Positions 1 to 64,000 of a stretch of 64,000 nucleotides of DNA are shown here, piece after piece. Location of the stretch: the NCBI RefSeq assembly GCF_000737065.1, contig NZ_AQRC01000005.1:62001-126000 (forward strand). Direction: 5' to 3'. Numbering within the stretch: the stretch's first letter is position 1; each line of letters begins with the position of its first letter. Both the position numbers and the translations under genes were made by a program. The notes beneath the pieces are model-generated. The model saw only the letters and a list, made by a program, of their open reading frames with translations. It made no database searches and had not been told where the DNA came from. This DNA comes from Thioclava atlantica (GTDB lineage Bacteria; Pseudomonadota; Alphaproteobacteria; Rhodobacterales; Rhodobacteraceae).

Positions 1-276
1 GCCGAGCTCCTTGTCGATCGTGTTGGTCGTGATGCCGACGACGACCGCCGAGGTCTGCGCCATCGCCTCGACGATGGTCACGCCGGGCATGATCGGCTCG
101 TCCGGGAAATGGCCCTGGAAATGCGGTTCGTTGCAGGTGACGTTCTTGATGCCGACCGCGCCCTTCATCGGGACGATATCGCGCACCTTGTCGATCAGCA
201 GGAACGGGTAGCGATGCGGGATGATCCGCTTGATGAGCGAGAGATCGGCTTCGGTATAGGGGGCGGGTTCGGTCAT
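1..276 (-). CDS. fabZ: 3-hydroxyacyl-ACP dehydratase FabZ, C-terminus beyond window
   Basis: Cytosolic hotdog-fold dehydratase of type II fatty-acid synthesis, removing water from (3R)-hydroxyacyl-ACP. The 92 visible codons start at an ATG ([12 protein letters not shown]) and carry [10 protein letters not shown] near residue 21 and the active-site segment [12 protein letters not shown] with the catalytic His at about residue 56, followed by the helix with Glu70 (TIVEAMAQ). The frame is open to the window edge, so about 60 residues are missing. It is the last visible gene of the minus-strand envelope cluster, about 105 bp after ompH. In many proteobacteria lpxD lies between ompH and fabZ; here it does not. 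Confidence 0.95.
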
Positions 277-382
277 CGGATGTCCTCGTCTTCAGGCGGC
301 GACAGGCGCGGCCCGCTTCTCTTTTGGTTATGTTGCTAGCAATGGATCGGGCGCTTGGCAAGGAGCGCGGCGGCGCGCAAGT

Positions 383-1171
383 TCAGTTGGCGGAGCCGCT
401 CTCATCGGGCATCGGAAGGCCGAGCGGCAGGGCGGGTTGCGGCGGCGCGCCGCCCTTGAGGACCGGATCGGCGCCGGTTTCGGCTTTCTTGTTGGCGCTG
501 TCATCGACATAGACCCTGCCCTGATCGGGCGCCGTGTCGGCGGAGGGCCCGTCTGGCTGCGCGGCCGTGCCAGGATCGGTCGTCGGCGCCGGAACTTCTG
601 CGGGCACCCGTCCCGCTCCGTCGCCGATCTCCTTGTCCACGCGCTTGCCGAGTTCCTCGGTGACGTCGGCTTCGGCGAGACCGCGGATAATGACCCGCGA
701 ATCCAGCACAACGGTCGCCCCGCGCGTCTGCAGCACCTCGTCGAGAAGCGGCATCACGGTGCGCACGAAGGTCTGGCGCTCGTCGTTCAGTTGGCGCTGG
801 ATCGCGTCGGCCTTCGCCTTCTGCGCGGTGCGGATCTCGGTCGCGCGCTTGTCGAAGGCAGTCGCCGCCGCCTGGAAATCGGCCGGAGCCATCTTCGAGC
901 GGCGTTCGGTCAGGTCGCGCTCCTCCGCCTCGAGTTGCCCGGCAATACGGTTGTTCTCGGTGCGCAGAGCCGCCGAGGCATTCTCGATCTCGTCATTGAC
1001 GCGCTTGCCCCAGAGCGAGTTCTCGTAGAGCCGTTCCCAATCCAGCGTGAGGACGGGGCTACGCTCGGCACTCTGGGGCGCGGCGGCGGTCTGTGCCCCC
1101 GCCGCGAGCCCCGAGACCGCCAGCGCGACCCCGGTCAGAGCCGCCGCTATTCCCCGGACGATCGGGCGCAT
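383..1171 (-). CDS. OmpH/Skp-family periplasmic chaperone
   Basis: 262 residues with an N-terminal signal peptide (positive MRPIVRG, hydrophobic core, likely cleavage after AGA at about residue 26). The body has the Skp/OmpH pattern: SPVLTLDWERLY as first strand, a long charged coiled coil (about residues 55-150), then VLDSRVIIRGLAEADVT returning to the trimer core. The last 60 or so residues are a Pro/Ala/Asp-rich tail absent from E. coli Skp (161 residues), so the protein is long for the family. Skp holds unfolded outer-membrane proteins for BamA, whose stop codon lies just before this start; the two are surely co-transcribed. Family is clear, the tail's role is unknown. Confidence 0.88.
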   Translation of the reverse strand: MRPIVRGIAAALTGVALAVSGLAAGAQTAAAPQSAERSPVLTLDWERLYENSLWGKRVNDEIENASAALRTENNRIAGQLEAEERDLTERRSKMAPADFQAAATAFDKRATEIRTAQKAKADAIQRQLNDERQTFVRTVMPLLDEVLQTRGATVVLDSRVIIRGLAEADVTEELGKRVDKEIGDGAGRVPAEVPAPTTDPGTAAQPDGPSADTAPDQGRVYVDDSANKKAETGADPVLKGGAPPQPALPLGLPMPDESGSAN

Positions 1172-1172
1172 C

Positions 1173-3506
1173 TCAGAACTGGGTCGAGAGCGTCAGATCG
1201 AAGTTCTGGGTCCGGTCATAGTCTTCCTTCTTGATCGCGCGCGAGAAGTTCAGGCGCAGCGGACCGATGCCGGAATCCCAGAAGATCGAGACGCCGACCG
1301 CGGAGCGGATATGCATCGAGTCATCGACCGTCGCGGAAGTGCCGGAGGTGTTGTCGAGCCCCCAGACCGAGCCGACATCCCAGAACAGGCCGCCGGTGAT
1401 GCCGTATTCCTCGGGCAGACCGATCGGGAATTGCGCCTCGACCTTGCCGGCCCAGTAGTAATTGCCGCCGAGCGCGTCATTGTTGGGTGCCGAGCCGTCG
1501 CGCGGCCCGATGCCGTAGCTCTCGAAGCCCCGGATCTGGTTGCCGTTGTAGCGCTGCAGGATCGTCGTGCCGCCCGTCGCATGCACCGCGCCGCCCTCGA
1601 GCGAGGCCCGCAGCGTGACCTCTTCGTTGAAGACCTTGCGCTCGCCCTGGATCTTCGCCGAGGTCGTGCCGCCGGTGACGTCGCCGCCCAGACCCCAGAA
1701 ATCCTGCGACAGGCTGAATTTCCAGTTGAAGCGCGGGTCGATCTGCTCGAGCGAGGTGTCGTAGCTGTAGGTGTAGCCGACGCCGGAATAGCGCTGCGTG
1801 CCTTTGGTCGCTTCCTCGTCCTTCAGGATCTGCGAGGAATCCGCCGACACGTTGCTGAGCGTGTCCTCGCCGACCTTGTAGCGCACCTGCAGGCGGCCAC
1901 GCTCGGAGACGGGGAATTCGAAGGCGGGCGAGAGGTTGATCCGCCGCGTGTCGAAATTCTGGTTCGTCGCCGAGCTCGAGGTGAAATAGCCCGCGCCGAA
2001 GCTGAAGCTGACGTCACGCCCGAGGAACCGCGGCTCGACGAAGCGGAAGCTCGAATTGTTGTTGTCCTTGGTCGTCCCGAGCGAAAGGCCCAGATACTGA
2101 CCGCGGCCGAGGAAGTTCTTCTCGTCGAGCGAGGCGTTGAAGCCCACGCCATCGGTCTTGGAATAGGACGCACCGAAGCCCAGCGAGCCGGTTGGCTGCT
2201 CCTCGACATTGACGTCGACGACCACCTGGTCGGGGCCCGAGCCCTGCTTGGTGTTCACATCGACCGTCTTGAAGAAGCCGAGCGCACGCACGCGATCGGT
2301 GGCGTTCTTGACCTCGCGCGGGTTGTAGGGGTCGCCTTCGACCGTCTTGAATTCACGCCGGATCACCCGGTCGAGCGTCGCGGTATTGCCCTCGATGTCG
2401 ATGCGCTGCACGAAGACGCGCGGTCCGCGCACCAGCGCAAAATCGACATTGACCGCCTGCGTGCGCTGGTCCTGCGTCACGCGCGGCTCGACGCGCAGGA
2501 ACTGCACGCCCTGCTTGATGCCGAGCTGTTCCATCCGGGTCACGGCAAGCTCGATCGCCTGGGGCGAATAGGTCTGGCCGGGACGGATCCGGGCGAGCTT
2601 TTCGTATTCGGAGGTATCGAGACCGTCGATCTCAGAGGTGGTGGAGACGTTGTTGAAGTGGAATTTCTGCCCTTCGACAACGTTGAAGGTCATGTAGAAG
2701 GCGTCGCGCTGGCGGGTCATCTGCGAGGAGACGCCGCGCACATCGACATCCATGTAGCCGCGCGAGCGATAGAAATCGATCAGCTTCTGCCGGTCCACCG
2801 AAACCCGGTTCGGGTTGAACGTGTCGTTCTTCACGAAGGTGCGGAAGATCCCCGCCTGTTTCGTCGCGAGCACCTGGCGCAGGCGCCGGTCCGAGAAGGA
2901 GCGGTTGCCGGTGAAGGTGATGCGCTCGACCGAGGTGACCTTGCCTTCCTTGATCTCGAAGGCGACGTCGACGCGGTTGCCCGAGCGACGGATCACCTTG
3001 GGCGTCACGCGCGCCGCCATCCGGCCGTCATCGGCATAGGCCTGCACCAGACGCTGCGCGTCGGCCTCGACCTCGGCGGGGTTGAACACGCGGTTCGAGC
3101 GGGTCTGGATCACCTTCGAGAGAACCGCGTCCTTGACGATCCGGTTGCCCTCGAAATTGATGACGTTGACGGTGGGATATTCCTGCACCGTGATCTGGAG
3201 CGTGTTGCCGCGCGGGGTGAGCGACACGCTCTCGAACAGGCCCGAACCGGTCAGGCGCTGATAGGCCGCGTTGAGATCGGCAGCGGTCACCGGAGTGTTG
3301 CGGGCGATTCTGGCATAGGACAGGATCGTCGCCGGTTCGATCCGCTCATTGCCGACGATCTCGACGCGCGAGAAGCTGTATTGCTGGGCCTGAGCGATCA
3401 CCGGAACGGCGACACATGTCATGGCCACCGCTGGAAACACCACGCTGGCACGCAGGGCCTTTCGCGTCGCGCAGATCCTCAGAACCGAATGCAAGCCGTT
3501 CGCCAT
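1173..3506 (-). CDS. bamA: Outer membrane protein assembly factor BamA
   Basis: 777 residues: signal peptide ending near AQAQQ (about residue 41), five POTRA repeats (roughly 42-425, each with the pattern of two strands, two helices and a strand), then a beta-barrel (about 435-777) with the DEKNFLGRGQ segment at its start, LRFNFSR-type strands near the end and a terminal Phe, the beta-signal. BamA inserts beta-barrel proteins into the outer membrane. The ATG is preceded by a good Shine-Dalgarno sequence (GGGAGAGGGCA). Lies between rseP and ompH as in many proteobacteria. A TTGACA box on the minus strand at about 3568-3573 could be a promoter, but its -10 partner is poor. Confidence 0.97.
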   Translation of the reverse strand: MANGLHSVLRICATRKALRASVVFPAVAMTCVAVPVIAQAQQYSFSRVEIVGNERIEPATILSYARIARNTPVTAADLNAAYQRLTGSGLFESVSLTPRGNTLQITVQEYPTVNVINFEGNRIVKDAVLSKVIQTRSNRVFNPAEVEADAQRLVQAYADDGRMAARVTPKVIRRSGNRVDVAFEIKEGKVTSVERITFTGNRSFSDRRLRQVLATKQAGIFRTFVKNDTFNPNRVSVDRQKLIDFYRSRGYMDVDVRGVSSQMTRQRDAFYMTFNVVEGQKFHFNNVSTTSEIDGLDTSEYEKLARIRPGQTYSPQAIELAVTRMEQLGIKQGVQFLRVEPRVTQDQRTQAVNVDFALVRGPRVFVQRIDIEGNTATLDRVIRREFKTVEGDPYNPREVKNATDRVRALGFFKTVDVNTKQGSGPDQVVVDVNVEEQPTGSLGFGASYSKTDGVGFNASLDEKNFLGRGQYLGLSLGTTKDNNNSSFRFVEPRFLGRDVSFSFGAGYFTSSSATNQNFDTRRINLSPAFEFPVSERGRLQVRYKVGEDTLSNVSADSSQILKDEEATKGTQRYSGVGYTYSYDTSLEQIDPRFNWKFSLSQDFWGLGGDVTGGTTSAKIQGERKVFNEEVTLRASLEGGAVHATGGTTILQRYNGNQIRGFESYGIGPRDGSAPNNDALGGNYYWAGKVEAQFPIGLPEEYGITGGLFWDVGSVWGLDNTSGTSATVDDSMHIRSAVGVSIFWDSGIGPLRLNFSRAIKKEDYDRTQNFDLTLSTQF

Positions 3507-3658
3507 TGCCCTCTCCCGCCGGAAGTTATCATTCCCTTGCTAGCTGAGTACCGAAGCGGGCTAGCCTTGTCAAAGCCGCGATGCCTCAGTTGCCGCACGA
3601 TCAGGCGAAGGGCGATATCAAAACTGGAAGGCGTGCCCGGAAGGCATCAGGTAGGGTG

Positions 3659-3832
3659 TCAAATCCGGTGAAACTGAACCGGTTCGGGCGCGAAAATCTC
3701 GATCAGCTGGATCCCGATCAGGCCGGCCCCCATGAGTGCCACCAGGACGGCCGCGACGAAAAGCAGACGATCACCGACGATCTCGACGAAAGGTCGAAGC
3801 TCTTCGTAGCGCTGGACGATGATCGTGGTCAT
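3659..3832 (-). CDS. Small single-pass membrane protein, unknown function
   Basis: 57 residues starting MTTIIVQRYEELRPFVEIV. One clear transmembrane helix (LLFVAAVLVALMGAGLIGIQLI, about residues 22-43) and a short Pro-containing tail. The start at 3832 is preferred over an upstream one because AAGGAGAGGCCC lies directly before it, an ideal ribosome binding site. It sits alone between rseP and bamA on the same strand, with about 115 bp to rseP and 150 bp to bamA. I recognise no family. Its position suggests an envelope role, which is inference only. Confidence 0.6.
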   Translation of the reverse strand: MTTIIVQRYEELRPFVEIVGDRLLFVAAVLVALMGAGLIGIQLIEIFAPEPVQFHRI

Positions 3833-3948
3833 GGGCCTCTCCTTGCCGCACCAAGCCACGCGGCGAAGCGACCCTACCCCCGCAACGTGACGGGAATTGG
3901 CGGCAAATGTGGCAAGAACGTGGCGCGCCTGCCGCGCAGGATGCGTCC

Positions 3949-5295
3949 TCAGCAGGTGATGTCGTTCCAGAGCCCGAACAGCATCAGCGTGAGCACCAGA
4001 GCCAGCCCCACCGACATGAACATGTTCATCAATCGATCCGAGGGCGGCTTGCCCGCCACCGCCTCGTAGAGATGGAACATCAGATGCCCGCCATCGAGCA
4101 CCGGGATCGGGAAGAGGTTGAGAAACCCGACCGCCGTCGAGAGCACCGCAATGAACCAGATGAACTCCAGCGGGCCGGATTTCGCCGCCGCCCCCGAGGT
4201 TTCCGCGATGCGCAGCGCCCCGGAGAGATTGCAGCTCGAGATCTTCTGCGCGATCATCGCCTTGATGCCCGACAGCGACTGGGTGATGATCGTCCAGGTC
4301 TGGGTCACGCCGCCGGTGACGGCGTCGATCACGCCGACCGGTTTGGTGGTCGGCTCGAACATGAAGCTTCCCGTCGCCCCGAGCAGGTAACGCGTCTCGA
4401 ACTGTCCCCCGCCAAGCGGAATATCGGTGCGCCGCGGTGCGAGCGAGACCGTGAATTCCTCGGGCGACGCGCCCTTCGCTTCGGGCCGCCAGATATCCAG
4501 CGAGATCGGGGCGCCTTCGCTCTTCTTCACCGCCTGCTGAAGATCGAGGAACCGCCAGGCCGGCTGACCCTCGATCGCGGTCACGACGTCACCGGCCTGG
4601 AGCCCGGCGTCATAGGCGGCCGATCCCGGCTGCACCCCGGAAAAGCGCGCCGGGAAAAGCTGAGGCCCCGCGACGGTCATCTCGCGATCGCCACGCTTGA
4701 CGGTATAGCTGAGTTCGGGGGCGGAGGGCAGTTTCTCGAGAATGCTCCCCAGGGCCTGGTAATCGGGCGTGGGCATCCCGTCCACGGCTTCGATCACGTC
4801 GCCCTTCTGCAGCCCGCCCGGCCCCTGCGGCAGAGCGACGACCGTGTCGATCTGGGGGGTGTTGGTCGCCTGCCCGGTCCAGATCGAGAGACCGGCGATC
4901 ACGAAGATCGACAGGATGAAGTTGAAGACCGGCCCCGCGGCCACGGTCGCGGCGCGCGCCCAGAGCGGTGCGCCATGCATCGTGTGGCGGCGCTCCTCGG
5001 GCGAGAGCTGCGCCATCTCCTCCTCATCCGCGCCCGCCGAGGCCGCGTTCGCGTCGCCGAGGAACTTCACATAGCCCCCGAGCGGAATGGCGGCGATCTG
5101 CCAGCGCGTGCCGTGCCGGTCTACGCGGCTGATCAGTTTCGGACCGAACCCGAGCGAGAAGACCTCTGCCTTGATCCCCGAAATCCGCCCGATGATGTAA
5201 TGCCCATATTCATGGACCGCGACGATGATCGACAGCGCCACCACGAAGGCGATGGCCGAATAGAGAAGATTGCCGAATTGGGGCAGCAGGTCCAA
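3949..5295 (-). CDS. rseP: RIP zinc metalloprotease RseP
   Basis: 448-residue site-2 intramembrane protease. The first helix carries HEYGH at residues 28-32, the zinc-binding and catalytic motif. A PDZ region spans about residues 125-300 (GVQPGSAAYDAGLQAGDVVTA), and near the C-terminus LNLFPIPVLDGGH supplies the third zinc ligand, followed by a final helix. It cleaves anti-sigma factors and signal-peptide remnants in the inner membrane. The start is a TTG placed by similarity and by AGGAAGGA 9 bases upstream; no ATG fits the conserved N-terminus. It lies 3 bp after the dxr stop, in operon. Confidence 0.95.
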   Translation of the reverse strand: MDLLPQFGNLLYSAIAFVVALSIIVAVHEYGHYIIGRISGIKAEVFSLGFGPKLISRVDRHGTRWQIAAIPLGGYVKFLGDANAASAGADEEEMAQLSPEERRHTMHGAPLWARAATVAAGPVFNFILSIFVIAGLSIWTGQATNTPQIDTVVALPQGPGGLQKGDVIEAVDGMPTPDYQALGSILEKLPSAPELSYTVKRGDREMTVAGPQLFPARFSGVQPGSAAYDAGLQAGDVVTAIEGQPAWRFLDLQQAVKKSEGAPISLDIWRPEAKGASPEEFTVSLAPRRTDIPLGGGQFETRYLLGATGSFMFEPTTKPVGVIDAVTGGVTQTWTIITQSLSGIKAMIAQKISSCNLSGALRIAETSGAAAKSGPLEFIWFIAVLSTAVGFLNLFPIPVLDGGHLMFHLYEAVAGKPPSDRLMNMFMSVGLALVLTLMLFGLWNDITC

Positions 5296-5298
5296 GAC

Positions 5299-6477
5299 TC
5301 AGATCCTTCCTTGCTCGCAAATCGCCGAGGCACGCGCGCGCGCCTCGGCATCGCAGTCCAGAACCATATCGAGATTGTGGGCGTCTTTTCCAAGACCGTC
5401 GCGGGCAGACATCTCGCTCAGCACCGCCTCGACGAGCCGTGCCATGTCGAGAAAACCGATGCGTTTCTCGAGGAACAGATCGAGCGCGCGCTCCTTGGCC
5501 GCATTGAACACCGCCCCCGCGAGCCCGCCGATCTCCATCACCTCGCGCGCAAGCCGCAAGGCGGGAAAGCGCTCGGGATCGGGGGCGCGGAAGTCGAGCG
5601 ATCCGATCGCGGCGAGATCGAGCTTGGCGACGGGCAGCGGCATCCGTTCGGGCCAGTTGAGCGCATAGCCGATCGCGTGACGCATATCGGGCACGCCCAT
5701 ATGCGCCATCAGCCCGCCATCGTGGAAGCCCACCAGAGAATGAACGATGGATTGCGGATGCACGAGCACCTCGATCGCCTCGGGTGCGAAACCGAAAAAC
5801 TCTTTTGCTTCTATGACTTCGAGCGCCTTGTTGAACATCGACGCGCTGTCGATGGTGATCCGCTGGCCCATGTTCCAGTTGGGGTGGTTCGAGGCTTCCT
5901 CCACCGTCGCGCGGGCGAGCCGCTCGAGCGGCCAGTCGCGAAACGCGCCACCCGAGGCGGTGATGATCACCCGCTCGACGGCCGAGATTTCCTCGCCCAC
6001 CAGGCCTTGGAAGATCGCCGAATGCTCGCTGTCCACGGGCAGGATCGTGGCGCCATGCGCCCGCGCCTCGGCCATCAGGAGCGGACCGGCCGTGACAAGG
6101 GATTCCTTGTTCGCGAGCGCCAGCACCGACCCTTGCGAGAGCGCGGCAAAACCCGGTGCGAGCCCCGCCGCGCCGACGATCGCCGACATCACCCAATCCG
6201 CGGGCCGGTGCGCGGCCTCGATGAGCGCATGGGGGCCGGCCGCCGCCTCGACGCCCGAACCCGCCAGCGCCGCGCGCAGAGCGGGAAGGCAGTCCTCGAA
6301 CGCGGTGACCGCCAGATCGGCGCGAAGGGCGCGCGCCTGTTGCGCAAGCCGCGCCACGTTGCGCCCGCCGCTCAGCGCCACCACGTCATAGGCCGCCGGC
6401 CCACCCTGCGCCATCAGCAGGTCAAAGGTGCTTTCCCCGATCGAGCCGGTCGCTCCGAACACCGAGATCTTGCGCAT
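5299..6477 (-). CDS. dxr: 1-deoxy-D-xylulose-5-phosphate reductoisomerase
   Basis: 392 residues, standard length. The N-terminal NADPH fold shows GATGSIGEST (residues 8-17). The central metal and substrate region has ALANKESLVTAG and LPVDSEHSAIFQ, followed by the flexible loop ITASGGAFRDW. It converts DXP to MEP in the non-mevalonate isoprenoid pathway; the bifunctional IspD-IspF enzyme for later steps is in this window at 33964. Directly between cdsA (3 bp upstream) and rseP, so translationally close-packed in the operon. Confidence 0.97.
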   Translation of the reverse strand: MRKISVFGATGSIGESTFDLLMAQGGPAAYDVVALSGGRNVARLAQQARALRADLAVTAFEDCLPALRAALAGSGVEAAAGPHALIEAAHRPADWVMSAIVGAAGLAPGFAALSQGSVLALANKESLVTAGPLLMAEARAHGATILPVDSEHSAIFQGLVGEEISAVERVIITASGGAFRDWPLERLARATVEEASNHPNWNMGQRITIDSASMFNKALEVIEAKEFFGFAPEAIEVLVHPQSIVHSLVGFHDGGLMAHMGVPDMRHAIGYALNWPERMPLPVAKLDLAAIGSLDFRAPDPERFPALRLAREVMEIGGLAGAVFNAAKERALDLFLEKRIGFLDMARLVEAVLSEMSARDGLGKDAHNLDMVLDCDAEARARASAICEQGRI

Positions 6478-6480
6478 CGC

Positions 6481-7278
6481 TCAGCCTTCCGTCAGCGGCA
6501 GGGTCATGACCTGCGAGATCAGCATCAGAAAGAGAACCGCGCCGGTCAGGGCGTCGAACCGGTCGAGCACACCGCCATGGCCGGGGATCAGCGAGGAGCT
6601 GTCCTTCACCCCGGTCGAGCGCTTGAGCGCGCTCTCGGCGATGTCGCCGAGCTGCCCCGCGAAGGCCAGAAGCGGCGAGAGCCAGATCATCGACAGCCCC
6701 CCGCCCATCTGCGCGAAGATGAAGCCCACCAAAGCGGCGCCGACCCAGCCCGCGACCGTCCCGGACCATGTCTTCTTCGGGCTCACCCGCGGCCAGAATT
6801 TCGGCCCGCCCAGCGTGCGCCCGACGAAATAGCCAGAAATGTCCGAAATGACGACCACCGCGACGATCCAGGTGATCGCGCCGAGCCCCGCACCTTCGCG
6901 CAGTGCGACGAGCCCGTAGCCCGTCAGCATGATCGCGATCGAATAGGCCGCCGCGACCGTGCGGCGACCGGGCGCCACGATCGCCGCGACGATCGGCACG
7001 ACCAGCAGGTAGAGCAGGCCGAGCGGTTCGTGGATGACGAAGACGAAGGCGAGGATCACCGCCGCGACGAGCCCGAGACCGACGGCCTTTCCGGGGCGCG
7101 TCGGCGCCAGCATCATCAGCAATTCCCAGACCATCAGCCCGGTGACGAGAACCGAGAGCGCGGCGAAGACCGCCCCGCCCCACCAGATCGCCGCCACGCC
7201 GACCGCGATCATCGCAAGCCCCGAGGCCAGTCGCGGGACGAGATCGCCCCATTTGCCCGAGCGGGAGGCCCCGCTCAC
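6481..7278 (-). CDS. cdsA: Phosphatidate cytidylyltransferase (CDP-diglyceride synthase)
   Basis: 265-residue polytopic membrane enzyme making CDP-diacylglycerol from phosphatidic acid and CTP, the precursor of all phospholipids. The family signature is seen as SALKRSTGVKDSSSLIPGHG followed by GVLDRFDAL near the C-terminus, plus SPKKTWSGTVAGW in a preceding loop. About seven or eight hydrophobic helices. The start is a GTG that overlaps the uppS stop in GTGA, pointing to translational coupling. Confidence 0.95.
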   Translation of the reverse strand: MSGASRSGKWGDLVPRLASGLAMIAVGVAAIWWGGAVFAALSVLVTGLMVWELLMMLAPTRPGKAVGLGLVAAVILAFVFVIHEPLGLLYLLVVPIVAAIVAPGRRTVAAAYSIAIMLTGYGLVALREGAGLGAITWIVAVVVISDISGYFVGRTLGGPKFWPRVSPKKTWSGTVAGWVGAALVGFIFAQMGGGLSMIWLSPLLAFAGQLGDIAESALKRSTGVKDSSSLIPGHGGVLDRFDALTGAVLFLMLISQVMTLPLTEG

Positions 7279-8033
7279 GAGGCAACCCCGCCGAAGCGCC
7301 GTTCGCGCGCGCCGAAGCGCGCGAGGATATCGGCCAGTTCCCCGGGCGTGAAATCGGGCCAGAGCGTCGGGGTGAATTCGTATTCGGAATAGGCCGCCTG
7401 CCAGGACAGGAAATTCGAGATCCTCGTCTCGCCGCTGGTGCGGATCACCAGATCGGGATCGGGCATGCCGCGCGTGTCGAGCCGGGCCGAGATCGCGGCC
7501 TCGTCCACCTCCTCCTCGGAGATCCGGCCCGCCGCGAGATCGCGCGCAAGCTCGAGCGCGGCACGGCGCAGCTCGTCGCGACCGCCATAGTTGATCGCGA
7601 CGGCCAGCGTCAGCCGGGTATTGCCCTTCGTGCGCGCCTCGATCGCATCCATCGTCTCGCGCAGGAGCGGATCGAGCCGGGTGCGGTCGCCGATGAACCG
7701 CAGCTCGACGCCCTGGCGCGCCAACTCGTCCGCCTCGCGCCGGATCATCAGCCGGAACATTTTCATCAGGCCCAGCACCTCGGCGGTGGAGCGCTTCCAG
7801 TTCTCGGTCGAGAAGGCGTAGATCGTCAGGTAGCGGATGCCGAGATCGGGCGCGGCCTGCACGATCTTCCGGATCTGCTCCGCGCCCTTGCGATGCCCGG
7901 CCAGCCGCGGCCAGCCCCGCTGGGTGGCCCAGCGGCCATTGCCGTCCATGATGATCGCGACATGGCGCGCGCCGGTATCCTCCTCACGGGCCACGGGAGC
8001 CGTTTCGGCGGTATCGGTCTTTGAAAGCGCCAT
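7275..8033 (-). CDS. uppS: Undecaprenyl diphosphate synthase (cis-prenyltransferase)
   Basis: 252 residues from the ATG at 8033 (MALSKTDTAETAP); an upstream GTG would add 12 residues but has no support. HVAIIMDGNGRWA holds the catalytic Asp and phosphate-binding loop. LTIYAFSTENWKR, INYGGRDEL and the C-terminal DPDLVIRTSGETRISNFLSWQ are all family hallmarks. It adds isoprene units to FPP to make the C55 lipid carrier for peptidoglycan and other cell-surface glycans. Standard order frr-uppS-cdsA-dxr. Confidence 0.96.
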   Translation of the reverse strand: MALSKTDTAETAPVAREEDTGARHVAIIMDGNGRWATQRGWPRLAGHRKGAEQIRKIVQAAPDLGIRYLTIYAFSTENWKRSTAEVLGLMKMFRLMIRREADELARQGVELRFIGDRTRLDPLLRETMDAIEARTKGNTRLTLAVAINYGGRDELRRAALELARDLAAGRISEEEVDEAAISARLDTRGMPDPDLVIRTSGETRISNFLSWQAAYSEYEFTPTLWPDFTPGELADILARFGARERRFGGVAS

Positions 8034-8079
8034 GTCGGGGAAAATCCTTTTGGGGGAAAATGCGATCACGCAGGTCCGC

Positions 8080-8643
8080 TCAGACCTGCATGATCTCCGC
8101 CTGCTTGGATTCGAGCGCCTTGTCCACCAGGGCGATATGCTTGTCGGTGAGTTCCTGCACGCTGCTTTCCCAGAACTTCACGTCGTCTTCCGACATGCCG
8201 TTGCCCTTGGCCTTCTTGATCTGGTCCATGCCGTCGCGGCGCACGTTGCGGATCGCGACGCGGGCGTGCTCGGCGTATTGGGCGGCGACCTTGGTGAGCT
8301 CCTTGCGGCGCTCTTCGTTGAGTTCGGGGATCGGCAGCATGATGATCGTGCCGTTGGTCTGCGGGTTGATACCCAGACCGCTTTCGCGGATCGCCTTCTC
8401 GACCTTGCCGACCATGCCCTTGTCCCAGACATTGATCGTGACCATGCGCGGCTCGGGCACGTTGACCGTGCCGACCTGGTTGATCGGGGTCATCTGGCCA
8501 TAGGCGTCCACCATCACCGGCTCGACCATCGTGGCCGAAGCCCGGCCGGTGCGCAGCGAGGCGAATTCATGCTTGAGAGCGGTCATCGCGCCATCCATGC
8601 GGCGCTCAAGGTCGTCGGTGTCGATCTCGATATCGTCGGACAT
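8080..8643 (-). CDS. frr: Ribosome recycling factor
   Basis: 187 residues from [16 protein letters not shown]; the family is about 185. Two-domain tRNA-mimic with [24 protein letters not shown] in the N-terminal helix and hinge and a C-terminal coiled coil ([19 protein letters not shown]). With EF-G it splits post-termination ribosomes. The reading frame continues open upstream of the ATG, but that extension lacks family similarity. Lies 94 bp after pyrH. Confidence 0.97.
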
Positions 8644-8737
8644 TGTTCTTGTTTCCGTCTTGGTTGCAGCCTCGGTCCCGAGCATTAGCGCAGAGCCGCG
8701 GCGAAAACTAGCTTTTGTGACGCGAAGGGGCGCCGGA

Positions 8738-9469
8738 TCAGCCCTGAACGAGCGTATAGGTGCCCTCACCCGCGAGAATCCCGCGGAAGCCGCCCGGCTC
8801 GTCGAGCGAGAAGACGATGATCGGCTTGTTGTTGTCGCGCGCCAGCGCGATCGCCGAGGCATCCATCACCCCGAGGTTCTTTTGCAGCACCTCGTCATAG
8901 CTCACCGTGTCGTAGCGCTTCGCGTCATCGAACTTGACGGGATCCTTGTCATAGACCCCGTCGACCTTGGTGCCCTTGAAGATCGCCTCGCAGGCCATCT
9001 CGTTGGCGCGCAGGGTCGCGGCGGTATCGGTGGTGAAATAGGGGTTGCCGGTGCCGGCGGCGAAGATGCAGACGCGCTTCTTCTCGAGATGGCGCACTGC
9101 GCGGCGGCGGATATAGGGCTCGGCCACCTCGTCCATCCGGATCGCCGAGATCACCCGCGTGAACACGCCCATGCCCTCGAGCGCGGACTGCATCGCGAGC
9201 GCGTTCATCACCGTCGCCAGCATGCCCATGTAATCGGCGGTGGTGCGCTCCATCCCCTGCGCCGAGCCCGCAAGCCCGCGGAAGATGTTGCCGCCGCCGA
9301 TCACCATGCAGATCTCGACCCCGAGATCGCGGACCGATTTCACTTCCTGTGCGATGCGTTCGACCGTCGGCGGATGCAGGCCGTAGCCCTGGTCTCCCAT
9401 CAGCGCCTCGCCGGAGATCTTCAGCAGCACGCGTTTGTATTTGGCCGCCGGATGCGATTCCGCGCTCAT
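8738..9469 (-). CDS. pyrH: Uridylate kinase (UMP kinase)
   Basis: 243 residues of the amino-acid kinase fold that phosphorylates UMP to UDP, a hexamer usually activated by GTP and inhibited by [17 protein letters not shown] is the ATP/phosphate loop, GGGNIFRG binds UMP and [12 protein letters not shown] is the other conserved loop. The ATG at 9469 has an ideal AGGAGGATCTT site. The frame stays open upstream for about 100 codons by GC bias only. First gene of the minus-strand cluster, divergent from miaA; rpsB-tsf, its usual neighbours, are not here. Confidence 0.97.
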
Positions 9470-9584
9470 AAGATCCTCCTGAGGGCTGTTGTCATTTCGG
9501 CGCAAAATGTCGCAAATGGAAGGCAGGTTCAACCTCTCCCGACGCATGCCCGCCCCGAAACGAGACCAGCGCTCCACGCCTTCG

Positions 9585-10475
9585 ATGCTTCCCCCCCTGC
9601 CCGACATTCCCGCACAACGCCCGGTTCTGATCGCAGGGCCCACCGCGAGCGGCAAATCCGCGCTCGCGCTCGAGATCGCGCAGCGCGATGGCGGGGTGGT
9701 GGTCAATGCCGATGCGCTGCAGGTCTGGTCGTGCTGGCGGGTGCTCAGCGCCCGGCCCTCCACGGAGGAGGAATCCCGGGCGCCGCATCTGCTCTACGGT
9801 CACCGCGACCCGGGCGAGGACTATTCGGTCGGCCACTGGCTGCGGGAGGTCGCACCGATTCTCGCGGACCATCGCGCCGGCGGCCCGCGCCCGATCATCG
9901 TGGGCGGAACCGGGCTCTATTTCACCGCGCTCACCGAAGGGCTCGCCGAGATCCCCGACACGCCGCCCGAGATCCGCGCCGAGGCCGATGCGCGGCGCGC
10001 CCGCGAAGGCCATGAGAGCATGCTCGCGGAGCTCGATCCCGAAACCCGCGCGAAGATCGACCCGCACAACCCGATGCGGGTGCAGCGCGCCTGGGAGGTG
10101 ATGCGCGCAACCGGCGAGGGGCTCGCGGCCTGGCAGGCGCGCACCCCCGCCCCGCTGATGCCGCTCGCAACATGCGCGCCGCTCCTGCTCTGCCCCGATC
10201 GCGACTGGCTGGCCGAGCGGATCGACCGCCGCTTCGATCTGATGCTGGCCGAAGGCGCGCTCGACGAGGTGCGCGCGGTGCTGCCGATCTGGGACCCGGC
10301 CGCGCTCTGGTCGCGCGCGATCGGGGCCCCCGAACTCGTCGCCCATCTGCGTGGAGAGATCGGCCTCGAGGAGGCCCGGATCCGCGCGCAAGCGGCTTCC
10401 CGCCAATATGCCAAGCGACAGCGCACATGGTTTCGTAGCCGCATGAAAGCCTGGCACAAGATCGCGTATGCGTGA
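9585..10475 (+). CDS. miaA: tRNA dimethylallyltransferase
   Basis: 296 residues if started at MLPPLPDIP. The P-loop [11 protein letters not shown] follows at once, then NADALQVW (the usual NADSMQ(V/I)Y region), [10 protein letters not shown] and the C-terminal [13 protein letters not shown]. Transfers dimethylallyl to A37 of tRNAs reading UNN codons. The frame is open back to 9489 with several possible starts (ATGs at 9510, 9516 and 9546); none has a Shine-Dalgarno sequence, so the chosen start is only the one closest to the family's N-terminus. The Tyr usual after NADSMQV is replaced by Trp. Confidence 0.93.
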
Positions 10476-10510
10476 CCGCGGCGACACGGCCGCCCGCCCA
10501 TCCTGTGGAA

Positions 10511-10534
10511 AACCCCTTTGTGGGCGAAGGGGTT
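10511..10534. other. 8-bp inverted repeat between miaA and the AraC gene
   Basis: AACCCCTT and AAGGGGTT are separated by an 8-base loop. No T-tract follows, so it is not a typical intrinsic terminator. It lies 35 bp after the miaA stop and 43 bp before the proposed AraC-gene start; it could end miaA or act as an operator. Confidence 0.4.
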
Positions 10535-10577
10535 GCAGGCTATCCTCCGCCGCGAACCGAACCGGGATCTTGCCATC

Positions 10578-11468
10578 GTGAAGCTCTTTTCGACGCCCCC
10601 GCTGTCGCAGGTCGCACAGCCCGCCGCCCAATCGCAGCCGCGCCCGAAAGCGGCCGCGCCGAAGGCCGGTCCGGGCGCGGGCGGCGCTCCGGGCGGGCCG
10701 CGCGTGGTTCCTGTCGGCCGTCTCGCACAGGGCGGCCGCTGGCGGGTCGAGGCGATGCGCGCGCTCAGCGAGCCGTGCCTTTTGTGGTTTTCCCGCGGCC
10801 AGGGCCGGATCACCCTGGGCGGTGTGACCCGCGGCTACGGGCCCAATAACGTGATCTTCATCCCCGCGGGCGTCATGCATGGTTTCGAGGTCGGCCCCCA
10901 GACCCACGGCCAGGCGCTTTTCCTCGGCCGCGACAGCGATCTGGTGCTGCCCCATGCCGCCCATCACCTTCGCATCCGCGATGCGGTGGCACAGGGCGAA
11001 ATCAACGTCCTCTTCGAGGCGATCCAGCGCGAGATCGAGGGCGGACGCCCCGCCTCGGACCGCGCGTTGCGCAACCAGCTCGGCCTTCTGAGCGTCTGGC
11101 TCGAGCGGCAGATCGAGGCCCATGCCGGCGAGGCGATCCCGACCAATGCGGCGCGGCGCCTGGTGTCGCGCTATTCCGCCCTGGTCGAGCGCGACTTCCG
11201 CTCGGGCGCCGGGGTCGGCGAGCTGGCGCGCGAGCTGGGCGTGACGCCCACCCATCTGACCCGCGCCTGCCGCGAGGCCTGCGGCAAGAGCGCGCTGGAG
11301 CTGTTGCAGGAACGCCGCCTCTACGAGGCGCGCCGGATGCTGCGCGACACGCCGGTTCCGGTGAAGGAGATCGCGAAGGAGCTCGGCTATACGAGCCCGG
11401 CCTATTTCACCCGGGTCTTTCACGCCCGCACCGGCTCCACCCCGCGCGCCTTCCGCCGCAGCGGCTGA
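10578..11468 (+). CDS. AraC-family transcriptional regulator with cupin-like sensor domain
   Basis: About 296 residues from a GTG (VKLFSTPPLSQ). A Pro/Ala-rich linker (residues 10-40) precedes a cupin-type AraC_binding domain (CLLWFSRGQGRITLGG, PNNVIFIPAGVMHGFEV). The C-terminal 100 residues hold two helix-turn-helix units: VGELARELGVTPTHLTRACR, then VKEIAKELGYTSPAYFTRVF, ending in the usual GSTPRAFRR. It points toward a DUF779 gene and an aldehyde dehydrogenase with only 14 bp between convergent ends; this gene trio recurs in proteobacteria, so it probably controls that operon. The inducer is unknown and the start is uncertain (an upstream TTG is possible). Confidence 0.85.
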   Translation: MKLFSTPPLSQVAQPAAQSQPRPKAAAPKAGPGAGGAPGGPRVVPVGRLAQGGRWRVEAMRALSEPCLLWFSRGQGRITLGGVTRGYGPNNVIFIPAGVMHGFEVGPQTHGQALFLGRDSDLVLPHAAHHLRIRDAVAQGEINVLFEAIQREIEGGRPASDRALRNQLGLLSVWLERQIEAHAGEAIPTNAARRLVSRYSALVERDFRSGAGVGELARELGVTPTHLTRACREACGKSALELLQERRLYEARRMLRDTPVPVKEIAKELGYTSPAYFTRVFHARTGSTPRAFRRSG

Positions 11469-11482
11469 GCACGGAACCTCGC

Positions 11483-11818
11483 TCAGGGCCGCTCGCAGAT
11501 CTCCGAGCGCGTCAGGAACCGCATCGGCCGGCCATTGTCGAGGCTGAACTGCCCGCCGCCCAGGCCGGGGATCGCGTCGATGATCAGGTCGGTATGTTTC
11601 CAGACCGCGTATTGCGGCCCCGAGATATAGACCGGCATCCCGGCGATCTCGCCCAGTTGCACGTCGCTCTCGCCGATCCGGAACTCGCCTTGCGGATAGC
11701 ACATCGGCGCGGAGCCGTCGCAGCACCCGCCCGACTGGTGGAATAGGACCGGCCCGTGATCGGCGACGATCTCCTTGAGCAGCGCAAGCGCCGCCGGGGT
11801 GGCACGCACCTCTCCCAT
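11483..11818 (-). CDS. DUF779 domain protein
   Basis: 111 residues, matching the DUF779 family: HQSGGCCDGSAPMCYP with a Cys-Cys pair and a third Cys near residues 33-40, then ISGPQYAVWKHTDLIIDAI and the C-terminal GGGQFSLDNGRPMRFLTRS. Function is not established; genes of this family are typically found next to NAD-dependent aldehyde dehydrogenases of the AldB/ExaC type, as here. Clustered cysteines suggest metal or redox chemistry, which is inference. Separated from the dehydrogenase stop by 85 bp that hold a repeat element. Confidence 0.85.
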   Translation of the reverse strand: MGEVRATPAALALLKEIVADHGPVLFHQSGGCCDGSAPMCYPQGEFRIGESDVQLGEIAGMPVYISGPQYAVWKHTDLIIDAIPGLGGGQFSLDNGRPMRFLTRSEICERP

Positions 11819-11826
11819 GCCCGCTC

Positions 11827-11880
11827 CTTCCTCTTGATCGAAATATCCTCGGGGGGTGTGGGGGGCCGACAGCCCCCCAC
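11827..11880 (-). repeat. Composite 3' element, copy A (after aldehyde dehydrogenase)
   Basis: Read on the minus strand: a perfect 9-bp hairpin GTGGGGGGC / GCCCCCCAC (11858-11880, 5-base loop), then CCCCCCGAGGATATTTCGAT and AAGAGGAAG. It starts 24 bases after the dehydrogenase stop in sense orientation and ends just before the DUF779 start. It lacks the second hairpin seen in most other copies. Likely a terminator or 3'-UTR element. Confidence 0.7.
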
Positions 11881-11903
11881 GCGTCGTCTCGCCAAGCGCG
11901 GCC

Positions 11904-13433
11904 TCAGAAGAATCCGAGCTTGTTCGGATTGTAGCTCACCAGCATGTTCTTGGTCTGCTGGTAGTGATCGAGCATCATCTTGTGGGTCTCGCGCCCGATG
12001 CCGGACTGCTTGTAGCCCCCGAAGGCGGCATGCGCGGGATAAGCGTGGTAATTGTTCACCCAGACCCGCCCCGCCTGGATCTTGCGCCCGAAGCGGTAGC
12101 AGGTATTGGCATCGCGCGACCACACGCCCGCGCCGAGCCCGTAAAGCGTGTCATTGGCGATCTCGAGCGCCTCGTTCTGGTCCTTGAAGGTGGTGACCGA
12201 GACGACGGGGCCGAAGATCTCCTCCTGGAAGACCCGCATCTTGTTATGGCCCTTCAGGATCGTCGGCTGGATGTAATAGCCGCTCGACAGATCGCCGCCC
12301 AGATCGGCGGCCGCCCCGCCGGTGAGCACCTCCGCGCCTTCCTTGCGGCCGATATCGAGATAGGAGAGGATCTTCTCCTGCTGCTCGGAAGAGGCCTGCG
12401 CGCCGATCATCGTGTCGTCCTTGCGCGGGTCGCCCTGGATGATCGCCTGGGTGCGCTTGATCGCGCGCTCCATGAACTGCTCGTAGATATCCTCCTGGAT
12501 CAGCGCGCGGCTGGGACAGGTGCAGACCTCGCCCTGGTTGAGCGCGAACAGCACGAAGCCCTCGATCGCCTTGTCGAAGAAGGCGTCATCCTCGCGGCAG
12601 ACATCCGAGAAGAAGATGTTGGGCGACTTGCCGCCCAGTTCCAGCGTCACCGGGATCAGGTTCTCGGTCGCGTATTGCATGATCAGGCGACCGGTCGTGG
12701 TCTCGCCGGTGAAGGCGATCTTGGCGATGCGCGGGCTCTGCGCGAGCGGCTTGCCCGCCTCGAGGCCGAAGCCGTTCACCACATTGAGCACGCCATCGGG
12801 CAGCAGATCGGCGATCAGCTCGGCGAAGACCATGATCGTCGCCGGGGTCTGCTCGGCGGGCTTGAGCACGACGCAATTGCCCGCCGCCAGCGCCGGGGCG
12901 AGTTTCCACGCCGCCATCAGCAGCGGGAAGTTCCACGGGATGATCTGCCCCACGACGCCGAGCGGTTCATGGAAGTGATAGGCGACGGTGTCGGCGTCGA
13001 TCTCGGACATCGTGCCTTCCTGACCGCGCAGCACGCCCGCGAAATAGCGGAAATGATCGATCGCGAGCGGAATGTCGGCGGCACGGGTCTCGCGGATCGG
13101 CTTGCCGTTGTCCCAGGTCTCGCACACCGCGAGCAGCTCGGCATTCTGCTCCATCCGGTCGGCGATCTTGAGCAGGATATTGGCGCGTTCGGTGGGCGAC
13201 ATCTCGTGGCCCCATTTCGCCTTCGCGGCATGGGCGGCGTCGAGCGCGTCCTCGATGTCGGATGCGTCCGAGCGGGCGCATTCGCAGATCTTCGCGCCGG
13301 TCAGCGGCGTGATGTTGTCGAAATACTTGCCCGCATTCGGCGCCTTGAACGTGCCGCCGATGAAGTTGCCGTAGCGCTCGCGGAAGGGCGAGGTCATGAC
13401 GCCCTTGAATTCGGTTGCCATATCGTTGGCCAT
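11904..13433 (-). CDS. NAD-dependent aldehyde dehydrogenase (AldB/ExaC/AcoD type)
   Basis: 509 residues from [21 protein letters not shown] before the ATG fixes the start. Oxidises an aldehyde to the acid with NAD(+). Seen: [14 protein letters not shown] (cofactor pocket), [23 protein letters not shown], the catalytic Glu in [14 protein letters not shown] and the catalytic Cys in [19 protein letters not shown] is characteristic of the subfamily acting on acetaldehyde and other short aldehydes. DUF779 and AraC neighbours support alcohol or acetaldehyde metabolism. A perfect palindrome lies 108 bp upstream. Confidence 0.93.
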
Positions 13434-13540
13434 TGTCTTCCTCCCAGAGTTTCGCGCCACCCCAATGGGGCGCGTCACGTCTTCGAGGATGGCGACGAGG
13501 CCCGAATGCGCCTAGCCGCCGCACGGCGCTGTGAAGCTCG

Positions 13541-13564
13541 ACCTGTCTCGGCCCCGAGACAGGT
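13541..13564. promoter_or_regulatory. Perfect 11+11 bp palindrome, candidate operator
   Basis: ACCTGTCTCGG and its exact reverse complement CCGAGACAGGT flank a CC dinucleotide. It lies about 108 bp upstream of the aldehyde dehydrogenase ATG and is followed by AGGTGC repeats. Length and symmetry suit a dimeric repressor or activator site rather than a terminator, since no T-tract flanks it. Confidence 0.55.
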
Positions 13565-13625
13565 GCAGGTGCAGAATCCGTTTCCTTGCATGGATCCAGG
13601 GCCCCCACCCGGCTTCGCGCCCCCT

Positions 13626-13664
13626 CCGCTGCGCGGCCCCCAAGGGATCTTCCAAGAGACGAAG
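13626..13664 (+). repeat. Degenerate composite element, inverted partner of copy B
   Basis: CCGCTGCGCGG (4-bp stem) followed by CCCCCAAGGGATCTTCC and AAGAGACGAAG matches the family tail with several changes. It faces copy B head to head with an 8-bp spacer, the same arrangement as the pair at 43309-43413. No G-rich first hairpin is recognisable. Confidence 0.5.
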
Positions 13665-13672
13665 AAAAGGGT

Positions 13673-13737
13673 CTTCCTCTTGATCCAAATATCCCGGGGG
13701 TAAATTTCCGTAAGGAAAGAGGGGGCAGCGCCCCCTC
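13673..13737 (-). repeat. Composite 3' element, copy B (after phoR)
   Basis: On the minus strand: GAGGGGGC-GCT-GCCCCCTC hairpin (13719-13737), an AT-rich second hairpin TTTCC/GGAAA (13705-13718), then CCCCCGGGATATTTGGATC and AAGAGGAAG. Begins 65 bases after the phoR stop in sense orientation. The second hairpin differs in sequence from the other copies but still pairs. Confidence 0.72.
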
Positions 13738-13801
13738 ATCTCCCGTGAATTGTCGCCGTCCGGCGACAGTGAGAGCCGCACTCCCTTCCGTCCAGTGCAC
13801 C

Positions 13802-14860
13802 TCAACCGGCGGGCAGGATCACGCTGAAGCAGCTGCCCTTGCCCTGCTCGCTCTGGATCCGGAACCGGCCGCGATGCCGGGCGACGATATGCTTGACGAT
13901 GGCGAGCCCGAGGCCGGTGCCGCCCTTCTCGCGCGAGCGATGGGTATCGACGCGGTAGAAGCGTTCGGTCAGCCGCGGCAGGTGCTGCGGGTCGATCCCT
14001 TCCCCCTTGTCGATCACGTCGATCTTGTAAGCCGCGCCGCGCAGCACCGGCTCATGCGCGATCGCGCCGATCCTGATGCGCACCTCGCCGCCCTGCCCGC
14101 CATATTTCACCGCGTTCTCGACGAGGTTCGAAAAGACCTGCGTGAGCTGGTCGGGATCGCCCCGAACGGTGAGCGCGCCCTCCTCGCCCTCGCGGATCAG
14201 CGCGACGCCGGAATCCTCGGCGACCTGGCCGAGATTCTGCACCACGCTGCGCAGCACCAGAGAGAGATCGACCTGCGTGGTCGGGCGCACGCGTTCCTCG
14301 CTCTCCACCCGGCTGAGCGAGAGCAGGTCGCCCACGAGCCGGTTCATCCGCGCGGCCTCGCGCTCCATGATCGACAGGAAGCGGTCGCGCGCGGCCGGGT
14401 CGTCGCGCGCCGAGGAGCGCAGCGTCTCGATGAAGCCCATCAGCGCGGTGAGCGGCGTGCGCAATTCGTGGCTGACATTGGCGACGAAGTCGCGCCGCAT
14501 CGCCTCGGCCTCTTCCAGCGCGCCGACATCCTCGAAGCTCGCGAGCGCCGAGGGGCGTTGCAGCGGGCCTTCGGGCGCGGGCGGGAGCGGCACCAGCGTG
14601 ACCATCTGGATCGTCTCTCCCTGCCCCGGCGTCGAGAAGCGCAGCCGCACCGGCTCGGGCCGCGCACCCCGCAGCGCCGCGCCCACCGCCACCCCGAAGC
14701 CCGGCTGGCGCAGCACGGTGACATAGGGTTTGCCGATGATCTGCTCGCCAAGCATGCGCCGCGCTCCGGCATTCGCGAGCGCGACACGCTCGTCGATCCC
14801 GATCAGCAGGACCGCGTGGGGCAGCGCATCGAGAACCGCGCGCAAGGAAGAATCAGCCAT
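13802..14860 (-). CDS. phoR: PhoR-type sensor histidine kinase
   Basis: 352 residues. An N-terminal PAS domain (about 1-110, ALPHAVLLIGIDERVALANAG) and no transmembrane helix, so cytosolic here, unlike E. coli PhoR. The HisKA domain has FVANVSHELRTPLTAL with the phospho-His near residue 131. The ATPase domain shows NLVENAVKYGG, DKGEGIDPQHLPRLTERFYR and GGTGLGLAIVKHI. Sequence is closest to the phosphate-regulon sensor class, but phoB, phoU and pst genes are absent from the flanks, so the assignment of signal is by similarity only. Transcribed alone; a composite repeat element follows the stop. Confidence 0.82.
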   Translation of the reverse strand: MADSSLRAVLDALPHAVLLIGIDERVALANAGARRMLGEQIIGKPYVTVLRQPGFGVAVGAALRGARPEPVRLRFSTPGQGETIQMVTLVPLPPAPEGPLQRPSALASFEDVGALEEAEAMRRDFVANVSHELRTPLTALMGFIETLRSSARDDPAARDRFLSIMEREAARMNRLVGDLLSLSRVESEERVRPTTQVDLSLVLRSVVQNLGQVAEDSGVALIREGEEGALTVRGDPDQLTQVFSNLVENAVKYGGQGGEVRIRIGAIAHEPVLRGAAYKIDVIDKGEGIDPQHLPRLTERFYRVDTHRSREKGGTGLGLAIVKHIVARHRGRFRIQSEQGKGSCFSVILPAG

Positions 14861-15104
14861 ACCTCTCCACCTCTGTTTCGGACCGAGCTTTCGGGAATAG
14901 CAACGGGAGTGTAAAGCTGTTGCGACAATGCGTCTTTTCCCTGTGACCGGTCGCCCCGGCCGCGCCTTTCGCAGATTGCGAGCGAAACTGGTTGTCGCCT
15001 GTGTTGGAGGGCGCTAAACCTAAGCGTGTATTCGACAATTTCGCTCGCGGGTCGAATGAGACGAGGGTCCGCGGTTTCTCCGGCAGTCGAGAGGTTTTCC
15101 GCCG

Positions 15105-15508
15105 ATGTCGCGTCCGCCAAAGTCCACGCAGGCCCTGCGGGCGCTGCTGATCCACCGCCATAAGGGCGCGGATAGCCGCAACCTCCTGCTGGTGGATCCG
15201 GCGCAGGATCTTCCCGCCGCGCTGACCGGGGGCGGCGACCTCTCGCTGACGGTGACGCGGTTCGAGGCGCTCAACCGGAGCTTTCTCGCGCAGGCCGCGC
15301 CAGAGCTGGTTCTCTCGCCGCTTTTCACCGAACGGTTCGATATTCTCGATCTGGCGCGGGTTCTCGTCGATGCGAAATATTGCGGCGCACTGCGCGCCTT
15401 CAGTACGCCCTTGCCGAATTTCGGTGCGATCCGCAAAGAGGTGCGCAGCGAATTCCCGAGGCTGGATTTCGATATTCTCGAAATCCCCTGCGGTTCGGAT
15501 CGCGCGAA

Positions 15509-15512
<4 letters not shown>
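15105..15512 (+). CDS. Conserved-looking hypothetical protein
   Basis: 135 residues, not recognised as a named family. No signal peptide, transmembrane helix or motif. Starts MSRPPKSTQALRALL and contains FTERFDILDLARVLVDAKYCG and a C-terminal FPRLDFDILEIPCG. Coding is supported by its start just after a long leader and by its end: its TAG overlaps the TAA of the convergent carbonic anhydrase gene by two bases. The upstream 245 bp shared with phoR holds both promoters; a weak TTGTCG-N17-TAAACC pair lies at 14992-15020. Confidence 0.7.
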
Positions 15513-16026
<514 letters not shown>

Positions 16027-16030
<4 letters not shown>

Positions 16031-16671
16031 CGGCGTTCAAACTCCCTGTTCAACCCTCGCACGAAATCGTTCAGCCAGACCTGACGGTCGCGCCGCTGGC
16101 GCTCGGCGCTCAGGATCGTGCGCAGCTTCTCCTCCGCCCGGTCGAGATCGTCATTGACCAGAACATAGTCATATTCGGACCAGTGGCTGATCTCGGAAAG
16201 CGATTTTTCCATCCGGCCGCGGATCACCTCGTCGCTGTCCTGGGCGCGACCGCGCAGCCGGCTTTCCAGCTCGGTGATCGAGGGCGGCAGGATGAAGATC
16301 GAGATCACGTCCTTGCCGAGCGCGGAATTGCGGATCTGCTGCCCACCCTGCCAGTCCACGTCGAAAAGCGTGTCGCGCCCCTGCGCCATCGCCGCCTCGA
16401 CCGGGCCCTTGGGCGTGCCGTAGAGATTGCCGAAGACCTCGGCATGTTCGAGCATCTCTCCCGCCATCACCATGTCCTGAAACTCGGCGCGCGACTTGAA
16501 GAAATACTCCACCCCGTCGGTCTCGCCCGGCCGCGGGGCGCGGGTGGTCGCGGAGACCGAGAAGCGCAAGGTCGGGTCCCAGTCCATCAGCCGCCGCGCG
16601 AGGGTCGATTTGCCCGCGCCCGATGGCGAGGACAGGATGATCAGAAGGCCGCGGCGGGTGCTGTCGGGCAT
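16027..16671 (-). CDS. gmk: Guanylate kinase
   Basis: 214 residues from the ATG at 16671, chosen over a GTG nine bases upstream because GGAG sits 8 bases before it; the GTG would overlap the yicC stop. Phosphorylates GMP to GDP. P-loop [14 protein letters not shown], then [21 protein letters not shown] (GMP-binding) and VDWQGGQQI. Middle gene of yicC-gmk-carbonic anhydrase; guaA, which makes GMP, is at 58 kb. Confidence 0.96.
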
Positions 16672-16676
16672 GGGGC

Positions 16677-17603
16677 TCACTCCACGTTCTGGATCTGCTC
16701 GCGCATCTGATCGATCACATGCTTGAGCGCAAGGCCGATCTGGGTCAGCGCCGCGTCATTCGATTTCGAACATAGCGTGTTGGCCTCGCGCACGAATTCC
16801 TGCGCCAGAAACTCGAACTTCCGTCCGACCGCGCCGGGTTCGACCAGCAGGGTCCGCGCGGCCGAGACGTGGACGCGCAGACGGTCGATTTCCTCGGTGA
16901 CGTCATTTCTCATCGCGATGACCGCCAGCTCCTGCAACAGCCGCGCCTCGTCGATTTCCGCCGCGCCCTCCATCACCCGCGCCAGCGCCTCGCGCACGGT
17001 TCGGGCGGTTTCGGGACGGCGGGCTTCCGCGGCGCTCTCGGCCTCGGCCACCAGCGCCGCGATGCGGTCGATCTGGGCGGCGATGACCGCCCCGAGACCC
17101 TGCCCCTCGACCCGACGCATCTCGCAAAACGCCTCGAGGAGCGCCGTGAAATCGGCCAGAAGCGCCTCACGCAGCGGCGCCGGATCCTCGACGGGCGGCG
17201 CGCCATGCTCGATCACCCCGCGCATCGTCACCAGATCGCTTGCCGTTACCGGCGCAAGGTCCAGTCCGCGCTTGCGCGCCGCCTCCTGCGCCGTCTCGAT
17301 CGCAGTGATCGCCGCATCGAGCAGATGCGGGTCGAGATGCAGCGTCTCGGCCTCCGCGCTGCGGGTGAGCCGCAACGAGACCGAGACATTGCCGCGCGCC
17401 ACGCGCCCCGCCACCGCCTTGCGCAGCGCGGGTTCCAGCCCCTCGATCTCGGGAAGTCGCAGCCGCAGGTCGAACCCCTTGCCATTGACCGCGCGGATAT
17501 CCCAGCTCCAGTCATGCCCCAGCCCGCTGCCCCGCCGTGCGGCGAAGCCGGTCATCGAAACGGTTTCATGCGGCGGGCGTATGTCATCCATCGTTTTAAC
17601 CAT
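16677..17603 (-). CDS. yicC: YicC-family endoribonuclease
   Basis: 308 residues; contains [10 protein letters not shown] at about residue 16, [11 protein letters not shown]-like [18 protein letters not shown], and the C-terminal [18 protein letters not shown] and [30 protein letters not shown] regions typical of YicC/YloC. Family members are RNA-cleaving proteins in E. coli and Bacillus. The N-terminus is about 15 residues longer than usual; starts at 17603 or 17591 are both possible. Coupled to gmk, a very common pairing. Confidence 0.93.
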
Positions 17604-17729
17604 TTAGGACTTTCTTTTCCAAACGAGCGGAGAAATGGCGTATTAAGAGTTCAGTAACGATTTCGCTTCGACGGTCAACCGCAAGGGGCCGAAGTGCCAG
17701 AACGGACTGAAGCGGGACATCTGGGGGCC

Positions 17730-17749
17730 CGGGTGGCCATCGCCACCCG
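17730..17749 (+). promoter_or_regulatory. Hairpin in the leader of the PAS_5 gene
   Basis: CGGGTGGC and GCCACCCG form a perfect 8-bp stem with a CATC loop, ending 17 bases before the proposed ATG. It lies next to or over the ribosome-binding region and has no T-tract, so translation control is more likely than termination. Confidence 0.4.
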
Positions 17750-17766
17750 CATTGGGCAGATGGATC

Positions 17767-18450
17767 ATGACACGCGATTACGGTGACATGCGGGTTCGGC
17801 TCGGTGCGGGCACGGGACGGCGCAAGGTCAATGAAATACAAGGCTATTGGGACGGGTTGCGGCGTGGCCGGCTGATGCCGGCGCGTGCCGAGGTCGATCC
17901 GCGCGGCCTCGAACGGGCGCTCGAATTCGCCTTCATCCTCGAACGCGTCGCCCCGTCGGTCGCGCGGTTCCGGCTCGCCGGGATGCATCTCGGTGATCTG
18001 ATGGGGATGGAGGTGCGCGGCATGCCGCTTTCCGTCTTCTTCGCGCCCGACGCACGGGAGCGGCTCGGCACATTGACCGAGGCCGCCTTCGCGACGCCCG
18101 CGCGGGTCGAGGCGACGTTGCGCGCCGAGGTCGCGCTCGGCAAGCCCGAGATGGAGGCGCATCTTCTCCTGCTGCCGCTGAGTTCGGAATTCGGAACGGT
18201 GGACCGTGCGCTCGGCTGCCTCGTGGCCGAGGGCGTGATCGGGCGCGCGCCCCGCCGCTTTTCCTTCCTCGAAACCCGGATCACGCCGCTCACCGCTGAA
18301 CCGGTCCGGATGCGCCCTGCCCTGTCCGGCCTGAGCGAGCCTCCCGCGCCCTATCACGTCACGCGGCGCCTGCCCGCGGATGTCCAACTCGCCGACATGA
18401 CGCCCGAGGAGCGCCGCGCGATGTTCCGCATCGTGCGAAGCGAGAGCTGA
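17767..18450 (+). CDS. PAS domain-containing protein (PAS_5 family)
   Basis: 227 residues from MTRDYGDMRV. A region near residues 20-120 has the PAS_5 pattern: IQGYWDGLRRGRLMPARAEVDPRGLERALEFAFILERV and FRLAGMHLGDLMGMEVRGMPLS. No kinase, HTH or membrane part is present, so it is a stand-alone sensor or adaptor. Such proteins are widespread in Rhodobacterales and related alphaproteobacteria, generally of unknown role. Upstream is a strong hairpin, downstream an intrinsic terminator. Confidence 0.85.
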   Translation: MTRDYGDMRVRLGAGTGRRKVNEIQGYWDGLRRGRLMPARAEVDPRGLERALEFAFILERVAPSVARFRLAGMHLGDLMGMEVRGMPLSVFFAPDARERLGTLTEAAFATPARVEATLRAEVALGKPEMEAHLLLLPLSSEFGTVDRALGCLVAEGVIGRAPRRFSFLETRITPLTAEPVRMRPALSGLSEPPAPYHVTRRLPADVQLADMTPEERRAMFRIVRSES

Positions 18451-18459
18451 GAGATCATG

Positions 18460-18496
18460 AAAAAGGCCCGGGGGCTTGCGCCACCGGGCCTTTTTT
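18460..18496 (+). terminator. Intrinsic terminator, probably bidirectional
   Basis: AAAAAGGCCCGG pairs with CCGGGCCTTTTTT around a 12-base loop. Located between the convergent ends of the PAS_5 gene and the DAHP synthase, with a T-tract on each strand. Confidence 0.9.
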
Positions 18497-18511
18497 CTCT
18501 TCCAATCGACC

Positions 18512-19882
18512 TTACTGCGAGGCGGCTTTCGCGAGGGCGCGCCGGTCGCGCAGCTCCTCGGCCACGAGGAAGGCCAGCTCGAGCGCTTGCGAGGCGTTCA
18601 GGCGCGGATCGCAGGCGGTGTGGTAACGCGAGGACAGATCCTCGTCGGTCACCGCGCGCACGCCGCCGGTACATTCGGTCACGTCCTTGCCGGTCATCTC
18701 GAAATGGACGCCGCCCGGGATCGTCCCTTCCGCCTTGTGGACGGAGAAGAACTCGCGCACCTCGCGCAGCACGGAATCGAAGGGCCGGGTCTTGAAACCG
18801 CTCGCCGACTTGATCGTGTTGCCATGCATCGGATCGCAGGACCAAAGCACGTTCGCGCCCTCCGATTGCACGGTGCGGATCAGGCGCGGCAGATGATCGC
18901 CGACCTTGCCCGCGCCGAAGCGCGCGATCAGCGTCAGGCGGCCCGGTTCGTTTTCCGGGTTCAGCTTCTCCATCAGCACCTTGAGGTCGTCCTCGGTGGT
19001 GGTGGGGCCGCATTTCAGCCCGATCGGGTTCTGCACGCCGCGGCAGAACTCGACATGCGCGCCGTCGGGCTGGCGGGTGCGGTCGCCGATCCAGAGCATG
19101 TGCCCGGTGCCCGCGATCGGCATCCCGGTCGTGGAATCGATCCGGCACAGCGCCTCTTCATATTCCAGAAGCAGCGCCTCGTGGCTGGTGTAGAAATCGA
19201 CCGAACCCAGCTCATGCGCGGTCTCGGCGGTCACGCCGGCGGCGCGCATGAACTCCATCGCCTCCGAGATCTGGTCCGCGACCTGGCGGTATTTCTCGGC
19301 CTCGTCCGCATCGGTGAAGCCCGCGATCCAGCTCTGGACGCGGTGCATGTCGGCGAAACCGCCCGTCGAGAAGGCGCGCAGCAGGTTCAGCGAGGCCGCA
19401 GCCTGGGTATAGGCCTGCAGCATCCGGTTCGGATCGGGGATGCGCGCCTCGGGGGTGAAGTCGAAGCCGTTGATGATATCGCCCCGGTAGGAGGGCAGCT
19501 CGGTCCCGCTGATCGTCTCGGTGGGCGCCGAGCGCGGCTTGGCGAACTGGCCCGCCATCCGGCCGACCTTGATCACCGGCACTTTCGCGCCCCAGGTGAG
19601 CACGACCGCCATCTGCAGCATGACCTTGAACGTGTCGCGGATATTGTCGGCCGAGAATTCCCCGAACGCCTCGGCGCAGTCCCCGCCCTGGAGCAGGAAG
19701 GCCTCGCCCGCGGCCGCCTTGGCGAGATCCGCCTTGAGGCGACGCGCCTCGCCCGCGAAGACCAGCGGCGGCATCCGCGCCAGCTGCGCCTCGACCGCGT
19801 TCAGCGCTGCCTGATCGGGATAGTCGGGCATCTGAACCCGCGGTTTCGCGCGCCAGTCCGATTTGCTCCAACCCTTGCCCAT
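18512..19882 (-). CDS. Class II 3-deoxy-D-arabino-heptulosonate 7-phosphate synthase
   Basis: 456 residues from [21 protein letters not shown] before the ATG decides the start. Condenses PEP and erythrose-4-phosphate, the first step to chorismate; aroB and aroK for later steps are at 52-53 kb. Class II (plant/AroAII) features: [64 protein letters not shown], and [18 protein letters not shown] near the C-terminus. No class I enzyme is present nearby. Single-gene unit with its own predicted promoter. Confidence 0.96.
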
Positions 19883-19919
19883 CTGATCCTCCAAAGCATG
19901 GTACCTGTGTCAAAGCGGG

Positions 19920-19948
19920 CTTATAGCCGCGCCCGGCCCAGAGAACAA
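19920..19948 (-). promoter_or_regulatory. Predicted sigma-70 promoter of the DAHP synthase gene
   Basis: On the minus strand TTGTTC and TATAAG are 17 bases apart; transcription would start about 31 bases before the ATG. The -10 box matches five of six consensus bases. Confidence 0.5.
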
Positions 19949-20056
19949 ACCCGAATTTAACGCTAACAGCGCGCAATGCGCCCGGCCCGCGCCTCTTGCG
20001 GGCGCTGTCATTTTCCTGTTTCCGTGATTTGACAGATGCCATCCGAGAGAGACGCG

Positions 20057-21127
20057 ATGACCGACCGCAAACCGCCCCGCCCCGCCCCGTCGCAGGGCAT
20101 GGTGCGTCTGGCAAGCGAGAGCCGGCAGCGCAAGGTCGTCTTTCTCCTGCTCGATCGCTTCACGATGATCGCCTTCGCCAGCGCGATCGAGCCGCTGCGT
20201 CTGGCCAACCAGGTCTCGGGTCGCGAACTCTACAGCTGGCAACTGGCCTCGGAGGACGCAAAAGACGTCGCCTGCTCGAACGGGACGGTGTTTCGCACCG
20301 ATATCGGGCTCGACGAACTCGGGCGCGACACGATGGTTCTGGTCTGCGGCGGGATCGACGTGGCCGAGGCGATCGACAAGCCGATCCTGAACTGGCTGCG
20401 GCGCGAGGCGCGACGCGGCGCGGTGATCGGCGGGCTCTGCACCGGCTCCTATGCGCTTGCCAAGGCGGGGCTTCTCGACGGGCGCCGCGCGACGATCCAT
20501 TGGGAGAACACGGATTCCTTCTCCGAGGATTTCCCGGAGGTCGAGTTGACCAAGGGCGTCTTCGTGATCGACGGGAACCGGGTGACGACCGCCGGCGGCA
20601 CCGCCTCGATCGACCTGATGCTGCGGCTGATCGCGCGCGATCACGGGGAGGAACTGGCCAATACCGTCGCCGATCAGCTCATCCATTCCTCGATCCGCTC
20701 CGATCGCGACACGCAAAGGCTCTCGATCCCGACCCGGATCGGGGTGCGCCATCCGAAACTCGCGCAGGTGATCGGCCGGATGGAGGCCAATATCGAGGAG
20801 CCGATCAGCCCCGCCCAGCTCGCCACCGAAGTCGGCATGTCCGCGCGCCAGCTCGAACGGTTGTTCCGCCGCTATCTCAATCGCAGCCCGAAGCGCTATT
20901 ACATGGAATTGCGGCTGCAAAAGGCGCGCAACCTTCTGATGCAGACCGAGATGAGCGTGATCAACGTGGCGATGGCCTGCGGCTTCGCGAGCCCCTCGCA
21001 TTTCTCGAAATGCTACCGCGCGCATTACCAGACCACCCCCTATCGCGAACGCGGCACGAGCGGATCGGGTGAGCGCGAGGCGCCCGACGCAACCCTCGCG
21101 GGTGATGCCTTCGGGAAAGATGACTGA
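20057..21127 (+). CDS. GlxA-family transcriptional regulator (DJ-1/PfpI-like plus AraC)
   Basis: 356 residues from MTDRKPPRP; GAGAGAGAC upstream. The first half is a DJ-1/PfpI-like fold: KVVFLLLDRFTMIAFASAIEPLR, and GGLCTGSYALAKAG with the nucleophile-elbow Cys retained. The last 100 residues form an AraC DNA-binding domain (SPAQLATEVGMSARQLERLFRR, INVAMACGFASPSHFSKCYR). Relatives control use of quaternary amines or amino acids. It faces the liv operon, so control of amino acid uptake is possible but unproven. Confidence 0.9.
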   Translation: MTDRKPPRPAPSQGMVRLASESRQRKVVFLLLDRFTMIAFASAIEPLRLANQVSGRELYSWQLASEDAKDVACSNGTVFRTDIGLDELGRDTMVLVCGGIDVAEAIDKPILNWLRREARRGAVIGGLCTGSYALAKAGLLDGRRATIHWENTDSFSEDFPEVELTKGVFVIDGNRVTTAGGTASIDLMLRLIARDHGEELANTVADQLIHSSIRSDRDTQRLSIPTRIGVRHPKLAQVIGRMEANIEEPISPAQLATEVGMSARQLERLFRRYLNRSPKRYYMELRLQKARNLLMQTEMSVINVAMACGFASPSHFSKCYRAHYQTTPYRERGTSGSGEREAPDATLAGDAFGKDD

Positions 21128-21143
21128 AAATTGCGCGACCTCT

Positions 21144-21167
21144 TGCGAATCTTTTCACGAATTCGCA
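21144..21167. other. Inverted repeat downstream of the GlxA-type gene
   Basis: TGCGAAT and ATTCGCA flank a 10-base loop 17 bp after the regulator stop. A second pair, GGCCCGAA (21172-21179) and TTCGGGCC (21213-21220), follows. Both lie in the 190-bp region before livJ and could be a terminator, operator or part of the livJ promoter; no clear sigma-70 promoter was found. Confidence 0.35.
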
Positions 21168-21318
21168 CGAAGGCCCGAATTGCCGTAACGTCGATTTCGC
21201 GCGTTCTTGACCTTCGGGCCAGTTTTTCGCGTGATCTGCACGCCAGCGGTTCTTCCATTTTGCGAAACCGCGCACTAACCTCGCGCCAGAACGCGAGTTC
21301 CAACACGGGAGTGAATTA

Positions 21319-22503
21319 ATGAAAAAACTTCTTCTGGCCTCGGCCGCGATCGCATTCGGCGCGACCGGTGCTTTCGCCGCTGATGTGAAGATGGGGGTCC
21401 TGCTGGGCTTCACCGGACCGCTTGAATCGCTGGCCCCGCCGATGGCTCAGGGCGCCGAGATGGCGATGAAGGAAGTCTCGGATTCCGGCAAGCTGCTCGG
21501 TGGCGACACCGTGACGCCGGTGCGCGGGGACTCGACCTGCATCGACGCCGCCGCCGCGACTGCCGCCGCCGAAACGCTGGTCACCTCGGACAAGGTGGCG
21601 GGCATCATGGGCGCGATGTGCTCGGGCGCGACCACGGCCGTTCTGCAGAATGTCGCGATGTCGAACGGCATCGTGATGATCTCGCCCTCGGCAACCTCGC
21701 CGGCGCTGTCGACCATGGCCGATGACGGCCTGTTCTTCCGCACCGCGCCTTCGGATGCGCGTCAGGGCGAAATCATGGCCGACGAGATCCTCGAGAAGGG
21801 CATCAAGTCGGTCGCCTTGACCTATACCAACAACGACTACGGCAAGGGTCTCGCGGACAGCTTCCAGAAGGCCTACGAAGCCAAGGGCGGCAAGATCACG
21901 ATCTCGGCCGCGCATGAGGACGGCAAGGGCGACTACTCCGCCGAAGTGGCCTCGCTGGCCTCGGCGGGCGGTGATGCGCTCGTGATCGCCGGCTATATCG
22001 ACCAGGGCGGCTCGGGCATCCTGCGCGGCGCGCTCGACACCGGCGCCTTCGAGACCTTCGTCTTCCCCGACGGCATGATCAGCCAGACGCTGGAAGACAA
22101 TTTCGGCTCGGAAGTGAACGGCTCGTTCGGCCAGGTGCCCTCCTCGGAAGGCGAAGGCCACGACAAGTTCCTCGCGATGGCCAAGACCGCCGGCTTCGAC
22201 GGCACCTCGGTCTATGCGGGCGAAGCCTATGACGCCGCGGCGCTGATGCTGCTCGCGATGCAGGCTGCGAACTCGACCGATCCGAAGGTCTACAAGGACA
22301 AGATCATGGATATCGCCAACGGCGACGGCGAGAAGATCTACGCGGGTGAGCTCGCCAAGGGTCTCGAGCTGATCAAGGAAGGCAAGCCGATCAACTACGA
22401 AGGCGCCACCGCCGTGCACCTGATCGGCAATGGCGAAGCCTCGGGCACGTTCCGCGAGATCGTGTTCAAGGACGGCAAGATGGAAACGGTGAAATACCGC
22501 TAA
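21319..22503 (+). CDS. livJ: Branched-chain amino acid ABC transporter, substrate-binding protein
   Basis: 394 residues with a signal peptide (MKKLLLASAAIAFGATGAFA, cleavage after AFA). Mature part is a type I periplasmic binding fold: VKMGVLLGFTGPLESLAPP, GIMGAMCSGATTAVLQNVA, SPSATSPALS, YTNNDYGKGLADSF, and YAGEAYDAAALMLLAM. Acts in the periplasm, feeding the LivHM channel. Two Cys residues (about 74 and 99) may form a disulfide. GGGAG precedes the ATG. A hairpin with T-run after the stop likely gives excess of this protein over the membrane parts. Confidence 0.93.
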   Translation: MKKLLLASAAIAFGATGAFAADVKMGVLLGFTGPLESLAPPMAQGAEMAMKEVSDSGKLLGGDTVTPVRGDSTCIDAAAATAAAETLVTSDKVAGIMGAMCSGATTAVLQNVAMSNGIVMISPSATSPALSTMADDGLFFRTAPSDARQGEIMADEILEKGIKSVALTYTNNDYGKGLADSFQKAYEAKGGKITISAAHEDGKGDYSAEVASLASAGGDALVIAGYIDQGGSGILRGALDTGAFETFVFPDGMISQTLEDNFGSEVNGSFGQVPSSEGEGHDKFLAMAKTAGFDGTSVYAGEAYDAAALMLLAMQAANSTDPKVYKDKIMDIANGDGEKIYAGELAKGLELIKEGKPINYEGATAVHLIGNGEASGTFREIVFKDGKMETVKYR

Positions 22504-22520
22504 TCCGACCGCAGATCTGA

Positions 22521-22548
22521 AACAGCCCGGAGAGATCCGGGCTGTTTT
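22521..22548 (+). terminator. Intrinsic (partial) terminator after livJ
   Basis: AACAGCCCGG and CCGGGCTGTT form a 10-bp stem with an AGAGAT loop followed by TTTTCAATT. Between binding-protein gene and livG, so probably attenuates rather than ends the operon. Confidence 0.85.
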
Positions 22549-22607
22549 CAATTATAACAAAGGCTTGCAGCGTGAAGCTCACGCAATGCTTGAAACCAGG
22601 GGAACCC

Positions 22608-23468
22608 ATGATCCGGGTCGAAAACCTAGTAAAATCCTTCGGCGGGTTTCGCGCCGTCGATGATGCATCGCTGGAGATCGCGACCGGTTCCATCACCGGT
22701 CTGATCGGTCCCAACGGCGCGGGAAAATCCACTCTCTTCAACGTGATCGCCGGCGTTCATGAACCGACCGCGGGCCGGGTCACGATGGATGGCGAGGACA
22801 TCACCGGGCTCAAACCGCACGAGCTGTTCCACAAGGGGCTGCTGCGCACCTTCCAGATCGCGCATGAATTCCCTTCGCTCACCGTGCGCGAGAACCTGAT
22901 GATGGTTCCCTCGAGCCAGGCCGGCGAGACGCTCTGGAACACCTGGTTCGGGCGCCGCCATATTCGCGAAGAGGAAGAGGCGCTTCTGAAGAAAGCCGAC
23001 GAGGTGCTTGATTTCCTGACGATTTCGCATCTGCGCGACGAGAAGGCCGGCAACCTCTCGGGCGGCCAGAAGAAGCTCCTGGAGCTTGGCCGCACGATGA
23101 TGGTCGAGGCGAAGATCGTCTTCCTCGACGAGGTCGGCGCAGGGGTGAACCGCACGCTTCTCAACACGATCGGCGACGCCATCGTCCGGCTCAACAAGGA
23201 GCGCGGCTACACCTTCTGCGTGATCGAGCATGACATGGATTTCATCGGCCGCCTTTGCGACCCGGTCATCGTGATGGCCGAGGGCAAGGTTCTGGCGCAG
23301 GGCTCGGCCGATCACATCATGGAAAACGAGGCGGTGATCGAGGCCTATCTCGGCACCGGCCTGAAGAACAAGGTCACCGCCGAGGAGGCGCGCGAGACCG
23401 CTGCCCACGAGGATCACGGCGCACAGCCGGGCCTTGGCGACGAAGCCGGCAAGGGAGGCGACGCATGA
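22608..23468 (+). CDS. livG: Branched-chain amino acid ABC transporter ATP-binding protein LivG
   Basis: 286 residues from MIRVENLVKSFGG (CAGGGGAACCC upstream). Walker A GPNGAGKST, signature LSGGQKK, Walker B VFLDEVGAGVN where the usual Pro after DE is Val, and H-loop VIEHDMDFI. The C-terminal 35 residues are an extra acidic His/Gly tail. Forms the ATPase heterodimer with LivF, whose ATG overlaps this stop. Confidence 0.94.
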   Translation: MIRVENLVKSFGGFRAVDDASLEIATGSITGLIGPNGAGKSTLFNVIAGVHEPTAGRVTMDGEDITGLKPHELFHKGLLRTFQIAHEFPSLTVRENLMMVPSSQAGETLWNTWFGRRHIREEEEALLKKADEVLDFLTISHLRDEKAGNLSGGQKKLLELGRTMMVEAKIVFLDEVGAGVNRTLLNTIGDAIVRLNKERGYTFCVIEHDMDFIGRLCDPVIVMAEGKVLAQGSADHIMENEAVIEAYLGTGLKNKVTAEEARETAAHEDHGAQPGLGDEAGKGGDA

Positions 23469-24169
23469 GCTATCTGAACGCGTCCGAGATGACCGGCGGC
23501 TATGGCAAGGCCGATATTCTCCATTCCTGCACCCTGACCGTCGAGAGAGGCCAGATCGCGGTGATCGTCGGCCCCAACGGCGCGGGCAAATCGACCGCGA
23601 TGAAGGCGGTGTTCGGGATGCTGCCGCTGCGCGCGGGCCGGGTGACGCTCGATGGCGAGGACATCACCACGCTGTCGCCGCAGGATCGGGTGAAGAAGGG
23701 CATGGGCTTCGTGCCGCAGGTCAACAACGTCTTCCCCACCATGTCGGTCGAGGAAAACCTCGAGATGGGCGCCTTCATCCGCGACGACGATTTCCGCACC
23801 ACGATGGAGCAGGTCTTCGATCTCTTCCCGATCCTGAAGGAAAAGCGTCGTCAGAATGCGGGCGAGCTTTCGGGCGGGCAGCGTCAGCAGGTGGCCGTGG
23901 GCCGCGCGCTTATGACCAAGCCGAAACTCCTGATGCTCGACGAGCCGACCGCGGGCGTCTCGCCCATCGTGATGGACGAGCTCTTCGACCGGATCATCGA
24001 GGTTGCCCGCACCGGCATCTCGATCCTGATGGTCGAACAGAACGCCCGCCAAGCTCTTGAGATCGCGGACAAAGGCTATGTCCTCGTGCAAGGCGCCAAC
24101 AAATACACCGACACCGGACAGGCGCTCTTGGCCGACCCGGAAGTCCGCCGCACCTTCCTGGGGGGCTGA
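23465..24169 (+). CDS. livF: Branched-chain amino acid ABC transporter ATP-binding protein LivF
   Basis: 234 residues, standard size. Walker A GPNGAGKSTAMK, Q-loop GFVPQVNNVFPTMSVEENL, signature LSGGQRQQVAVGRAL, Walker B LLMLDEPTAGVSP, H-loop MVEQNARQAL. ATGA overlap with livG, and 2 bp to livH, giving tight coupling. Cytoplasmic face of the inner membrane. Confidence 0.95.
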   Translation: MSYLNASEMTGGYGKADILHSCTLTVERGQIAVIVGPNGAGKSTAMKAVFGMLPLRAGRVTLDGEDITTLSPQDRVKKGMGFVPQVNNVFPTMSVEENLEMGAFIRDDDFRTTMEQVFDLFPILKEKRRQNAGELSGGQRQQVAVGRALMTKPKLLMLDEPTAGVSPIVMDELFDRIIEVARTGISILMVEQNARQALEIADKGYVLVQGANKYTDTGQALLADPEVRRTFLGG

Positions 24170-24171
24170 GC

Positions 24172-25179
24172 ATGGAACTCGTCAACGCGCTCGTCGCGAT
24201 CACCAATTACGTCATCATCCCCGCTACCGCCTATGGCGCGCAGCTCGCGCTCGGGGCGCTCGGGGTCACGCTGATCTACTCGATCCTGCGCTTTTCCAAC
24301 TTCGCCCATGGCGACACGATGGCCTTCGGCACCGGGGTCGTGATCCTCGTCACCTGGGGCTTCCAGTCGCTGGGGATCAGCTTCGGTCCGCTGCCCACCG
24401 CGCTCCTCGCCCTGCCCTTCGGCATCCTCGCCACCGCGGCGCTGATGCTGGGCACCGACAAGGTCGTCTATCAATATTACCGCAAGGTCCGCGCGGCCCC
24501 GGTGGTGATGGTGATGGTCTCGGTCGGCGTCATGTTCGTGATGAACGCGCTCACCCGTTTCCTGATCGGCGTCGACCAGATCAATTTCGACGATGGCGCG
24601 CGCTTCGTCATCAACGCCCGGCAATGGCGCGAGATGACGGGGCTGGCCGAGCCGCTCACGCTGCGTTCGACCCAGGTCATCACCGTCGTCACCGCGATCA
24701 TCACCGTGGCGATCCTGTTCTGGTTCCTCAACCGCACGCGCACCGGCAAGTCGATGCGCGCCTTTTCGGATAACGAGGATCTGGCGCTCCTGTCGGGGAT
24801 CGATCCGAACAAGGTGGTCGCCGTGACCTGGATCATCACCGGGGCGCTCGCGACCATCGCAGGTACCCTTTACGGGCTCGACAAGAGCTTCAAGGCCTTC
24901 ACCTACTTCCAGCTGCTGCTGCCGATCTTCGCCTCGGCCATCGTCGGCGGTATCGGCAACCCGGTGGGCGCGATCGCGGGCGGTTTCGTGATCTCCTTCT
25001 CCGAGGTCGGCCTCACCTATGCCTGGAAGAAGGTCGCGACCTATCTGATCCCGAACTGGGAGCCGGACGGGCTCGTCCAGCTTCTCTCCACCGATTACAA
25101 ATATGCGGTCAGCTTCACGATCCTGATCCTCGTGCTGATCTTCAAGCCGACCGGCCTCTTCAAGGGGAAAATCGTATGA
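24172..25179 (+). CDS. livH: Branched-chain amino acid ABC transporter permease LivH
   Basis: 335 residues with about eight hydrophobic helices. Family motifs: ALGALGVTLIYSILRFSNFAHGD in the first helices and the cytoplasmic EAA-like loop MRAFSDNEDLALLSGIDPNKV, then GTLYGLDKSF and IVGGIGNPVGAIAGG. Forms the translocation channel with LivM. Its stop overlaps the livM ATG. Confidence 0.94.
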   Translation: MELVNALVAITNYVIIPATAYGAQLALGALGVTLIYSILRFSNFAHGDTMAFGTGVVILVTWGFQSLGISFGPLPTALLALPFGILATAALMLGTDKVVYQYYRKVRAAPVVMVMVSVGVMFVMNALTRFLIGVDQINFDDGARFVINARQWREMTGLAEPLTLRSTQVITVVTAIITVAILFWFLNRTRTGKSMRAFSDNEDLALLSGIDPNKVVAVTWIITGALATIAGTLYGLDKSFKAFTYFQLLLPIFASAIVGGIGNPVGAIAGGFVISFSEVGLTYAWKKVATYLIPNWEPDGLVQLLSTDYKYAVSFTILILVLIFKPTGLFKGKIV

Positions 25180-26504
25180 GCACTGCACGTCAACCGGGCG
25201 AGGCGAGCCGTCTGCGCGCGCCGCTTTTCTTCGCCATCATGACCGCGCTGATCGTGATCGAGGGGCTGACCTCGGGCTGGAACTCGGCGCTCGGCATCGT
25301 CAACATGGGCCTTCTGAGCGCGATCATGGCGCTCGGGGTGAACATGCAATGGGGCTATGCGGGCCTGTTCAACGCGGGCGCGATGGGCTTTCTCGCGCTT
25401 GGCGGGATCGCGCCCGTCCTGATCTCGATGCCGCCCACTCCGGGCGCCTTCGCCGCCGGGGGCTTCGCCATCATGGCCGCCTTCGCCGTCGCGATCATCG
25501 CGGTGCTCGCCGCGATCTGGCTCTATCGCAACCTCGCCGGGCGGGCGCGCGCGCTCGCGGTGGCGGGTGTGCTGATCGCGGGGTTCTTCCTCTATCGCGC
25601 GATCTTCGACCCGGCGGTGAGCGCGATCGAGGCGATCAACCCCTCGGCCGCGGGCAATCTGGGCGGGCTCGGCCTTCCGACGCTGGTGAGCTGGCCCGTG
25701 GGCGCCCTGCTCGCGGCCGGTGCGGCCTGGCTCGTGGGCAAGACCGCACTCGGGCTGCGTTCGGATTATCTCGCGATCGCGACGCTCGGGATCGCGGAAA
25801 TTCTCGTCGCGGTACTCAAGAACGAGCAATGGCTCGACCGCGGCGTGCTCAACGTCAACGGCATCCCCCGGCCCTGGCCCGTGCCCTACGAGATCGACCT
25901 GCAAAACAGCGCCGAGTTCGTCGCCAAGGCGCAGGCCTGGGGGATCGACCCGCAGACCGCCTCGACGCTGACGGTGAAATTCGCCTTCCTCGCGCTCTTC
26001 GTGGTGGTGATCCTCGCGCTGATCTGGCTCACCGAAATGGCGCTCAAAAGCCCCTGGGGCCGGATGATGCGCGCGATCCGCGACAACGAGATCTCCGCCG
26101 CCGCGATGGGCAAGAACGTCACCCGCCGCCACTTGCAGATCTTCGTTCTGGGCTCTGCGGTGATCGGTCTCGCGGGCGCGATGATGATCTCGCTCGACGG
26201 GCAGATGACGCCGACCTCCTACAACCCGCTGCGCTACACCTTCCTGATCCTCGTGATGGTGATCGTGGGCGGCTCGGGCAACAACTGGGGCTCGATCCTC
26301 GGCGGCGTGCTGATCTGGTATGTCTGGGTCAAGGCGGGCGATTGGGGCCCCGATATCATGTCGGTTCTCGCAAGCCCCATCCCCGATGGCGCCTTCCACG
26401 ATCACATGATCCGCTCGGCACCGCATATGCGGATGCTGGTGATGGGGGTGATCCTGCTCGCGGTGCTGCGCTTCAGCCCGCGTGGGCTGCTGCCCGAGAA
26501 ATGA
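25176..26504 (+). CDS. livM: Branched-chain amino acid ABC transporter permease LivM
   Basis: 442 residues, longer than many LivM because of added sequence between helices at about residues 100-160 and 210-270. Motifs: LGVNMQWGYAGLFNAGAMGF, GLRSDYLAIATLGIAEI, the coupling loop SPWGRMMRAIRDNEISAAAMGKN and VIVGGSGNNWGSILGG. Ends the livJGFHM operon and is followed by two stem-loops. Confidence 0.94.
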   Translation: MSTARQPGEASRLRAPLFFAIMTALIVIEGLTSGWNSALGIVNMGLLSAIMALGVNMQWGYAGLFNAGAMGFLALGGIAPVLISMPPTPGAFAAGGFAIMAAFAVAIIAVLAAIWLYRNLAGRARALAVAGVLIAGFFLYRAIFDPAVSAIEAINPSAAGNLGGLGLPTLVSWPVGALLAAGAAWLVGKTALGLRSDYLAIATLGIAEILVAVLKNEQWLDRGVLNVNGIPRPWPVPYEIDLQNSAEFVAKAQAWGIDPQTASTLTVKFAFLALFVVVILALIWLTEMALKSPWGRMMRAIRDNEISAAAMGKNVTRRHLQIFVLGSAVIGLAGAMMISLDGQMTPTSYNPLRYTFLILVMVIVGGSGNNWGSILGGVLIWYVWVKAGDWGPDIMSVLASPIPDGAFHDHMIRSAPHMRMLVMGVILLAVLRFSPRGLLPEK

Positions 26505-26507
26505 GAA

Positions 26508-26527
26508 AGGGGGGCCTTCGCCCCCCT
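26508..26527 (+). terminator. GC hairpin after livM, possibly a diverged composite element
   Basis: AGGGGGGC and GCCCCCCT pair around CTTC, four bases after the stop. The following CCCCGGTTTTTCC and GAAGAGAAG resemble the tail of the repeated 3' element found elsewhere in the window, but less closely than the other copies. Confidence 0.65.
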
Positions 26528-26558
26528 GATCCCCGGTTTTTCCGATATCGAAGAGAAG

Positions 26559-26585
26559 ACGCGCTCCGGTCCGGGGCGCGTTTTT
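26559..26585 (+). terminator. Intrinsic terminator of the liv operon
   Basis: ACGCGCTCCG pairs with CGGGGCGCGT (one G-T pair) and is followed by TTTTT. Lies between livM and the convergent ntrX end. Confidence 0.85.
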
Positions 26586-26587
26586 CT

Positions 26588-27985
26588 TTACTCGTCGCCC
26601 TCCACATGGGCCACGCGCGCGCCGGCCTTGTTCGTGGTCACCACGCCGAGCGATTTGAGCTTGCGGTGCAGCGCCGAGCGCTCCATCCCGACGAAATTCG
26701 CCGTGCGCGAGATATTGCCCCCGAAGCGGTTGATCTGTGTCAGCAGATATTCCCGTTCGAAAAGCTCGCGCGCCTCGCGCAGCGGCAGCGTCGCGAGCGC
26801 CCCGCCGAGGACGATGCGCCCTTCGTCGGCAGGCGCTTCCTGACCGGGCAATTCGCGTGCCTCGATCGTGCCGGTGCCTTCGCCGAGAATGAGGACGCGT
26901 TCGATCACGTTGCGCAGCTGGCGGATATTGCCGGGCCAGTCCATCGTCTGCATCAGCGCCGCGGCCTCTTCCGAGATGTCGCGCAGCGGAAGGCCCTGGG
27001 TCTCGTTGAAACCGCGCAGGAAATGGGCCGCGAGCAGCGGCACGTCCTCGCGGCGCTCCGACAGCGGCGGGACCTCGATCGGGACGACGTTGAGCCGGTC
27101 GAACAGCTCCTGGCGGAAGGCGCCGGAACGGATCATCGCGATCAGGTCGCGCGTGGTCGATGAGATCACCCGCAGATCGACGCGCACCTTGTCAGCCCCG
27201 CCCACGCGCAGGAATTGCTGCTCGGTGAGCACGCGCAGGATCTTCGATTGCGTGCCGAGCGGCATCTCGGCGACCTCGTCGAAATAGATCACCCCGCCAT
27301 GGGCCTGTTCGAGCAACCCCTTCTCGACGCCGCGCTCGGGCGTCTCGCGGCCGAACAGGACCTCTTCCATCCGGTCGGGCTCGATCGAGGCGGAGTTCAC
27401 GGTGACGAAGGGGCCCGCCGCGCGGGTCGAGAACTGATGGATATAGCGCGCGGCCATCTCCTTGCCCGACCCCGGCTCGCCCGACAGCATCACCCGGCCG
27501 TTGGATTTCGTCACCTTGTCGAGCTGGTCCTTCAGCCGACGGAAGGCCGCCGAGTCGCCGATCATGTCGCCCGAGGACATGTCGCGGCGCCTGAGCGTCG
27601 AGTTCTCGCGCCGCAGCCTTGCGGTCTCCATCGCGCGGGAGATCACCACCATCAACTGGTCGATATTGAAGGGCTTCTCGATGAAGTCATAGGCGCCCTG
27701 CTTGATCGCTGCGACCGCGATCTCGATATTGCCGTGGCCCGAGATGATGATCACCGGCACGTCGGGATTGTCGCGCTTGACCGTCTTGAGGATGTCGATC
27801 CCGTCCATCTTGCTGTCCTTCAGCCAGATATCGAGGATCATCAGCGCCGGTTCCTGGGCGTTGATCTCGTCCATGCATTCGTTGGAATTCGCCGCGAGCC
27901 GGGTCTGGAAGCCCTCGTCGCGCAGGATATCCGCGATCAGCTCTCGAATGTCTTTCTCGTCATCGACGATCAGAATATCGCTCAT
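26588..27985 (-). CDS. ntrX: Nitrogen assimilation response regulator NtrX
   Basis: 465 residues. Receiver domain with DDEKDI, phospho-Asp in LMILDIWLKDSKMDG (about residue 53) and KPF Lys. AAA+ domain with Walker A SGEPGSGKEMAAR and Walker B GGVIYFDEVAEMP. The sigma-54-contacting GAFTGA loop is absent: FGRETPERGVEKGLLEQAHGG occupies its place. C-terminal Fis-type HTH (ISRTANFVGMERSALHRKLKSLG). Partner of NtrY, whose stop overlaps this ATG. Controls nitrogen and redox/respiratory genes in alphaproteobacteria. Confidence 0.96.
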   Translation of the reverse strand: MSDILIVDDEKDIRELIADILRDEGFQTRLAANSNECMDEINAQEPALMILDIWLKDSKMDGIDILKTVKRDNPDVPVIIISGHGNIEIAVAAIKQGAYDFIEKPFNIDQLMVVISRAMETARLRRENSTLRRRDMSSGDMIGDSAAFRRLKDQLDKVTKSNGRVMLSGEPGSGKEMAARYIHQFSTRAAGPFVTVNSASIEPDRMEEVLFGRETPERGVEKGLLEQAHGGVIYFDEVAEMPLGTQSKILRVLTEQQFLRVGGADKVRVDLRVISSTTRDLIAMIRSGAFRQELFDRLNVVPIEVPPLSERREDVPLLAAHFLRGFNETQGLPLRDISEEAAALMQTMDWPGNIRQLRNVIERVLILGEGTGTIEARELPGQEAPADEGRIVLGGALATLPLREARELFEREYLLTQINRFGGNISRTANFVGMERSALHRKLKSLGVVTTNKAGARVAHVEGDE

Positions 27986-30261
27986 GTCGTCTCCCCGGGG
28001 GTTTCTCCCCTCTCCTTGATGGCCCGCAGCGCGGCACGCGCGCGCGGCAGTCTGATTTCGGCGAGCGCCCCGCGATGGGCCCCCTCCGCGAAAGCGGGCG
28101 CGTCGGTCAGACTGAGCGTCCCGCCATGTTCCTCGATGATCTTCTTGACGATGGGAAGCCCCAGCCCGGTGCCTTTCTCGCGCGTCGTAACGTAAGGCTC
28201 GAACAGGCGCGAGCGGTCCGGCGGCAGGCCGATCCCGTTATCGGCGATCCGGATCGTCACCTGATCGGGGGCGACCTCCATGCTCAGGCGCACCTCCGGC
28301 TGATATCCCTCTTCCGCAACTTTTTCGACATAGGATTCAATCGCTTCTCCGGCGTTCTTGATGAGGTTCGTCACCGCCTGCGAGATCATCGTCGCATCGA
28401 GTTCGACGATCACCGGCGCATTGGGCACATCCGCGACAAGCCGCGCCCCGTTGAGCGCGTCCTGCTGGAGGGTCGCGGCGTCGCGCACGAGTGCTGCGAG
28501 ATCGTGATCGGCGCGGTCGGGCTCGGGCATGCGGGCGAAGCGCGAGAATTCGTCGACGATGCGCCGCAGGTCGTTGGTCTGGCGCACGATCACGCCGGTC
28601 AGCTGGGTGAGCGCCTCGGCATCCTCGCCCTCGAGGGCCCGGCCGAACTTGCGCTTGATCCGCTCGGCCGAAAGCTGGATCGGCGTGAGCGGGTTCTTGA
28701 TCTCATGCGCGATGCGGCGCGCGACATCGCCCCAGGCCGCCATCCGCTGCGCCGAGACCAGTTCGGTCACGTCCTCGAAGGCGACCACATAGCCCTCGGG
28801 CGCACCCAGATCGTTGCGCCGTACCGCCATGCGCACCAGAAGGCTTTCGAGACGCCCGCCCCGCGAGAGACGGATTTCCTCCTGAACCACTTCGTGAAGT
28901 CCGTCCTGCAAGCGGCGGTAAAGTCCCGAGAATTCCGGAACGACGCTCGCGACGGGCTGCGCGTGGTCGTGTGCCTGATCGAGTTTGAGAAGCTGCATCG
29001 CAGCGCGGTTCATGAAGTCGATCCGGCCGTCCGCGTCGAGCCCGACCACGCCCGACGTCACCGAGGAGAGAACGGAGTCGAACAGCCGTCGGCGCTCTTC
29101 GGTCTCGCGGTGGTTCTCGACCAGCGCCATGCGCTGGCCCTTGAGCTGGCTGGTCATCCGGTTGAAGGCGGCGCCGAGCGTCGCGATCTCGTCATCGCCC
29201 TCCGCCTCGATCACCCTCGCGTCGAGATCGCCCGCGCCGACCCGTTCGGCGGCCGCCGCGAGCCGCCCGATCGGGCGCGAGAGGCGTTCGGCAAACCACA
29301 GCCCCATCCACACCGCTGCGAGGATCAGGATCAGCGCGAAGCCGAAATAGACCAGGCCGAACTCGAAGATCACCCGCCCGCGCGCGGTCTCGAGTTGCTG
29401 ATACAGCGTCACCGTCTCGCGCGTCTTGTCGAGGAGCGACAGGATCTGCCCGTCGACCTTGCGCGAGATATAGACATAGCGGTCCACGAAGGAATCGAGC
29501 CGCATCAGCGCGCGCAGCTCCGAATTCGGCCAGTCCTCGATCAGCACCGTCTCGCCCTTCTGGGCCTCGACGATGTCCTTGGGCGAGGGCTCCTCGTAAT
29601 CGAAGAGGTAGGATCTCTCGCCCCGCGCGACGATCTTGCCCGTCCCGTCGATCACATAGGCCTCTTTCACCCCGCGCTGGATGCCGGCCTGCCCGGTCAC
29701 GAGCAATTGGCGCAGCTCGCCCTCGGACATGAAGGTCGAGGCCTGTCGGCGCAGGTTGAGATAGCCCGCGAGCGCGCGCACGTCCTGCACAAGATCGCGC
29801 TTGTGTTCGCTCTGATAGGCCTCGGCCGCCTGCAGCGAGGTGCCCACCACCGAGCGCACGCGATCCGAGAACCAGCCCTCGAGGCCAATATTCACCGTGA
29901 GCCCCGCGAAGATCGCGACGAGGATCGTGGGAACCAGCGCGATCCCTGCGAAGACCCCGGTGAGGCGCAAGGTGAGGCGCGAGCCCGCGGATCGCGCGCG
30001 GCGCGCCGCGACCATCTGCACGAGGCGCATCAGGATCAGCCCGGCAAGCAGCAGGAAATAGACGAAATCGCCCAGCAGGATCAGGCGCAGCGAGGCGCTG
30101 TCGGCACCCTGTCCGAGCGGGCCGAGAATGACGAATGTGCCGATCGCAAGCGCGGGCCCCAGCAGGACCAGCCCGAGCGTGAAGAGGTTGCGCACCCGCT
30201 TCTGGCGCCTGAACCGCGCGAGCCTGTCCCAGCCTGATCTATATGCCGTGCCGCCCTGCAC
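27982..30261 (-). CDS. ntrY: Nitrogen regulation sensor histidine kinase NtrY
   Basis: 759 residues starting at GTG with AGGGGGCATCG upstream. N-terminal transmembrane helices (about 25-115) and a periplasmic sensor region to about residue 300, another helix, HAMP (ERLSRPIGRLAAAAERVGAGD), PAS, HisKA with RRIAHEIKNPLTPIQLSAER (His near residue 520) and an ATPase domain (NLIKNAGEAIE, ADNGIGLP, GTGLGLPIVKKI). Phosphorylates NtrX. Lies 71 bp after ntrC in the conserved ntrBCYX order. Confidence 0.96.
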   Translation of the reverse strand: MQGGTAYRSGWDRLARFRRQKRVRNLFTLGLVLLGPALAIGTFVILGPLGQGADSASLRLILLGDFVYFLLLAGLILMRLVQMVAARRARSAGSRLTLRLTGVFAGIALVPTILVAIFAGLTVNIGLEGWFSDRVRSVVGTSLQAAEAYQSEHKRDLVQDVRALAGYLNLRRQASTFMSEGELRQLLVTGQAGIQRGVKEAYVIDGTGKIVARGERSYLFDYEEPSPKDIVEAQKGETVLIEDWPNSELRALMRLDSFVDRYVYISRKVDGQILSLLDKTRETVTLYQQLETARGRVIFEFGLVYFGFALILILAAVWMGLWFAERLSRPIGRLAAAAERVGAGDLDARVIEAEGDDEIATLGAAFNRMTSQLKGQRMALVENHRETEERRRLFDSVLSSVTSGVVGLDADGRIDFMNRAAMQLLKLDQAHDHAQPVASVVPEFSGLYRRLQDGLHEVVQEEIRLSRGGRLESLLVRMAVRRNDLGAPEGYVVAFEDVTELVSAQRMAAWGDVARRIAHEIKNPLTPIQLSAERIKRKFGRALEGEDAEALTQLTGVIVRQTNDLRRIVDEFSRFARMPEPDRADHDLAALVRDAATLQQDALNGARLVADVPNAPVIVELDATMISQAVTNLIKNAGEAIESYVEKVAEEGYQPEVRLSMEVAPDQVTIRIADNGIGLPPDRSRLFEPYVTTREKGTGLGLPIVKKIIEEHGGTLSLTDAPAFAEGAHRGALAEIRLPRARAALRAIKERGETPGETT

Positions 30262-30332
30262 CGATGCCCCCTGTCAGAGGACCCGGCGGCGATTCCGTCT
30301 GGGCGGAAAAGCCACAGGGTCCTGTTGCGGGT

Positions 30333-31703
30333 TTACATCAGTTTGCGACGACGTGTCACCTGAATATCCAGATCCGTGATCTTTTTTCGCAACGTATTGC
30401 GGTTGATGCCGAGCAGATCGGCACATCTGGCCTGATTGCCGCCCGTCGCGTCGAGCGCGATTTCGATCAGCGGCGCCTCCATCTCCTTGAGGATGCGGTC
30501 ATAAAGACCCGGCGGGGGCAGCGATCCGCCATGCAGATCGAAATACCGCCGCAGATGGCGCGCGATCGAGGCCGAGAGCTTCTCGCCCTCGCCCCCCTGG
30601 CGCAGCGGCTCGATCGCGGGCTGGTTGCCGAGCACGAATTCCACTTCCGCGCGGGTGATCTCTTCCTCGGGCGAGGTCACCACCAGACGCCGGATCGTGT
30701 TCTCGAGCTGGCGGACATTGCCCGGCCAGGAATAGGCCCGCACCAGCTGCATCGCCTCGGGCGTGAAACGGCGCAGTCCCAGCCCGTCGCGCTCGGCGCG
30801 GGCAAGGAAATGCTCGGCCAGTAGCGGGATATCCTCGACCCGTTCGCGCAAGGACGGCACGTTCAGCGTCACGCCGCCGAGCCGGTAGAACAGGTCCTGC
30901 CGGAAGCTGCCCGATTCCATCAGCCCCGCGAGGTCGATCTGCGTCGTGGCCATGATCCGCGGCGCGGGATCGGGCAGCGCGTCGAGCATCCGCACGATCC
31001 GCGCCTGCGTCTCCTCGTCGTAATCGCCGACCTCGTCGAAGACCAGCGAGCCGCCCTTGGCTTTCGACAAAAGGGCCGCCGGCCCGTCCGCGCCCTGCAG
31101 ATCGCCCGCCTGCGCAACCACGAACGGAAGCGTGCGGCGGTCGGAGAAATCATGGATCGCCTTGGCGATGAGCGATTTCCCGGTGCCGCTCTCGCCGGCG
31201 ATCAGGACCGGGAGATCCGCGTTCATCACCCGCGCGACGAGACGGTAGAGCTCCTGCATCGCCGCGGTGCGTCCCACCAAAGGCAGATCGCCGCCCTCCG
31301 GCGCCGGCTCGCCCGACTTCGCCGCGACCGGCGCGCGCCGCTTCTGCTCGAGCGCCTTCTGGGCGCGCTTCATCAGGTCGGGCAGATCGAAGGGCTTGGG
31401 CAGGTAGTCATAGGCATCCGCCTCGGCCGCCTGGATCGCGGTCATGATCGTGTTCTGCGCCGAGATCACGATCACCGGCAGGCCGGGGCGTTCCTCGGCA
31501 ATCCGCGGCAGGGCTTCGAGCCCGTTCCCGTCGGGCATCATCACATCCGAGATCACCAGGTCGCCCTTGCCCTCCTCGACCCACCGCATCAGCGTCACGA
31601 GCGAGGCGGTGGCATGAACCTTGCACCCCGCCCGCGTCAGCGCCTGGGTGAGAACGGTGCGGATCGTGCGATCGTCATCGGCGACAAGAACGGTGCCGTC
31701 CAT
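30333..31703 (-). CDS. ntrC: Nitrogen regulation response regulator NtrC (lacks GAFTGA)
   Basis: 456 residues. Receiver domain (VADDDRT, phospho-Asp in [14 protein letters not shown] near 53, PKPFD), AAA+ domain with Walker [13 protein letters not shown] and Walker [12 protein letters not shown], and a Fis-type HTH ([20 protein letters not shown]). The stretch where FGHEKGAFTGA should be is deleted ([16 protein letters not shown]). Rhodobacter capsulatus NtrC has the same loss and is known to activate sigma-70 polymerase, so this protein probably does too. 3 bp after ntrB. Confidence 0.97.
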
Positions 31704-31706
31704 GGC

Positions 31707-32774
31707 TCAACTCTCCTTCGGGGCAACTGGCAGGGAAATACGGAAACGGGTGCGACCGGGGACCGAGTCGAGCGTGATCCAGCCATCATGATCGGAAATG
31801 ATCTTGGAGACGAGCGCGAGACCGAGCCCGGTGCCGTTCTCGCGCCCCGACACGAAGGGCTCGAAGATCTCGTTCGCGATCTCGCCGGGGATGCCGGGAC
31901 CGTCGTCGATGATCTCGACCTGAAGCGGCAGGGATTGGCCCGACCCGTCGGGGCGGCGCAGGCGCAGGCTGTGTTCGTAGAAGGTGCGGATCTTGATTTT
32001 TCCTGCCCCGTCCGCGGCTTCCGCGGCGTTCTTGAGAAGGTTCAGGAAGACCTGGGTGAGCTGATCGGCATCGCCGAGCGTTGCGGGCAGCGAGGGGTCG
32101 TAATCCTCCTCGATCAGCATATGCGCACCGAACCCCACCATCGCGGATTTGCGCGCGCGGTCGAGCACGTCATGAATGTTCACCGGCTTCTTCTCCGGCG
32201 GGCGGACATTCCCGAACTGCTCGACCTGTTCGAGAAGCTTCACCACGCGGCGGGTCTCGTCGACGATCAGATCCGTCAATTCAAGGTCTTCGCCCGTGAG
32301 GTTCATGCTCAGGAGCTGCGCCGCGCCCGCGATTCCGGCGAGCGGGTTCTTGATCTCATGGGCCAGCATCTCGGCCATGCCGATCGCCGAGCGCGCGGCG
32401 GATTTCACCAGGCTCGCCCGCCCCAGCCGGTCCGCCAGTTCGCGCGGTTCGATCAGGAGCAGGATCCGGTGCGGGTCCTCGCCCACCGGCGCGGCCTGCA
32501 GGTTGCACTGCACCGGGGCCTTCTCGCCCGTCGTGACCTCGACATCGTTGACGAAAAGCGAGGACCGGTTTTCGCGCACGCGCCGGAAGATCTCCTCGAG
32601 CGGGGCGGAAATCGCGAGCCGTTCGCCGATCGGCTGGTGCCGGAGCGATTTGGCCGAGAGGTTGAGGAAGGCTTCGGCGGCCGGGTTCACCTCGTCGACG
32701 CGGTCCTCGCCATCGATCAGCAGCGCGGGCGTGGGCAGCGAGTTCCAGATGATGCCGGGGGCGGGCAGGTTCAT
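31707..32774 (-). CDS. ntrB: Nitrogen regulation sensor histidine kinase NtrB
   Basis: 355 residues, soluble. PAS domain (WNSLPTPALLIDGEDRVDEVNPAAEAF), HisKA with MLAHEIKNPLAGIAGAAQL (His near 139) and ATPase motifs NLLKNAAEAA, DDGPGIPGEI, NGTGLGLALVSKI. Phosphorylates or dephosphorylates NtrC in response to PII proteins and nitrogen status. The ATG overlaps the dusB stop. Confidence 0.96.
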   Translation of the reverse strand: MNLPAPGIIWNSLPTPALLIDGEDRVDEVNPAAEAFLNLSAKSLRHQPIGERLAISAPLEEIFRRVRENRSSLFVNDVEVTTGEKAPVQCNLQAAPVGEDPHRILLLIEPRELADRLGRASLVKSAARSAIGMAEMLAHEIKNPLAGIAGAAQLLSMNLTGEDLELTDLIVDETRRVVKLLEQVEQFGNVRPPEKKPVNIHDVLDRARKSAMVGFGAHMLIEEDYDPSLPATLGDADQLTQVFLNLLKNAAEAADGAGKIKIRTFYEHSLRLRRPDGSGQSLPLQVEIIDDGPGIPGEIANEIFEPFVSGRENGTGLGLALVSKIISDHDGWITLDSVPGRTRFRISLPVAPKES

Positions 32775-33757
32775 GCAGCCATCCTTTCGCCGAAGGCGCG
32801 CGCGATCAAAGCGAGCGTCGCCTCGGGCGTCTCGCTCACCAGCATCTCCGCCCGCAACGGCGCGCGCGCCTCATCGGCGTACCAACCCAGATGCTTGCGC
32901 GCGAGCCGCAGCCCCAGATTCCGACCGTAGAAACTCAAGATCGCCTCGTAATGCTCGGAAACGAAATCGCAAAGCGCGTCACCGCGCGGGAGGATCGGCG
33001 CCGGGGCGTCATAGAGTTCCTGCGCGATCCGGGCGAGCCGCCAGGGCGCGCCTTGCGCCCCGCGCCCGACCATCACGCCGGCCGCCCCCGAGCGCGCAAG
33101 CGCCTCGCGCGCGCTGGACGGGTCCACGATATCGCCATTCGCGATCACCGGGATCTTCACTGCGGCGCGGGTCTCGGCGATCGCGTCCCAATCCGCGCAG
33201 CCCTTGTAGAACTGCATCCGGGTGCGCCCGTGCACGACGATCATCCGGATCCCGGCCGCTTCGGCGCGGCGCGCGATCTCGGGCGCGTTGCGGCTGTCAT
33301 CATCCCAGCCGAGCCGCATCTTCAGCGTTACCGGCAGATCGACCGCACCCACGGTCGCCTCGATCAGACGCAGCGCGTGATCGGGATCGCGCATCAGCGC
33401 CGAGCCCGAGGCACCGCCCGTCACCTTCTTCGCAGGGCAGCCCATATTGATGTCGATGATCCGCGCGCCCATGTCGGCCACCATCTTCGCGGCTTCCGCC
33501 ATCGCCTGCGCCTCGCGCCCCGCGAGTTGCACGGATGTCGGCAGATCGAGCCCCATCTCGACACGGGCCTTCGCCCGCACCGAGGGTTTCGCGGTCAGCA
33601 TCTCGCCGCTCGCGACCATTTCGGACACGACAAGCCCCGCCCCGAACCGCGCGACCATCCGCCGGAAGGGCAGATCGGTAATTCCGGCCATCGGCGCCAG
33701 AAAAACCGGCGGCGAAAGGGCGATATCGTCGAGTGTCAAAACCTGCGGCACGGTCAT
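32771..33757 (-). CDS. dusB: tRNA-dihydrouridine synthase DusB (NifR3)
   Basis: 328 residues of FMN-dependent TIM barrel that reduces uridines in tRNA. PMAGITDLPFRR near the N-terminus, DINMGCPAKKVTGGASGSAL with the catalytic Cys, the KMRLGWDD and VHGRTRMQFYKG active-site strands, and NGDIVDP. Start at 33757 (MTVPQVL) or 33778 (MMQRASG); neither has a clean Shine-Dalgarno site. First gene of dusB-ntrB-ntrC-ntrY-ntrX, historically called nifR3. Confidence 0.95.
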   Translation of the reverse strand: MTVPQVLTLDDIALSPPVFLAPMAGITDLPFRRMVARFGAGLVVSEMVASGEMLTAKPSVRAKARVEMGLDLPTSVQLAGREAQAMAEAAKMVADMGARIIDINMGCPAKKVTGGASGSALMRDPDHALRLIEATVGAVDLPVTLKMRLGWDDDSRNAPEIARRAEAAGIRMIVVHGRTRMQFYKGCADWDAIAETRAAVKIPVIANGDIVDPSSAREALARSGAAGVMVGRGAQGAPWRLARIAQELYDAPAPILPRGDALCDFVSEHYEAILSFYGRNLGLRLARKHLGWYADEARAPLRAEMLVSETPEATLALIARAFGERMAA

Positions 33758-33963
33758 TCCTGAAGCTCTTTGCATCATGGCTACGCTTTTGACCGAAGAA
33801 TCACAATTACGTCCAGTGCCTGAGGGCGGGAAAAATCAGCATTTGCCTATTTTTTCATCGCCGCCCCGTGTGACCGGCGCGTTCCGGAGCGGATCACGCG
33901 GCGCCGGAGGTGATTGCGTGCGCCTGCCCCATGGCCTAAGCCTGAGGCGCAAACGGAGCGAGC

Positions 33964-35091
33964 ATGAGTACAGCCGTCATCATCGTGGCCGCCGGGCGCG
34001 GCACCCGCGCGGGAGGCGCGGAGCCCAAGCAATGGCAGCCCCTCGCCGGCCGTCCGGTGCTGGCCCATACGATCGACGCCTTCGCCGGCATCGGGAGGGT
34101 CGTGCTCGTGCTGCATCCCGAGGATATGGCGCGCGGCGCGGCGCTTTTCGGCGGCCAGGTCACGCTTTGTGCCGGGGGAGAGGACCGGTCCGCCTCGGTG
34201 CGCAACGCGCTCGAATTGCTGGCGGGCTCGGGCGTCACCAGGGTTCTGATCCACGATGGCGCGCGTCCGCTCGTGAGCCGCGCGGTGATCGACGGTGTGC
34301 TGAGGGCGCTCGAGACCGGCCCCGCCGCCGCGCCCGCCTTGCCCGTCTCGGATGCGCTCTGGACCGGTGCCGATGGCGCGGTCAGCGGCATGCGCGACCG
34401 CGCCGGCTTGTGGCGCGCCCAGACCCCGCAGGGCTTCGATTTCGAGGCGATCCTCGCAGCGCATCGTGCCCATCCGGACGGGGCGGCCGATGATGTCGAA
34501 GTTGCGCGCGCCGCGGGCCTGTCAGTCGCGATCACGCAAGGCACCGAGGACAATCTCAAGATCACCTACCCGGAGGATTTTCTCCGGGCCGAACGACTGT
34601 TGAGGACGACGATGGATATCCGAGTTGGGCATGGCTATGACGTGCACGCTTTCGAGCCGGGCGATCATGTGATCCTGTGCGGGGTGAAGGTGCCGCATTC
34701 GGCGCGGCTCAAGGGCCATTCGGACGCGGATGTGGGCATGCATGCGCTGACCGATGCGATCTATGGTGCGCTGGCCGAGGGCGATATCGGCCGCCATTTC
34801 CCGCCCTCCGACCCGCAATGGAAGGGCGCGGCCTCCGAGATCTTCCTCGATCATGCGGTGAAACTCGCCGAGGCGCGCGGTTTCCGGATCTCGAATTGCG
34901 ATGTCACCCTGATCTGCGAGCGGCCGAAGATCGGCCCGCATGCGCTTGAAATGGCGCAGGAACTCGCGCGGATCATGGGGCTCGATCCGGCGCGGATCTC
35001 AGTCAAGGCCACCACCTCCGAGCGGCTCGGTTTCACCGGGCGCGAGGAAGGGATCGCCGCCATCGCCACCGCCACACTGATCGCGGAGTAA
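33964..35091 (+). CDS. ispDF: Bifunctional MEP cytidylyltransferase / MECDP synthase IspDF
   Basis: 375 residues, a fusion of two MEP-pathway enzymes. Residues 1-215 are IspD ([46 protein letters not shown]). From [18 protein letters not shown] at about residue 217 it is IspF, with zinc ligands in [21 protein letters not shown] and [15 protein letters not shown]. The fusion is common in alphaproteobacteria. First gene of ispDF-pgpA-cinA, divergent from dusB across about 200 bp. Confidence 0.96.
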
Positions 35092-35094
35092 GCC

Positions 35095-35607
35095 ATGCTG
35101 AAACTCATCAACACTGTCTTCTATGTCGGGCTTCTGCGCCCCGCGCCGGGCACCTGGGGCTCGCTCGTCGCGGTGCTGATCGGCTGGGCGATCGAGCACT
35201 ACCTCGGGTTCCTGGCGCTCCTCGTCGCGACGATCGCGGCGAGCGCGCTCGGGTTCTGGTCGGTCGGCGAGGCGCTGCGCGACCGCCCCGGCGAGGATCC
35301 GTCCGAGATCGTGATCGACGAGGTCGCGGGCCAGTGGCTCGCCCTGCTCTTCCCCGCCTTCGGCTTCTGGTCGCGCGGATTGTCCATGGGGGTCGACCTG
35401 CACATGGTCTGGCCCGGCCCGGTCGCCGCCTTCTTCCTGTTCCGCCTGTTCGACATCTGGAAGCCGTGGCTGGTGGGCCGCGCGGATCGCCGCCATGACG
35501 CGAAGGGCGTGATGCTCGACGATCTCTGGGCGGGGCTGTTTGCGGGCATCGTCTCGATCCTGCTGGCCGGGCTCTATCACGGCATCGTCCTGGGGCTGAT
35601 GAAATGA
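35095..35607 (+). CDS. pgpA: Phosphatidylglycerophosphatase A
   Basis: 170 residues. Removes phosphate from phosphatidylglycerol-phosphate in the inner membrane. [35 protein letters not shown] (metal-binding Asp/Glu), [13 protein letters not shown] and [15 protein letters not shown] are the family motifs; about four hydrophobic helices. Its stop overlaps the next ATG in ATGA. Confidence 0.94.
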
Positions 35608-36077
35608 GCCTGGCCGCCGAGGTGCTCGACGCCTGCAAGGCGCGCGGGCTGATGCTCGCGACCGCTGAGAGCTGCACCGGCGGCATGGTGGCGGCGGCGC
35701 TGACCGATATTCCCGGCTCCTCGGCAGTGGTGGAGCGCGGCTTCGTCACCTACACCAACCGCGCGAAGGAAGAGATGCTGGGGGTGCGCGCGCTCACGCT
35801 CGAAGAGCATGGCGCGGTCTCCGAGGAGGTGGCACGCGAGATGGCCGAAGGGGCGCTCAGCCGTTCCGCGGCCGACCTGAGCATCGCGATCACCGGCATC
35901 GCGGGGCCCGGCGGCTCCGAGTTCAAGCCCGAGGGCCGCGTCTGTTTCGCCCGCGCGATGACCGGGCGCGAGACCCGGGTCGAGACCGTCGAATTCGGCG
36001 CCCTGGGGCGCGCAAATGTCCGCGCCGCGGCCCGCGATCACGCGCTTGAACTGCTGCTCGACGCCGCCCGGGCGTGA
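35604..36077 (+). CDS. CinA C-terminal-type protein (NMN amidohydrolase PncC-like)
   Basis: 157 residues, corresponding only to the C-terminal CinA domain. [34 protein letters not shown] and ITGIAGPGG are diagnostic. Single-domain members such as E. coli PncC hydrolyse nicotinamide mononucleotide to recycle NAD. No N-terminal molybdopterin-like domain. Last gene of the operon. Confidence 0.92.
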
Positions 36078-36245
36078 TTCCAAACAGCGCAAAGAACGTG
36101 CAAAGGCGCTCCTGCGCGGCTATTTATTGTGCATTCCCCAAATTGCCGCCGTTTTAATCGCCGCCATAGGCATATGCCCCTTTCTTGAGCGCCGCCGATA
36201 TGTCCCTTGCCCCTCGATAGGGAAAATCCGAGGAGGAGTTGAGGG

Positions 36246-37424
36246 ATGAACGGGGCTGATACCGCCTGGATCATGACGGCCACGGCGCTCGTCTTGCTGA
36301 TGACGCTGCCGGGGCTGGCGCTGTTCTATGGCGGGCTGGTGCGGGCACGCAACGTGCTGTCGATCTTCATGCAATGTTTCTCGATCGCGGCGCTGTTGAG
36401 CGTGCTCTGGCTGCTCTTCGGCTATTCGATCGCCTTTGGCGAGGCGAACGGGATCTGGGGCGGCCTGGGCAAGTTCGGCCTGATCGGGATCGGATCCGAG
36501 AGCCTGTCGGGCACCATCCCCGAGGTCGTGTTCTTCGCCTTCCAGATGACCTTCGCGATCATCACGCCCGCGCTGATCGTCGGCGCCTTCGTCGAGCGCA
36601 TCAACTACGCCTTCGTGATGACCTTCACCGGGCTATGGATGCTGCTGATCTACGCGCCGGTCACGCATTGGATCTGGGGCGGCGGCATCATGTCCGATGG
36701 CGGGATCTGGGGCGCGGTCGGCACCAGGGATTTCGCGGGCGGGATCGTGGTGCATGAAACCGCCGGTCTGGCCGCCCTCGTGCTCGCGCTGATGATCGGC
36801 CCGCGCGAGAGGCGCACCACGCCGCCGCACAATCCCGGAATGGTCGCGATGGGCGCGGGCCTGCTCTGGGTCGGCTGGTTCGGCTTCAACGGCGGCTCCG
36901 CGCTCGCCGCAGACGGGGCGGCCGGCATGGCGATCACCGTCACCCATATCTCCGCCGCCGCCGCCTCGCTGAGCTGGGCGCTGTGGGAACGCGTCAAGTT
37001 CGGCCGCGCCTCGATGGTGGGTCTCGTGACCGGCACGATCGCGGGGCTGGCCTCGATCACCCCGGCTTCGGGCTTCGTCGGCCCGATCGAGGCGCTGATC
37101 ATCGGTTTCGCCGCCGGGATCCTCTGCCAGGAAGCGGTGATCCTGATCCGCGAGAAGATCCGGATCGACGACTCGCTCGACGTCTTCGCGGTGCATGGCG
37201 TGGGCGGGATCTTCGGCACGATCATGATCGCGGTCTTCGGCCATGGCAGCTGGCTCGCGCAGCTCGGCGCGCTGGCGGTGGTGGGCGTCTTCACCGTGGC
37301 CGGCAGCTGGATCCTCGCCAAGCTCGTCGCGCTGGTCTTCCCGATCCGCGTGAGCCGCGAGGACGAGACGACCGGGCTCGATCTCGCCACTCATGGCGAG
37401 CGTGCCTATGACGTGAACTCCTGA
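36246..37424 (+). CDS. amtB: Ammonium transporter Amt
   Basis: 392 residues, eleven predicted helices, trimeric channel for ammonium. PGLALFYGGLVRARNVLS in the first helix. The twin His pair of the pore appears in IVVHETAGLAAL (about 168) and VFAVHGVGGIFG (about 316). GWFGFNGGSALAAD is the signature. No signal peptide, unlike E. coli AmtB, and no glnK partner adjacent. Good AGGAGGAG site. Downstream of cinA by 168 bp, so likely its own promoter; I could not identify an NtrC site. Confidence 0.95.
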   Translation: MNGADTAWIMTATALVLLMTLPGLALFYGGLVRARNVLSIFMQCFSIAALLSVLWLLFGYSIAFGEANGIWGGLGKFGLIGIGSESLSGTIPEVVFFAFQMTFAIITPALIVGAFVERINYAFVMTFTGLWMLLIYAPVTHWIWGGGIMSDGGIWGAVGTRDFAGGIVVHETAGLAALVLALMIGPRERRTTPPHNPGMVAMGAGLLWVGWFGFNGGSALAADGAAGMAITVTHISAAAASLSWALWERVKFGRASMVGLVTGTIAGLASITPASGFVGPIEALIIGFAAGILCQEAVILIREKIRIDDSLDVFAVHGVGGIFGTIMIAVFGHGSWLAQLGALAVVGVFTVAGSWILAKLVALVFPIRVSREDETTGLDLATHGERAYDVNS

Positions 37425-37448
37425 GCGTATCCCGATGCGTTCAAACGG

Positions 37449-37478
37449 AAAGGCCGCCCCGAGGGGCGGCCTTTCTTT
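37449..37478 (+). terminator. Intrinsic terminator, bidirectional
   Basis: AAAGGCCGCCCC and GGGGCGGCCTTT, minimal loop, then CTTTC. Between the convergent amtB and RTX genes. Confidence 0.88.
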
Positions 37479-37499
37479 CATCGGAACCAGCGCACCGCC

Positions 37500-39644
37500 T
37501 CAGGGCGCAGTGGGTGCGGTCAACTGGCCGAGGCTCGTCCCCGCAAGCCCTGCAAAGCGCGCCACCACGGTCCCGTCGGCCGAGAGCAGAAGATCTCCGC
37601 CCTCGTCGGCGACGCTGAAATGCGCGCTCGCTCCGGCGGTCAGGTCCAGGCTGTCCTCGCCGATATGGAAATCATGCACCGTGGTCACGCCGGAGCCGCC
37701 GGTCACGTCGAGCTCGAGCGTGTCATGCGCGGTGCCACCGGTCGGATCGAGCGTCACGTCGTTGCCCAGCACCGTCGAGATCGTATCGGCATCCGCGCCG
37801 CCCTCGAGGCTGTTGCCCGCGCCGGTCGCGACCAGCACGTCGTGGCCCGCACCGCCCGAAAGCGTATCGCCCCCCGCGGGATCGTCCGCGACAAGCGTGT
37901 CATGGCCGGCCCCGCCAAGGAGGTGATCCGTCCCGCTCGCCCCGACATAGAGGTGGTCGTCCCCCTCGCCGCCCTCGAGCGTGTCATCGCCTGCATTGGC
38001 GTGGAGCGCGTCATTGCCCGCACCGCCCTGAAGCAGATCGTCTCCCGGCCCGCCCCAGAGCGTGTCATCGCCTGCCGCCCCCTGCAGCGTATCCGCGCCG
38101 CCGTGACCGAGCAGCACGTCATTCCCCATCCGCCCGGAGAGCAAATCCGCCTGCGGCCCGCCCGCGAGATGGAGGGAAACGCTGGCGGGATCGAGCATGT
38201 TCTCGACCGTCAGCCCCTGCCCGGCGAGCCCGTTGAAGAGCGCGACATCGGTGCCGCCATAGCTCATCATCAGATCGCCGCCCTGTTCGGTCAGGCTGAC
38301 ATCATGCGGGCTCACGCCCTCGGGCAGCTCGACCCGGTCGAGGCCGGGCGCGAAATCGGTGACGGTTTCGGTCTCGCCCTGGTGATCGGCATTCGGCGCG
38401 AAGGGCACGATCACATCCTCGCCCCCTCCGGTGGTGACGGTGTCATGCGCCCCGGTGACGAAGAGGTCATTGCCCGCCCCGCCATCGAGATGGTTGTCAT
38501 TGCCATTGCCGAAAAGCGTGTCGTCGCCCTCGCCGCCATGCAGCTCGCCCGCGGTGCCGAAGGCGCCCATCACATCGTCGCCCTTGCCGCCCAGAAGCGT
38601 CTCGGCATCGCCATAGGCCGCGAGCGTGTCGTCGCCATTGCCGCCCGCGAGCTGGGCGTCGGCCTCGTGGGTCGAGAGATTCACCTGCCCGGGCGCGCCG
38701 GGATAGATCTGCCCGATATCCGTTCCCGCAAGCCCCGTCAGCCGCGCCACCGGCTGACCATGTGCCATCACCAGAAGGTCGTGCCCGTCATCCTGCGCGC
38801 TGATTTCACCATCCGAGACATGTTCGAATTTCAGCGTGTCGAGCCCGGGTTCGAAATGATCGACCGTCATCACCGATCCGTCCGGGATCACCAGAAGCGA
38901 ATCTCCCGCCCCGTCGCCGGAGAGGCTGCTATCCGCGCCCTGCCCCAGATCGACATGGGCCATCGCGAAACTGTGGATCGAATCCGCCCCGGTGCCACCG
39001 TCGATGAACGTCTCCTGCGTCGGATCGTCCGCGACCTGAACCCCGCCGCCAGCGAGGCCGTTCGGGCCTGCCGGGCCGAAATAGATCGTGTCGTTCCCTT
39101 CGCCGCCAAGCGCGGTATTGCCGTCGGAATGGCCGAGATTGAGCCAGTCATTCCCGAGCCCGCCATCGAGCGTGTTGCCCGCGCTGTCATTGCCGAAGAG
39201 GCTGTCCTGACCCGCGCCGCCCTCGAGCAGGTCACCGCCGCCCGGGCCCACGCGCAGCACGTCATTTCCGGCCTCGCCCTGAAGCGTGTCGTGCCCCTGC
39301 CCGCCATCGAGCGTATCGTTGCCTTCGCCGCCATGCAGCTGGTCGTTGCCCGGCCCGCCATAGAGCAGATCCGCCCCGGTGCCGCCCAGCAGGACATCGT
39401 CCCCGGCATAGCCCGCGAGCGTATCGTCGCCCCCCAGACCGTCGAGCGTATTGCTGTGCCAGTCGCCGTCGAGCAGATCGCCCGTCGCGTTACCGCCGGT
39501 CAGCGTGTCATGGGTCTGCGACGGGTCCTGGCCGTCCGTGCCGTCCCCGTTGCCGTCGTGTTGGTCACTGTGATGGCTGTTCCCGACCATGCCGATCGCG
39601 AATGCCGCGGGCAACAAGCCCAGCAAAAGCATCATTCCGAACAT
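37500..39644 (-). CDS. RTX calcium-binding repeat protein with N-terminal membrane anchor
   Basis: 714 residues. One hydrophobic helix at residues 4-20 (MMLLLGLLPAAFAIGMVG), a His/Asp/Gly-rich linker, then many GGxGxDxLx nonapeptides (GGEGNDTLDGGQGHDTL and so on). The RTX blocks are interrupted by three similar modules of about 50-60 residues (near 258-318, 428-480, 655-714), each starting DFxxGxDxLxL, with GGDLLL in the middle and F/LxGLAGT at the end. The protein ends in the third module without an obvious enzyme domain. Such proteins are Ca-folded, usually secreted by type I systems; no hlyBD genes are here. Function unknown. Confidence 0.85.
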   Translation of the reverse strand: MFGMMLLLGLLPAAFAIGMVGNSHHSDQHDGNGDGTDGQDPSQTHDTLTGGNATGDLLDGDWHSNTLDGLGGDDTLAGYAGDDVLLGGTGADLLYGGPGNDQLHGGEGNDTLDGGQGHDTLQGEAGNDVLRVGPGGGDLLEGGAGQDSLFGNDSAGNTLDGGLGNDWLNLGHSDGNTALGGEGNDTIYFGPAGPNGLAGGGVQVADDPTQETFIDGGTGADSIHSFAMAHVDLGQGADSSLSGDGAGDSLLVIPDGSVMTVDHFEPGLDTLKFEHVSDGEISAQDDGHDLLVMAHGQPVARLTGLAGTDIGQIYPGAPGQVNLSTHEADAQLAGGNGDDTLAAYGDAETLLGGKGDDVMGAFGTAGELHGGEGDDTLFGNGNDNHLDGGAGNDLFVTGAHDTVTTGGGEDVIVPFAPNADHQGETETVTDFAPGLDRVELPEGVSPHDVSLTEQGGDLMMSYGGTDVALFNGLAGQGLTVENMLDPASVSLHLAGGPQADLLSGRMGNDVLLGHGGADTLQGAAGDDTLWGGPGDDLLQGGAGNDALHANAGDDTLEGGEGDDHLYVGASGTDHLLGGAGHDTLVADDPAGGDTLSGGAGHDVLVATGAGNSLEGGADADTISTVLGNDVTLDPTGGTAHDTLELDVTGGSGVTTVHDFHIGEDSLDLTAGASAHFSVADEGGDLLLSADGTVVARFAGLAGTSLGQLTAPTAP

Positions 39645-39809
39645 CTGAAATCCCCAATCGGCCCGGCAGCCGGGCCCACCCGCGATAAGTTGACACGCAG
39701 GTAAGATCCGGGGTCAACGCGGTCGTCGGGGAATTCGAACGGCGCGTCCCTCACGATCCGGTGATCGTTTCAGAATGAGAAGAAAACGCGGCCTATCTTT
39801 GCGAATTGG

Positions 39810-40268
39810 TTAGGTTTTCGGGCCGTAGAGTTCCTCGGCGCGTTTCTCGAAAGCCCGCACGATCCGTTGCATCGCCTCGTTGAAGACGACCCCGATCACG
39901 CCCTGGAGGATCGCGTTCTTGAACTCGAAATCGACATGGAAATCGACGTCGCATCCGCCCTCGGGCCGGTCGGTCATGCGCCAGTGGCTGTGCATGTATT
40001 TGAACGGCCCGTCGAGATATTCGGTCTCGATGTGATGGTCGTCGGGATGCAGCACCACGCGCGAGCCGAACTTCTCGCGAAACACCTTGAACGAGATCAC
40101 CAGGTCCGCAAGCATCACCTCGCCGCCATCGGGCTGCGGCGTGCGCGAGCGGATCCGCGCCGCCGAGTTCCAGGGCAGGAATTCCGGGTAGCGGGCGACA
40201 TCGGCCACCAGATCGTAGATCTGCTGCGCGCTGTAGGGCATCACCCGGTTCTCGTGATGTTGAGGCAT
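39810..40268 (-). CDS. Coenzyme Q-binding protein COQ10 / RatA-like START protein
   Basis: 152 residues from [12 protein letters not shown] with GGGGGAGCC before the ATG. START/SRPBCC fold: [44 protein letters not shown] and the C-terminal helix [21 protein letters not shown]. Mitochondrial and alphaproteobacterial members bind ubiquinone and support respiration; the name RatA (toxin) comes from E. coli, and toxicity should not be assumed. Divergent from hpt. Confidence 0.9.
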
Positions 40269-40351
40269 GGCTCCCCCGTTTTCTTGAGCGCCTTGATGCG
40301 ATAAAGCTAAGGCCGAGCGCAACCCCCGCAACCCGTCCGAGGTCAGACATC

Positions 40352-40900
40352 ATGACGCAGCGCCCCTATGTGATCGACCAGATGATCTCGGCCAAGCAGA
40401 TCGCGGCGCGGGTCGAACAGCTCGCAGGCGAGATCACCCGCACCTTCGGCGCGACCGACCAGCTCGTCGTGGTGGGGCTGTTGCGCGGGTCGTTCGTCTT
40501 CATCGCCGATCTGGTGCGCGAGATCGACCTGCCCGTCGAGGTCGATTTCCTCGAGGCCTCCTCCTATGGCGACAGCACGGAAAGCTCTCGCGAGGTGCGC
40601 ATCCTCAAGGATTTGCGCGCGGGCATCCAGGGGCGCGACGTGCTGGTGGTCGAGGATATCGTCGATACCGGCTTCACGCTGCGCCATGTGATGGGCCTGC
40701 TCGGCGCGCGTAAGCCGCGCCGGCTCGAAAGCTGCGCGCTGCTCGACAAGCCGTCGCGGCGCGAGGTCGATATCCGCGCGAGCTGGACCGGTTTCGAGAT
40801 CCCCGACGAATTCGTCGTGGGCTACGGGATCGACTACGCGCAGCGCAACCGCAACCTGCCCTATATCGGCAAGGTGCGCTTTCTCGAGGCGGGCCAGTGA
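40352..40900 (+). CDS. hpt: Hypoxanthine phosphoribosyltransferase
   Basis: 182 residues. Type I PRTase with [16 protein letters not shown], the PRPP loop [14 protein letters not shown], and the C-terminal [27 protein letters not shown] base-binding segment. Salvages hypoxanthine (and often guanine) to IMP/GMP. Its TGA overlaps the GTG of a small membrane-protein gene. Confidence 0.95.
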
Positions 40901-41079
40901 ACCTCACCTGGCTGATGCGGATGGCGAAATGGGCGCGCCGGCCGCCCTCGATGCTGCATGTGAAGATCGCCGCTGTCGCGATCGCCGCCGTAATCGCGAT
41001 CGTGGTGGCGGAGAAGCTGGGGCTCTGGCCGGACTGGGCGCGGGTCAATCCGCGCGGCCTGCGCCACTGGCGGCCCTGA
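40897..41079 (+). CDS. Small membrane protein coupled to hpt, unknown function
   Basis: 60 residues, GTG start overlapping the hpt stop in GTGA. One helix ([22 protein letters not shown], about 23-44) between basic ends. The stop codon lies in an 8-bp GGCGGCCC/GGGCCGCC hairpin (41069-41089) without T-tract. Coding is supported by coupling and by the basic-hydrophobic layout; no family recognised. Confidence 0.6.
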
Positions 41080-41102
41080 GCGGGCCGCCATCTTGACGGG
41101 GC

Positions 41103-41642
41103 TTATTGCGCCGCCTTCTGCTCGCCGTTGAGAAGCGGACGAAGCTCCGAGGCGATCACCCGCTCGGTCAGCGGCCCGGCGAAGCGGAAGAGAACCTTGC
41201 CCTTGCCGTCCACGACGAAAGTCTCGGGCACGCCGTAGACGCCCCAATTGAGCGCCATCTGGCCTTTCGGGTCGGCCCCCAGTTCGGCGAAGGGATTGCC
41301 CAGCTCCAACAGGAAGTCCTGCGCCTTGCCCGGCTTGTCCTTGTAGTTCACCCCGTAGATCGCCACGCCTTCCTCGGACAGCGCCTTGAGATTGGGGTGC
41401 TCGACCCGGCAGGGCGCGCACCACGAGGCCCAGAAATTCACCAGCTTGATCCCGCCCGAGCGCAGATCGGCATCGGTGAAGGGCTCGGACTCGCCCAGCG
41501 GATCGAGCTGGACAGGCGGGGCCTCCTTCCCGGCAAAGGCGGTGGGCAGCTGGGTCGGATCCTCGCGGCTCATGCCCCAGATGAAGAGCCCCGCGAGCGC
41601 CGCGAAAATGAGCGGCGGGAGAAGCATCAAAGGTTTAACCAT
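41103..41642 (-). CDS. ccmG: Thiol:disulfide interchange protein CcmG/DsbE
   Basis: 179 residues. One N-terminal helix anchors it in the inner membrane; the periplasmic thioredoxin fold carries WASWCAPCRVEHPNL (about 78) and the GVYGVPETFVVDGKG cis-Pro region. Keeps apocytochrome c cysteines reduced for haem ligation. Start overlaps the ccmD 3' end by 8 bases. Confidence 0.95.
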   Translation of the reverse strand: MVKPLMLLPPLIFAALAGLFIWGMSREDPTQLPTAFAGKEAPPVQLDPLGESEPFTDADLRSGGIKLVNFWASWCAPCRVEHPNLKALSEEGVAIYGVNYKDKPGKAQDFLLELGNPFAELGADPKGQMALNWGVYGVPETFVVDGKGKVLFRFAGPLTERVIASELRPLLNGEQKAAQ

Positions 41643-41838
41643 TCTTCCGGCCCTCCCGGCGCGCCTCGGCCTCGTCCAGCATCCGCTTCACCTTCGCGCT
41701 GCGCCACAGGCTCGTGAGCACCACCGCGACCAGCAGCACGATCGTCACCCCCCAGGAGATGTTGACCGTATAGGCATAGGATTTCGTCGAAGGGTCGGGC
41801 AGCGCCACCCCGGTCGAACTCGTCGTCGTCTGGTTCAT
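41635..41838 (-). CDS. ccmD: Haem exporter protein CcmD
   Basis: 67 residues with one transmembrane helix (WGVTIVLLVAVVLTSLW) and a basic cytoplasmic tail (KVKRMLDEAEARREGRKNG). Small CcmD proteins release holo-CcmE from the CcmABC complex. Identified by size, topology and position between ccmC (ATGA overlap) and ccmG. Confidence 0.88.
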   Translation of the reverse strand: MNQTTTSSTGVALPDPSTKSYAYTVNISWGVTIVLLVAVVLTSLWRSAKVKRMLDEAEARREGRKNG

Positions 41839-42563
41839 GCCATGCGCTCACGTTGCTCGAGCGCGTTCAGCCGGCGCGCCCGGATCTCGGTACGGGTGCG
41901 CAACAGCACCAATGCGATGAAGAAGAGGATGAACCCGGCCAGACACAGCAGAAGCGGGAACCAGTAGACATCCGCGATATGCTGCTGCTCGTCCATCGAG
42001 AGCGTCGAGCCCTGATGCAGGCCCTGGTTCCAGAAATAGGCCGCGTAACGCGAGAGCACCGCGAAGACCGCCCCCACGAGGCACAACACGCCGGTCAGAT
42101 CCGCCGCGGTGTCGGGGTTCTCCACCGCCGACCACAGCGCCATATAGCCCAGGTAGAACAGGAACAGGATCAGGAAGGAGGTCAGCCGCGGGTCCCAGGC
42201 CCACCAGGTCCCCCACATCGGCTGGCCCCAGACCGCGCCGGTGATCAGAGCGATCAGCGTCATCACCGCACCGATGGGCGCCGCCGCCTTCGCCGCGAGC
42301 GCCGAGACATGGTGGCGCCGGACCAGCCAGATCAGCGAGGTCACCAGCATCATCACCCAGATGTTGATCGCCATCATCGCGGCGGGCACATGGACATAGA
42401 TCACCTTGACCGAGCCGCCGAAATTCTCCGCCGCGGGGACGAAGAAATACCCCCAGACCAGCCCGATCCCGAGCGTGATCGCGGCCAGCGCCACGCTCCA
42501 GGGAAGGATCCTGTCGGTGGTCTTCATGAATTTTACGGGGTTCGCGTATTCCCAGATCGACAT
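41835..42563 (-). CDS. ccmC: Haem transporter/handling protein CcmC
   Basis: 242 residues from MSIWEYANPVKF; GGGAGAACG before the ATG. Six helices; the periplasmic tryptophan-rich haem motif is WGTWWAWDPRLTS, with flanking His in VIYVHVPAA and GLHQGS. Loads haem on CcmE. 61 bp after the ccmB stop. Confidence 0.95.
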   Translation of the reverse strand: MSIWEYANPVKFMKTTDRILPWSVALAAITLGIGLVWGYFFVPAAENFGGSVKVIYVHVPAAMMAINIWVMMLVTSLIWLVRRHHVSALAAKAAAPIGAVMTLIALITGAVWGQPMWGTWWAWDPRLTSFLILFLFYLGYMALWSAVENPDTAADLTGVLCLVGAVFAVLSRYAAYFWNQGLHQGSTLSMDEQQHIADVYWFPLLLCLAGFILFFIALVLLRTRTEIRARRLNALEQRERMA

Positions 42564-42624
42564 CGTTCTCCCGCTCGTCTCCTGCCCTGATCGGCCTTGT
42601 CTATCACAGTCCCGCGCGCGCGCC

Positions 42625-43281
42625 CTAGCGCAGATTGACGCGGATCGCGGCGGCTGACGCAAAGGGAACCAGCGCGACGGTCGCGGCGGTGATCCCGGCC
42701 AGCATCAGAAGCGGTGTCTGTGTCGCCATCCCCCCGGCGCCGCGGCGCACGAGCTCCGCACCGAAGATGAGGGTCGGAACGTAGAATGGCAAGACCAGCA
42801 GCGACAGAAGAAGTCCGCCGCGCTTGAGCCCGACGGTGAGCGCCGCGCCGAACGTGCCCAGAACCGAGAGCGCCGGCGTACCGAGCAAGAGCGCCACCAC
42901 CAGCCAGAACTGCGCATCGGGCGCGAGATTGAGCAGGATGCCGAAGACCGGAGCGGCGACGACCAGGGGCAGCCCCGTCGTGATCCAATGCGCGAGCGCC
43001 TTGATCGAGACCACCCCCTCGAGCGGGATCGGCGCGGTGACCAGCAGATCGAGCGAGCCATCCTCGTAATCGAGCGCGAAGATCCGGTCGAGCGAGAGCA
43101 GGCAGGCGAGAAGCGCCCCGATCCACAAGATCCCCGGCGCGATCCGCGCGAGGATCTCCTGCTGCGGCCCGACCCCGAAGGGCACCAGCGTGACCACGAT
43201 CAGGAAGAAGGCGAGCCCGAGGCCGAAACCGCCCCCGGCCCGCACCGCCAGCCGCAGGTCACGAAGCAGAAGCGCGATCAT
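42625..43281 (-). CDS. ccmB: Haem exporter protein CcmB
   Basis: 218 residues, six helices; typical opening LLLRDLRLAVRAGG and motif ALDYEDGSLDLLVTAP, LPFYVPTLIFGAELV. Membrane partner of the CcmA ATPase. Separated from ccmA by 166 bp that contain an inverted pair of repeat elements, an unusual break in this operon. Confidence 0.95.
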   Translation of the reverse strand: MIALLLRDLRLAVRAGGGFGLGLAFFLIVVTLVPFGVGPQQEILARIAPGILWIGALLACLLSLDRIFALDYEDGSLDLLVTAPIPLEGVVSIKALAHWITTGLPLVVAAPVFGILLNLAPDAQFWLVVALLLGTPALSVLGTFGAALTVGLKRGGLLLSLLVLPFYVPTLIFGAELVRRGAGGMATQTPLLMLAGITAATVALVPFASAAAIRVNLR

Positions 43282-43308
43282 GCCGAACCTCCCCGGCCCC
43301 GGGCGCGC

Positions 43309-43373
43309 AGGGGGGCGCCGCCCCCCTCGCGGCTGCGCCGCTCACCCCCCGGGATATTTCTCTCAAGAGGAAG
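43309..43373 (+). repeat. Composite 3' element, copy C1 (inside ccmA-ccmB gap)
   Basis: Plus-strand order: hairpin AGGGGGGC-GCC-GCCCCCCT (43309-43327), hairpin GCGGC-TGC-GCCGC (43329-43341), tail CCCCCCGGGATATTTCTCTC and AAGAGGAAG. It is antisense to the ccm genes and head to head with copy C2. Architecture is the same as copies E and F. Confidence 0.72.
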
Positions 43374-43384
43374 ACAGCGGCGGG

Positions 43385-43413
43385 CTTCCTCTTGATCCAA
43401 ATATCCCCGCCGG
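43385..43413 (-). repeat. Composite 3' element, copy C2 (tail only, after ccmA)
   Basis: Minus strand: CCGGCGGGGATATTTGGATC then AAGAGGAAG, in sense orientation 35 bases after the ccmA stop. No hairpins. With C1 and an 11-base spacer it forms a long imperfect inverted repeat. Confidence 0.65.
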
Positions 43414-43447
43414 AGGCATCCGACCGCGCCGCTCATGTTGCCGCCGA

Positions 43448-44080
43448 TCATAGGAATGCCTCGTCGAACGCGCCCTTCAGACCGCCCTCCTCGGGGGGCT
43501 TCGCCTTGAAGGGTGTGAGATCGAGAACGCGCGCCTCCTCGAGCCCGAGATCGATATGGGTGGCGATGAGCGCGGTTCCCCCACCCGCGAGATGGGTTCG
43601 CACGGCGTCGGCGAAGAGCGCGACCGAGGCCGTATCGAGCGATACGGTCGGCTCGTCGAGCACCCAGACCGGCCGGCCGGTCACCAGGAGCCGCGCCAGG
43701 CCGAGCCGGCGCTTCTGTCCCGCCGAGAGGCTCATCGCCGCGCGATCGGCGAGGCCGCGCAGGTTCATCCGCTCGAGCGCGGGCTCGATCTCGTGGGTGG
43801 CGTAGACGGAGGCCCAGAATGTCAGGTTCTCGCGCACGCTGAGCGTGGATTTCAGCCCGTCGGAATGGGCGGCATAGGCCATGCTCTCGGGCGGGATCGA
43901 GATCGAGCCCGCCAGCGCCGGCTGCAGCCCCGCGAGAGTGCGCAGAAGCGTCGTCTTGCCGACGCCGTTCGGGCCGCGGATCACGAGAGCATGGCCCGCC
44001 TCGACGGCGAAATCGAGCCCTTCGAGCACGGGCAGACCGCCGCGCGAGACCGCCAGACCCTCGACCGAGAGCATCGTCAT
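43448..44080 (-). CDS. ccmA: Haem exporter ATP-binding protein CcmA
   Basis: 210 residues. Walker [12 protein letters not shown], signature [16 protein letters not shown], Walker [14 protein letters not shown]-loop IATHIDLGL. ATPase of the CcmAB release complex. Its ATG overlaps the DUF498 stop in ATGA. Confidence 0.95.
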
Positions 44081-44463
44081 GCGCGCGCCTCGCCCGCCTC
44101 GGGCATGGCGAGGAGCGCGCAGCCGACGCGGCGGCCTTCCGACAAAAGGACGTTATAGGTGCGGGCGGCGGAGGGCGTCGCCATCCCCTCGCACATGATC
44201 CCCTTCGCTTCGAGCGCGGAGACGAAGGGCTTGGGAAGATGGGCGATCTCGGCGCCGGTGCCGATGAAGAGAAGGTCGATCTGTCCCGCGAGCGCCTCGA
44301 GCGTGGCCAGATCCTCGAACCCGCCCCATGCGCCCACCGCATCGGCCATCACCCAGAGATGGCCGCGCCGGACCTCTCCCGCGACGCGGAAAAAGCCCGG
44401 CCCGTAGCCGTCGATGGGCAGCGCGTTGCCGAAATCGGCCTCAGTCAGCAGCGACATCACCAT
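44077..44463 (-). CDS. Mth938-like / DUF498 domain protein
   Basis: 128 residues from [13 protein letters not shown] (or two codons later). [40 protein letters not shown] and [21 protein letters not shown] match the Mth938/DUF498 family (human NDUFAF3 belongs to it). Function in bacteria is unknown. The start lies 23 bases inside the 3' end of secF, and its stop overlaps ccmA, so it bridges the sec and ccm operons. Confidence 0.88.
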
Positions 44464-45421
44464 TGTCGAAGAACTTCTCGGAAGGGTCCTTCGTCTCCTT
44501 GTTGCGGTCGAGCCCGATGAACAGGACGATGTTCTTCGCGACATAGACCGAGGAATAGGTGCCCACGATCACGCCCCAGGTCATCGCGAAGACGAAATTG
44601 CGGATCACGTCGCCGCCCAGCACCAGAAGCGAGATCAGCGCCAGCAGCGTGGTCCCGGAGGTCATCACCGTACGCGAGAGCGTCTCGTTGACCGAGAGGT
44701 TCATCACCTCGCGCAGCGGCATCTTCTTGTATTTCACGAGGTTCTCGCGAAGACGGTCGAACACGACGACGGTGTCGTTGATCGAATAGCCGAGGATCGT
44801 CAGCAGCGCCGCGATGATCGACAGGTCGAAGCGGAACTGGAACAGCGAGAAGATCCCGATCGTCACCGTCACGTCATGCACGAGTGCCGCAACCGCGCCC
44901 ACCGAGAACTGCCATTCGAAGCGCAGCCAGACATAGACGAGGATCGCGAAGACCGCGGCGAGAACCGACCAGACCGCGGTCCAGATCAGCTCGCCCGACA
45001 CTTTCGGACCGATCGACTCGGTCGAGGTGATCTTCACGTCCTTGTTCACGGTCTTGAGCGCATCGAGCACCTGGCCCTGGGTCTCGGGCGAGATCGCCTC
45101 CTGCCCGTCCTGCGCCTGGATCCGGATCGTCGCAACATGTTGGTCGGCGCGGAAATTCGGATCGAAGACCTGGGTGATCGCGACATCGCCCAGGTTGAGC
45201 GGCGCGATCGCCTGCCGGTAGGCGCCGACATCGACGGGAATATCGCTCTCGGTGCGGATCGTGGTGCCGCCGCGGAAGTCGATGCCGAGGTTGAGCCCCA
45301 TCGTGAGGACGAGGATGATCGAGGCGATCACCATCACCACCGAGACGCCGAACGTCACGACCTGGTGCTTGAAGAAATCGAAGTTGGTCTTCTCGGGGAC
45401 CAGTTTCAGACGGAATGCCAT
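44441..45421 (-). CDS. secF: Protein translocase subunit SecF
   Basis: 326 residues, six helices. GLNLGIDFRGGTTI is the first-loop motif; TILGYSINDTVVVFDRLREN and the C-terminal SRTVMTSGTTLLALISLLVLGG are family signatures. With SecD pulls exported proteins into the periplasm using proton-motive force. 13 bp after secD. Confidence 0.96.
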   Translation of the reverse strand: MAFRLKLVPEKTNFDFFKHQVVTFGVSVVMVIASIILVLTMGLNLGIDFRGGTTIRTESDIPVDVGAYRQAIAPLNLGDVAITQVFDPNFRADQHVATIRIQAQDGQEAISPETQGQVLDALKTVNKDVKITSTESIGPKVSGELIWTAVWSVLAAVFAILVYVWLRFEWQFSVGAVAALVHDVTVTIGIFSLFQFRFDLSIIAALLTILGYSINDTVVVFDRLRENLVKYKKMPLREVMNLSVNETLSRTVMTSGTTLLALISLLVLGGDVIRNFVFAMTWGVIVGTYSSVYVAKNIVLFIGLDRNKETKDPSEKFFDNGDVAAD

Positions 45422-45434
45422 ATCTGCTGCTCCC

Positions 45435-47099
45435 TTACAGAACGAGTTCCTTGGGCCGGCGGCGCGCGAACCACAGGCTCACGAACAGCCGCGTCACCCA
45501 GATCGCGGTGAAGACCGAGGTGATGATCCCGATCAGGAAAGTGACGGCGAAGCCGCGCACCGGGCCCGCGCCCAGCACGAAGAGGATCACCGCGGTGAGG
45601 AAGGTCGTCACGTTCGCATCGACGATCGCCGACATCGCGCGCTCATAGCCGAGCTCGATCGCGCGGGCCGGCTTCTTGGCGATGCGCAATTCCTCGCGGA
45701 TGCGTTCGAAGACGAGCACGTTGGCATCGACCGCCGTCCCCATCGTCAGCACGATCCCGGCGATGCCCGGCAGGGTCAGCGTCGAGCCGATCACCGACAT
45801 GATCGCGAAGATCAGCGCGATGTTGAGGCCGAGCGCGACCGAGGCGAAGACCCCGAAGAGCCCGTAGGAGGCGATCATGAACACCACGACGAGCGCCGCG
45901 CCGACCCCGGCGGCAAGCTTGCCGGCCTTGATCGAATCCGCGCCGAGCTCGGGCCCGATCGTGCGCTCCTCGAGGAAAGTCATCGAGGCGGGCAGCGCTC
46001 CGGCGCGCAGGAGCAGCGCCAGGTCGGTCGCTTCCTTGACGGTGAAGCGGCCGGTGATGATGCCCGAGCCGCCCGGAATGTGGCTCTGGATCGTCGGCGC
46101 GGAAATCACCTTGTTGTCGAGCACGATGGCAAAGGGTTTGCCGATATTGTTCTGGGTATAGTCGCCGAAGGCGCGCGCGGCCGAGGCGTTGAAGCGGAAA
46201 GCCACCGCCGGATAGCCGTTCTGATCGGTATCGGGACGCGCATCGGTCAGGTCCTCGCCGGTCACGACCGGCACCGGATCGAGGATGTAGTAGAGACCCT
46301 TCTGATCGCCCGAGGGCACGATCTCCTCATTCGCACCCGTCGCCTGGTTCGGGTTCGAGGTGGTGCCGATCACCGAGTTGAAGGTGAGTTTCGCGGTGGT
46401 GCCGATGAGCTGCTTGATCTCCTGCGCCGAGCTCGCGCCCGGGACCTGGATCAGGATCCGGTCCGAACCCTCGCGCACGATCGTCGGCTCGCGGGTGCCC
46501 GCGGCATCGATCCGGCGGCGCACGATCTCGAGCGATTGCTGCATCGTGCGGTCGTCGGTCGCGCCCTTCTCCGCATCGGAGAGCTGGATCACGAGGTCAT
46601 TGCCCTCGGTGGTGATCTTGAGCGTCTTCTGCCCGACACCGGTGAGCGAACTCACCGGCGCGTTGAGGGTCTCGGCGATCTGCACCGCCTTCTGGATCTG
46701 GTCGGCATTGCCGATCTGGATCTTCAGCACGCCCGGATCGGCCCGCAGCCGGCGGATCGAGCCCAGCGTCGCGCGCTCGTCAGCCAGCGCCTTGCGGAAT
46801 TCCGGCCAGAGCGCGTCGACGCGCGACTTGTAGACCTCGTCGACATTGACCTGCGCCAGCAGCTGCGCGCCGCCACGCAGATCGAGCCCGAGATTGACGA
46901 TATCGGAGGGCAGCCAGTCCGGCCAACCGGCCTTCGCCGCCTGCTGCTCGGGGGTGAGGGACCCGGTTCTGGTTTCGGCGGCGACCGCATCATTATGCGT
47001 CGCGACCCGATTGTAGAACAGGTTGGGCACGGCATAGACCAGACCGGCGGCAATAATGACCGCGATCAGCACGCGCTTCCACAGCGATATCTGCAACAT
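45435..47099 (-). CDS. secD: Protein translocase subunit SecD
   Basis: 554 residues. GLDLRGGAQLL motif after the first helix, a large periplasmic domain (P1 and P4, about 60-370), then five helices with MGTAVDANVLVFERIREEL and AIVDANVTTFLTAVILF. Acts with SecF and YajC at the SecYEG channel. 22 bp after yajC. Confidence 0.97.
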   Translation of the reverse strand: MLQISLWKRVLIAVIIAAGLVYAVPNLFYNRVATHNDAVAAETRTGSLTPEQQAAKAGWPDWLPSDIVNLGLDLRGGAQLLAQVNVDEVYKSRVDALWPEFRKALADERATLGSIRRLRADPGVLKIQIGNADQIQKAVQIAETLNAPVSSLTGVGQKTLKITTEGNDLVIQLSDAEKGATDDRTMQQSLEIVRRRIDAAGTREPTIVREGSDRILIQVPGASSAQEIKQLIGTTAKLTFNSVIGTTSNPNQATGANEEIVPSGDQKGLYYILDPVPVVTGEDLTDARPDTDQNGYPAVAFRFNASAARAFGDYTQNNIGKPFAIVLDNKVISAPTIQSHIPGGSGIITGRFTVKEATDLALLLRAGALPASMTFLEERTIGPELGADSIKAGKLAAGVGAALVVVFMIASYGLFGVFASVALGLNIALIFAIMSVIGSTLTLPGIAGIVLTMGTAVDANVLVFERIREELRIAKKPARAIELGYERAMSAIVDANVTTFLTAVILFVLGAGPVRGFAVTFLIGIITSVFTAIWVTRLFVSLWFARRRPKELVL

Positions 47100-47121
47100 C
47101 GGCGAGAGGCCTTCCTGGCGT

Positions 47122-47460
47122 TTACTGGTTGGTCGCGGCGGGTTCGGTCTTCGAGATGACCTGAACGATCGTCGATTTCACCACGCGCACCTTCACGCCC
47201 GGCGCGATCTCGACCTCGACCTCGCCATCCTCGCGCAGATGCGAGACCTTGCCGATGATGCCGCCCTGGGTGAGCACCTGGTCGCCCCGGCGCACGGCCT
47301 CGACCATCGCCTTGTGTTCCTTGGCCTTTTTCTGCTGCGGCCGGATCAGGAGGAAATACATGATCACGAAGATCAGGATCAGCGGGAGAAACTGGCCGAA
47401 GGCGGCGGCGGGGTTGGAGGCGCCACCGGCGGCCTGGGCGAAAGCGGGGGTCACGAACAT
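47122..47460 (-). CDS. yajC: Preprotein translocase subunit YajC
   Basis: 112 residues. One helix (PLILIFVIMYFLLIRPQQKKAKEH) with the diagnostic RPQQKK, then VRRGDQVLTQGGIIGKV and a soluble C-terminus. First gene of yajC-secD-secF. The 227 bp upstream, shared with an amidohydrolase 3' end, hold the promoter and a repeat element. Confidence 0.95.
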   Translation of the reverse strand: MFVTPAFAQAAGGASNPAAAFGQFLPLILIFVIMYFLLIRPQQKKAKEHKAMVEAVRRGDQVLTQGGIIGKVSHLREDGEVEVEIAPGVKVRVVKSTIVQVISKTEPAATNQ

Positions 47461-47620
47461 CGCAATGGTCCTTTATCTGGGCCTTGGGGGCATCAACGCC
47501 CCGGTTTGTCGGCGGGCACCCTATCCGTGGCCTCCGGTCTTGGCAAGGCGAAGGCGCCGCCGCCCCGCGCCTTCTCACGCCCCGGTGAAGCGCCCGTTGC
47601 GCACCGTGGCGCCCTCCGCC

Positions 47621-47681
47621 CTTCCAAATGCCCGAAATATCCCGGGGGAGGCCGCCAAGGCGGCCGGGGGCAGCGCCCCCC
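47621..47681 (-). repeat. Composite 3' element, copy D (after M20 amidohydrolase)
   Basis: Minus strand: GGGGGC-GCT-GCCCCC hairpin (47666-47680) 7 bases after the stop, second hairpin GGCCGC-CTTG-GCGGCC (47650-47665), tail CCCCCGGGATATTTCGGGC and TTTGGAAG. Sense orientation to the upstream gene; also lies in the yajC leader. Confidence 0.7.
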
Positions 47682-47687
47682 TTCTTG

Positions 47688-48851
47688 TCACCCGAGCGGC
47701 AGCGCGCGCTCGGCCAGACGGGCGAGGAACGAGGCGCCCACGGGCGCGGCCTCGTCGTTGAAATCGTAGCGCGGATGATGGAGCCCGGCCCCGTCGCCGG
47801 TTCCCATGAAGAGATAGGCGCCCGGACGGGTCTCGAGCATGTAGGAGAAGTCCTCCGCCCCCATCTCGCGCGGCGCATCGCGCGAGACGCGCCCCTCGCC
47901 CGCGATCTCCTCGGCGACGCTCGCGGCGAATTCGGCCTCGTCGGGATCGTTGACCGTGGGCGGATAGCCCCGCTCATAGGTGATCTCGACCTCGACCCCG
48001 TAGCCCGCGGCGAGCCCCTCGACGATCGCGCGCAGCCGCGCCTCGGCGAGATCGCGGATGCGCGGCTCGAAGGCGCGAATCGTGGCGCAGAACCAGCCGG
48101 ATTCGGGGATGATGTTCGATGCCGAGCCGGCATGGATCTGGGTGACCGAGATCACCAGCTCGTCCCCCGCCCCGACATTGCGTGACACCACGCTCTGCAG
48201 CGCGCTGACCATGCCCGCGATTGCGACGATCGGATCGATGCATTCCTGCGGCGTCGCCCCGTGCCCACCCTTGCCGCGCACCTTGATCCAGGCCGTGTCG
48301 ACCGAGGCCATGTAAGGGCCGGGCGTGGTGAAGAAATGCCCGAAAGGCAGCCCCGGCGCGTTGTGGATCGCGAAGACGCGGCCGATACCGAACCGCTCCA
48401 TCACGCCCTCGCGCACCATCACCTCGCCGCCGCCGCCCTCTTCCTCGGCGGGCTGGAAGATCAGCGCGACGGTGCCCGCGAAATTGCGCGTCTCGGCCAG
48501 ATAGGCGGCCGCGCCCAGAAGCATCGTCGTGTGCCCGTCATGGCCGCAGGCATGCATCTTGCCCTCGGCGCGCGAGGCATGCTCGGCGCCGGTCTCCTCG
48601 GTGATCGGCAGCGCATCCATATCCGCGCGCAACCCCACGACCGGCCCGTCGCCGCGGCCCCGGATCAGCGCGACGATCCCCGATTGCGCGATCCCTTCAT
48701 GGATCTCGTCCACGCCGATCTCGCGCAGCCGCTCGGCCACGAAACCGGAGGTCTGGTGCAGGTCGAACTCGAGCTCGGGATGCCGGTGCAGCCAGCGCCG
48801 CCACTCGGTCATCTGCGGGCCGAGATCTGCAATTCTGTTGATCACGGGCAT
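47688..48851 (-). CDS. M20-family amidohydrolase (hippurate hydrolase-like)
   Basis: 387 residues. Metal-binding motifs MHACGHDGHTTMLLGAA, QPAEEEGGGG, and a late MGAEDFSYMLE; dimerisation domain in the middle (VDTAWIKVRGKGGHGATPQ). N-terminal HRHPELEFD is typical of the M20D group that removes acyl groups from amino acids (hippurate, N-acetyl amino acids, IAA conjugates). Cytosolic, no signal peptide. Substrate not predictable. Confidence 0.93.
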   Translation of the reverse strand: MPVINRIADLGPQMTEWRRWLHRHPELEFDLHQTSGFVAERLREIGVDEIHEGIAQSGIVALIRGRGDGPVVGLRADMDALPITEETGAEHASRAEGKMHACGHDGHTTMLLGAAAYLAETRNFAGTVALIFQPAEEEGGGGEVMVREGVMERFGIGRVFAIHNAPGLPFGHFFTTPGPYMASVDTAWIKVRGKGGHGATPQECIDPIVAIAGMVSALQSVVSRNVGAGDELVISVTQIHAGSASNIIPESGWFCATIRAFEPRIRDLAEARLRAIVEGLAAGYGVEVEITYERGYPPTVNDPDEAEFAASVAEEIAGEGRVSRDAPREMGAEDFSYMLETRPGAYLFMGTGDGAGLHHPRYDFNDEAAPVGASFLARLAERALPLG

Positions 48852-48922
48852 GGTGGACTTCCCTCGCGCGGATGGTTACGCCGAAAGGCACTCGCATGGC
48901 AGGAGGCAGGAGGCAAGGTGCA

Positions 48923-49765
48923 ATGGCCAAACCCGATGACGCGCTGATCTTCGACGCGGGCGGCGACGCGCCGCATCAGTTCGAGCGGCTGATCGCGATC
49001 ATGGCCTGCCTGCGCGATCCCGAGACCGGCTGCCCCTGGGATCTGGAACAGGATTTCGCCTCCATCGCTCCCTACACGATCGAGGAGGCCCACGAGGTCG
49101 CCGATGCGATCGCGCGCGAAGCCTGGTCGGAATTGCCGGGCGAGCTGGGCGATCTCGCGCTGCAGGTCGTCTATCACGCGCAGATGGCCTCGGAGGACGG
49201 GCGCTTCGATATCGGCGACGTGCTGCGTGCGATCAACGCCAAGATGGTCGCCCGCCACCCGCATGTCTTCGGATCGGAAAGCCGCGAGAAATCGGCCGCG
49301 CAGCAGACCGAGGACTGGGAGCGGATCAAGGCCGCCGAACGCGCCGCGGCGGGCAAGGCCGAGCGGGTGGGCGTGCTCGACGGCGTGGCCCTGGGCCTGC
49401 CCGCGCTGACCCGCGCGATCAAGCTGCAGAACCGCGCCGCACGGGTCGGGTTCGACTGGCCCTCGACCGACGAGGTGCTCGAGAAGATCGTCGAGGAGGC
49501 CCGCGAACTCGAAGAGGCCCGCGACGATCTCGGACCGGTGGAACTGGCCGAGGAATATGGCGATCTGCTGTTCGTGATGGTCAATCTCGGGCGGCATCTG
49601 GGGCTCGACCCCGAAGCCGCCTTGCGCGCCGCGAACCTGAAATTCACCCGCCGCTTCGAACATATCGAAGCGGGCCTCGCCGCGCGCGGCAAGAGCCCGA
49701 AGGAGAGCGATCTGGCGGAGATGGACGCGCTGTGGAACGAGGCCAAGGCGCAGGGCGTGAAATGA
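48923..49765 (+). CDS. mazG: Nucleoside triphosphate pyrophosphohydrolase MazG
   Basis: 280 residues from MAKPDDAL (AAGGTG close upstream; an ATG at 48896 is possible). Two MazG domains: CPWDLEQDFASIAPYTIEEAHEV with PGELGDLALQVVYHAQMA, then DEVLEKIVEEARELEEARDD with ELAEEYGDLLFVMVNLGRHL, each giving the EExxE...ExxD magnesium site. Hydrolyses NTPs to NMPs, for housecleaning and (p)ppGpp-related control in E. coli. Followed by a composite element. Confidence 0.95.
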   Translation: MAKPDDALIFDAGGDAPHQFERLIAIMACLRDPETGCPWDLEQDFASIAPYTIEEAHEVADAIAREAWSELPGELGDLALQVVYHAQMASEDGRFDIGDVLRAINAKMVARHPHVFGSESREKSAAQQTEDWERIKAAERAAAGKAERVGVLDGVALGLPALTRAIKLQNRAARVGFDWPSTDEVLEKIVEEARELEEARDDLGPVELAEEYGDLLFVMVNLGRHLGLDPEAALRAANLKFTRRFEHIEAGLAARGKSPKESDLAEMDALWNEAKAQGVK

Positions 49766-49770
49766 GGCCG

Positions 49771-49878
49771 GGGGCGCTGCCCCAACCCTCGCCGGATAGC
49801 GAGAAATTACGGTCGCAGAGGGGGCGCTGCCCCCCGCGGCTTCGCCGCTCCCCCCGGGGTATTTCAGTCTAGATGAAG
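49771..49878 (+). repeat. Composite 3' element, copy E (after mazG)
   Basis: An extra short hairpin GGGGC-GCT-GCCCC (49771-49783) begins 5 bases after the mazG stop. Then GGGGGC-GCT-GCCCCC (49820-49834), GCGGC-TTC-GCCGC (49836-49848), and tail CCCCCCGGGGTATTTCAGTC with TAGATGAAG. Sense to mazG; ends 4 bases before the convergent permease stop. Confidence 0.75.
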
Positions 49879-49882
49879 CGGC

Positions 49883-50698
49883 TCAGAGGAAGGCCTTGCG
49901 CAGCATGTTCAGGGCCACCAGCATCAGGAAGACCGCGAAGACGCGCTTGAGCTTCTTCGCGTCGAGACGGTGGGCGAGCGTCGCGCCCCAGGGGGCCGTG
50001 ATCGTGGTCATCGCGATCACGATCAGGAAGGCGGGAATGTTGACGGCGCCGATCGAATAGGGCGGCGCGTCGGCCACCGGGGTCAGCAGGAAACCGATCG
50101 CCGAGGGCAGCGCGATCGTCACGCCGAAACCGGCCGAGGTCGCGACCGCGCGGTGGATCGGGATCCCGTGCAGCGTCTGCATCGGCGTGCCGATCGAGCC
50201 GCCTCCGATCCCCAGAAGCACCGAGAGAAACCCCATCAGCGGGCCGAACCAGGCCCGGAAGATCCCGCCCGGCAGGTGATCGGAGATCCGCCAGCTCGCC
50301 TTGCCGAACATCATGTAGAGCGCGATCGCCAGCACCATCACCGCGAAGATGATCTGCAGCGTCTGCGAGCGCAGCTGATGCACGACGAGAACGCCGATCA
50401 CCGCGCCCACGGCGATCGGGACGACCCATTGCTTGAGGATGACCCAGTCGACCGCACCGCGGCGGTTATGAGCCAGCACCGACCGGACGGAGGTGATGAT
50501 GATCGTCGCGAGCGAGGTCGCCACGCAGACCTGCATCAGATCCTCGGACCCATAGCCCAAGCCGCTGAAGAGATAGAAGAAGGCGGGCACGAGAACGATG
50601 CCTCCGCCCACGCCCAGAAGGCCTGCGAGCACGCCCGCGAAGGCCCCCACGCCCATCAGGATCAGAACCAGCGGCGCGAGCGTCGCGAAATCGAACAT
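49883..50698 (-). CDS. TauE/SafE-family sulfite/anion exporter permease
   Basis: 271 residues, eight or nine helices. Typical opening GAFAGVLAGLLGVGGGIVLVPAF and central inverted copy LMGFLSVLLGIGGGSIGTPM, both with the GxGGG repeats of the family. Substrates in the family include sulfite, sulfoacetate and other organosulfonates; not predictable here because neighbours are unrelated. Confidence 0.92.
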   Translation of the reverse strand: MFDFATLAPLVLILMGVGAFAGVLAGLLGVGGGIVLVPAFFYLFSGLGYGSEDLMQVCVATSLATIIITSVRSVLAHNRRGAVDWVILKQWVVPIAVGAVIGVLVVHQLRSQTLQIIFAVMVLAIALYMMFGKASWRISDHLPGGIFRAWFGPLMGFLSVLLGIGGGSIGTPMQTLHGIPIHRAVATSAGFGVTIALPSAIGFLLTPVADAPPYSIGAVNIPAFLIVIAMTTITAPWGATLAHRLDAKKLKRVFAVFLMLVALNMLRKAFL

Positions 50699-50725
50699 AG
50701 GTGAACCTCTCCGATGAGACCGCGC

Positions 50726-51724
50726 TCAGATAGCCTGTTCACGCAATGCTGACAATGCGCTCGCGAAAAGTTCAGAATCCGCGCCCGGCCGGGTCGCGCC
50801 TTCGGAGAGGATCTGCCGGTAGCGCCGCGCGCCCGGGCGTCCGTGGAAGAGCCCGAGCATGTGGCGCGTCACCTGATGGAGGCGGCCGCCTCGCGCGAGA
50901 TGGGCCTCGATATAGGGGATCATCGCCTCGGCCACCTCGAAGGGATCGCGCGCGTCCCCCCTGCCCCAGATCCGCGCATCCGCCGCACCCAGAACCTCCA
51001 TCGGCTGGTGATAGGCGGCGCGGCCCACCATCACCCCGTCGAGGCCCTGCGAAAGCTCGGTCTCGGCCGCGGCGAGATCGCCGATGCCGCCATTGATCGA
51101 GACATGGAGCTGCGGGAAGGCCGCCTTCATCCGGTGCACGAGCGGATAGTCGAGCGGCGGGATCTCGCGATTGTCCTTGGGCGAAAGCCCCTGCAGCCAG
51201 GCCTTGCGCGCATGGATCGTGACCCGCCGCACCCCGGCCGCGGCGATCTTCCCGAGAAAATCGGGCAGCACCTCCTCGGGGTCCTGATCGTCTACGCCGA
51301 TCCGGCATTTCACCGTCACCTCGACCGGGCTCGCCGCGATCATCGCGGCCACGCATTCCGCGACCAGATCGGGCGTCTTCATCAGCACCGCGCCAAAGGC
51401 GCCCGATTGCACGCGGTCCGAGGGGCAGCCGCAATTGAGGTTGATCTCGTCATAGCCGTGGTCGGCCCCGATCCGCGTGGCCTCGGCCAGTTCCTTCGGG
51501 TCCGAACCGCCCAGTTGCAGCGCCACCGGATGTTCGGCCGCATCGAAGCCCAGAAGCCGTGCGCGATCGCCGTGGCTGACGGCGGGGGCGGTCACCATCT
51601 CGGTATAGAGAAGCGCCTCGCGGCTGATCTGGCGGTGGAAATAGCGGCAATGACGGTCCGTCCAGTCCATCATCGGCGCGACGGAGAGCTTCGCGGCACG
51701 GGAGAGGGTGTCGGATGTCGTCAT
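50726..51724 (-). CDS. dusA: tRNA-dihydrouridine(20/20a) synthase DusA
   Basis: 332 residues from MTTSDTLSR. LSVAPMMDWTDRHCRYFHR, INLNCGCPSDRVQSGAFGAVLM (catalytic Cys), TVKCRIGVDD, VTIHARKAWLQGLSPKDNRE and INGGIGD distinguish DusA from DusB. FMN-dependent. Lies 80 bp behind tRNA-Arg on the same strand with no clear terminator between, so part of its mRNA may start at the tRNA promoter. Confidence 0.95.
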   Translation of the reverse strand: MTTSDTLSRAAKLSVAPMMDWTDRHCRYFHRQISREALLYTEMVTAPAVSHGDRARLLGFDAAEHPVALQLGGSDPKELAEATRIGADHGYDEINLNCGCPSDRVQSGAFGAVLMKTPDLVAECVAAMIAASPVEVTVKCRIGVDDQDPEEVLPDFLGKIAAAGVRRVTIHARKAWLQGLSPKDNREIPPLDYPLVHRMKAAFPQLHVSINGGIGDLAAAETELSQGLDGVMVGRAAYHQPMEVLGAADARIWGRGDARDPFEVAEAMIPYIEAHLARGGRLHQVTRHMLGLFHGRPGARRYRQILSEGATRPGADSELFASALSALREQAI

Positions 51725-51804
51725 GGCGGGCTGTCCCTCATGGACCGGTTTCAGATAGCGCGGCAACCGCCCCCGCGGCGCAAGAAATTCACGATGAATG
51801 GGGG

Positions 51805-51881
<77 letters not shown>

Positions 51882-51890
51882 CTGAGCGCG

Positions 51891-51919
51891 GATATAGAGG
51901 AGGCGGGCGCGGGCCGCAA
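51891..51919 (-). promoter_or_regulatory. Predicted sigma-70 promoter of tRNA-Arg
   Basis: TTGCGG and TATATC, 17 bases apart on the minus strand, end 9 bases before the tRNA 5' end. It sits in the 47-bp gap after the aroB stop. Confidence 0.6.
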
Positions 51920-51928
51920 CGGGAAATC

Positions 51929-53041
51929 TCAGGGGTCGCGGCGGGCAAGCGCGTCGTCGATCACGCCGGCGAGAACCTCGCGCGGGACCTCCGAGGTCAC
52001 GAAGGCCTGGCCGATGCCGCGGGCCAGAATGAACCGCAGCTTGCCGTCGAGCACCTTCTTGTCCTGCGCCATCAGCTCGATCAACGCATCGGTGCCGGGA
52101 AGGTCGCCCTCGATATCGGCGAGATCCACCTTCATCCCCATCGCGCGCAGATGGGCGCGCACGCGGCTCGGCGCCTCCTGCGGACACAGGCCGAGGCGCT
52201 GGCTCAGCTCGAAGGCCAGCGCGCAGCCGATCGCCACGCCCTCGCCATGCAGGAGCCGGTCGGAATAGCCCGTCGCCGCCTCGAGCGCGTGGCAGAAGGT
52301 ATGCCCGAGATTGAGAAGCGCGCGGTCTCCCTCCTCGGTCTCGTCGCGCGCCACGATCTCGGCCTTCATCTCGACCGAGCGTTTCACCGCGTGCAGGCGC
52401 TTGTCGAGATCACCCCCCGCCATCGCCGGGGCGTAGGCCTCGAGCCAGTCGAAGAACTCCGCGTCGCCCAGAAGACCGTATTTCACCACCTCGCCATAGC
52501 CTGCGAGGAAATCGCGCTTGGGCAGGGTCTCCAGCACCCCAAGATCGGCCAGAACCAGCGAGGGCTGGTGAAAGGCCCCGATCAGGTTCTTGCCCTGCGG
52601 CGCGTTGATCCCGGTCTTGCCGCCGACCGAGCTGTCGACCTGCGCGAGCAGCGTGGTCGGGATCTGCACGAAACGCACGCCCCGGCGCAGCACCGCGGCC
52701 GCGAAGCCGACCAGATCGCCGATCACGCCCCCGCCGAGCGCGATCACGATGTCCTTGCGCTCGACCTTCTGCTCGAGCAGCCATTCGACGGTGCGGGTGA
52801 AATGCGGCCAGCTTTTCGTGCCCTCGCCCGCAGGCAGGGTGAGCGCCACCGACTCGATGCCCCCGAGCCCGGCGCGCAGCGCGTCGAGATGCAGCCTCGC
52901 CACGGTCTCGTCGGCCACGATCGCCACCCGGGGCCGGCGCAGGAGCGGTGCGATCTCGACCGCGGCACCCTCGATCAGCCCGGTGCCGATCCGCACCTCG
53001 TAAGAGCGCGCGCCCAATTCGACCGGTACGATTTCACGCAT
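51929..53041 (-). CDS. aroB: 3-dehydroquinate synthase
   Basis: 370 residues from [22 protein letters not shown] precedes the ATG, which overlaps the aroK 3' end by 8 bases. Cyclises DAHP to 3-dehydroquinate with [17 protein letters not shown] (NAD site), [23 protein letters not shown], the Zn ligands in [13 protein letters not shown] and [10 protein letters not shown]. Second shikimate enzyme; the first (class II DAHP synthase) is at 18.5 kb. Confidence 0.97.
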
Positions 53042-53618
53042 CCTTTTCCCCTTCGAACAAACCATCGACCGCGCGCAGATGCGCGACCACCTTTTCCGCC
53101 ATGTCCTGGATCGAGAGCCCCGGTTCGGCCTCCACCGCCACCTGCGCCATCTCGTAATGCGGCATCCGCTTGGCGAGAAGATCGGCGAGGGTCTGTTTCG
53201 GGTTCGGGGTGCGCAGGAGCGGACGGGTATCCTTGTGGCGCACGCGCTGCCAGAGCAGGTCCAGATCGGCCTTGAGCCAGACCGAAACGCCGAGCCGCGC
53301 GATCAGGGCGCGGTTCGCCTCGGAGAGAAACGCGCCGCCGCCGGTGGAGATCACCCCGGGCGGACCGGAGAGCAGCCGTTCGAGCACCTCCGATTCGCGG
53401 GCCCGGAAAAAGGGCTCTCCGTCGCGGGCGAAAATCTCGGACACGCTCATCTGGGCGGCACGTTCGATCTCGTGATCGCTGTCGAGGAAGGGCACGTCGA
53501 GCAGTTTCGCCAGCGCCGTGCCGACCGCGGTCTTGCCCGAACCCATCATGCCCACGAGCACGATCGACCGGTTCGGTCGCCCTTCTTTTCGCGCCTCCTG
53601 CTCCAAGCTGCTCCTCAC
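53034..53618 (-). CDS. aroK: Shikimate kinase
   Basis: 194 residues if started at the GTG at 53618; TTG starts up and downstream are alternatives, and no ATG exists before the conserved core. P-loop VGMMGSGKTAVG, DSDHEIE, EPFFRARE (RxxE), STGGGAF and the lid RPLLRTPNP. Phosphorylates shikimate. Operon aroK-aroB. Confidence 0.94.
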   Translation of the reverse strand: MRSSLEQEARKEGRPNRSIVLVGMMGSGKTAVGTALAKLLDVPFLDSDHEIERAAQMSVSEIFARDGEPFFRARESEVLERLLSGPPGVISTGGGAFLSEANRALIARLGVSVWLKADLDLLWQRVRHKDTRPLLRTPNPKQTLADLLAKRMPHYEMAQVAVEAEPGLSIQDMAEKVVAHLRAVDGLFEGEKDA

Positions 53619-53722
53619 CCTTGTCAATCCCGCGCCTCGGCCCAAATCCGCTCATCGGCGAAGCCTTGCACAAACGTGACGAAGGGCCCCTTGAATGGCG
53701 TGAACTTCCTTGAAATCCCATA

Positions 53723-53728
53723 TATGAT
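53723..53728 (+). promoter_or_regulatory. Possible -10 element upstream of the unknown gene pair before xerD
   Basis: TATGAT matches five of six -10 bases, 74 bp before the first ATG; the -35 region (GTGAAC at 17 bp) is weak. It lies in the 180-bp divergent region with aroK. Confidence 0.3.
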
Positions 53729-53801
53729 CAATGCGAAACCGCAACCAAGAACGGTCCCGCCGCAAGCGACGGACCGCGCAAGACGGCAGAAAAGAGAGAA
53801 A

Positions 53802-53969
53802 ATGGGGCGCATCTTCAAACTCATCGTCATCCTTGTTGTGCTCGGCGCGATCGGCGTGATCGGCTATGCCTATCTGGGCGACATGGGTGCAGACAGCCAG
53901 CAGCAGCATATCGAGGTCACCTTGCCCGACGGGATCGGCGCAGGCGGCGGGGGCACGGGTGCGAACTGA
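53802..53969 (+). CDS. Small membrane protein, unknown function
   Basis: 55 residues, MGRIFKLIVILVVLGAIGVIGYAYLGDM..., one transmembrane helix (residues 5-25) then a short soluble tail QQHIEVTLPDG ending Gly-rich. Strong AAAAGAGAG ribosome site. Its last codons overlap the GTG of the next gene by 11 bases. No recognised family; the coupled arrangement small membrane protein - exported protein - xerD suggests the first two act together. Confidence 0.65.
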   Translation: MGRIFKLIVILVVLGAIGVIGYAYLGDMGADSQQQHIEVTLPDGIGAGGGGTGAN

Positions 53970-55548
53970 TCGCCGCGGCCTCGCGGCAGTCCTTGCCACG
54001 ATCCTGATCGCTTCCCCGGGCGCATCGCTGCGGGCGCAGCAGACGGCCCAACCGGCCGCGACGGATCCGCATGTCCATCCGATGTCCGCGATCGAATGGC
54101 TGTCGGATTCTGTGGCGCAGCCCCCGCGCACGGGCAGCCGGACCGCACCGCCGCTCACCGGGGCGGGCGGGATCGAGAACATCGCCGTGCAATCGCTCGA
54201 CGCGCCCTCGGCCGACACGCTGGGCCTGTTGCCGCCCGCACGCACCGGGCTGCCGGCGAACCTGTGGGGCGCGACTCCGGCCGCCGAGCTTGCGCAGGCC
54301 CTGCGTGAAATGCCGATCGATTTCCTGCCCAGCCTCCACGGTTTGGTGATGACGCTCCTTCTGGCGGAACTCGACCCGCCGCAGGTCGCAGCGCCGGGCC
54401 AGCGTGACGCACTCTTCCTCGCCCGGATCGACCGGCTTCTGGACATGGGCGCGCTCGAACAGGCGCATGCGATGCTGCAGCAGGCCCCCACCACGAGCCC
54501 CGGCGTGTTTCGCCGCAGCTTCGACGTGGCGCTCCTGCTCGGACAGGAGAATCGCGCCTGCCGGATCATCGAGCGCAGCCCCGCCATCGCCCCTTCCTAC
54601 GCGGCACGGATCTTCTGTCTTGCGCGCACCGGGCAATGGGACCTGGCGGAGCTGACCTATGGGACGGGCAAGGTGCTCGGGCAGATCCCCGCCTCGGAGC
54701 AGAACCTGCTCGAGCAGTTTCTCGATCCCGCGCTGGCCGAAGGCGCCGAGGAGATGACGCCGCCCGATCCGGTCACGCCGCTTGCCTACAAGATGATGGA
54801 GGCGATCGGGCAGCCCCTGCCGACCGCCACGCTGCCGCTCGCCTTCGCGCAGGCCGATCTGACCGAGAACAATGGCTGGAAGGCGCAGCTCGAGGCAGGC
54901 GAACGTCTGGCCCGCGCGGGCGTGCTGGATCCGAACCGGCTTCTCGGGCTTTATACCGAGCGCAAGGCCGCGGCCTCCGGCGGGCTCTGGGACCGGGTCG
55001 CCGCGATCACCGCCCTCGACCAGGCGCTGCGCAAGAGCGACTCCGCCGCGGTCGCACGTACCCTGCCCCGCGCCTATGAGTCGATGCGCGCCGAACATCT
55101 CGAACCGGTTCTGGCCGCGCTCTTCGGCGACCAGCTTTCGGGAATGGAGCTTTCGGGCGCGGCCGGACGGATCGCCTATGAGCTGAGCCTTCTGACCCCG
55201 GCCTATGAGGAGAACGCGCGCCTCGGTGCCAAGGCCGATCCGCAGGGCGCGCTGCTTCAGGCGCTCGCGAAGGGCGATACCAGCGGGGTCGACGCGCGCG
55301 ACGGGCTAGGCGAGGCGCTCAAGACGGTCTTCGATGCCGCCCCCGGCGATCCGCCGCAGCGCTATGAGGGCCTTGTTCCCGACCAGCTCGGCCTCGCGAT
55401 CATCCGCGCGATCGGCGATGTCTCGGAGGGCGCGAAGGGGGATTATCCGCGTCTGCAGGACGGGTTGCAGCTCTTGCGGCTCGCGGGGCTCGAAACCGTC
55501 GCCCGGCGGAGCGCGATCGAACTCGTCGTTCTGGAGCGGCGCGAATGA
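53959..55548 (+). CDS. Exported hypothetical protein, alpha-helical repeats
   Basis: 529 residues from GTG (VRTDRRGLAAVLATIL), with a signal peptide (cleavage near LRAQQ, about residue 28). The body is almost all helical and rich in Ala/Leu, with pairs such as RIDRLLDMGALEQAHAMLQQAP and RIFCLARTGQWDLAELTYG that look like TPR/SEL-like solenoid repeats, though no exact motif fits. Two Cys pairs are possible. No catalytic motif. GGGGG upstream of the GTG. Stop overlaps xerD in ATGA. Function unknown; periplasmic location inferred. Confidence 0.75.
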   Translation: MRTDRRGLAAVLATILIASPGASLRAQQTAQPAATDPHVHPMSAIEWLSDSVAQPPRTGSRTAPPLTGAGGIENIAVQSLDAPSADTLGLLPPARTGLPANLWGATPAAELAQALREMPIDFLPSLHGLVMTLLLAELDPPQVAAPGQRDALFLARIDRLLDMGALEQAHAMLQQAPTTSPGVFRRSFDVALLLGQENRACRIIERSPAIAPSYAARIFCLARTGQWDLAELTYGTGKVLGQIPASEQNLLEQFLDPALAEGAEEMTPPDPVTPLAYKMMEAIGQPLPTATLPLAFAQADLTENNGWKAQLEAGERLARAGVLDPNRLLGLYTERKAAASGGLWDRVAAITALDQALRKSDSAAVARTLPRAYESMRAEHLEPVLAALFGDQLSGMELSGAAGRIAYELSLLTPAYEENARLGAKADPQGALLQALAKGDTSGVDARDGLGEALKTVFDAAPGDPPQRYEGLVPDQLGLAIIRAIGDVSEGAKGDYPRLQDGLQLLRLAGLETVARRSAIELVVLERRE

Positions 55549-56498
55549 GCGAGGCGCCTCCCGATCCCCACTGGTTGCCCGCCTTTCTCGAGGCGCAGGC
55601 CGCCGAGGCCGGATCGGCGCGCAACACGATCCTGTCTTACGGGCGCGATCTCAACGACTTCGCGGGGTTTCTTCAGGCGAAGGGATTGAGCTATGCCACG
55701 CTCGCCCGCGCCGATATCGAGGCCTATCTGATCCGCTGCGAAGCAGAGGGGCTCGCGAAATCCACCCGCGCGCGGCGCCTCAGCGCGATCCGGCAGCTCT
55801 TCCGCTTCGCCTATGAAGAGGGCTGGCGCAGCGACAACCCGGCGATCCGCATCTCGGGCCCGGGCCGCGCGCAACGCCTGCCCAAGACGCTGTCGCTGGA
55901 GGAGGTCGAGGCGCTACTGGAAGCCGCGCGCGATCAGGGCCGGTCAATGTCCGAGCAGATCCGCAACCGCTGCCTGATCGAGCTGCTCTATGCGACGGGC
56001 ATGCGCGTGTCGGAACTGGTCTCGCTGCCGGTCTCGGCCGCGCGCGGCGATCCGCGGATGCTGCTCGTGCGCGGCAAGGGCGACAAGGAACGCATGGTGC
56101 CGCTCTCGCCGCCCGCGCGCGAGGCGCTTGCCACCTGGCTCGCCACCCGCGACGCCGCCGAAGAGGACGCCCGCGTCAAGCATCGCGCGGCCCCCTCGCG
56201 CTTTCTCTTTCCCTCGAGCGGCAAGGAGGGCCACCTCACGCGGCAGGGCTTTCATCGGCTGCTCAAGGAGATCGCGGTCGCGGCCGGGATCAGCCCCGCG
56301 AAGGTCACCCCCCATGTGCTGCGCCACGCCTTCGCCACGCATCTTCTACAAGGGGGCGCGGATCTGCGCGCGATCCAGATGCTGCTCGGTCACGCGGATC
56401 TCTCGACCACCGAAATCTACACCCATGTGCTCGACGAGCGGCTGAAGGATCTGGTGCTCGAGCATCACCCGCTCGCCAAACCGCGCACGGGTCCTTGA
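55545..56498 (+). CDS. xerD: Site-specific tyrosine recombinase XerD
   Basis: 317 residues. N-terminal SAM-like core-binding domain (FLEAQAAEAGSARNTILSYGRDL), C-terminal catalytic domain with Arg in YATGMRVSELVSL, Lys in RGKGDKERMVPL, HVLRHAFATHLL (His-x-x-Arg), and LLGHADLSTTEIYTHV carrying His and the nucleophilic Tyr. With XerC resolves chromosome dimers at dif. Housekeeping context and lack of flanking repeats argue against a mobile integrase. Confidence 0.95.
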   Translation: MSEAPPDPHWLPAFLEAQAAEAGSARNTILSYGRDLNDFAGFLQAKGLSYATLARADIEAYLIRCEAEGLAKSTRARRLSAIRQLFRFAYEEGWRSDNPAIRISGPGRAQRLPKTLSLEEVEALLEAARDQGRSMSEQIRNRCLIELLYATGMRVSELVSLPVSAARGDPRMLLVRGKGDKERMVPLSPPAREALATWLATRDAAEEDARVKHRAAPSRFLFPSSGKEGHLTRQGFHRLLKEIAVAAGISPAKVTPHVLRHAFATHLLQGGADLRAIQMLLGHADLSTTEIYTHVLDERLKDLVLEHHPLAKPRTGP

Positions 56499-56529
56499 TT
56501 GCGCCCCGCGCGCAGCCCATAACCAAGCC

Positions 56530-57864
56530 ATGAACAGCTCTCTCGACCTCGCCTTCTGGCTCACCGCCGGTGCCATCATCCTGCTGCTGGCGCTCTCGGC
56601 CTTCTTCTCGGGCTCCGAAACCGCATTGACGGCGGCCAGCCGCGCAAAGCTGCGCTCCGCCGCCGACAAGGGGGAGAGCGGCGCCAAGACCGCGCTTGCC
56701 GTGACCGAGGACAGCGAACGGCTGATCGGCGCGATCCTTCTGGGCAACAACGTCGTCAACATCCTCTCGGCCTCGCTCGCGACCGCGCTGATGACCCGGC
56801 TCTTCGGCCAGTCCGGGGTGGCGCTCGCGACGCTGGTGATGACGGCGCTGGTGCTGATCTTCTCGGAAGTGCTGCCCAAGACCTATGCGATCACCTTGCC
56901 CGAGAAGGTCGCCTCCAAGGTCGCCGCGCCGATCCGCGTCTTCACGCTGCTGCTCGCCCCGATCGTCGAGATCGTGCGCGCGGTGGTGCGCGGCATCCTC
57001 TACGCTTTCGGGATGCGCACCGACAAGAACCAGCACATGTTCTCGATCCACGAGGAGATCGCGGGGGCGCTCGCGCTCGGCCAGTCCGAGGGGACGGTCG
57101 ACAAGGAGGATCGCGACCGGCTGCTCGGCGCGCTCGATCTGGGCAACCGCACGGTCGAGGAGATCATGCTCCATCGCAGCCAGATCGAGATGCTCGATAT
57201 CGAGGACGACCCGGACCAGATCCTGACCGCAGTGCTCTCCTCGCCCCATACCCGCCTGCCGCTCTACAAGGGCGAGCGCGAGAATGTCGTGGGCGTGATC
57301 CATTCCAAGGATCTGCTGCGCGCGGTCGAGAAGGTCGTGCGCGGCGGCGACGGGACGCTCGAGAGCGTCGCCGATCTCGACCTCTCCAAGGTGATGATGA
57401 AACCCTATTTCGTCCCCGAGACGACACCGCTCGACGAGCAGATGCAGGAATTCCTCAAGCGTCGCACCCATTTCGCGCTGGTGGTGGACGAATATGGCGA
57501 TCTGCGGGGGCTGCTGACGCTCGAGGACATCCTCGAGGAGATCGTGGGCGAGATCACCGACGAGTTCGACCCCAAGGGCGAGCGCAGTCTCCGGCCCACC
57601 GAGAGCGGCGACTATATCGTGGACGGCGCGATGACGATCCGCGATCTGAACCGCGAGACCGACTGGACCCTGCCCGATGACGAGGCGAATACCGTGGCGG
57701 GCCTGGTGATCCACGAGGCGCAGACGATCCCGACCGAGGGCCAGGTCTTCTCCTTCCACGGCTTCCGCTTCGAGGTGGTCGCGCGCAAGGACAACCGGCT
57801 CACCCGGCTCAAGATCCGCCCGCTCGTGGCGCGCGAGGATGGGGGCGCTGCCCCCGCGCGCTGA
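56530..57864 (+). CDS. CNNM/CBS-domain transporter-like protein (CorC/HlyC family)
   Basis: 444 residues. N-terminal CNNM domain with three or four helices (LLLALSAFFSGSETALTAASR, LLGNNVVNILSASLATAL, IFSEVLPKTYA), then two CBS motifs (about 205-330) and a C-terminal CorC_HlyC domain (DYIVDGAMTIRDLNRETDW). Relatives handle magnesium or cobalt efflux; older hemolysin names are misleading. The last ten or so codons (EDGGAAPAR) are encoded by the first hairpin of repeat element F, so the C-terminus was probably extended by it. Confidence 0.92.
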   Translation: MNSSLDLAFWLTAGAIILLLALSAFFSGSETALTAASRAKLRSAADKGESGAKTALAVTEDSERLIGAILLGNNVVNILSASLATALMTRLFGQSGVALATLVMTALVLIFSEVLPKTYAITLPEKVASKVAAPIRVFTLLLAPIVEIVRAVVRGILYAFGMRTDKNQHMFSIHEEIAGALALGQSEGTVDKEDRDRLLGALDLGNRTVEEIMLHRSQIEMLDIEDDPDQILTAVLSSPHTRLPLYKGERENVVGVIHSKDLLRAVEKVVRGGDGTLESVADLDLSKVMMKPYFVPETTPLDEQMQEFLKRRTHFALVVDEYGDLRGLLTLEDILEEIVGEITDEFDPKGERSLRPTESGDYIVDGAMTIRDLNRETDWTLPDDEANTVAGLVIHEAQTIPTEGQVFSFHGFRFEVVARKDNRLTRLKIRPLVAREDGGAAPAR

Positions 57865-57900
57865 GACGCGCTCCCCCGGGGTATTTCGGTCCAGGTGAAG
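57841..57900 (+). repeat. Composite 3' element, copy F (overlaps end of CNNM gene)
   Basis: GGGGGC-GCT-GCCCCC hairpin (57841-57855) lies inside the coding sequence, then GCGCG/CGCGC hairpin (57856-57871) whose loop contains the stop TGA, then tail CCCCCGGGGTATTTCGGTCC and AGGTGAAG. Sense orientation. Confidence 0.73.
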
Positions 57901-57909
57901 GACGGGTGC

Positions 57910-58161
57910 TCAGTCACAGGCGCAGCCCGGCCCTTTCCGGCAGGTTTTCGACCGGCTGATGCAGCTGTTGCCGCAGGCTTTCCCGCTCGAGCAGTGCTTG
58001 CAGCAGCCCGCATAGAGCGCGTCGTGCTGGCCCAAGGAGAGCGCGAAGAGCGCGGATTTCGCGCGTGCCGCATCCCCGCGGCTTTCGTGGAGAGACTGGG
58101 CCGAGGCGACCGGGGCGGCCAGAAGCGCCGCGAGACCGAGCGTCGAAAAGAGCCTGAACAC
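57910..58161 (-). CDS. Small secreted Cys-rich protein
   Basis: 83 residues from GTG (GGGGAG 8 bases upstream). Signal peptide FRLFSTLGLAALLAAPVASA, then a soluble 60-residue part whose C-terminus has eight Cys: CCKHCSSGKACGNSCISRSK, TCRKGPGCACD. The GKACGNSCIS pattern recurs in small uncharacterised proteobacterial proteins as I recall, but I can name no function. Even Cys number suggests disulfides or metal binding. Divergent from guaA by about 120 bp. Confidence 0.7.
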   Translation of the reverse strand: MFRLFSTLGLAALLAAPVASAQSLHESRGDAARAKSALFALSLGQHDALYAGCCKHCSSGKACGNSCISRSKTCRKGPGCACD

Positions 58162-58283
58162 ATCACGTCTCCCCCTGAAATACCCACCCGGGAAGCGTGA
58201 ATGCGCGTCCAGGCGCGGTCAAGTCGGCGGATGCGCGCGCTGACCTCTTGCCTTCCGCCACGTCCGGCCCTAATGCCTGCTCC

Positions 58284-59849
58284 ATGACACAGCACCAGCG
58301 CCTCCTCATCATCGACTTCGGTTCGCAGGTCACGCAGCTGATTGCGCGGCGCCTGCGCGAACTCAACGTCTATTGCGAAATCCACCCCTATCAGAACGTC
58401 ACCGACGCCTTCCTGAAAGACTTCGCCCCCAAGGCGATCATCTTCTCGGGCGGCCCGGATTCGGTGACGCGCGAGGGATCTCCCCGGCCGCCGCAAAGCG
58501 CCTATAGCCTCGGCGTGCCGATCCTCGGCATCTGCTATGGCCAACAGGTGATGATGCAGGATCTGGGTGGGTTGGTGGAGGCCGGCCAGAGCCACACCGC
58601 CGAATTCGGCCGCGCCTATGTGAAGCCGACCGAGACCCGCATCGACATTCTCAACGGCTGGTTCATGGATGGCACGGGCCGCGAGCAGGTCTGGATGAGC
58701 CATGGCGACCATGTCAGCAAGCTGGCCCCGGGCTTCGAGGTCTACGGCACCTCGCCCGGCGCGCCCTTCGCGATCACCGCCGATCTGAGCCGCAATTTCT
58801 ACGCCGTGCAGTTCCACCCGGAAGTGCATCACACGCCCAACGGCAAGACGCTCTACGAGAACTTCGTGCGGATGGCGGGGTTCACCGGCGACTGGACGAT
58901 GGCGGGCTATCGCGACGAGGCGATCCGCCAGATCCGCGAACAGGTCGGCGATTCCCATGTGATCTGCGGGCTGTCGGGCGGCGTGGACAGCTCGGTCACC
59001 GCGATCCTGCTGCATGAGGCGATCGGCGACCAGCTGACCTGTGTCTTCGTGGATCACGGGCTCTTGCGGATGAACGAGGCCGAGGAAGTGGTCACGATGT
59101 TCCGCGACCATTACAACATCAAGCTGATCCATGCCGATGAGAGCGAGCTGTTTCTCGGCGAGCTGGAAGGCGTCACCGACCCCGAGGTGAAACGCAAGAC
59201 GATCGGCCGTCTCTTCATCGACGTGTTCCAGAAATACGCCAACCAGATCGAGGATGCGGAATTCCTCGCCCAGGGCACGCTCTACCCGGATGTGATCGAG
59301 TCGGTCAGCTTCTCGGGCGGGCCCTCGGTCACGATCAAGTCGCATCACAATGTGGGCGGGCTGCCCGAGAAGATGGGCCTGAAACTGGTCGAGCCGCTGC
59401 GCGAGCTGTTCAAGGACGAGGTGCGCGCGCTCGGTCACGAACTGGGCCTGCCGGCTTCCTTCATCGGTCGCCACCCCTTCCCCGGTCCGGGTCTTGCGAT
59501 CCGCTGCCCGGGCGAGATCACCCGCGAGAAGCTCGAGATCCTGCGCAAGGCCGATGCCGTCTATATCGACCAGATCCGCAAGCACGGTCTCTATGACGAG
59601 ATCTGGCAGGCCTTCGTCGCGATCCTGCCCGTCCGCACCGTGGGCGTGATGGGCGACGGGCGCACCTATGATTATGCCTGCGCACTGCGCGCGGTGACCT
59701 CGGTCGATGGCATGACCGCCGATTACTACCCGTTCAGCCATGAGTTCCTCGGCGAGACCGCGACGCGGATCATCAACGAGGTGAAGGGCATCAACCGGGT
59801 GACCTATGACATCACCTCGAAACCGCCCGGCACGATCGAGTGGGAATGA
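58284..59849 (+). CDS. guaA: GMP synthase (glutamine-hydrolysing)
   Basis: 521 residues from MTQHQRLL; the open frame upstream lacks similarity. Glutaminase triad in GICYGQQVM (Cys) and FHPEVHHT (His, Glu); PP-loop ATP pyrophosphatase [12 protein letters not shown]; dimerisation domain [12 protein letters not shown] and C-terminal [18 protein letters not shown]. Converts XMP to GMP. Single gene with its own terminator; no strong Shine-Dalgarno site. Confidence 0.97.
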
Positions 59850-59853
59850 GTTC

Positions 59854-59886
59854 AAGGCCCGCGCCCGCAACGGCGCGGGCCTTTTT
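59854..59886 (+). terminator. Intrinsic terminator of guaA
   Basis: AAGGCCCGCGCC and GGCGCGGGCCTT, 12-bp stem, six-base loop, followed by a T-run. Confidence 0.92.
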
Positions 59887-59904
59887 CGTTACAGGAACCG
59901 CGCG

Positions 59905-60180
59905 ATGCCCCTTACCCTCACCGGCCGCCTGATCTGCGCAACCGAGGAAGAGGCCGCGATCGTGCGCGCCCATCTTCCCGAACATATCCGCCTGACCCGG
60001 GCCGAACCCGGCTGCGAGCGTTTCGAGGTCCGCCAGGGAGCGGACCCGCTCGTCTAGGACGTGACGGAGCGCTTCGCCACACGCGCCGATTTCGAGGCGC
60101 ATCAGGCGCGGGTGAAAGCCTCCGACTGGGGCCGCGCGACCGCGGGGATCGCGCGGGATTACCAGATCACCGAAGACTGA
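59905..60180 (+). pseudogene. Antibiotic-biosynthesis-monooxygenase (ABM) domain gene with in-frame amber codon
   Basis: An ATG with ACAGGAACC upstream opens MPLTLTGRLICATEEEAAIV...EPGCERFEVRQGADPLV, then TAG at 60055, then the same frame continues DVTERFATRADFEAHQARVKASDWGR...DYQITED to a TGA. Together the 91 codons make a full-length ABM-like domain (small dimeric ferredoxin-fold, often quinol or polyketide oxygenases): RAEPGCERFEV and FATRADFEAHQ are typical of both halves. The TAG could be one transition from TGG (Trp). Interpretations: recent pseudogene, sequencing error, or readthrough. Confidence 0.75.
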
Positions 60181-60183
60181 GCC

Positions 60184-61740
60184 TCACAGGAAGGCGTCGG
60201 GTACCGCGGCCTTCTTGCGCGCGACATAGTCGGACAGCGCCTCGGCCACGCCCGGATCGAGCGGCGGCGGCTGGTAATCGCCCAAGAGTTTCGCGACCCG
60301 TTTTTCCGCAAGCGCCATCGTGTCGGGCGCTCCCTGCTCTTCCCAGGTCTCGAAGGGACGGTAGTCGAGCAGGTTGGTGCGCCAGAACGCGTCCTTGAAA
60401 TTGGCCTGGGTATGGGCGCAGCCGAGATAGTGACCGCCGGGCCCGACCTCGCGGATCGCGCCCATCGCCTGGCCGTTCTCGGACATGTCGATCCCGGCGG
60501 CGAGCTTGTGCAGCGCACCGAGCTGATCGGCATCCATGACGAATTTTTCATAAGATGAGACCAGCCCGCCCTCGAGCCACCCGCAGGCATGGAGCATGAA
60601 GTTCACCCCGGCCATCAGCCCGGTATTGAGCGTGTTCGCGCTTTCATAGGCCGCCTGCGCATCGGGCAGTTTCGAGCCGGTGAACCCGCCGGCCGAGCGG
60701 TAGGGCAGCCCGAGGCGCCGCGCGAGCTGCCCTGCGCCCAGCGTGATCTGCGAGGCTTCCGGGGTGCCGAAGGTGGGCGCGCCCGAGTTCATGTCGATCG
60801 AGGTGACGAAGGCGCCGAAGATCACCGGCGCGCCGGGGCGGACGAGCTGCGAATAGGCGACGCCCGCGAGCACCTCGGCGAGAACCTGGGTCAATGTGCC
60901 CGCGACCGAGACCGGGGCCATCGCGCCGCCCACGATGAAGGGCGAGATGATGCAGGCCTGGTTGGCCGCGGCGTAGATTTCGAGCGCGCCCATCATCGTG
61001 CTGTCGAAGGTGAGCGGCGAGTTGATGTTGATGAGCGAGGTCATCACCGTGTTCTCGTCGACGAAGGCGTCGCCGAAGAGGATCTTCGACATCTCGACCG
61101 AATCCGCGGCCCGCGAGGGCTCGGTGACCGAGCCCATATAGGGCTTGTCCGAGAGCGTCATATGGGCGTGCAGCATGTCGAGATGGCGCTTGTTCACGGC
61201 GACGTCGGTCGGCTCGCAGACCGTGCCGCCCGAATGGTGGAGCCATTTCGACATCTGCCCCAGTTTCACGAAATTCCGGAAATCGGTGATCGTGGCGTAG
61301 CGCCGGCCATTCGCGCTGTCGCGCACGAAGGGCGGGCCATAGACCGGGGCGAGAACGAGATTGCGCCCGCCGATCACCACGTTGCGCTCGGGATTGCGGG
61401 CGGCCTGAGTGAATTCGCGCGGCGCGGTGGCGCAGAGCTGGCGGGCAAGACCGCGCGGGATGCGCACCCGTTCGCCCTCGATCTCGGCGCCCGCCTCGCG
61501 CCAGCGCTCGAGCGCGGCGGGGTTGTCGACGAAATTCACCCCGATCTCGGCGAGCACCGTCTCGGCGTTGGCCTCGATGATCTCGAGCGCTTCCGCGTTC
61601 AGGATTTCGAGATCGGGAATGTTGCGCGTGATGTAGCGGGTGAATTCCATCCGCACCGCGGTGCGTTCGGCACGGCGCGCCGCACCTCCGCCGCCGCGCG
61701 CGCGCCGCCCCACACGTTCGCCCAGATCCGAATCGGCCAT
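60184..61740 (-). CDS. Trimethylamine methyltransferase (MttB) superfamily protein, non-pyrrolysine
   Basis: 518 residues from MADSDLGERVG (GGAGGCGAGC before the ATG). Long TIM-barrel protein of the MttB/COG5598 family: EIGVNFVDNPAALERWREAG, GPPFVRDSANGRRYATITDF, SGGTVCEPTDVAV, CIISPFIVGGAMAPVSVAG, GHYLGCAHTQANF. The gene has no internal stop, so pyrrolysine is absent; such homologues include the glycine betaine:corrinoid methyltransferase MtgB. No corrinoid protein or methyltransferase partner is adjacent. It follows aglK by 71 bp on the same strand. Substrate unknown, probably a quaternary or tertiary methylamine. Confidence 0.9.
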   Translation of the reverse strand: MADSDLGERVGRRARGGGGAARRAERTAVRMEFTRYITRNIPDLEILNAEALEIIEANAETVLAEIGVNFVDNPAALERWREAGAEIEGERVRIPRGLARQLCATAPREFTQAARNPERNVVIGGRNLVLAPVYGPPFVRDSANGRRYATITDFRNFVKLGQMSKWLHHSGGTVCEPTDVAVNKRHLDMLHAHMTLSDKPYMGSVTEPSRAADSVEMSKILFGDAFVDENTVMTSLININSPLTFDSTMMGALEIYAAANQACIISPFIVGGAMAPVSVAGTLTQVLAEVLAGVAYSQLVRPGAPVIFGAFVTSIDMNSGAPTFGTPEASQITLGAGQLARRLGLPYRSAGGFTGSKLPDAQAAYESANTLNTGLMAGVNFMLHACGWLEGGLVSSYEKFVMDADQLGALHKLAAGIDMSENGQAMGAIREVGPGGHYLGCAHTQANFKDAFWRTNLLDYRPFETWEEQGAPDTMALAEKRVAKLLGDYQPPPLDPGVAEALSDYVARKKAAVPDAFL

Positions 61741-61811
61741 GCTCGCCTCCGCACGTTGTCCTGCGGTCAAATTACCGGCTGCGCGCAGGGCGGCATGGCC
61801 CGTTTGCGGCA

Positions 61812-62900
61812 TCAGCGGTAAAGAAGCGACTGTCCGTTCGCGAAGAGATGGACCTTGGAGGGATCCGCGGTGAGCCCGATTTCCGAGTGACGCCGGTCAT
61901 GATGGATACCGGGCAGTTTCGCGATGATCGGGTCGCGCTCGCCCTCGGCTTCGAAATAGAGCAGCGTCACCTCGCCCAGGGCCTCCACGATATCGACCCG
62001 GCCGGTATAGATCGGCTCGACGCCCTCTGCGGGCACGAAATCCTCCGGCCGCACCCCGATATTGACCTTCAGGCCCTTGTCTGCGGGTTGCGTCGGCACG
62101 CTCGATCTCGCGACACCGCCGCGATCGAGCTTCACCACCGTCGTCGCGCCGGTCTCGACCACCTCGCCGGGGAACAGGTTCATCGAGGGGCTGCCGATGA
62201 ATTGCGCGACGAATTCGTTTTGCGGCTTCTCGTAAAGCTCGAGCGGCGTGCCGACCTGCGCGATCCCCTTGTTCGCCAGCACGACGATCCGCGAGGCCAG
62301 CGTCATCGCCTCGACCTGGTCATGGGTGACGTAGATCATCGTGCGCTCGGGCATCGCCTCTTTCAGCTGCGCGATCTCGATCCGGGTCGCGACGCGCAGC
62401 GCCGCGTCGAGGTTCGAGAGCGGTTCGTCGAAGAGATAGACCTTCGGGTCGCGCACGATGGCGCGGCCGATCGCGACGCGCTGGCGCTGGCCGCCCGAGA
62501 GCGCCTTGGGCAGACGGTCGAGATAGGGTTCGAGCTGGAGCATCCTGGCCGCCTTCTCGACCGCGGCGTCGATCTCGGCCTGCGGCATCTTCGCGATCTT
62601 GAGCGCGAAGGCCATGTTGTCGCGCACCGTCATGTGCGGATAGAGCGCGTAGGACTGGAACACCATCGCGATGCCGCGGTTCGCGGGCGGGACGTCGTTC
62701 ATCCGCACGCCGTCGATCTCGAGCGTGCCGCCGGTGATCTTCTCGAGCCCCGCGATCATCCGCAGCAAGGTGGATTTGCCGCAGCCCGAGGGGCCCACGA
62801 AGACGATCAGCTCGCCGGCCTTGATGTCGAGATCGATGTCCTTGAGGACCTGCACCTCGCCATAGGATTTGGCGACGTTTTCAAGTTTCAGATCGGCCAT
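61812..62900 (-). CDS. aglK: Alpha-glucoside ABC transporter ATP-binding protein AglK (MalK/UgpC type)
   Basis: 362 residues. Walker A GPSGCGKSTLLRM, Q-loop MVFQSYALYPHMTVRDN, signature LSGGQRQRVAIGRA, Walker B VYLFDEPLSNLD, H-loop VTHDQVEAM, then a C-terminal TOBE region (IGVRPEDFVPA). Powers uptake of sugars by CUT1 transporters. Placed directly after an alpha-glucosidase gene, matching the aglEFGAK order known in Sinorhizobium; the permease and binding-protein genes should be beyond the window's right edge. AAGGGGGG before the ATG. Confidence 0.92.
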   Translation of the reverse strand: MADLKLENVAKSYGEVQVLKDIDLDIKAGELIVFVGPSGCGKSTLLRMIAGLEKITGGTLEIDGVRMNDVPPANRGIAMVFQSYALYPHMTVRDNMAFALKIAKMPQAEIDAAVEKAARMLQLEPYLDRLPKALSGGQRQRVAIGRAIVRDPKVYLFDEPLSNLDAALRVATRIEIAQLKEAMPERTMIYVTHDQVEAMTLASRIVVLANKGIAQVGTPLELYEKPQNEFVAQFIGSPSMNLFPGEVVETGATTVVKLDRGGVARSSVPTQPADKGLKVNIGVRPEDFVPAEGVEPIYTGRVDIVEALGEVTLLYFEAEGERDPIIAKLPGIHHDRRHSEIGLTADPSKVHLFANGQSLLYR

Positions 62901-62909
62901 GTTCCCCCC

Positions 62910-64000
62910 TTAGGCCTCGTGCTCGTCGAGGCGAAGAATACTCGGCTGCCAGGGGCCGAGATGCAAACTATGATCGGCCATCGGCCGGATCGACCCGAGC
63001 TCGCCCCCGATCGTGACCCAGTTGCCCGGCGGCACGGTGGCGTTCACCGGCTGGTCGGACAGGTTGAAATAGCACAGGATCGTCTCGTCGGCGTTCCTGC
63101 GCGTGAAGACCAGAAGATCGCCAGAGCAATACATGTCTTCCATCCCGCCCGAGCGCAGCACGTCGTGATTGCGCCGGAAGGCGAGCGCGCGGCGGTAGAA
63201 ATGCAGCAGCGAGGCGGGATCGTGCTCGGCCACATCGACCGCGTGATTGTGGTGGCTCGACGAGACCGGCAGCCAGGGCCGCGCATTCGAGAAGCCCGCA
63301 TAGGCGGCGTCGCGCTCCCAGACCATCGGCGTCCGGCATCCGTCGCGGCCCTTGAATTCGGGCCAGAACTCCTTGCCGTAAGGGTCCTGCAGATCCTCGA
63401 AATCGAGATCCGCCTCGGGCAGGCCGAGCTCCTCGCCCTGATAGAGGCAGACCGATCCGCGCAGGCACATCATCAAGGTGGTGTAGAGGCGCGCGGCGGC
63501 CGGGCTGAGTTTCCAGCGCGAGATGTGGCGCTCCACATCGTGGTTCGAATAGGCCCAGCAGACCCAGCCGTCCTTCGCGACCCGCTCGACCTTGTCGAAG
63601 ACCGATTTCAGGTAGCTCGCGCTCAGCGGCTCGTGACCCGAGAGCAGCTCGAAGGCATAGGACATCTGCATCTTGTCGTTGCCCGAGGTGTATTCGCCCA
63701 GGATCTCGAGCCCGCGCTGGCTGTCGCCCACCTCGCCCACGGCCGCCGCGTTGTAATTGTTCATCAGCGTGCGGAGCTTGCGCAGGAAGCGCAGGTTCTC
63801 GGGGTGGTTCTTGTCGTGGATGTGGAGCTGGTGGTTGTAGGGGTTCACCTTCGGCGCGGTCTGGTCGTTGCGCTCTTCCGGCGGCAGCGGAGGATTGTCG
63901 CGCAACTCCTTGTCGTGCATGTAGAAATTGATCGTGTCGAGGCGGAATCCATCGACCCCGCGCTCGAGCCAGAACTGCGCCACGTTGAGCAGTTCCTGCT
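62910..64000 (-). CDS. aglA: Alpha-glucosidase (GH13), N-terminus beyond window
   Basis: About 363 codons, open to the window edge; the first visible Val codon is internal. GH13 motifs: DGFRLDTINFY with the nucleophile Asp, VGEVGDSQRG with the acid/base Glu, and YSNHDVERHISRW with the third Asp. Between them are YQGEELGLPEADLDFEDLQD, typical of oligo-1,6-glucosidase/alpha-glucosidase. C-terminal beta domain from about LHLGPWQPS. Splits imported sucrose, maltose or trehalose-type alpha-glucosides. 9 bp before aglK. Confidence 0.93.
   Translation of the reverse strand, partial: QELLNVAQFWLERGVDGFRLDTINFYMHDKELRDNPPLPPEERNDQTAPKVNPYNHQLHIHDKNHPENLRFLRKLRTLMNNYNAAAVGEVGDSQRGLEILGEYTSGNDKMQMSYAFELLSGHEPLSASYLKSVFDKVERVAKDGWVCWAYSNHDVERHISRWKLSPAAARLYTTLMMCLRGSVCLYQGEELGLPEADLDFEDLQDPYGKEFWPEFKGRDGCRTPMVWERDAAYAGFSNARPWLPVSSSHHNHAVDVAEHDPASLLHFYRRALAFRRNHDVLRSGGMEDMYCSGDLLVFTRRNADETILCYFNLSDQPVNATVPPGNWVTIGGELGSIRPMADHSLHLGPWQPSILRLDEHEA

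What the first reader, a model, noticed from the sequence alone, without database searches (positions are those of the whole stretch)
11827..57900. A repeated composite 3' element with two hairpins and a conserved tail
Six loci (11827-11880, 13626-13737, 43309-43413, 47621-47681, 49771-49878, 57841-57900) share one architecture: hairpin 1 GGGGGC-NNN-GCCCCC, usually hairpin 2, then CCCCCGGGRTATTT, four to six variable bases, and AGNNGAAG. Hairpin 2 is GCGGC/GCCGC in two copies, GGCCGC/GCGGCC in one, GCGCG/CGCGC in one and TTTCC/GGAAA in another, so pairing is kept while sequence changes. Five loci (aldehyde dehydrogenase, phoR, amidohydrolase, mazG, CNNM gene) have it in sense orientation right after a stop codon. 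The tail beyond the hairpins is too conserved for an ordinary terminator. It may be a 3'-UTR RNA structure bound by a protein, an mRNA-stability or termination module, or a short mobile repeat that prefers gene ends. I know of no named family matching it.
Basis: partly seen in the sequence, partly recalled or inferred. Interest (0 to 1): 0.72.

Follow-up and report, generated by a model that had tools for sequence, protein, structure and literature searches.

The report
Gene-end sites matched by guide RNA
Seven small DNA elements at gene ends in this window belong to a set of about a hundred such sites in this genome, and each carries nearly the same 10-11 letter word as one of a few small RNA genes elsewhere in the genome, which points to an undescribed guide-RNA and target-site system in one bacterial family.

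Summary
The window holds seven copies of: hairpin(s), GG(A/G)TATTT, three free bases, an 11-nt word. The genome has 105 strict copies against 0 for the reversed pattern. The word is a genome-specific 'dialect' (three subtypes here). Each subtype here has a cognate small-RNA gene outside the window, absent from Rfam: CtrA-like box, -10-like box, covarying 5' stem-loop, then the same word, in some copies then a visible terminator. Of 81 RNA loci with a flanking tail, 61 match it at 10-11 of 11 positions; mismatches are RNA-G/tail-A 75 times and never RNA-A/tail-G, as expected if the RNA pairs with the complementary ('bottom') strand through G.U/T. Orphan dialects in two genomes led to two further RNA genes. 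Between congeners, 9 orthologous sites differ as the RNA guides do. Hairpin loops also favour the bottom strand. Sites avoid divergent (promoter) gaps, abut stop codons in both orientations and occur inside likely operons, so ordinary terminator or REP explanations fit poorly. What the pairing does is unknown; a DNA-level action fits all orientations best, but there is no expression or experimental evidence.

The parts
11827..11879 (-). Element 1, subtype A: hairpin 11860-11878, CCCCCCGAGGATATTT, spacer CGA, word TCAAGAGGAAG; tail 11827-11848; tail 55 nt after the stop of an aldehyde dehydrogenase gene (11904-13478 -)
13673..13735 (-). Element 2, subtype A: hairpin 1 13721-13735, hairpin 2 TTTCC/GGAAA 13705-13718, tail 13673-13694; after a histidine kinase gene (13802-14860 -)
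13752..13767 (-). Extra hairpin GTCGCCGGACGGCGAC ahead of element 2; similar hairpins precede several other copies in the genome
43310..43373 (+). Element 3, subtype A: hairpin 1 43310-43326, hairpin 2 GCGGC/GCCGC 43329-43341, tail 43352-43373; half of an inverted pair between an ABC ATPase gene and ccmB, antisense to both
43385..43417 (-). Element 4, subtype A: short hairpin GCC-TCC-GGC 43409-43417, tail 43385-43406; other half of the inverted pair
47621..47681 (-). Element 5, subtype C: hairpin 1 about 47666-47681, hairpin 2 GGCCGC/GCGGCC 47650-47665, tail 47621-47642 with word GCATTTGGAAG; after a Peptidase_M20 gene (47688-48851 -)
49820..49878 (+). Element 6, subtype B: hairpin 1 from 49820, hairpin 2 GCGGC/GCCGC 49836-49848, tail 49857-49878 with word TCTAGATGAAG; between mazG (48872-49765 +) and a convergent TauE-family gene (49883-50698 -), which ends 4 bp beyond the tail
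57841..57900 (+). Element 7, subtype B: hairpin 1 57841-57855, hairpin 2 GCGCG/CGCGC 57856-57871 (both overlap the end of the CNNM/CorC gene 56530-57864 +), tail 57879-57900 with word TCCAGGTGAAG

Best explanation
The elements are dispersed, functional target sites of a family of guide-like small RNAs found mainly in Rhodobacteraceae. Most sampled genomes with the elements carry one to a few RNA genes. The RNA appears to start at a purine just ahead of a conserved stem-loop (RCGGU-ACA-GGCN-GGNR-NGCC-GAUG-ACCGY), then carries an 11-12 nt guide, then a hairpin that is sometimes a recognisable terminator. The guide reads the same as the element's top-strand word, so it can pair with the complementary bottom strand, usually with one G.U or G.T wobble. 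Genomes may have several guides with matching site subtypes, and guide and sites change together over time. Shown by sequence: the RNA family and its covariation, the promoter layout, the guide-site match, the mismatch polarity, the parallel difference at orthologous sites, and the location at gene ends and inside likely operons. Inferred: that the RNA is made, that CtrA controls it, that it pairs at the sites in the cell, and that the consequence is local control of transcription or of 3'-end fate. I favour binding to the bottom DNA strand (about 0.4) because one mechanism then covers sites in both orientations and sense sites inside operons; pairing with transcripts that enter the element tail first is next (about 0.3).
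For: RNA family: strict pattern in 67 of 100 genera of the family, reversed control 0; no Rfam match at the RNA in nine loci; structure 98.2% paired, covariation 0.237 against 0.100 shuffled, 0 of 500 shuffles as high, slid controls at most 0.061; TTAA-like half-sites 11 nt apart (the CtrA motif, recalled), a -10-like T in 84% and a purine start in 81 aligned upstream regions. Guide match: 81 of 82 RNA loci have a flanking TATTT; best identity with the own tail 10-11 of 11 in 61 of 81, mean 9.73 against 7.02 for other loci's tails; a control segment of the same RNA reaches at most 8. Polarity: RNA-G/tail-A 75, RNA-A/tail-G 0 among 98 mismatches in 80 loci. Dialect assignment with wobble: tails matching an own-genome guide at 10 or more of 11: 10 of 10, 19 of 21, 13 of 21, 74 of 109, 11 of 34 in five genomes, each best with its own guides on the mean. 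Predictions met: the orphan dialect of G373 led to L478 and orphan dialect B of this genome to L483. Window: five tails fit guides A or C over 11 nt and the two B tails fit guide B over 10 nt, wobble allowed, all at spacer 3; cognate duplexes -13.3 to -15.9 kcal/mol, non-cognate -2.2 to -6.9. Co-change: of 31 copies read from a congener (it has 47), 16 sit at orthologous places; 9 of these are subtype A in both with T here and C there, as in the two RNA guides. Same site, other dialects: 44 of 56 viral contigs with terL and portal hits carry the element between them, with 35 distinct 14-nt tails. Bottom strand: hairpin-2 loops of GNA/GNNA/GNAB type on the bottom strand in 87 of 111 against 3 of 111 on the top, terminator control 6 bottom and 13 top of 144; stem mismatches in 161 stems: bottom G.U 6, top G.U 0, other 1. 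Co-occurrence, my tally: 37 of 43 genera with the short-hairpin element have the RNA pattern against 4 of 18 without.
Against: No expression, binding or genetic data. Sense copies inside operons (terL-portal, rfbB-rfbD) have no obvious tail-first transcript, so an RNA-RNA mechanism does not cover them; a DNA mechanism needs an unidentified protein. In folds of 27 RNAs cut at a T-run only 5.7 of 11 guide bases on average are unpaired, 0 in two, and if the RNA ran on into the downstream element the guide would pair with that element's own tail. A hairpin plus T-run was found by a simple scan in only 27 of 82 RNA loci. In G335 guide L180 fits its presumed dialect over 6 nt only, and 23 of 34 tails there are unassigned. 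The bottom-strand wobble bias is smaller in other counts: 1 top and 4 bottom G.U; 3 A.C, 1 T.G and 2 other. 15 of 31 congener copies had no match at the same place among the fetched loci; 2 of 16 orthologous pairs show no T/C difference. The terL-portal contigs were collected because they carry the element.
Confidence: 0.75

Rival explanations
1. Conventional trans-acting small-RNA regulon: the RNA, perhaps with Hfq, pairs with mRNA 3' ends that run tail first (stop, a few nt, CUUCNNCUUGN, NNN, AAAUA, hairpins) and changes their stability or termination.
For: RNA layout resembles an ordinary small RNA; convergent and antisense solo copies have the stop of the tail-side gene a median of 11 and 7 nt from the tail; bottom-strand G.U 6 against top 0 and GNA-type loops on the bottom strand.
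Against: 74 of 192 solo copies are co-directional sense with no neighbouring gene reading tail first, including the repeated terL-portal site.
Confidence: 0.3
2. Decoy: a protein or another RNA recognises the word in mRNAs, and the small RNA carries the same word to titrate it, as CsrB does for CsrA (recalled).
For: RNA and tail have the same sense, and sense copies outnumber antisense ones.
Against: A protein would have to change an 11-nt specificity genome by genome and exist in several versions per genome; the RNA-G/tail-A bias with no reverse case and the bottom-strand hairpin preference are not expected. A whole-genome search for YCAAGAGGAAG gave 70 hits, about 64 of which I can match to elements listed; reversed control 9; no clear separate complementary RNA, though a shorter or wobbling one is not excluded.
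Confidence: 0.12
3. Selfish REP/REPIN-like repeat: the RNA gene with flanking inverted elements is a mobile unit whose RNA recognises its own ends, as bridge RNAs do for IS110 (recalled).
For: Inverted pairs; RNA genes flanked by elements on one or both sides; subtype B stands in for A at 5 of 16 orthologous places; hairpin loops of a type stable in DNA (recalled).
Against: Sites at orthologous places track the dialect; no Y1 transposase match in 14 of 16 genomes; no recombinase recognised by eye among neighbours of 42 RNA loci, of which only the starts of some sequences were shown.
Confidence: 0.12
4. Ordinary bidirectional terminators or mRNA 3' stabilisers whose resemblance to a small RNA is incidental.
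For: Gene 3' ends, GC-rich hairpins, many convergent pairs.
Against: Likely intra-operon sites, no U-run after the hairpins, some copies lie just beyond ordinary terminators, and the guide match statistics.
Confidence: 0.05

Closest known systems
REP/BIME/REPIN elements with RAYT transposase
   Same: Short dispersed hairpin repeats at gene ends and between cistrons, in both orientations and inverted pairs, with genome-specific families.
   Different: Conserved tail matched to a small RNA; no Y1 transposase match in 14 of 16 genomes; some sites persist at orthologous places across genera.
Trans-acting base-pairing small RNAs (Hfq type)
   Same: Short RNA gene with promoter-like boxes, stem-loop, a candidate pairing region and, in some copies, a visible terminator.
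   Different: One RNA has tens of near-identical sites built into a standard hairpin element at gene ends in either orientation; several paralogous guides in one genome.
IS110/IS1111 bridge or seek RNA
   Same: A non-coding RNA with a segment that reads the same as short DNA sites beside palindromes (recalled comparison).
   Different: No recombinase recognised beside the RNA (by eye only); one guide segment; many sites keep their place.
DNA uptake sequence dialects (Neisseriaceae)
   Same: Species-specific short words, often inverted pairs at gene ends.
   Different: About 100 copies instead of roughly 2000 (recalled figure); built into hairpin elements; matched by RNA genes.

Membership tests
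REP/RAYT | Y1 (TnpA_REP) transposase in the genome | tested here: not met
   PF01797 matched in 2 of 16 genomes, not in this one with its 105 copies; E. coli control positive
REP/RAYT | Dispersed intergenic palindromes avoiding promoters | tested here: met
   4 of 281 copies in divergent gaps
Intrinsic terminator | Hairpin followed by a U-tract that ends transcription units | tested here: not met
   Hairpins are followed by GG(A/G)TATTT, not a U-run; elements inside likely operons
Rfam family | Match to a curated covariance model | tested here: not met
   No match at the window elements up to E 1 or at the RNA in nine loci up to E 5
Trans-acting small RNA | Own promoter and conserved structure | tested here: met
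   Promoter-like layout, covariation
Trans-acting small RNA | Terminator and exposed seed | tested here: inconclusive
   Terminator by a simple scan in 27 of 82 loci; guide on average 5.7 of 11 nt unpaired in those 27
Trans-acting small RNA | Expression, Hfq binding, effect on target RNA | not testable with these tools
   No transcriptome data available
IS110 bridge RNA | Adjacent DEDD recombinase | tested here: inconclusive
   Neighbours of 42 RNA loci were only clustered and looked at by eye; no family search was run on them

The most novel reading that the evidence does not exclude
A CtrA-linked, RNA-guided system without CRISPR, TnpB or IS110 parts, in which a few guide RNAs direct an unknown factor to about a hundred gene-end DNA sites by pairing with the hairpin-forming strand next to a TATTT motif, setting transcription boundaries and tuning gene-transfer-agent-like and other operons.
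Probability: 0.3. Interest if true: 0.95.

Novelty: categorically new. Interest (0 to 1): 0.87.

Why it matters
A guide-RNA family with genome-specific words matched to tens to a hundred chromosomal sites, in most sampled genera of an abundant bacterial family, would be either a new kind of RNA-guided DNA system or an unusually organised small-RNA regulon. It turns a vague repeat into a testable code: the guide of each RNA predicts which sites it acts on, and swapping guides tests it directly.

Tried and rejected
Separate RNA with an 11-nt complement: 70 hits of YCAAGAGGAAG, about 64 of them listed elements, reversed control 9. Y1 transposase. Published description: searches of the PMC library with element, hairpin and RNA words and topic searches showed no account of it in their listings; of the papers listed, PMC8632094, PMC12306157 and PMC6238624 were seen as passages and PMC3733652 as passages and section 6. 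Most subscription papers are not in that library. CGTC-type REPs (PMC3733652, section 6): 8-9 bp stems with AT in first and second position and CCA tails do not match. An open reading frame in the RNA: 4 to 54 codons or open, not conserved. A C-run/G-run switch: C-run 1 and C-run 2 lengths correlate 0.70, G-run and C-run 2 0.06; left unexplained. A class-wide search with a mistyped pattern was uninformative. RNA model across 190 genomes of the class: 9 with a match, 3 of this family, 6 of others, not followed up.
Full report
1. Observation. The six loci are real and hold seven elements, because 43309-43413 is an inverted pair. The tail pattern allowing two mismatches gives 7 matches in the window against 0.32 expected, and the strict pattern gives 105 copies in the genome with 0 for the reversed pattern. 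Rfam has no match at the elements.

2. Anatomy. A tail GG(A/G)TATTT, a free spacer of usually 3 nt (2-4 in some genomes) and an 11-nt word follow one of three hairpin classes. Of 100 copies read in this genome, 63 have hairpin 1 + hairpin 2 + C-run, 20 a short GCC-TCC-GGC or similar hairpin, 11 hairpin 1 + C-run, and 6 were not classed. Hairpin 2 keeps pairing while its sequence changes: in 161 stems 822 Watson-Crick pairs and 7 mismatches, of which 6 would be G.U on the bottom strand and 0 on the top; earlier counts gave 1 top and 4 bottom G.U, and 3 A.C, 1 T.G and 2 other. Its loops are mostly TNC/TNNC on the top strand, that is GNA or GNNA with a C-G closing pair on the bottom strand: 87 of 111 against 3 of 111, and 68 of 89 and 42 of 57 in two other species against 1 and 0, while ordinary terminator hairpins in the fetched loci show 6 bottom and 13 top of 144. 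That such loops are exceptionally stable in DNA is recalled, not looked up; the energy difference between strands was small.

3. Location. In ten genome sets 294 copies were counted; 8 intragenic and 5 without a gene on one side were set aside, leaving 125 convergent, 97 co-directional sense, 55 co-directional antisense and 4 divergent, against 120 divergent among 552 gaps of at least 40 bp. Solo copies: 81, 74, 33 and 4; antisense solos have the tail a median of 7 nt from the neighbouring gene. Sites inside likely operons: between an ABC ATPase gene and ccmB in this window, between rfbB and rfbD in two annotated Ruegeria plasmids, and between terminase and portal genes of a phage-like cluster, which from its gene order, size and family I take to be the gene-transfer-agent cluster (recalled knowledge). 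A constitutive terminator is therefore unlikely to be the whole story.

4. Spread. The strict tail matched 79 of 148 genomes of the order. The short-hairpin class matched 43 of 61 genera. Plasmid hits were to Rhodobacterales genera only: 8 records for class I, with no annotated gene under the match in 6 of the 7 annotated records, and 23 records for class II.

5. Dialects. The 11-nt word is constant within a genome subtype and differs between genomes. This genome has three subtypes: A TCAAGAGGAAG, B TCYAGGTGAAG with GGGTATTT, C GCATTTGGAAG. Of 31 copies read in a congener (it has 47 strict ones), 16 lie at orthologous places; 9 of these are A in both with T here and C there, 2 are A with C in both, 5 are B here and another subtype there. 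At two of the nine the spacer is unchanged, so those look like substitutions in place. Of 56 viral contigs with both terL and portal hits, 44 carry the element between the two genes, with 35 distinct 14-nt tails; these contigs were fetched because they contain the element.

6. The RNA. Some inverted pairs enclose a conserved stretch. Its core is in 67 of 100 genera, mostly 1-4 loci each, reversed control 0; Rfam has no match there. Upstream regions show TTAA-like half-sites 11 nt apart, as in a CtrA box (recalled motif), a -10-like position with T in 84% and a purine start (81 sequences). The 5' stem-loop covaries and folds as modelled in 69 of 82 when taken with the guide only. No conserved reading frame. 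Directly after the stem-loop comes the dialect word. A hairpin with a T-run follows in 27 of 82 by a simple scan; in folds of those 27 cut at the T-run, a mean of 5.7 of 11 guide bases are unpaired, so exposure of the guide is not established.

7. The match. Of 82 RNA loci 81 have a flanking TATTT tail. Best identity over 11 nt with the own tail: 11 in 4, 10 in 57, 9 in 16, 8 in 3, 6 in 1; mean 9.73 against 7.02 for other loci's tails; the own tail beats 95% of others in 67 of 81. Mismatches in 80 loci: RNA-G/tail-A 75, RNA-A/tail-G 0, all others 23. Symmetric scoring on both flanking tails gave 64 and 0 in 67 pairs. This is what pairing to the complement of the tail through G.U or G.T predicts. 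Genome-wide, tails of each of five genomes fit their own guides best on the mean (10 of 10, 19 of 21, 13 of 21, 74 of 109 and 11 of 34 at 10 or more, wobble counted as a match). The shortfall predicted missing RNAs: a model search found one for the orphan dialect of G373 (L478) and one for subtype B here (L483), with the stem changed to GGCAG/CTGCC. With the three guides of this genome, five window tails fit over 11 nt and the two B tails over 10 nt. A fourth, degenerate copy exists (L484). In G335 one guide fits only 6 nt.

8. Controls by absence. By my tally, genera with no short-hairpin element had the RNA pattern in 4 of 18, those with it in 37 of 43; three of the six exceptions were searched with the model and had the RNA (G342, G371, G385). 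Two congeners with no strict C-run-type element differ: G391 has an RNA (E 6e-10), G397 only a chance-level hit.

9. Reading. The mismatch polarity and the site hairpins both point to the bottom strand as the functional one. Either the RNA binds that strand as DNA, which covers sites in any orientation, or it binds transcripts that enter the element tail first, which covers convergent and antisense sites only. A decoy model is less likely because of the mismatch polarity. A mobile-element reading explains pairs and flanking copies but not in-place dialect tracking. I put about 0.75 on the guide-RNA and target-site system and remain undecided on its effect.

10. Limits. Gene calls are from a home-made caller; loci were fetched because they matched patterns; only part of each genome was read; no expression data.

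Noticed in passing
L513-L584 (viral contigs), e.g. L517:1414-1537: Class II elements sit between terminase and portal genes in 44 of 56 contigs with both genes, several 13.4-14.8 kb long like gene-transfer-agent clusters, with 35 different 14-nt tails.
   Followed up: partly
window 13752-13767 and upstream of other copies (L018, L027, L034, L038, L047, L051): A further hairpin, close to GTCGCCGGAYGGCGAC followed by AAT, often precedes hairpin 1; it looks like a separate repeat module.
   Followed up: no
L484:200-260 (this genome, contig 7): A degenerate fourth RNA copy beside a subtype C tail, possibly a decaying gene.
   Followed up: no
Class I copies, e.g. window 43310-43349: The lengths of C-run 1 and C-run 2 go together (r 0.70), suggesting alternative pairing or duplication; unexplained.
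   Followed up: partly
L511:2509, L512 about 4342-4364: RNA-core matches in viral contigs with promoter-like upstream sequence but no obvious flanking element; may be phage-borne copies; the other three of five matches look like chance in coding sequence.
   Followed up: no
G160, G292, G279, G294, G153, G248 (other families of the class): RNA model matches at E 6e-11 to 4e-4 outside Rhodobacteraceae; origin or mis-binning not checked.
   Followed up: no
L206, L385, L393, L402, L403: One RNA copy sits at a conserved place between a GST-like gene and an acyl-CoA-dehydrogenase-cluster gene (labels by eye) in several genera.
   Followed up: partly
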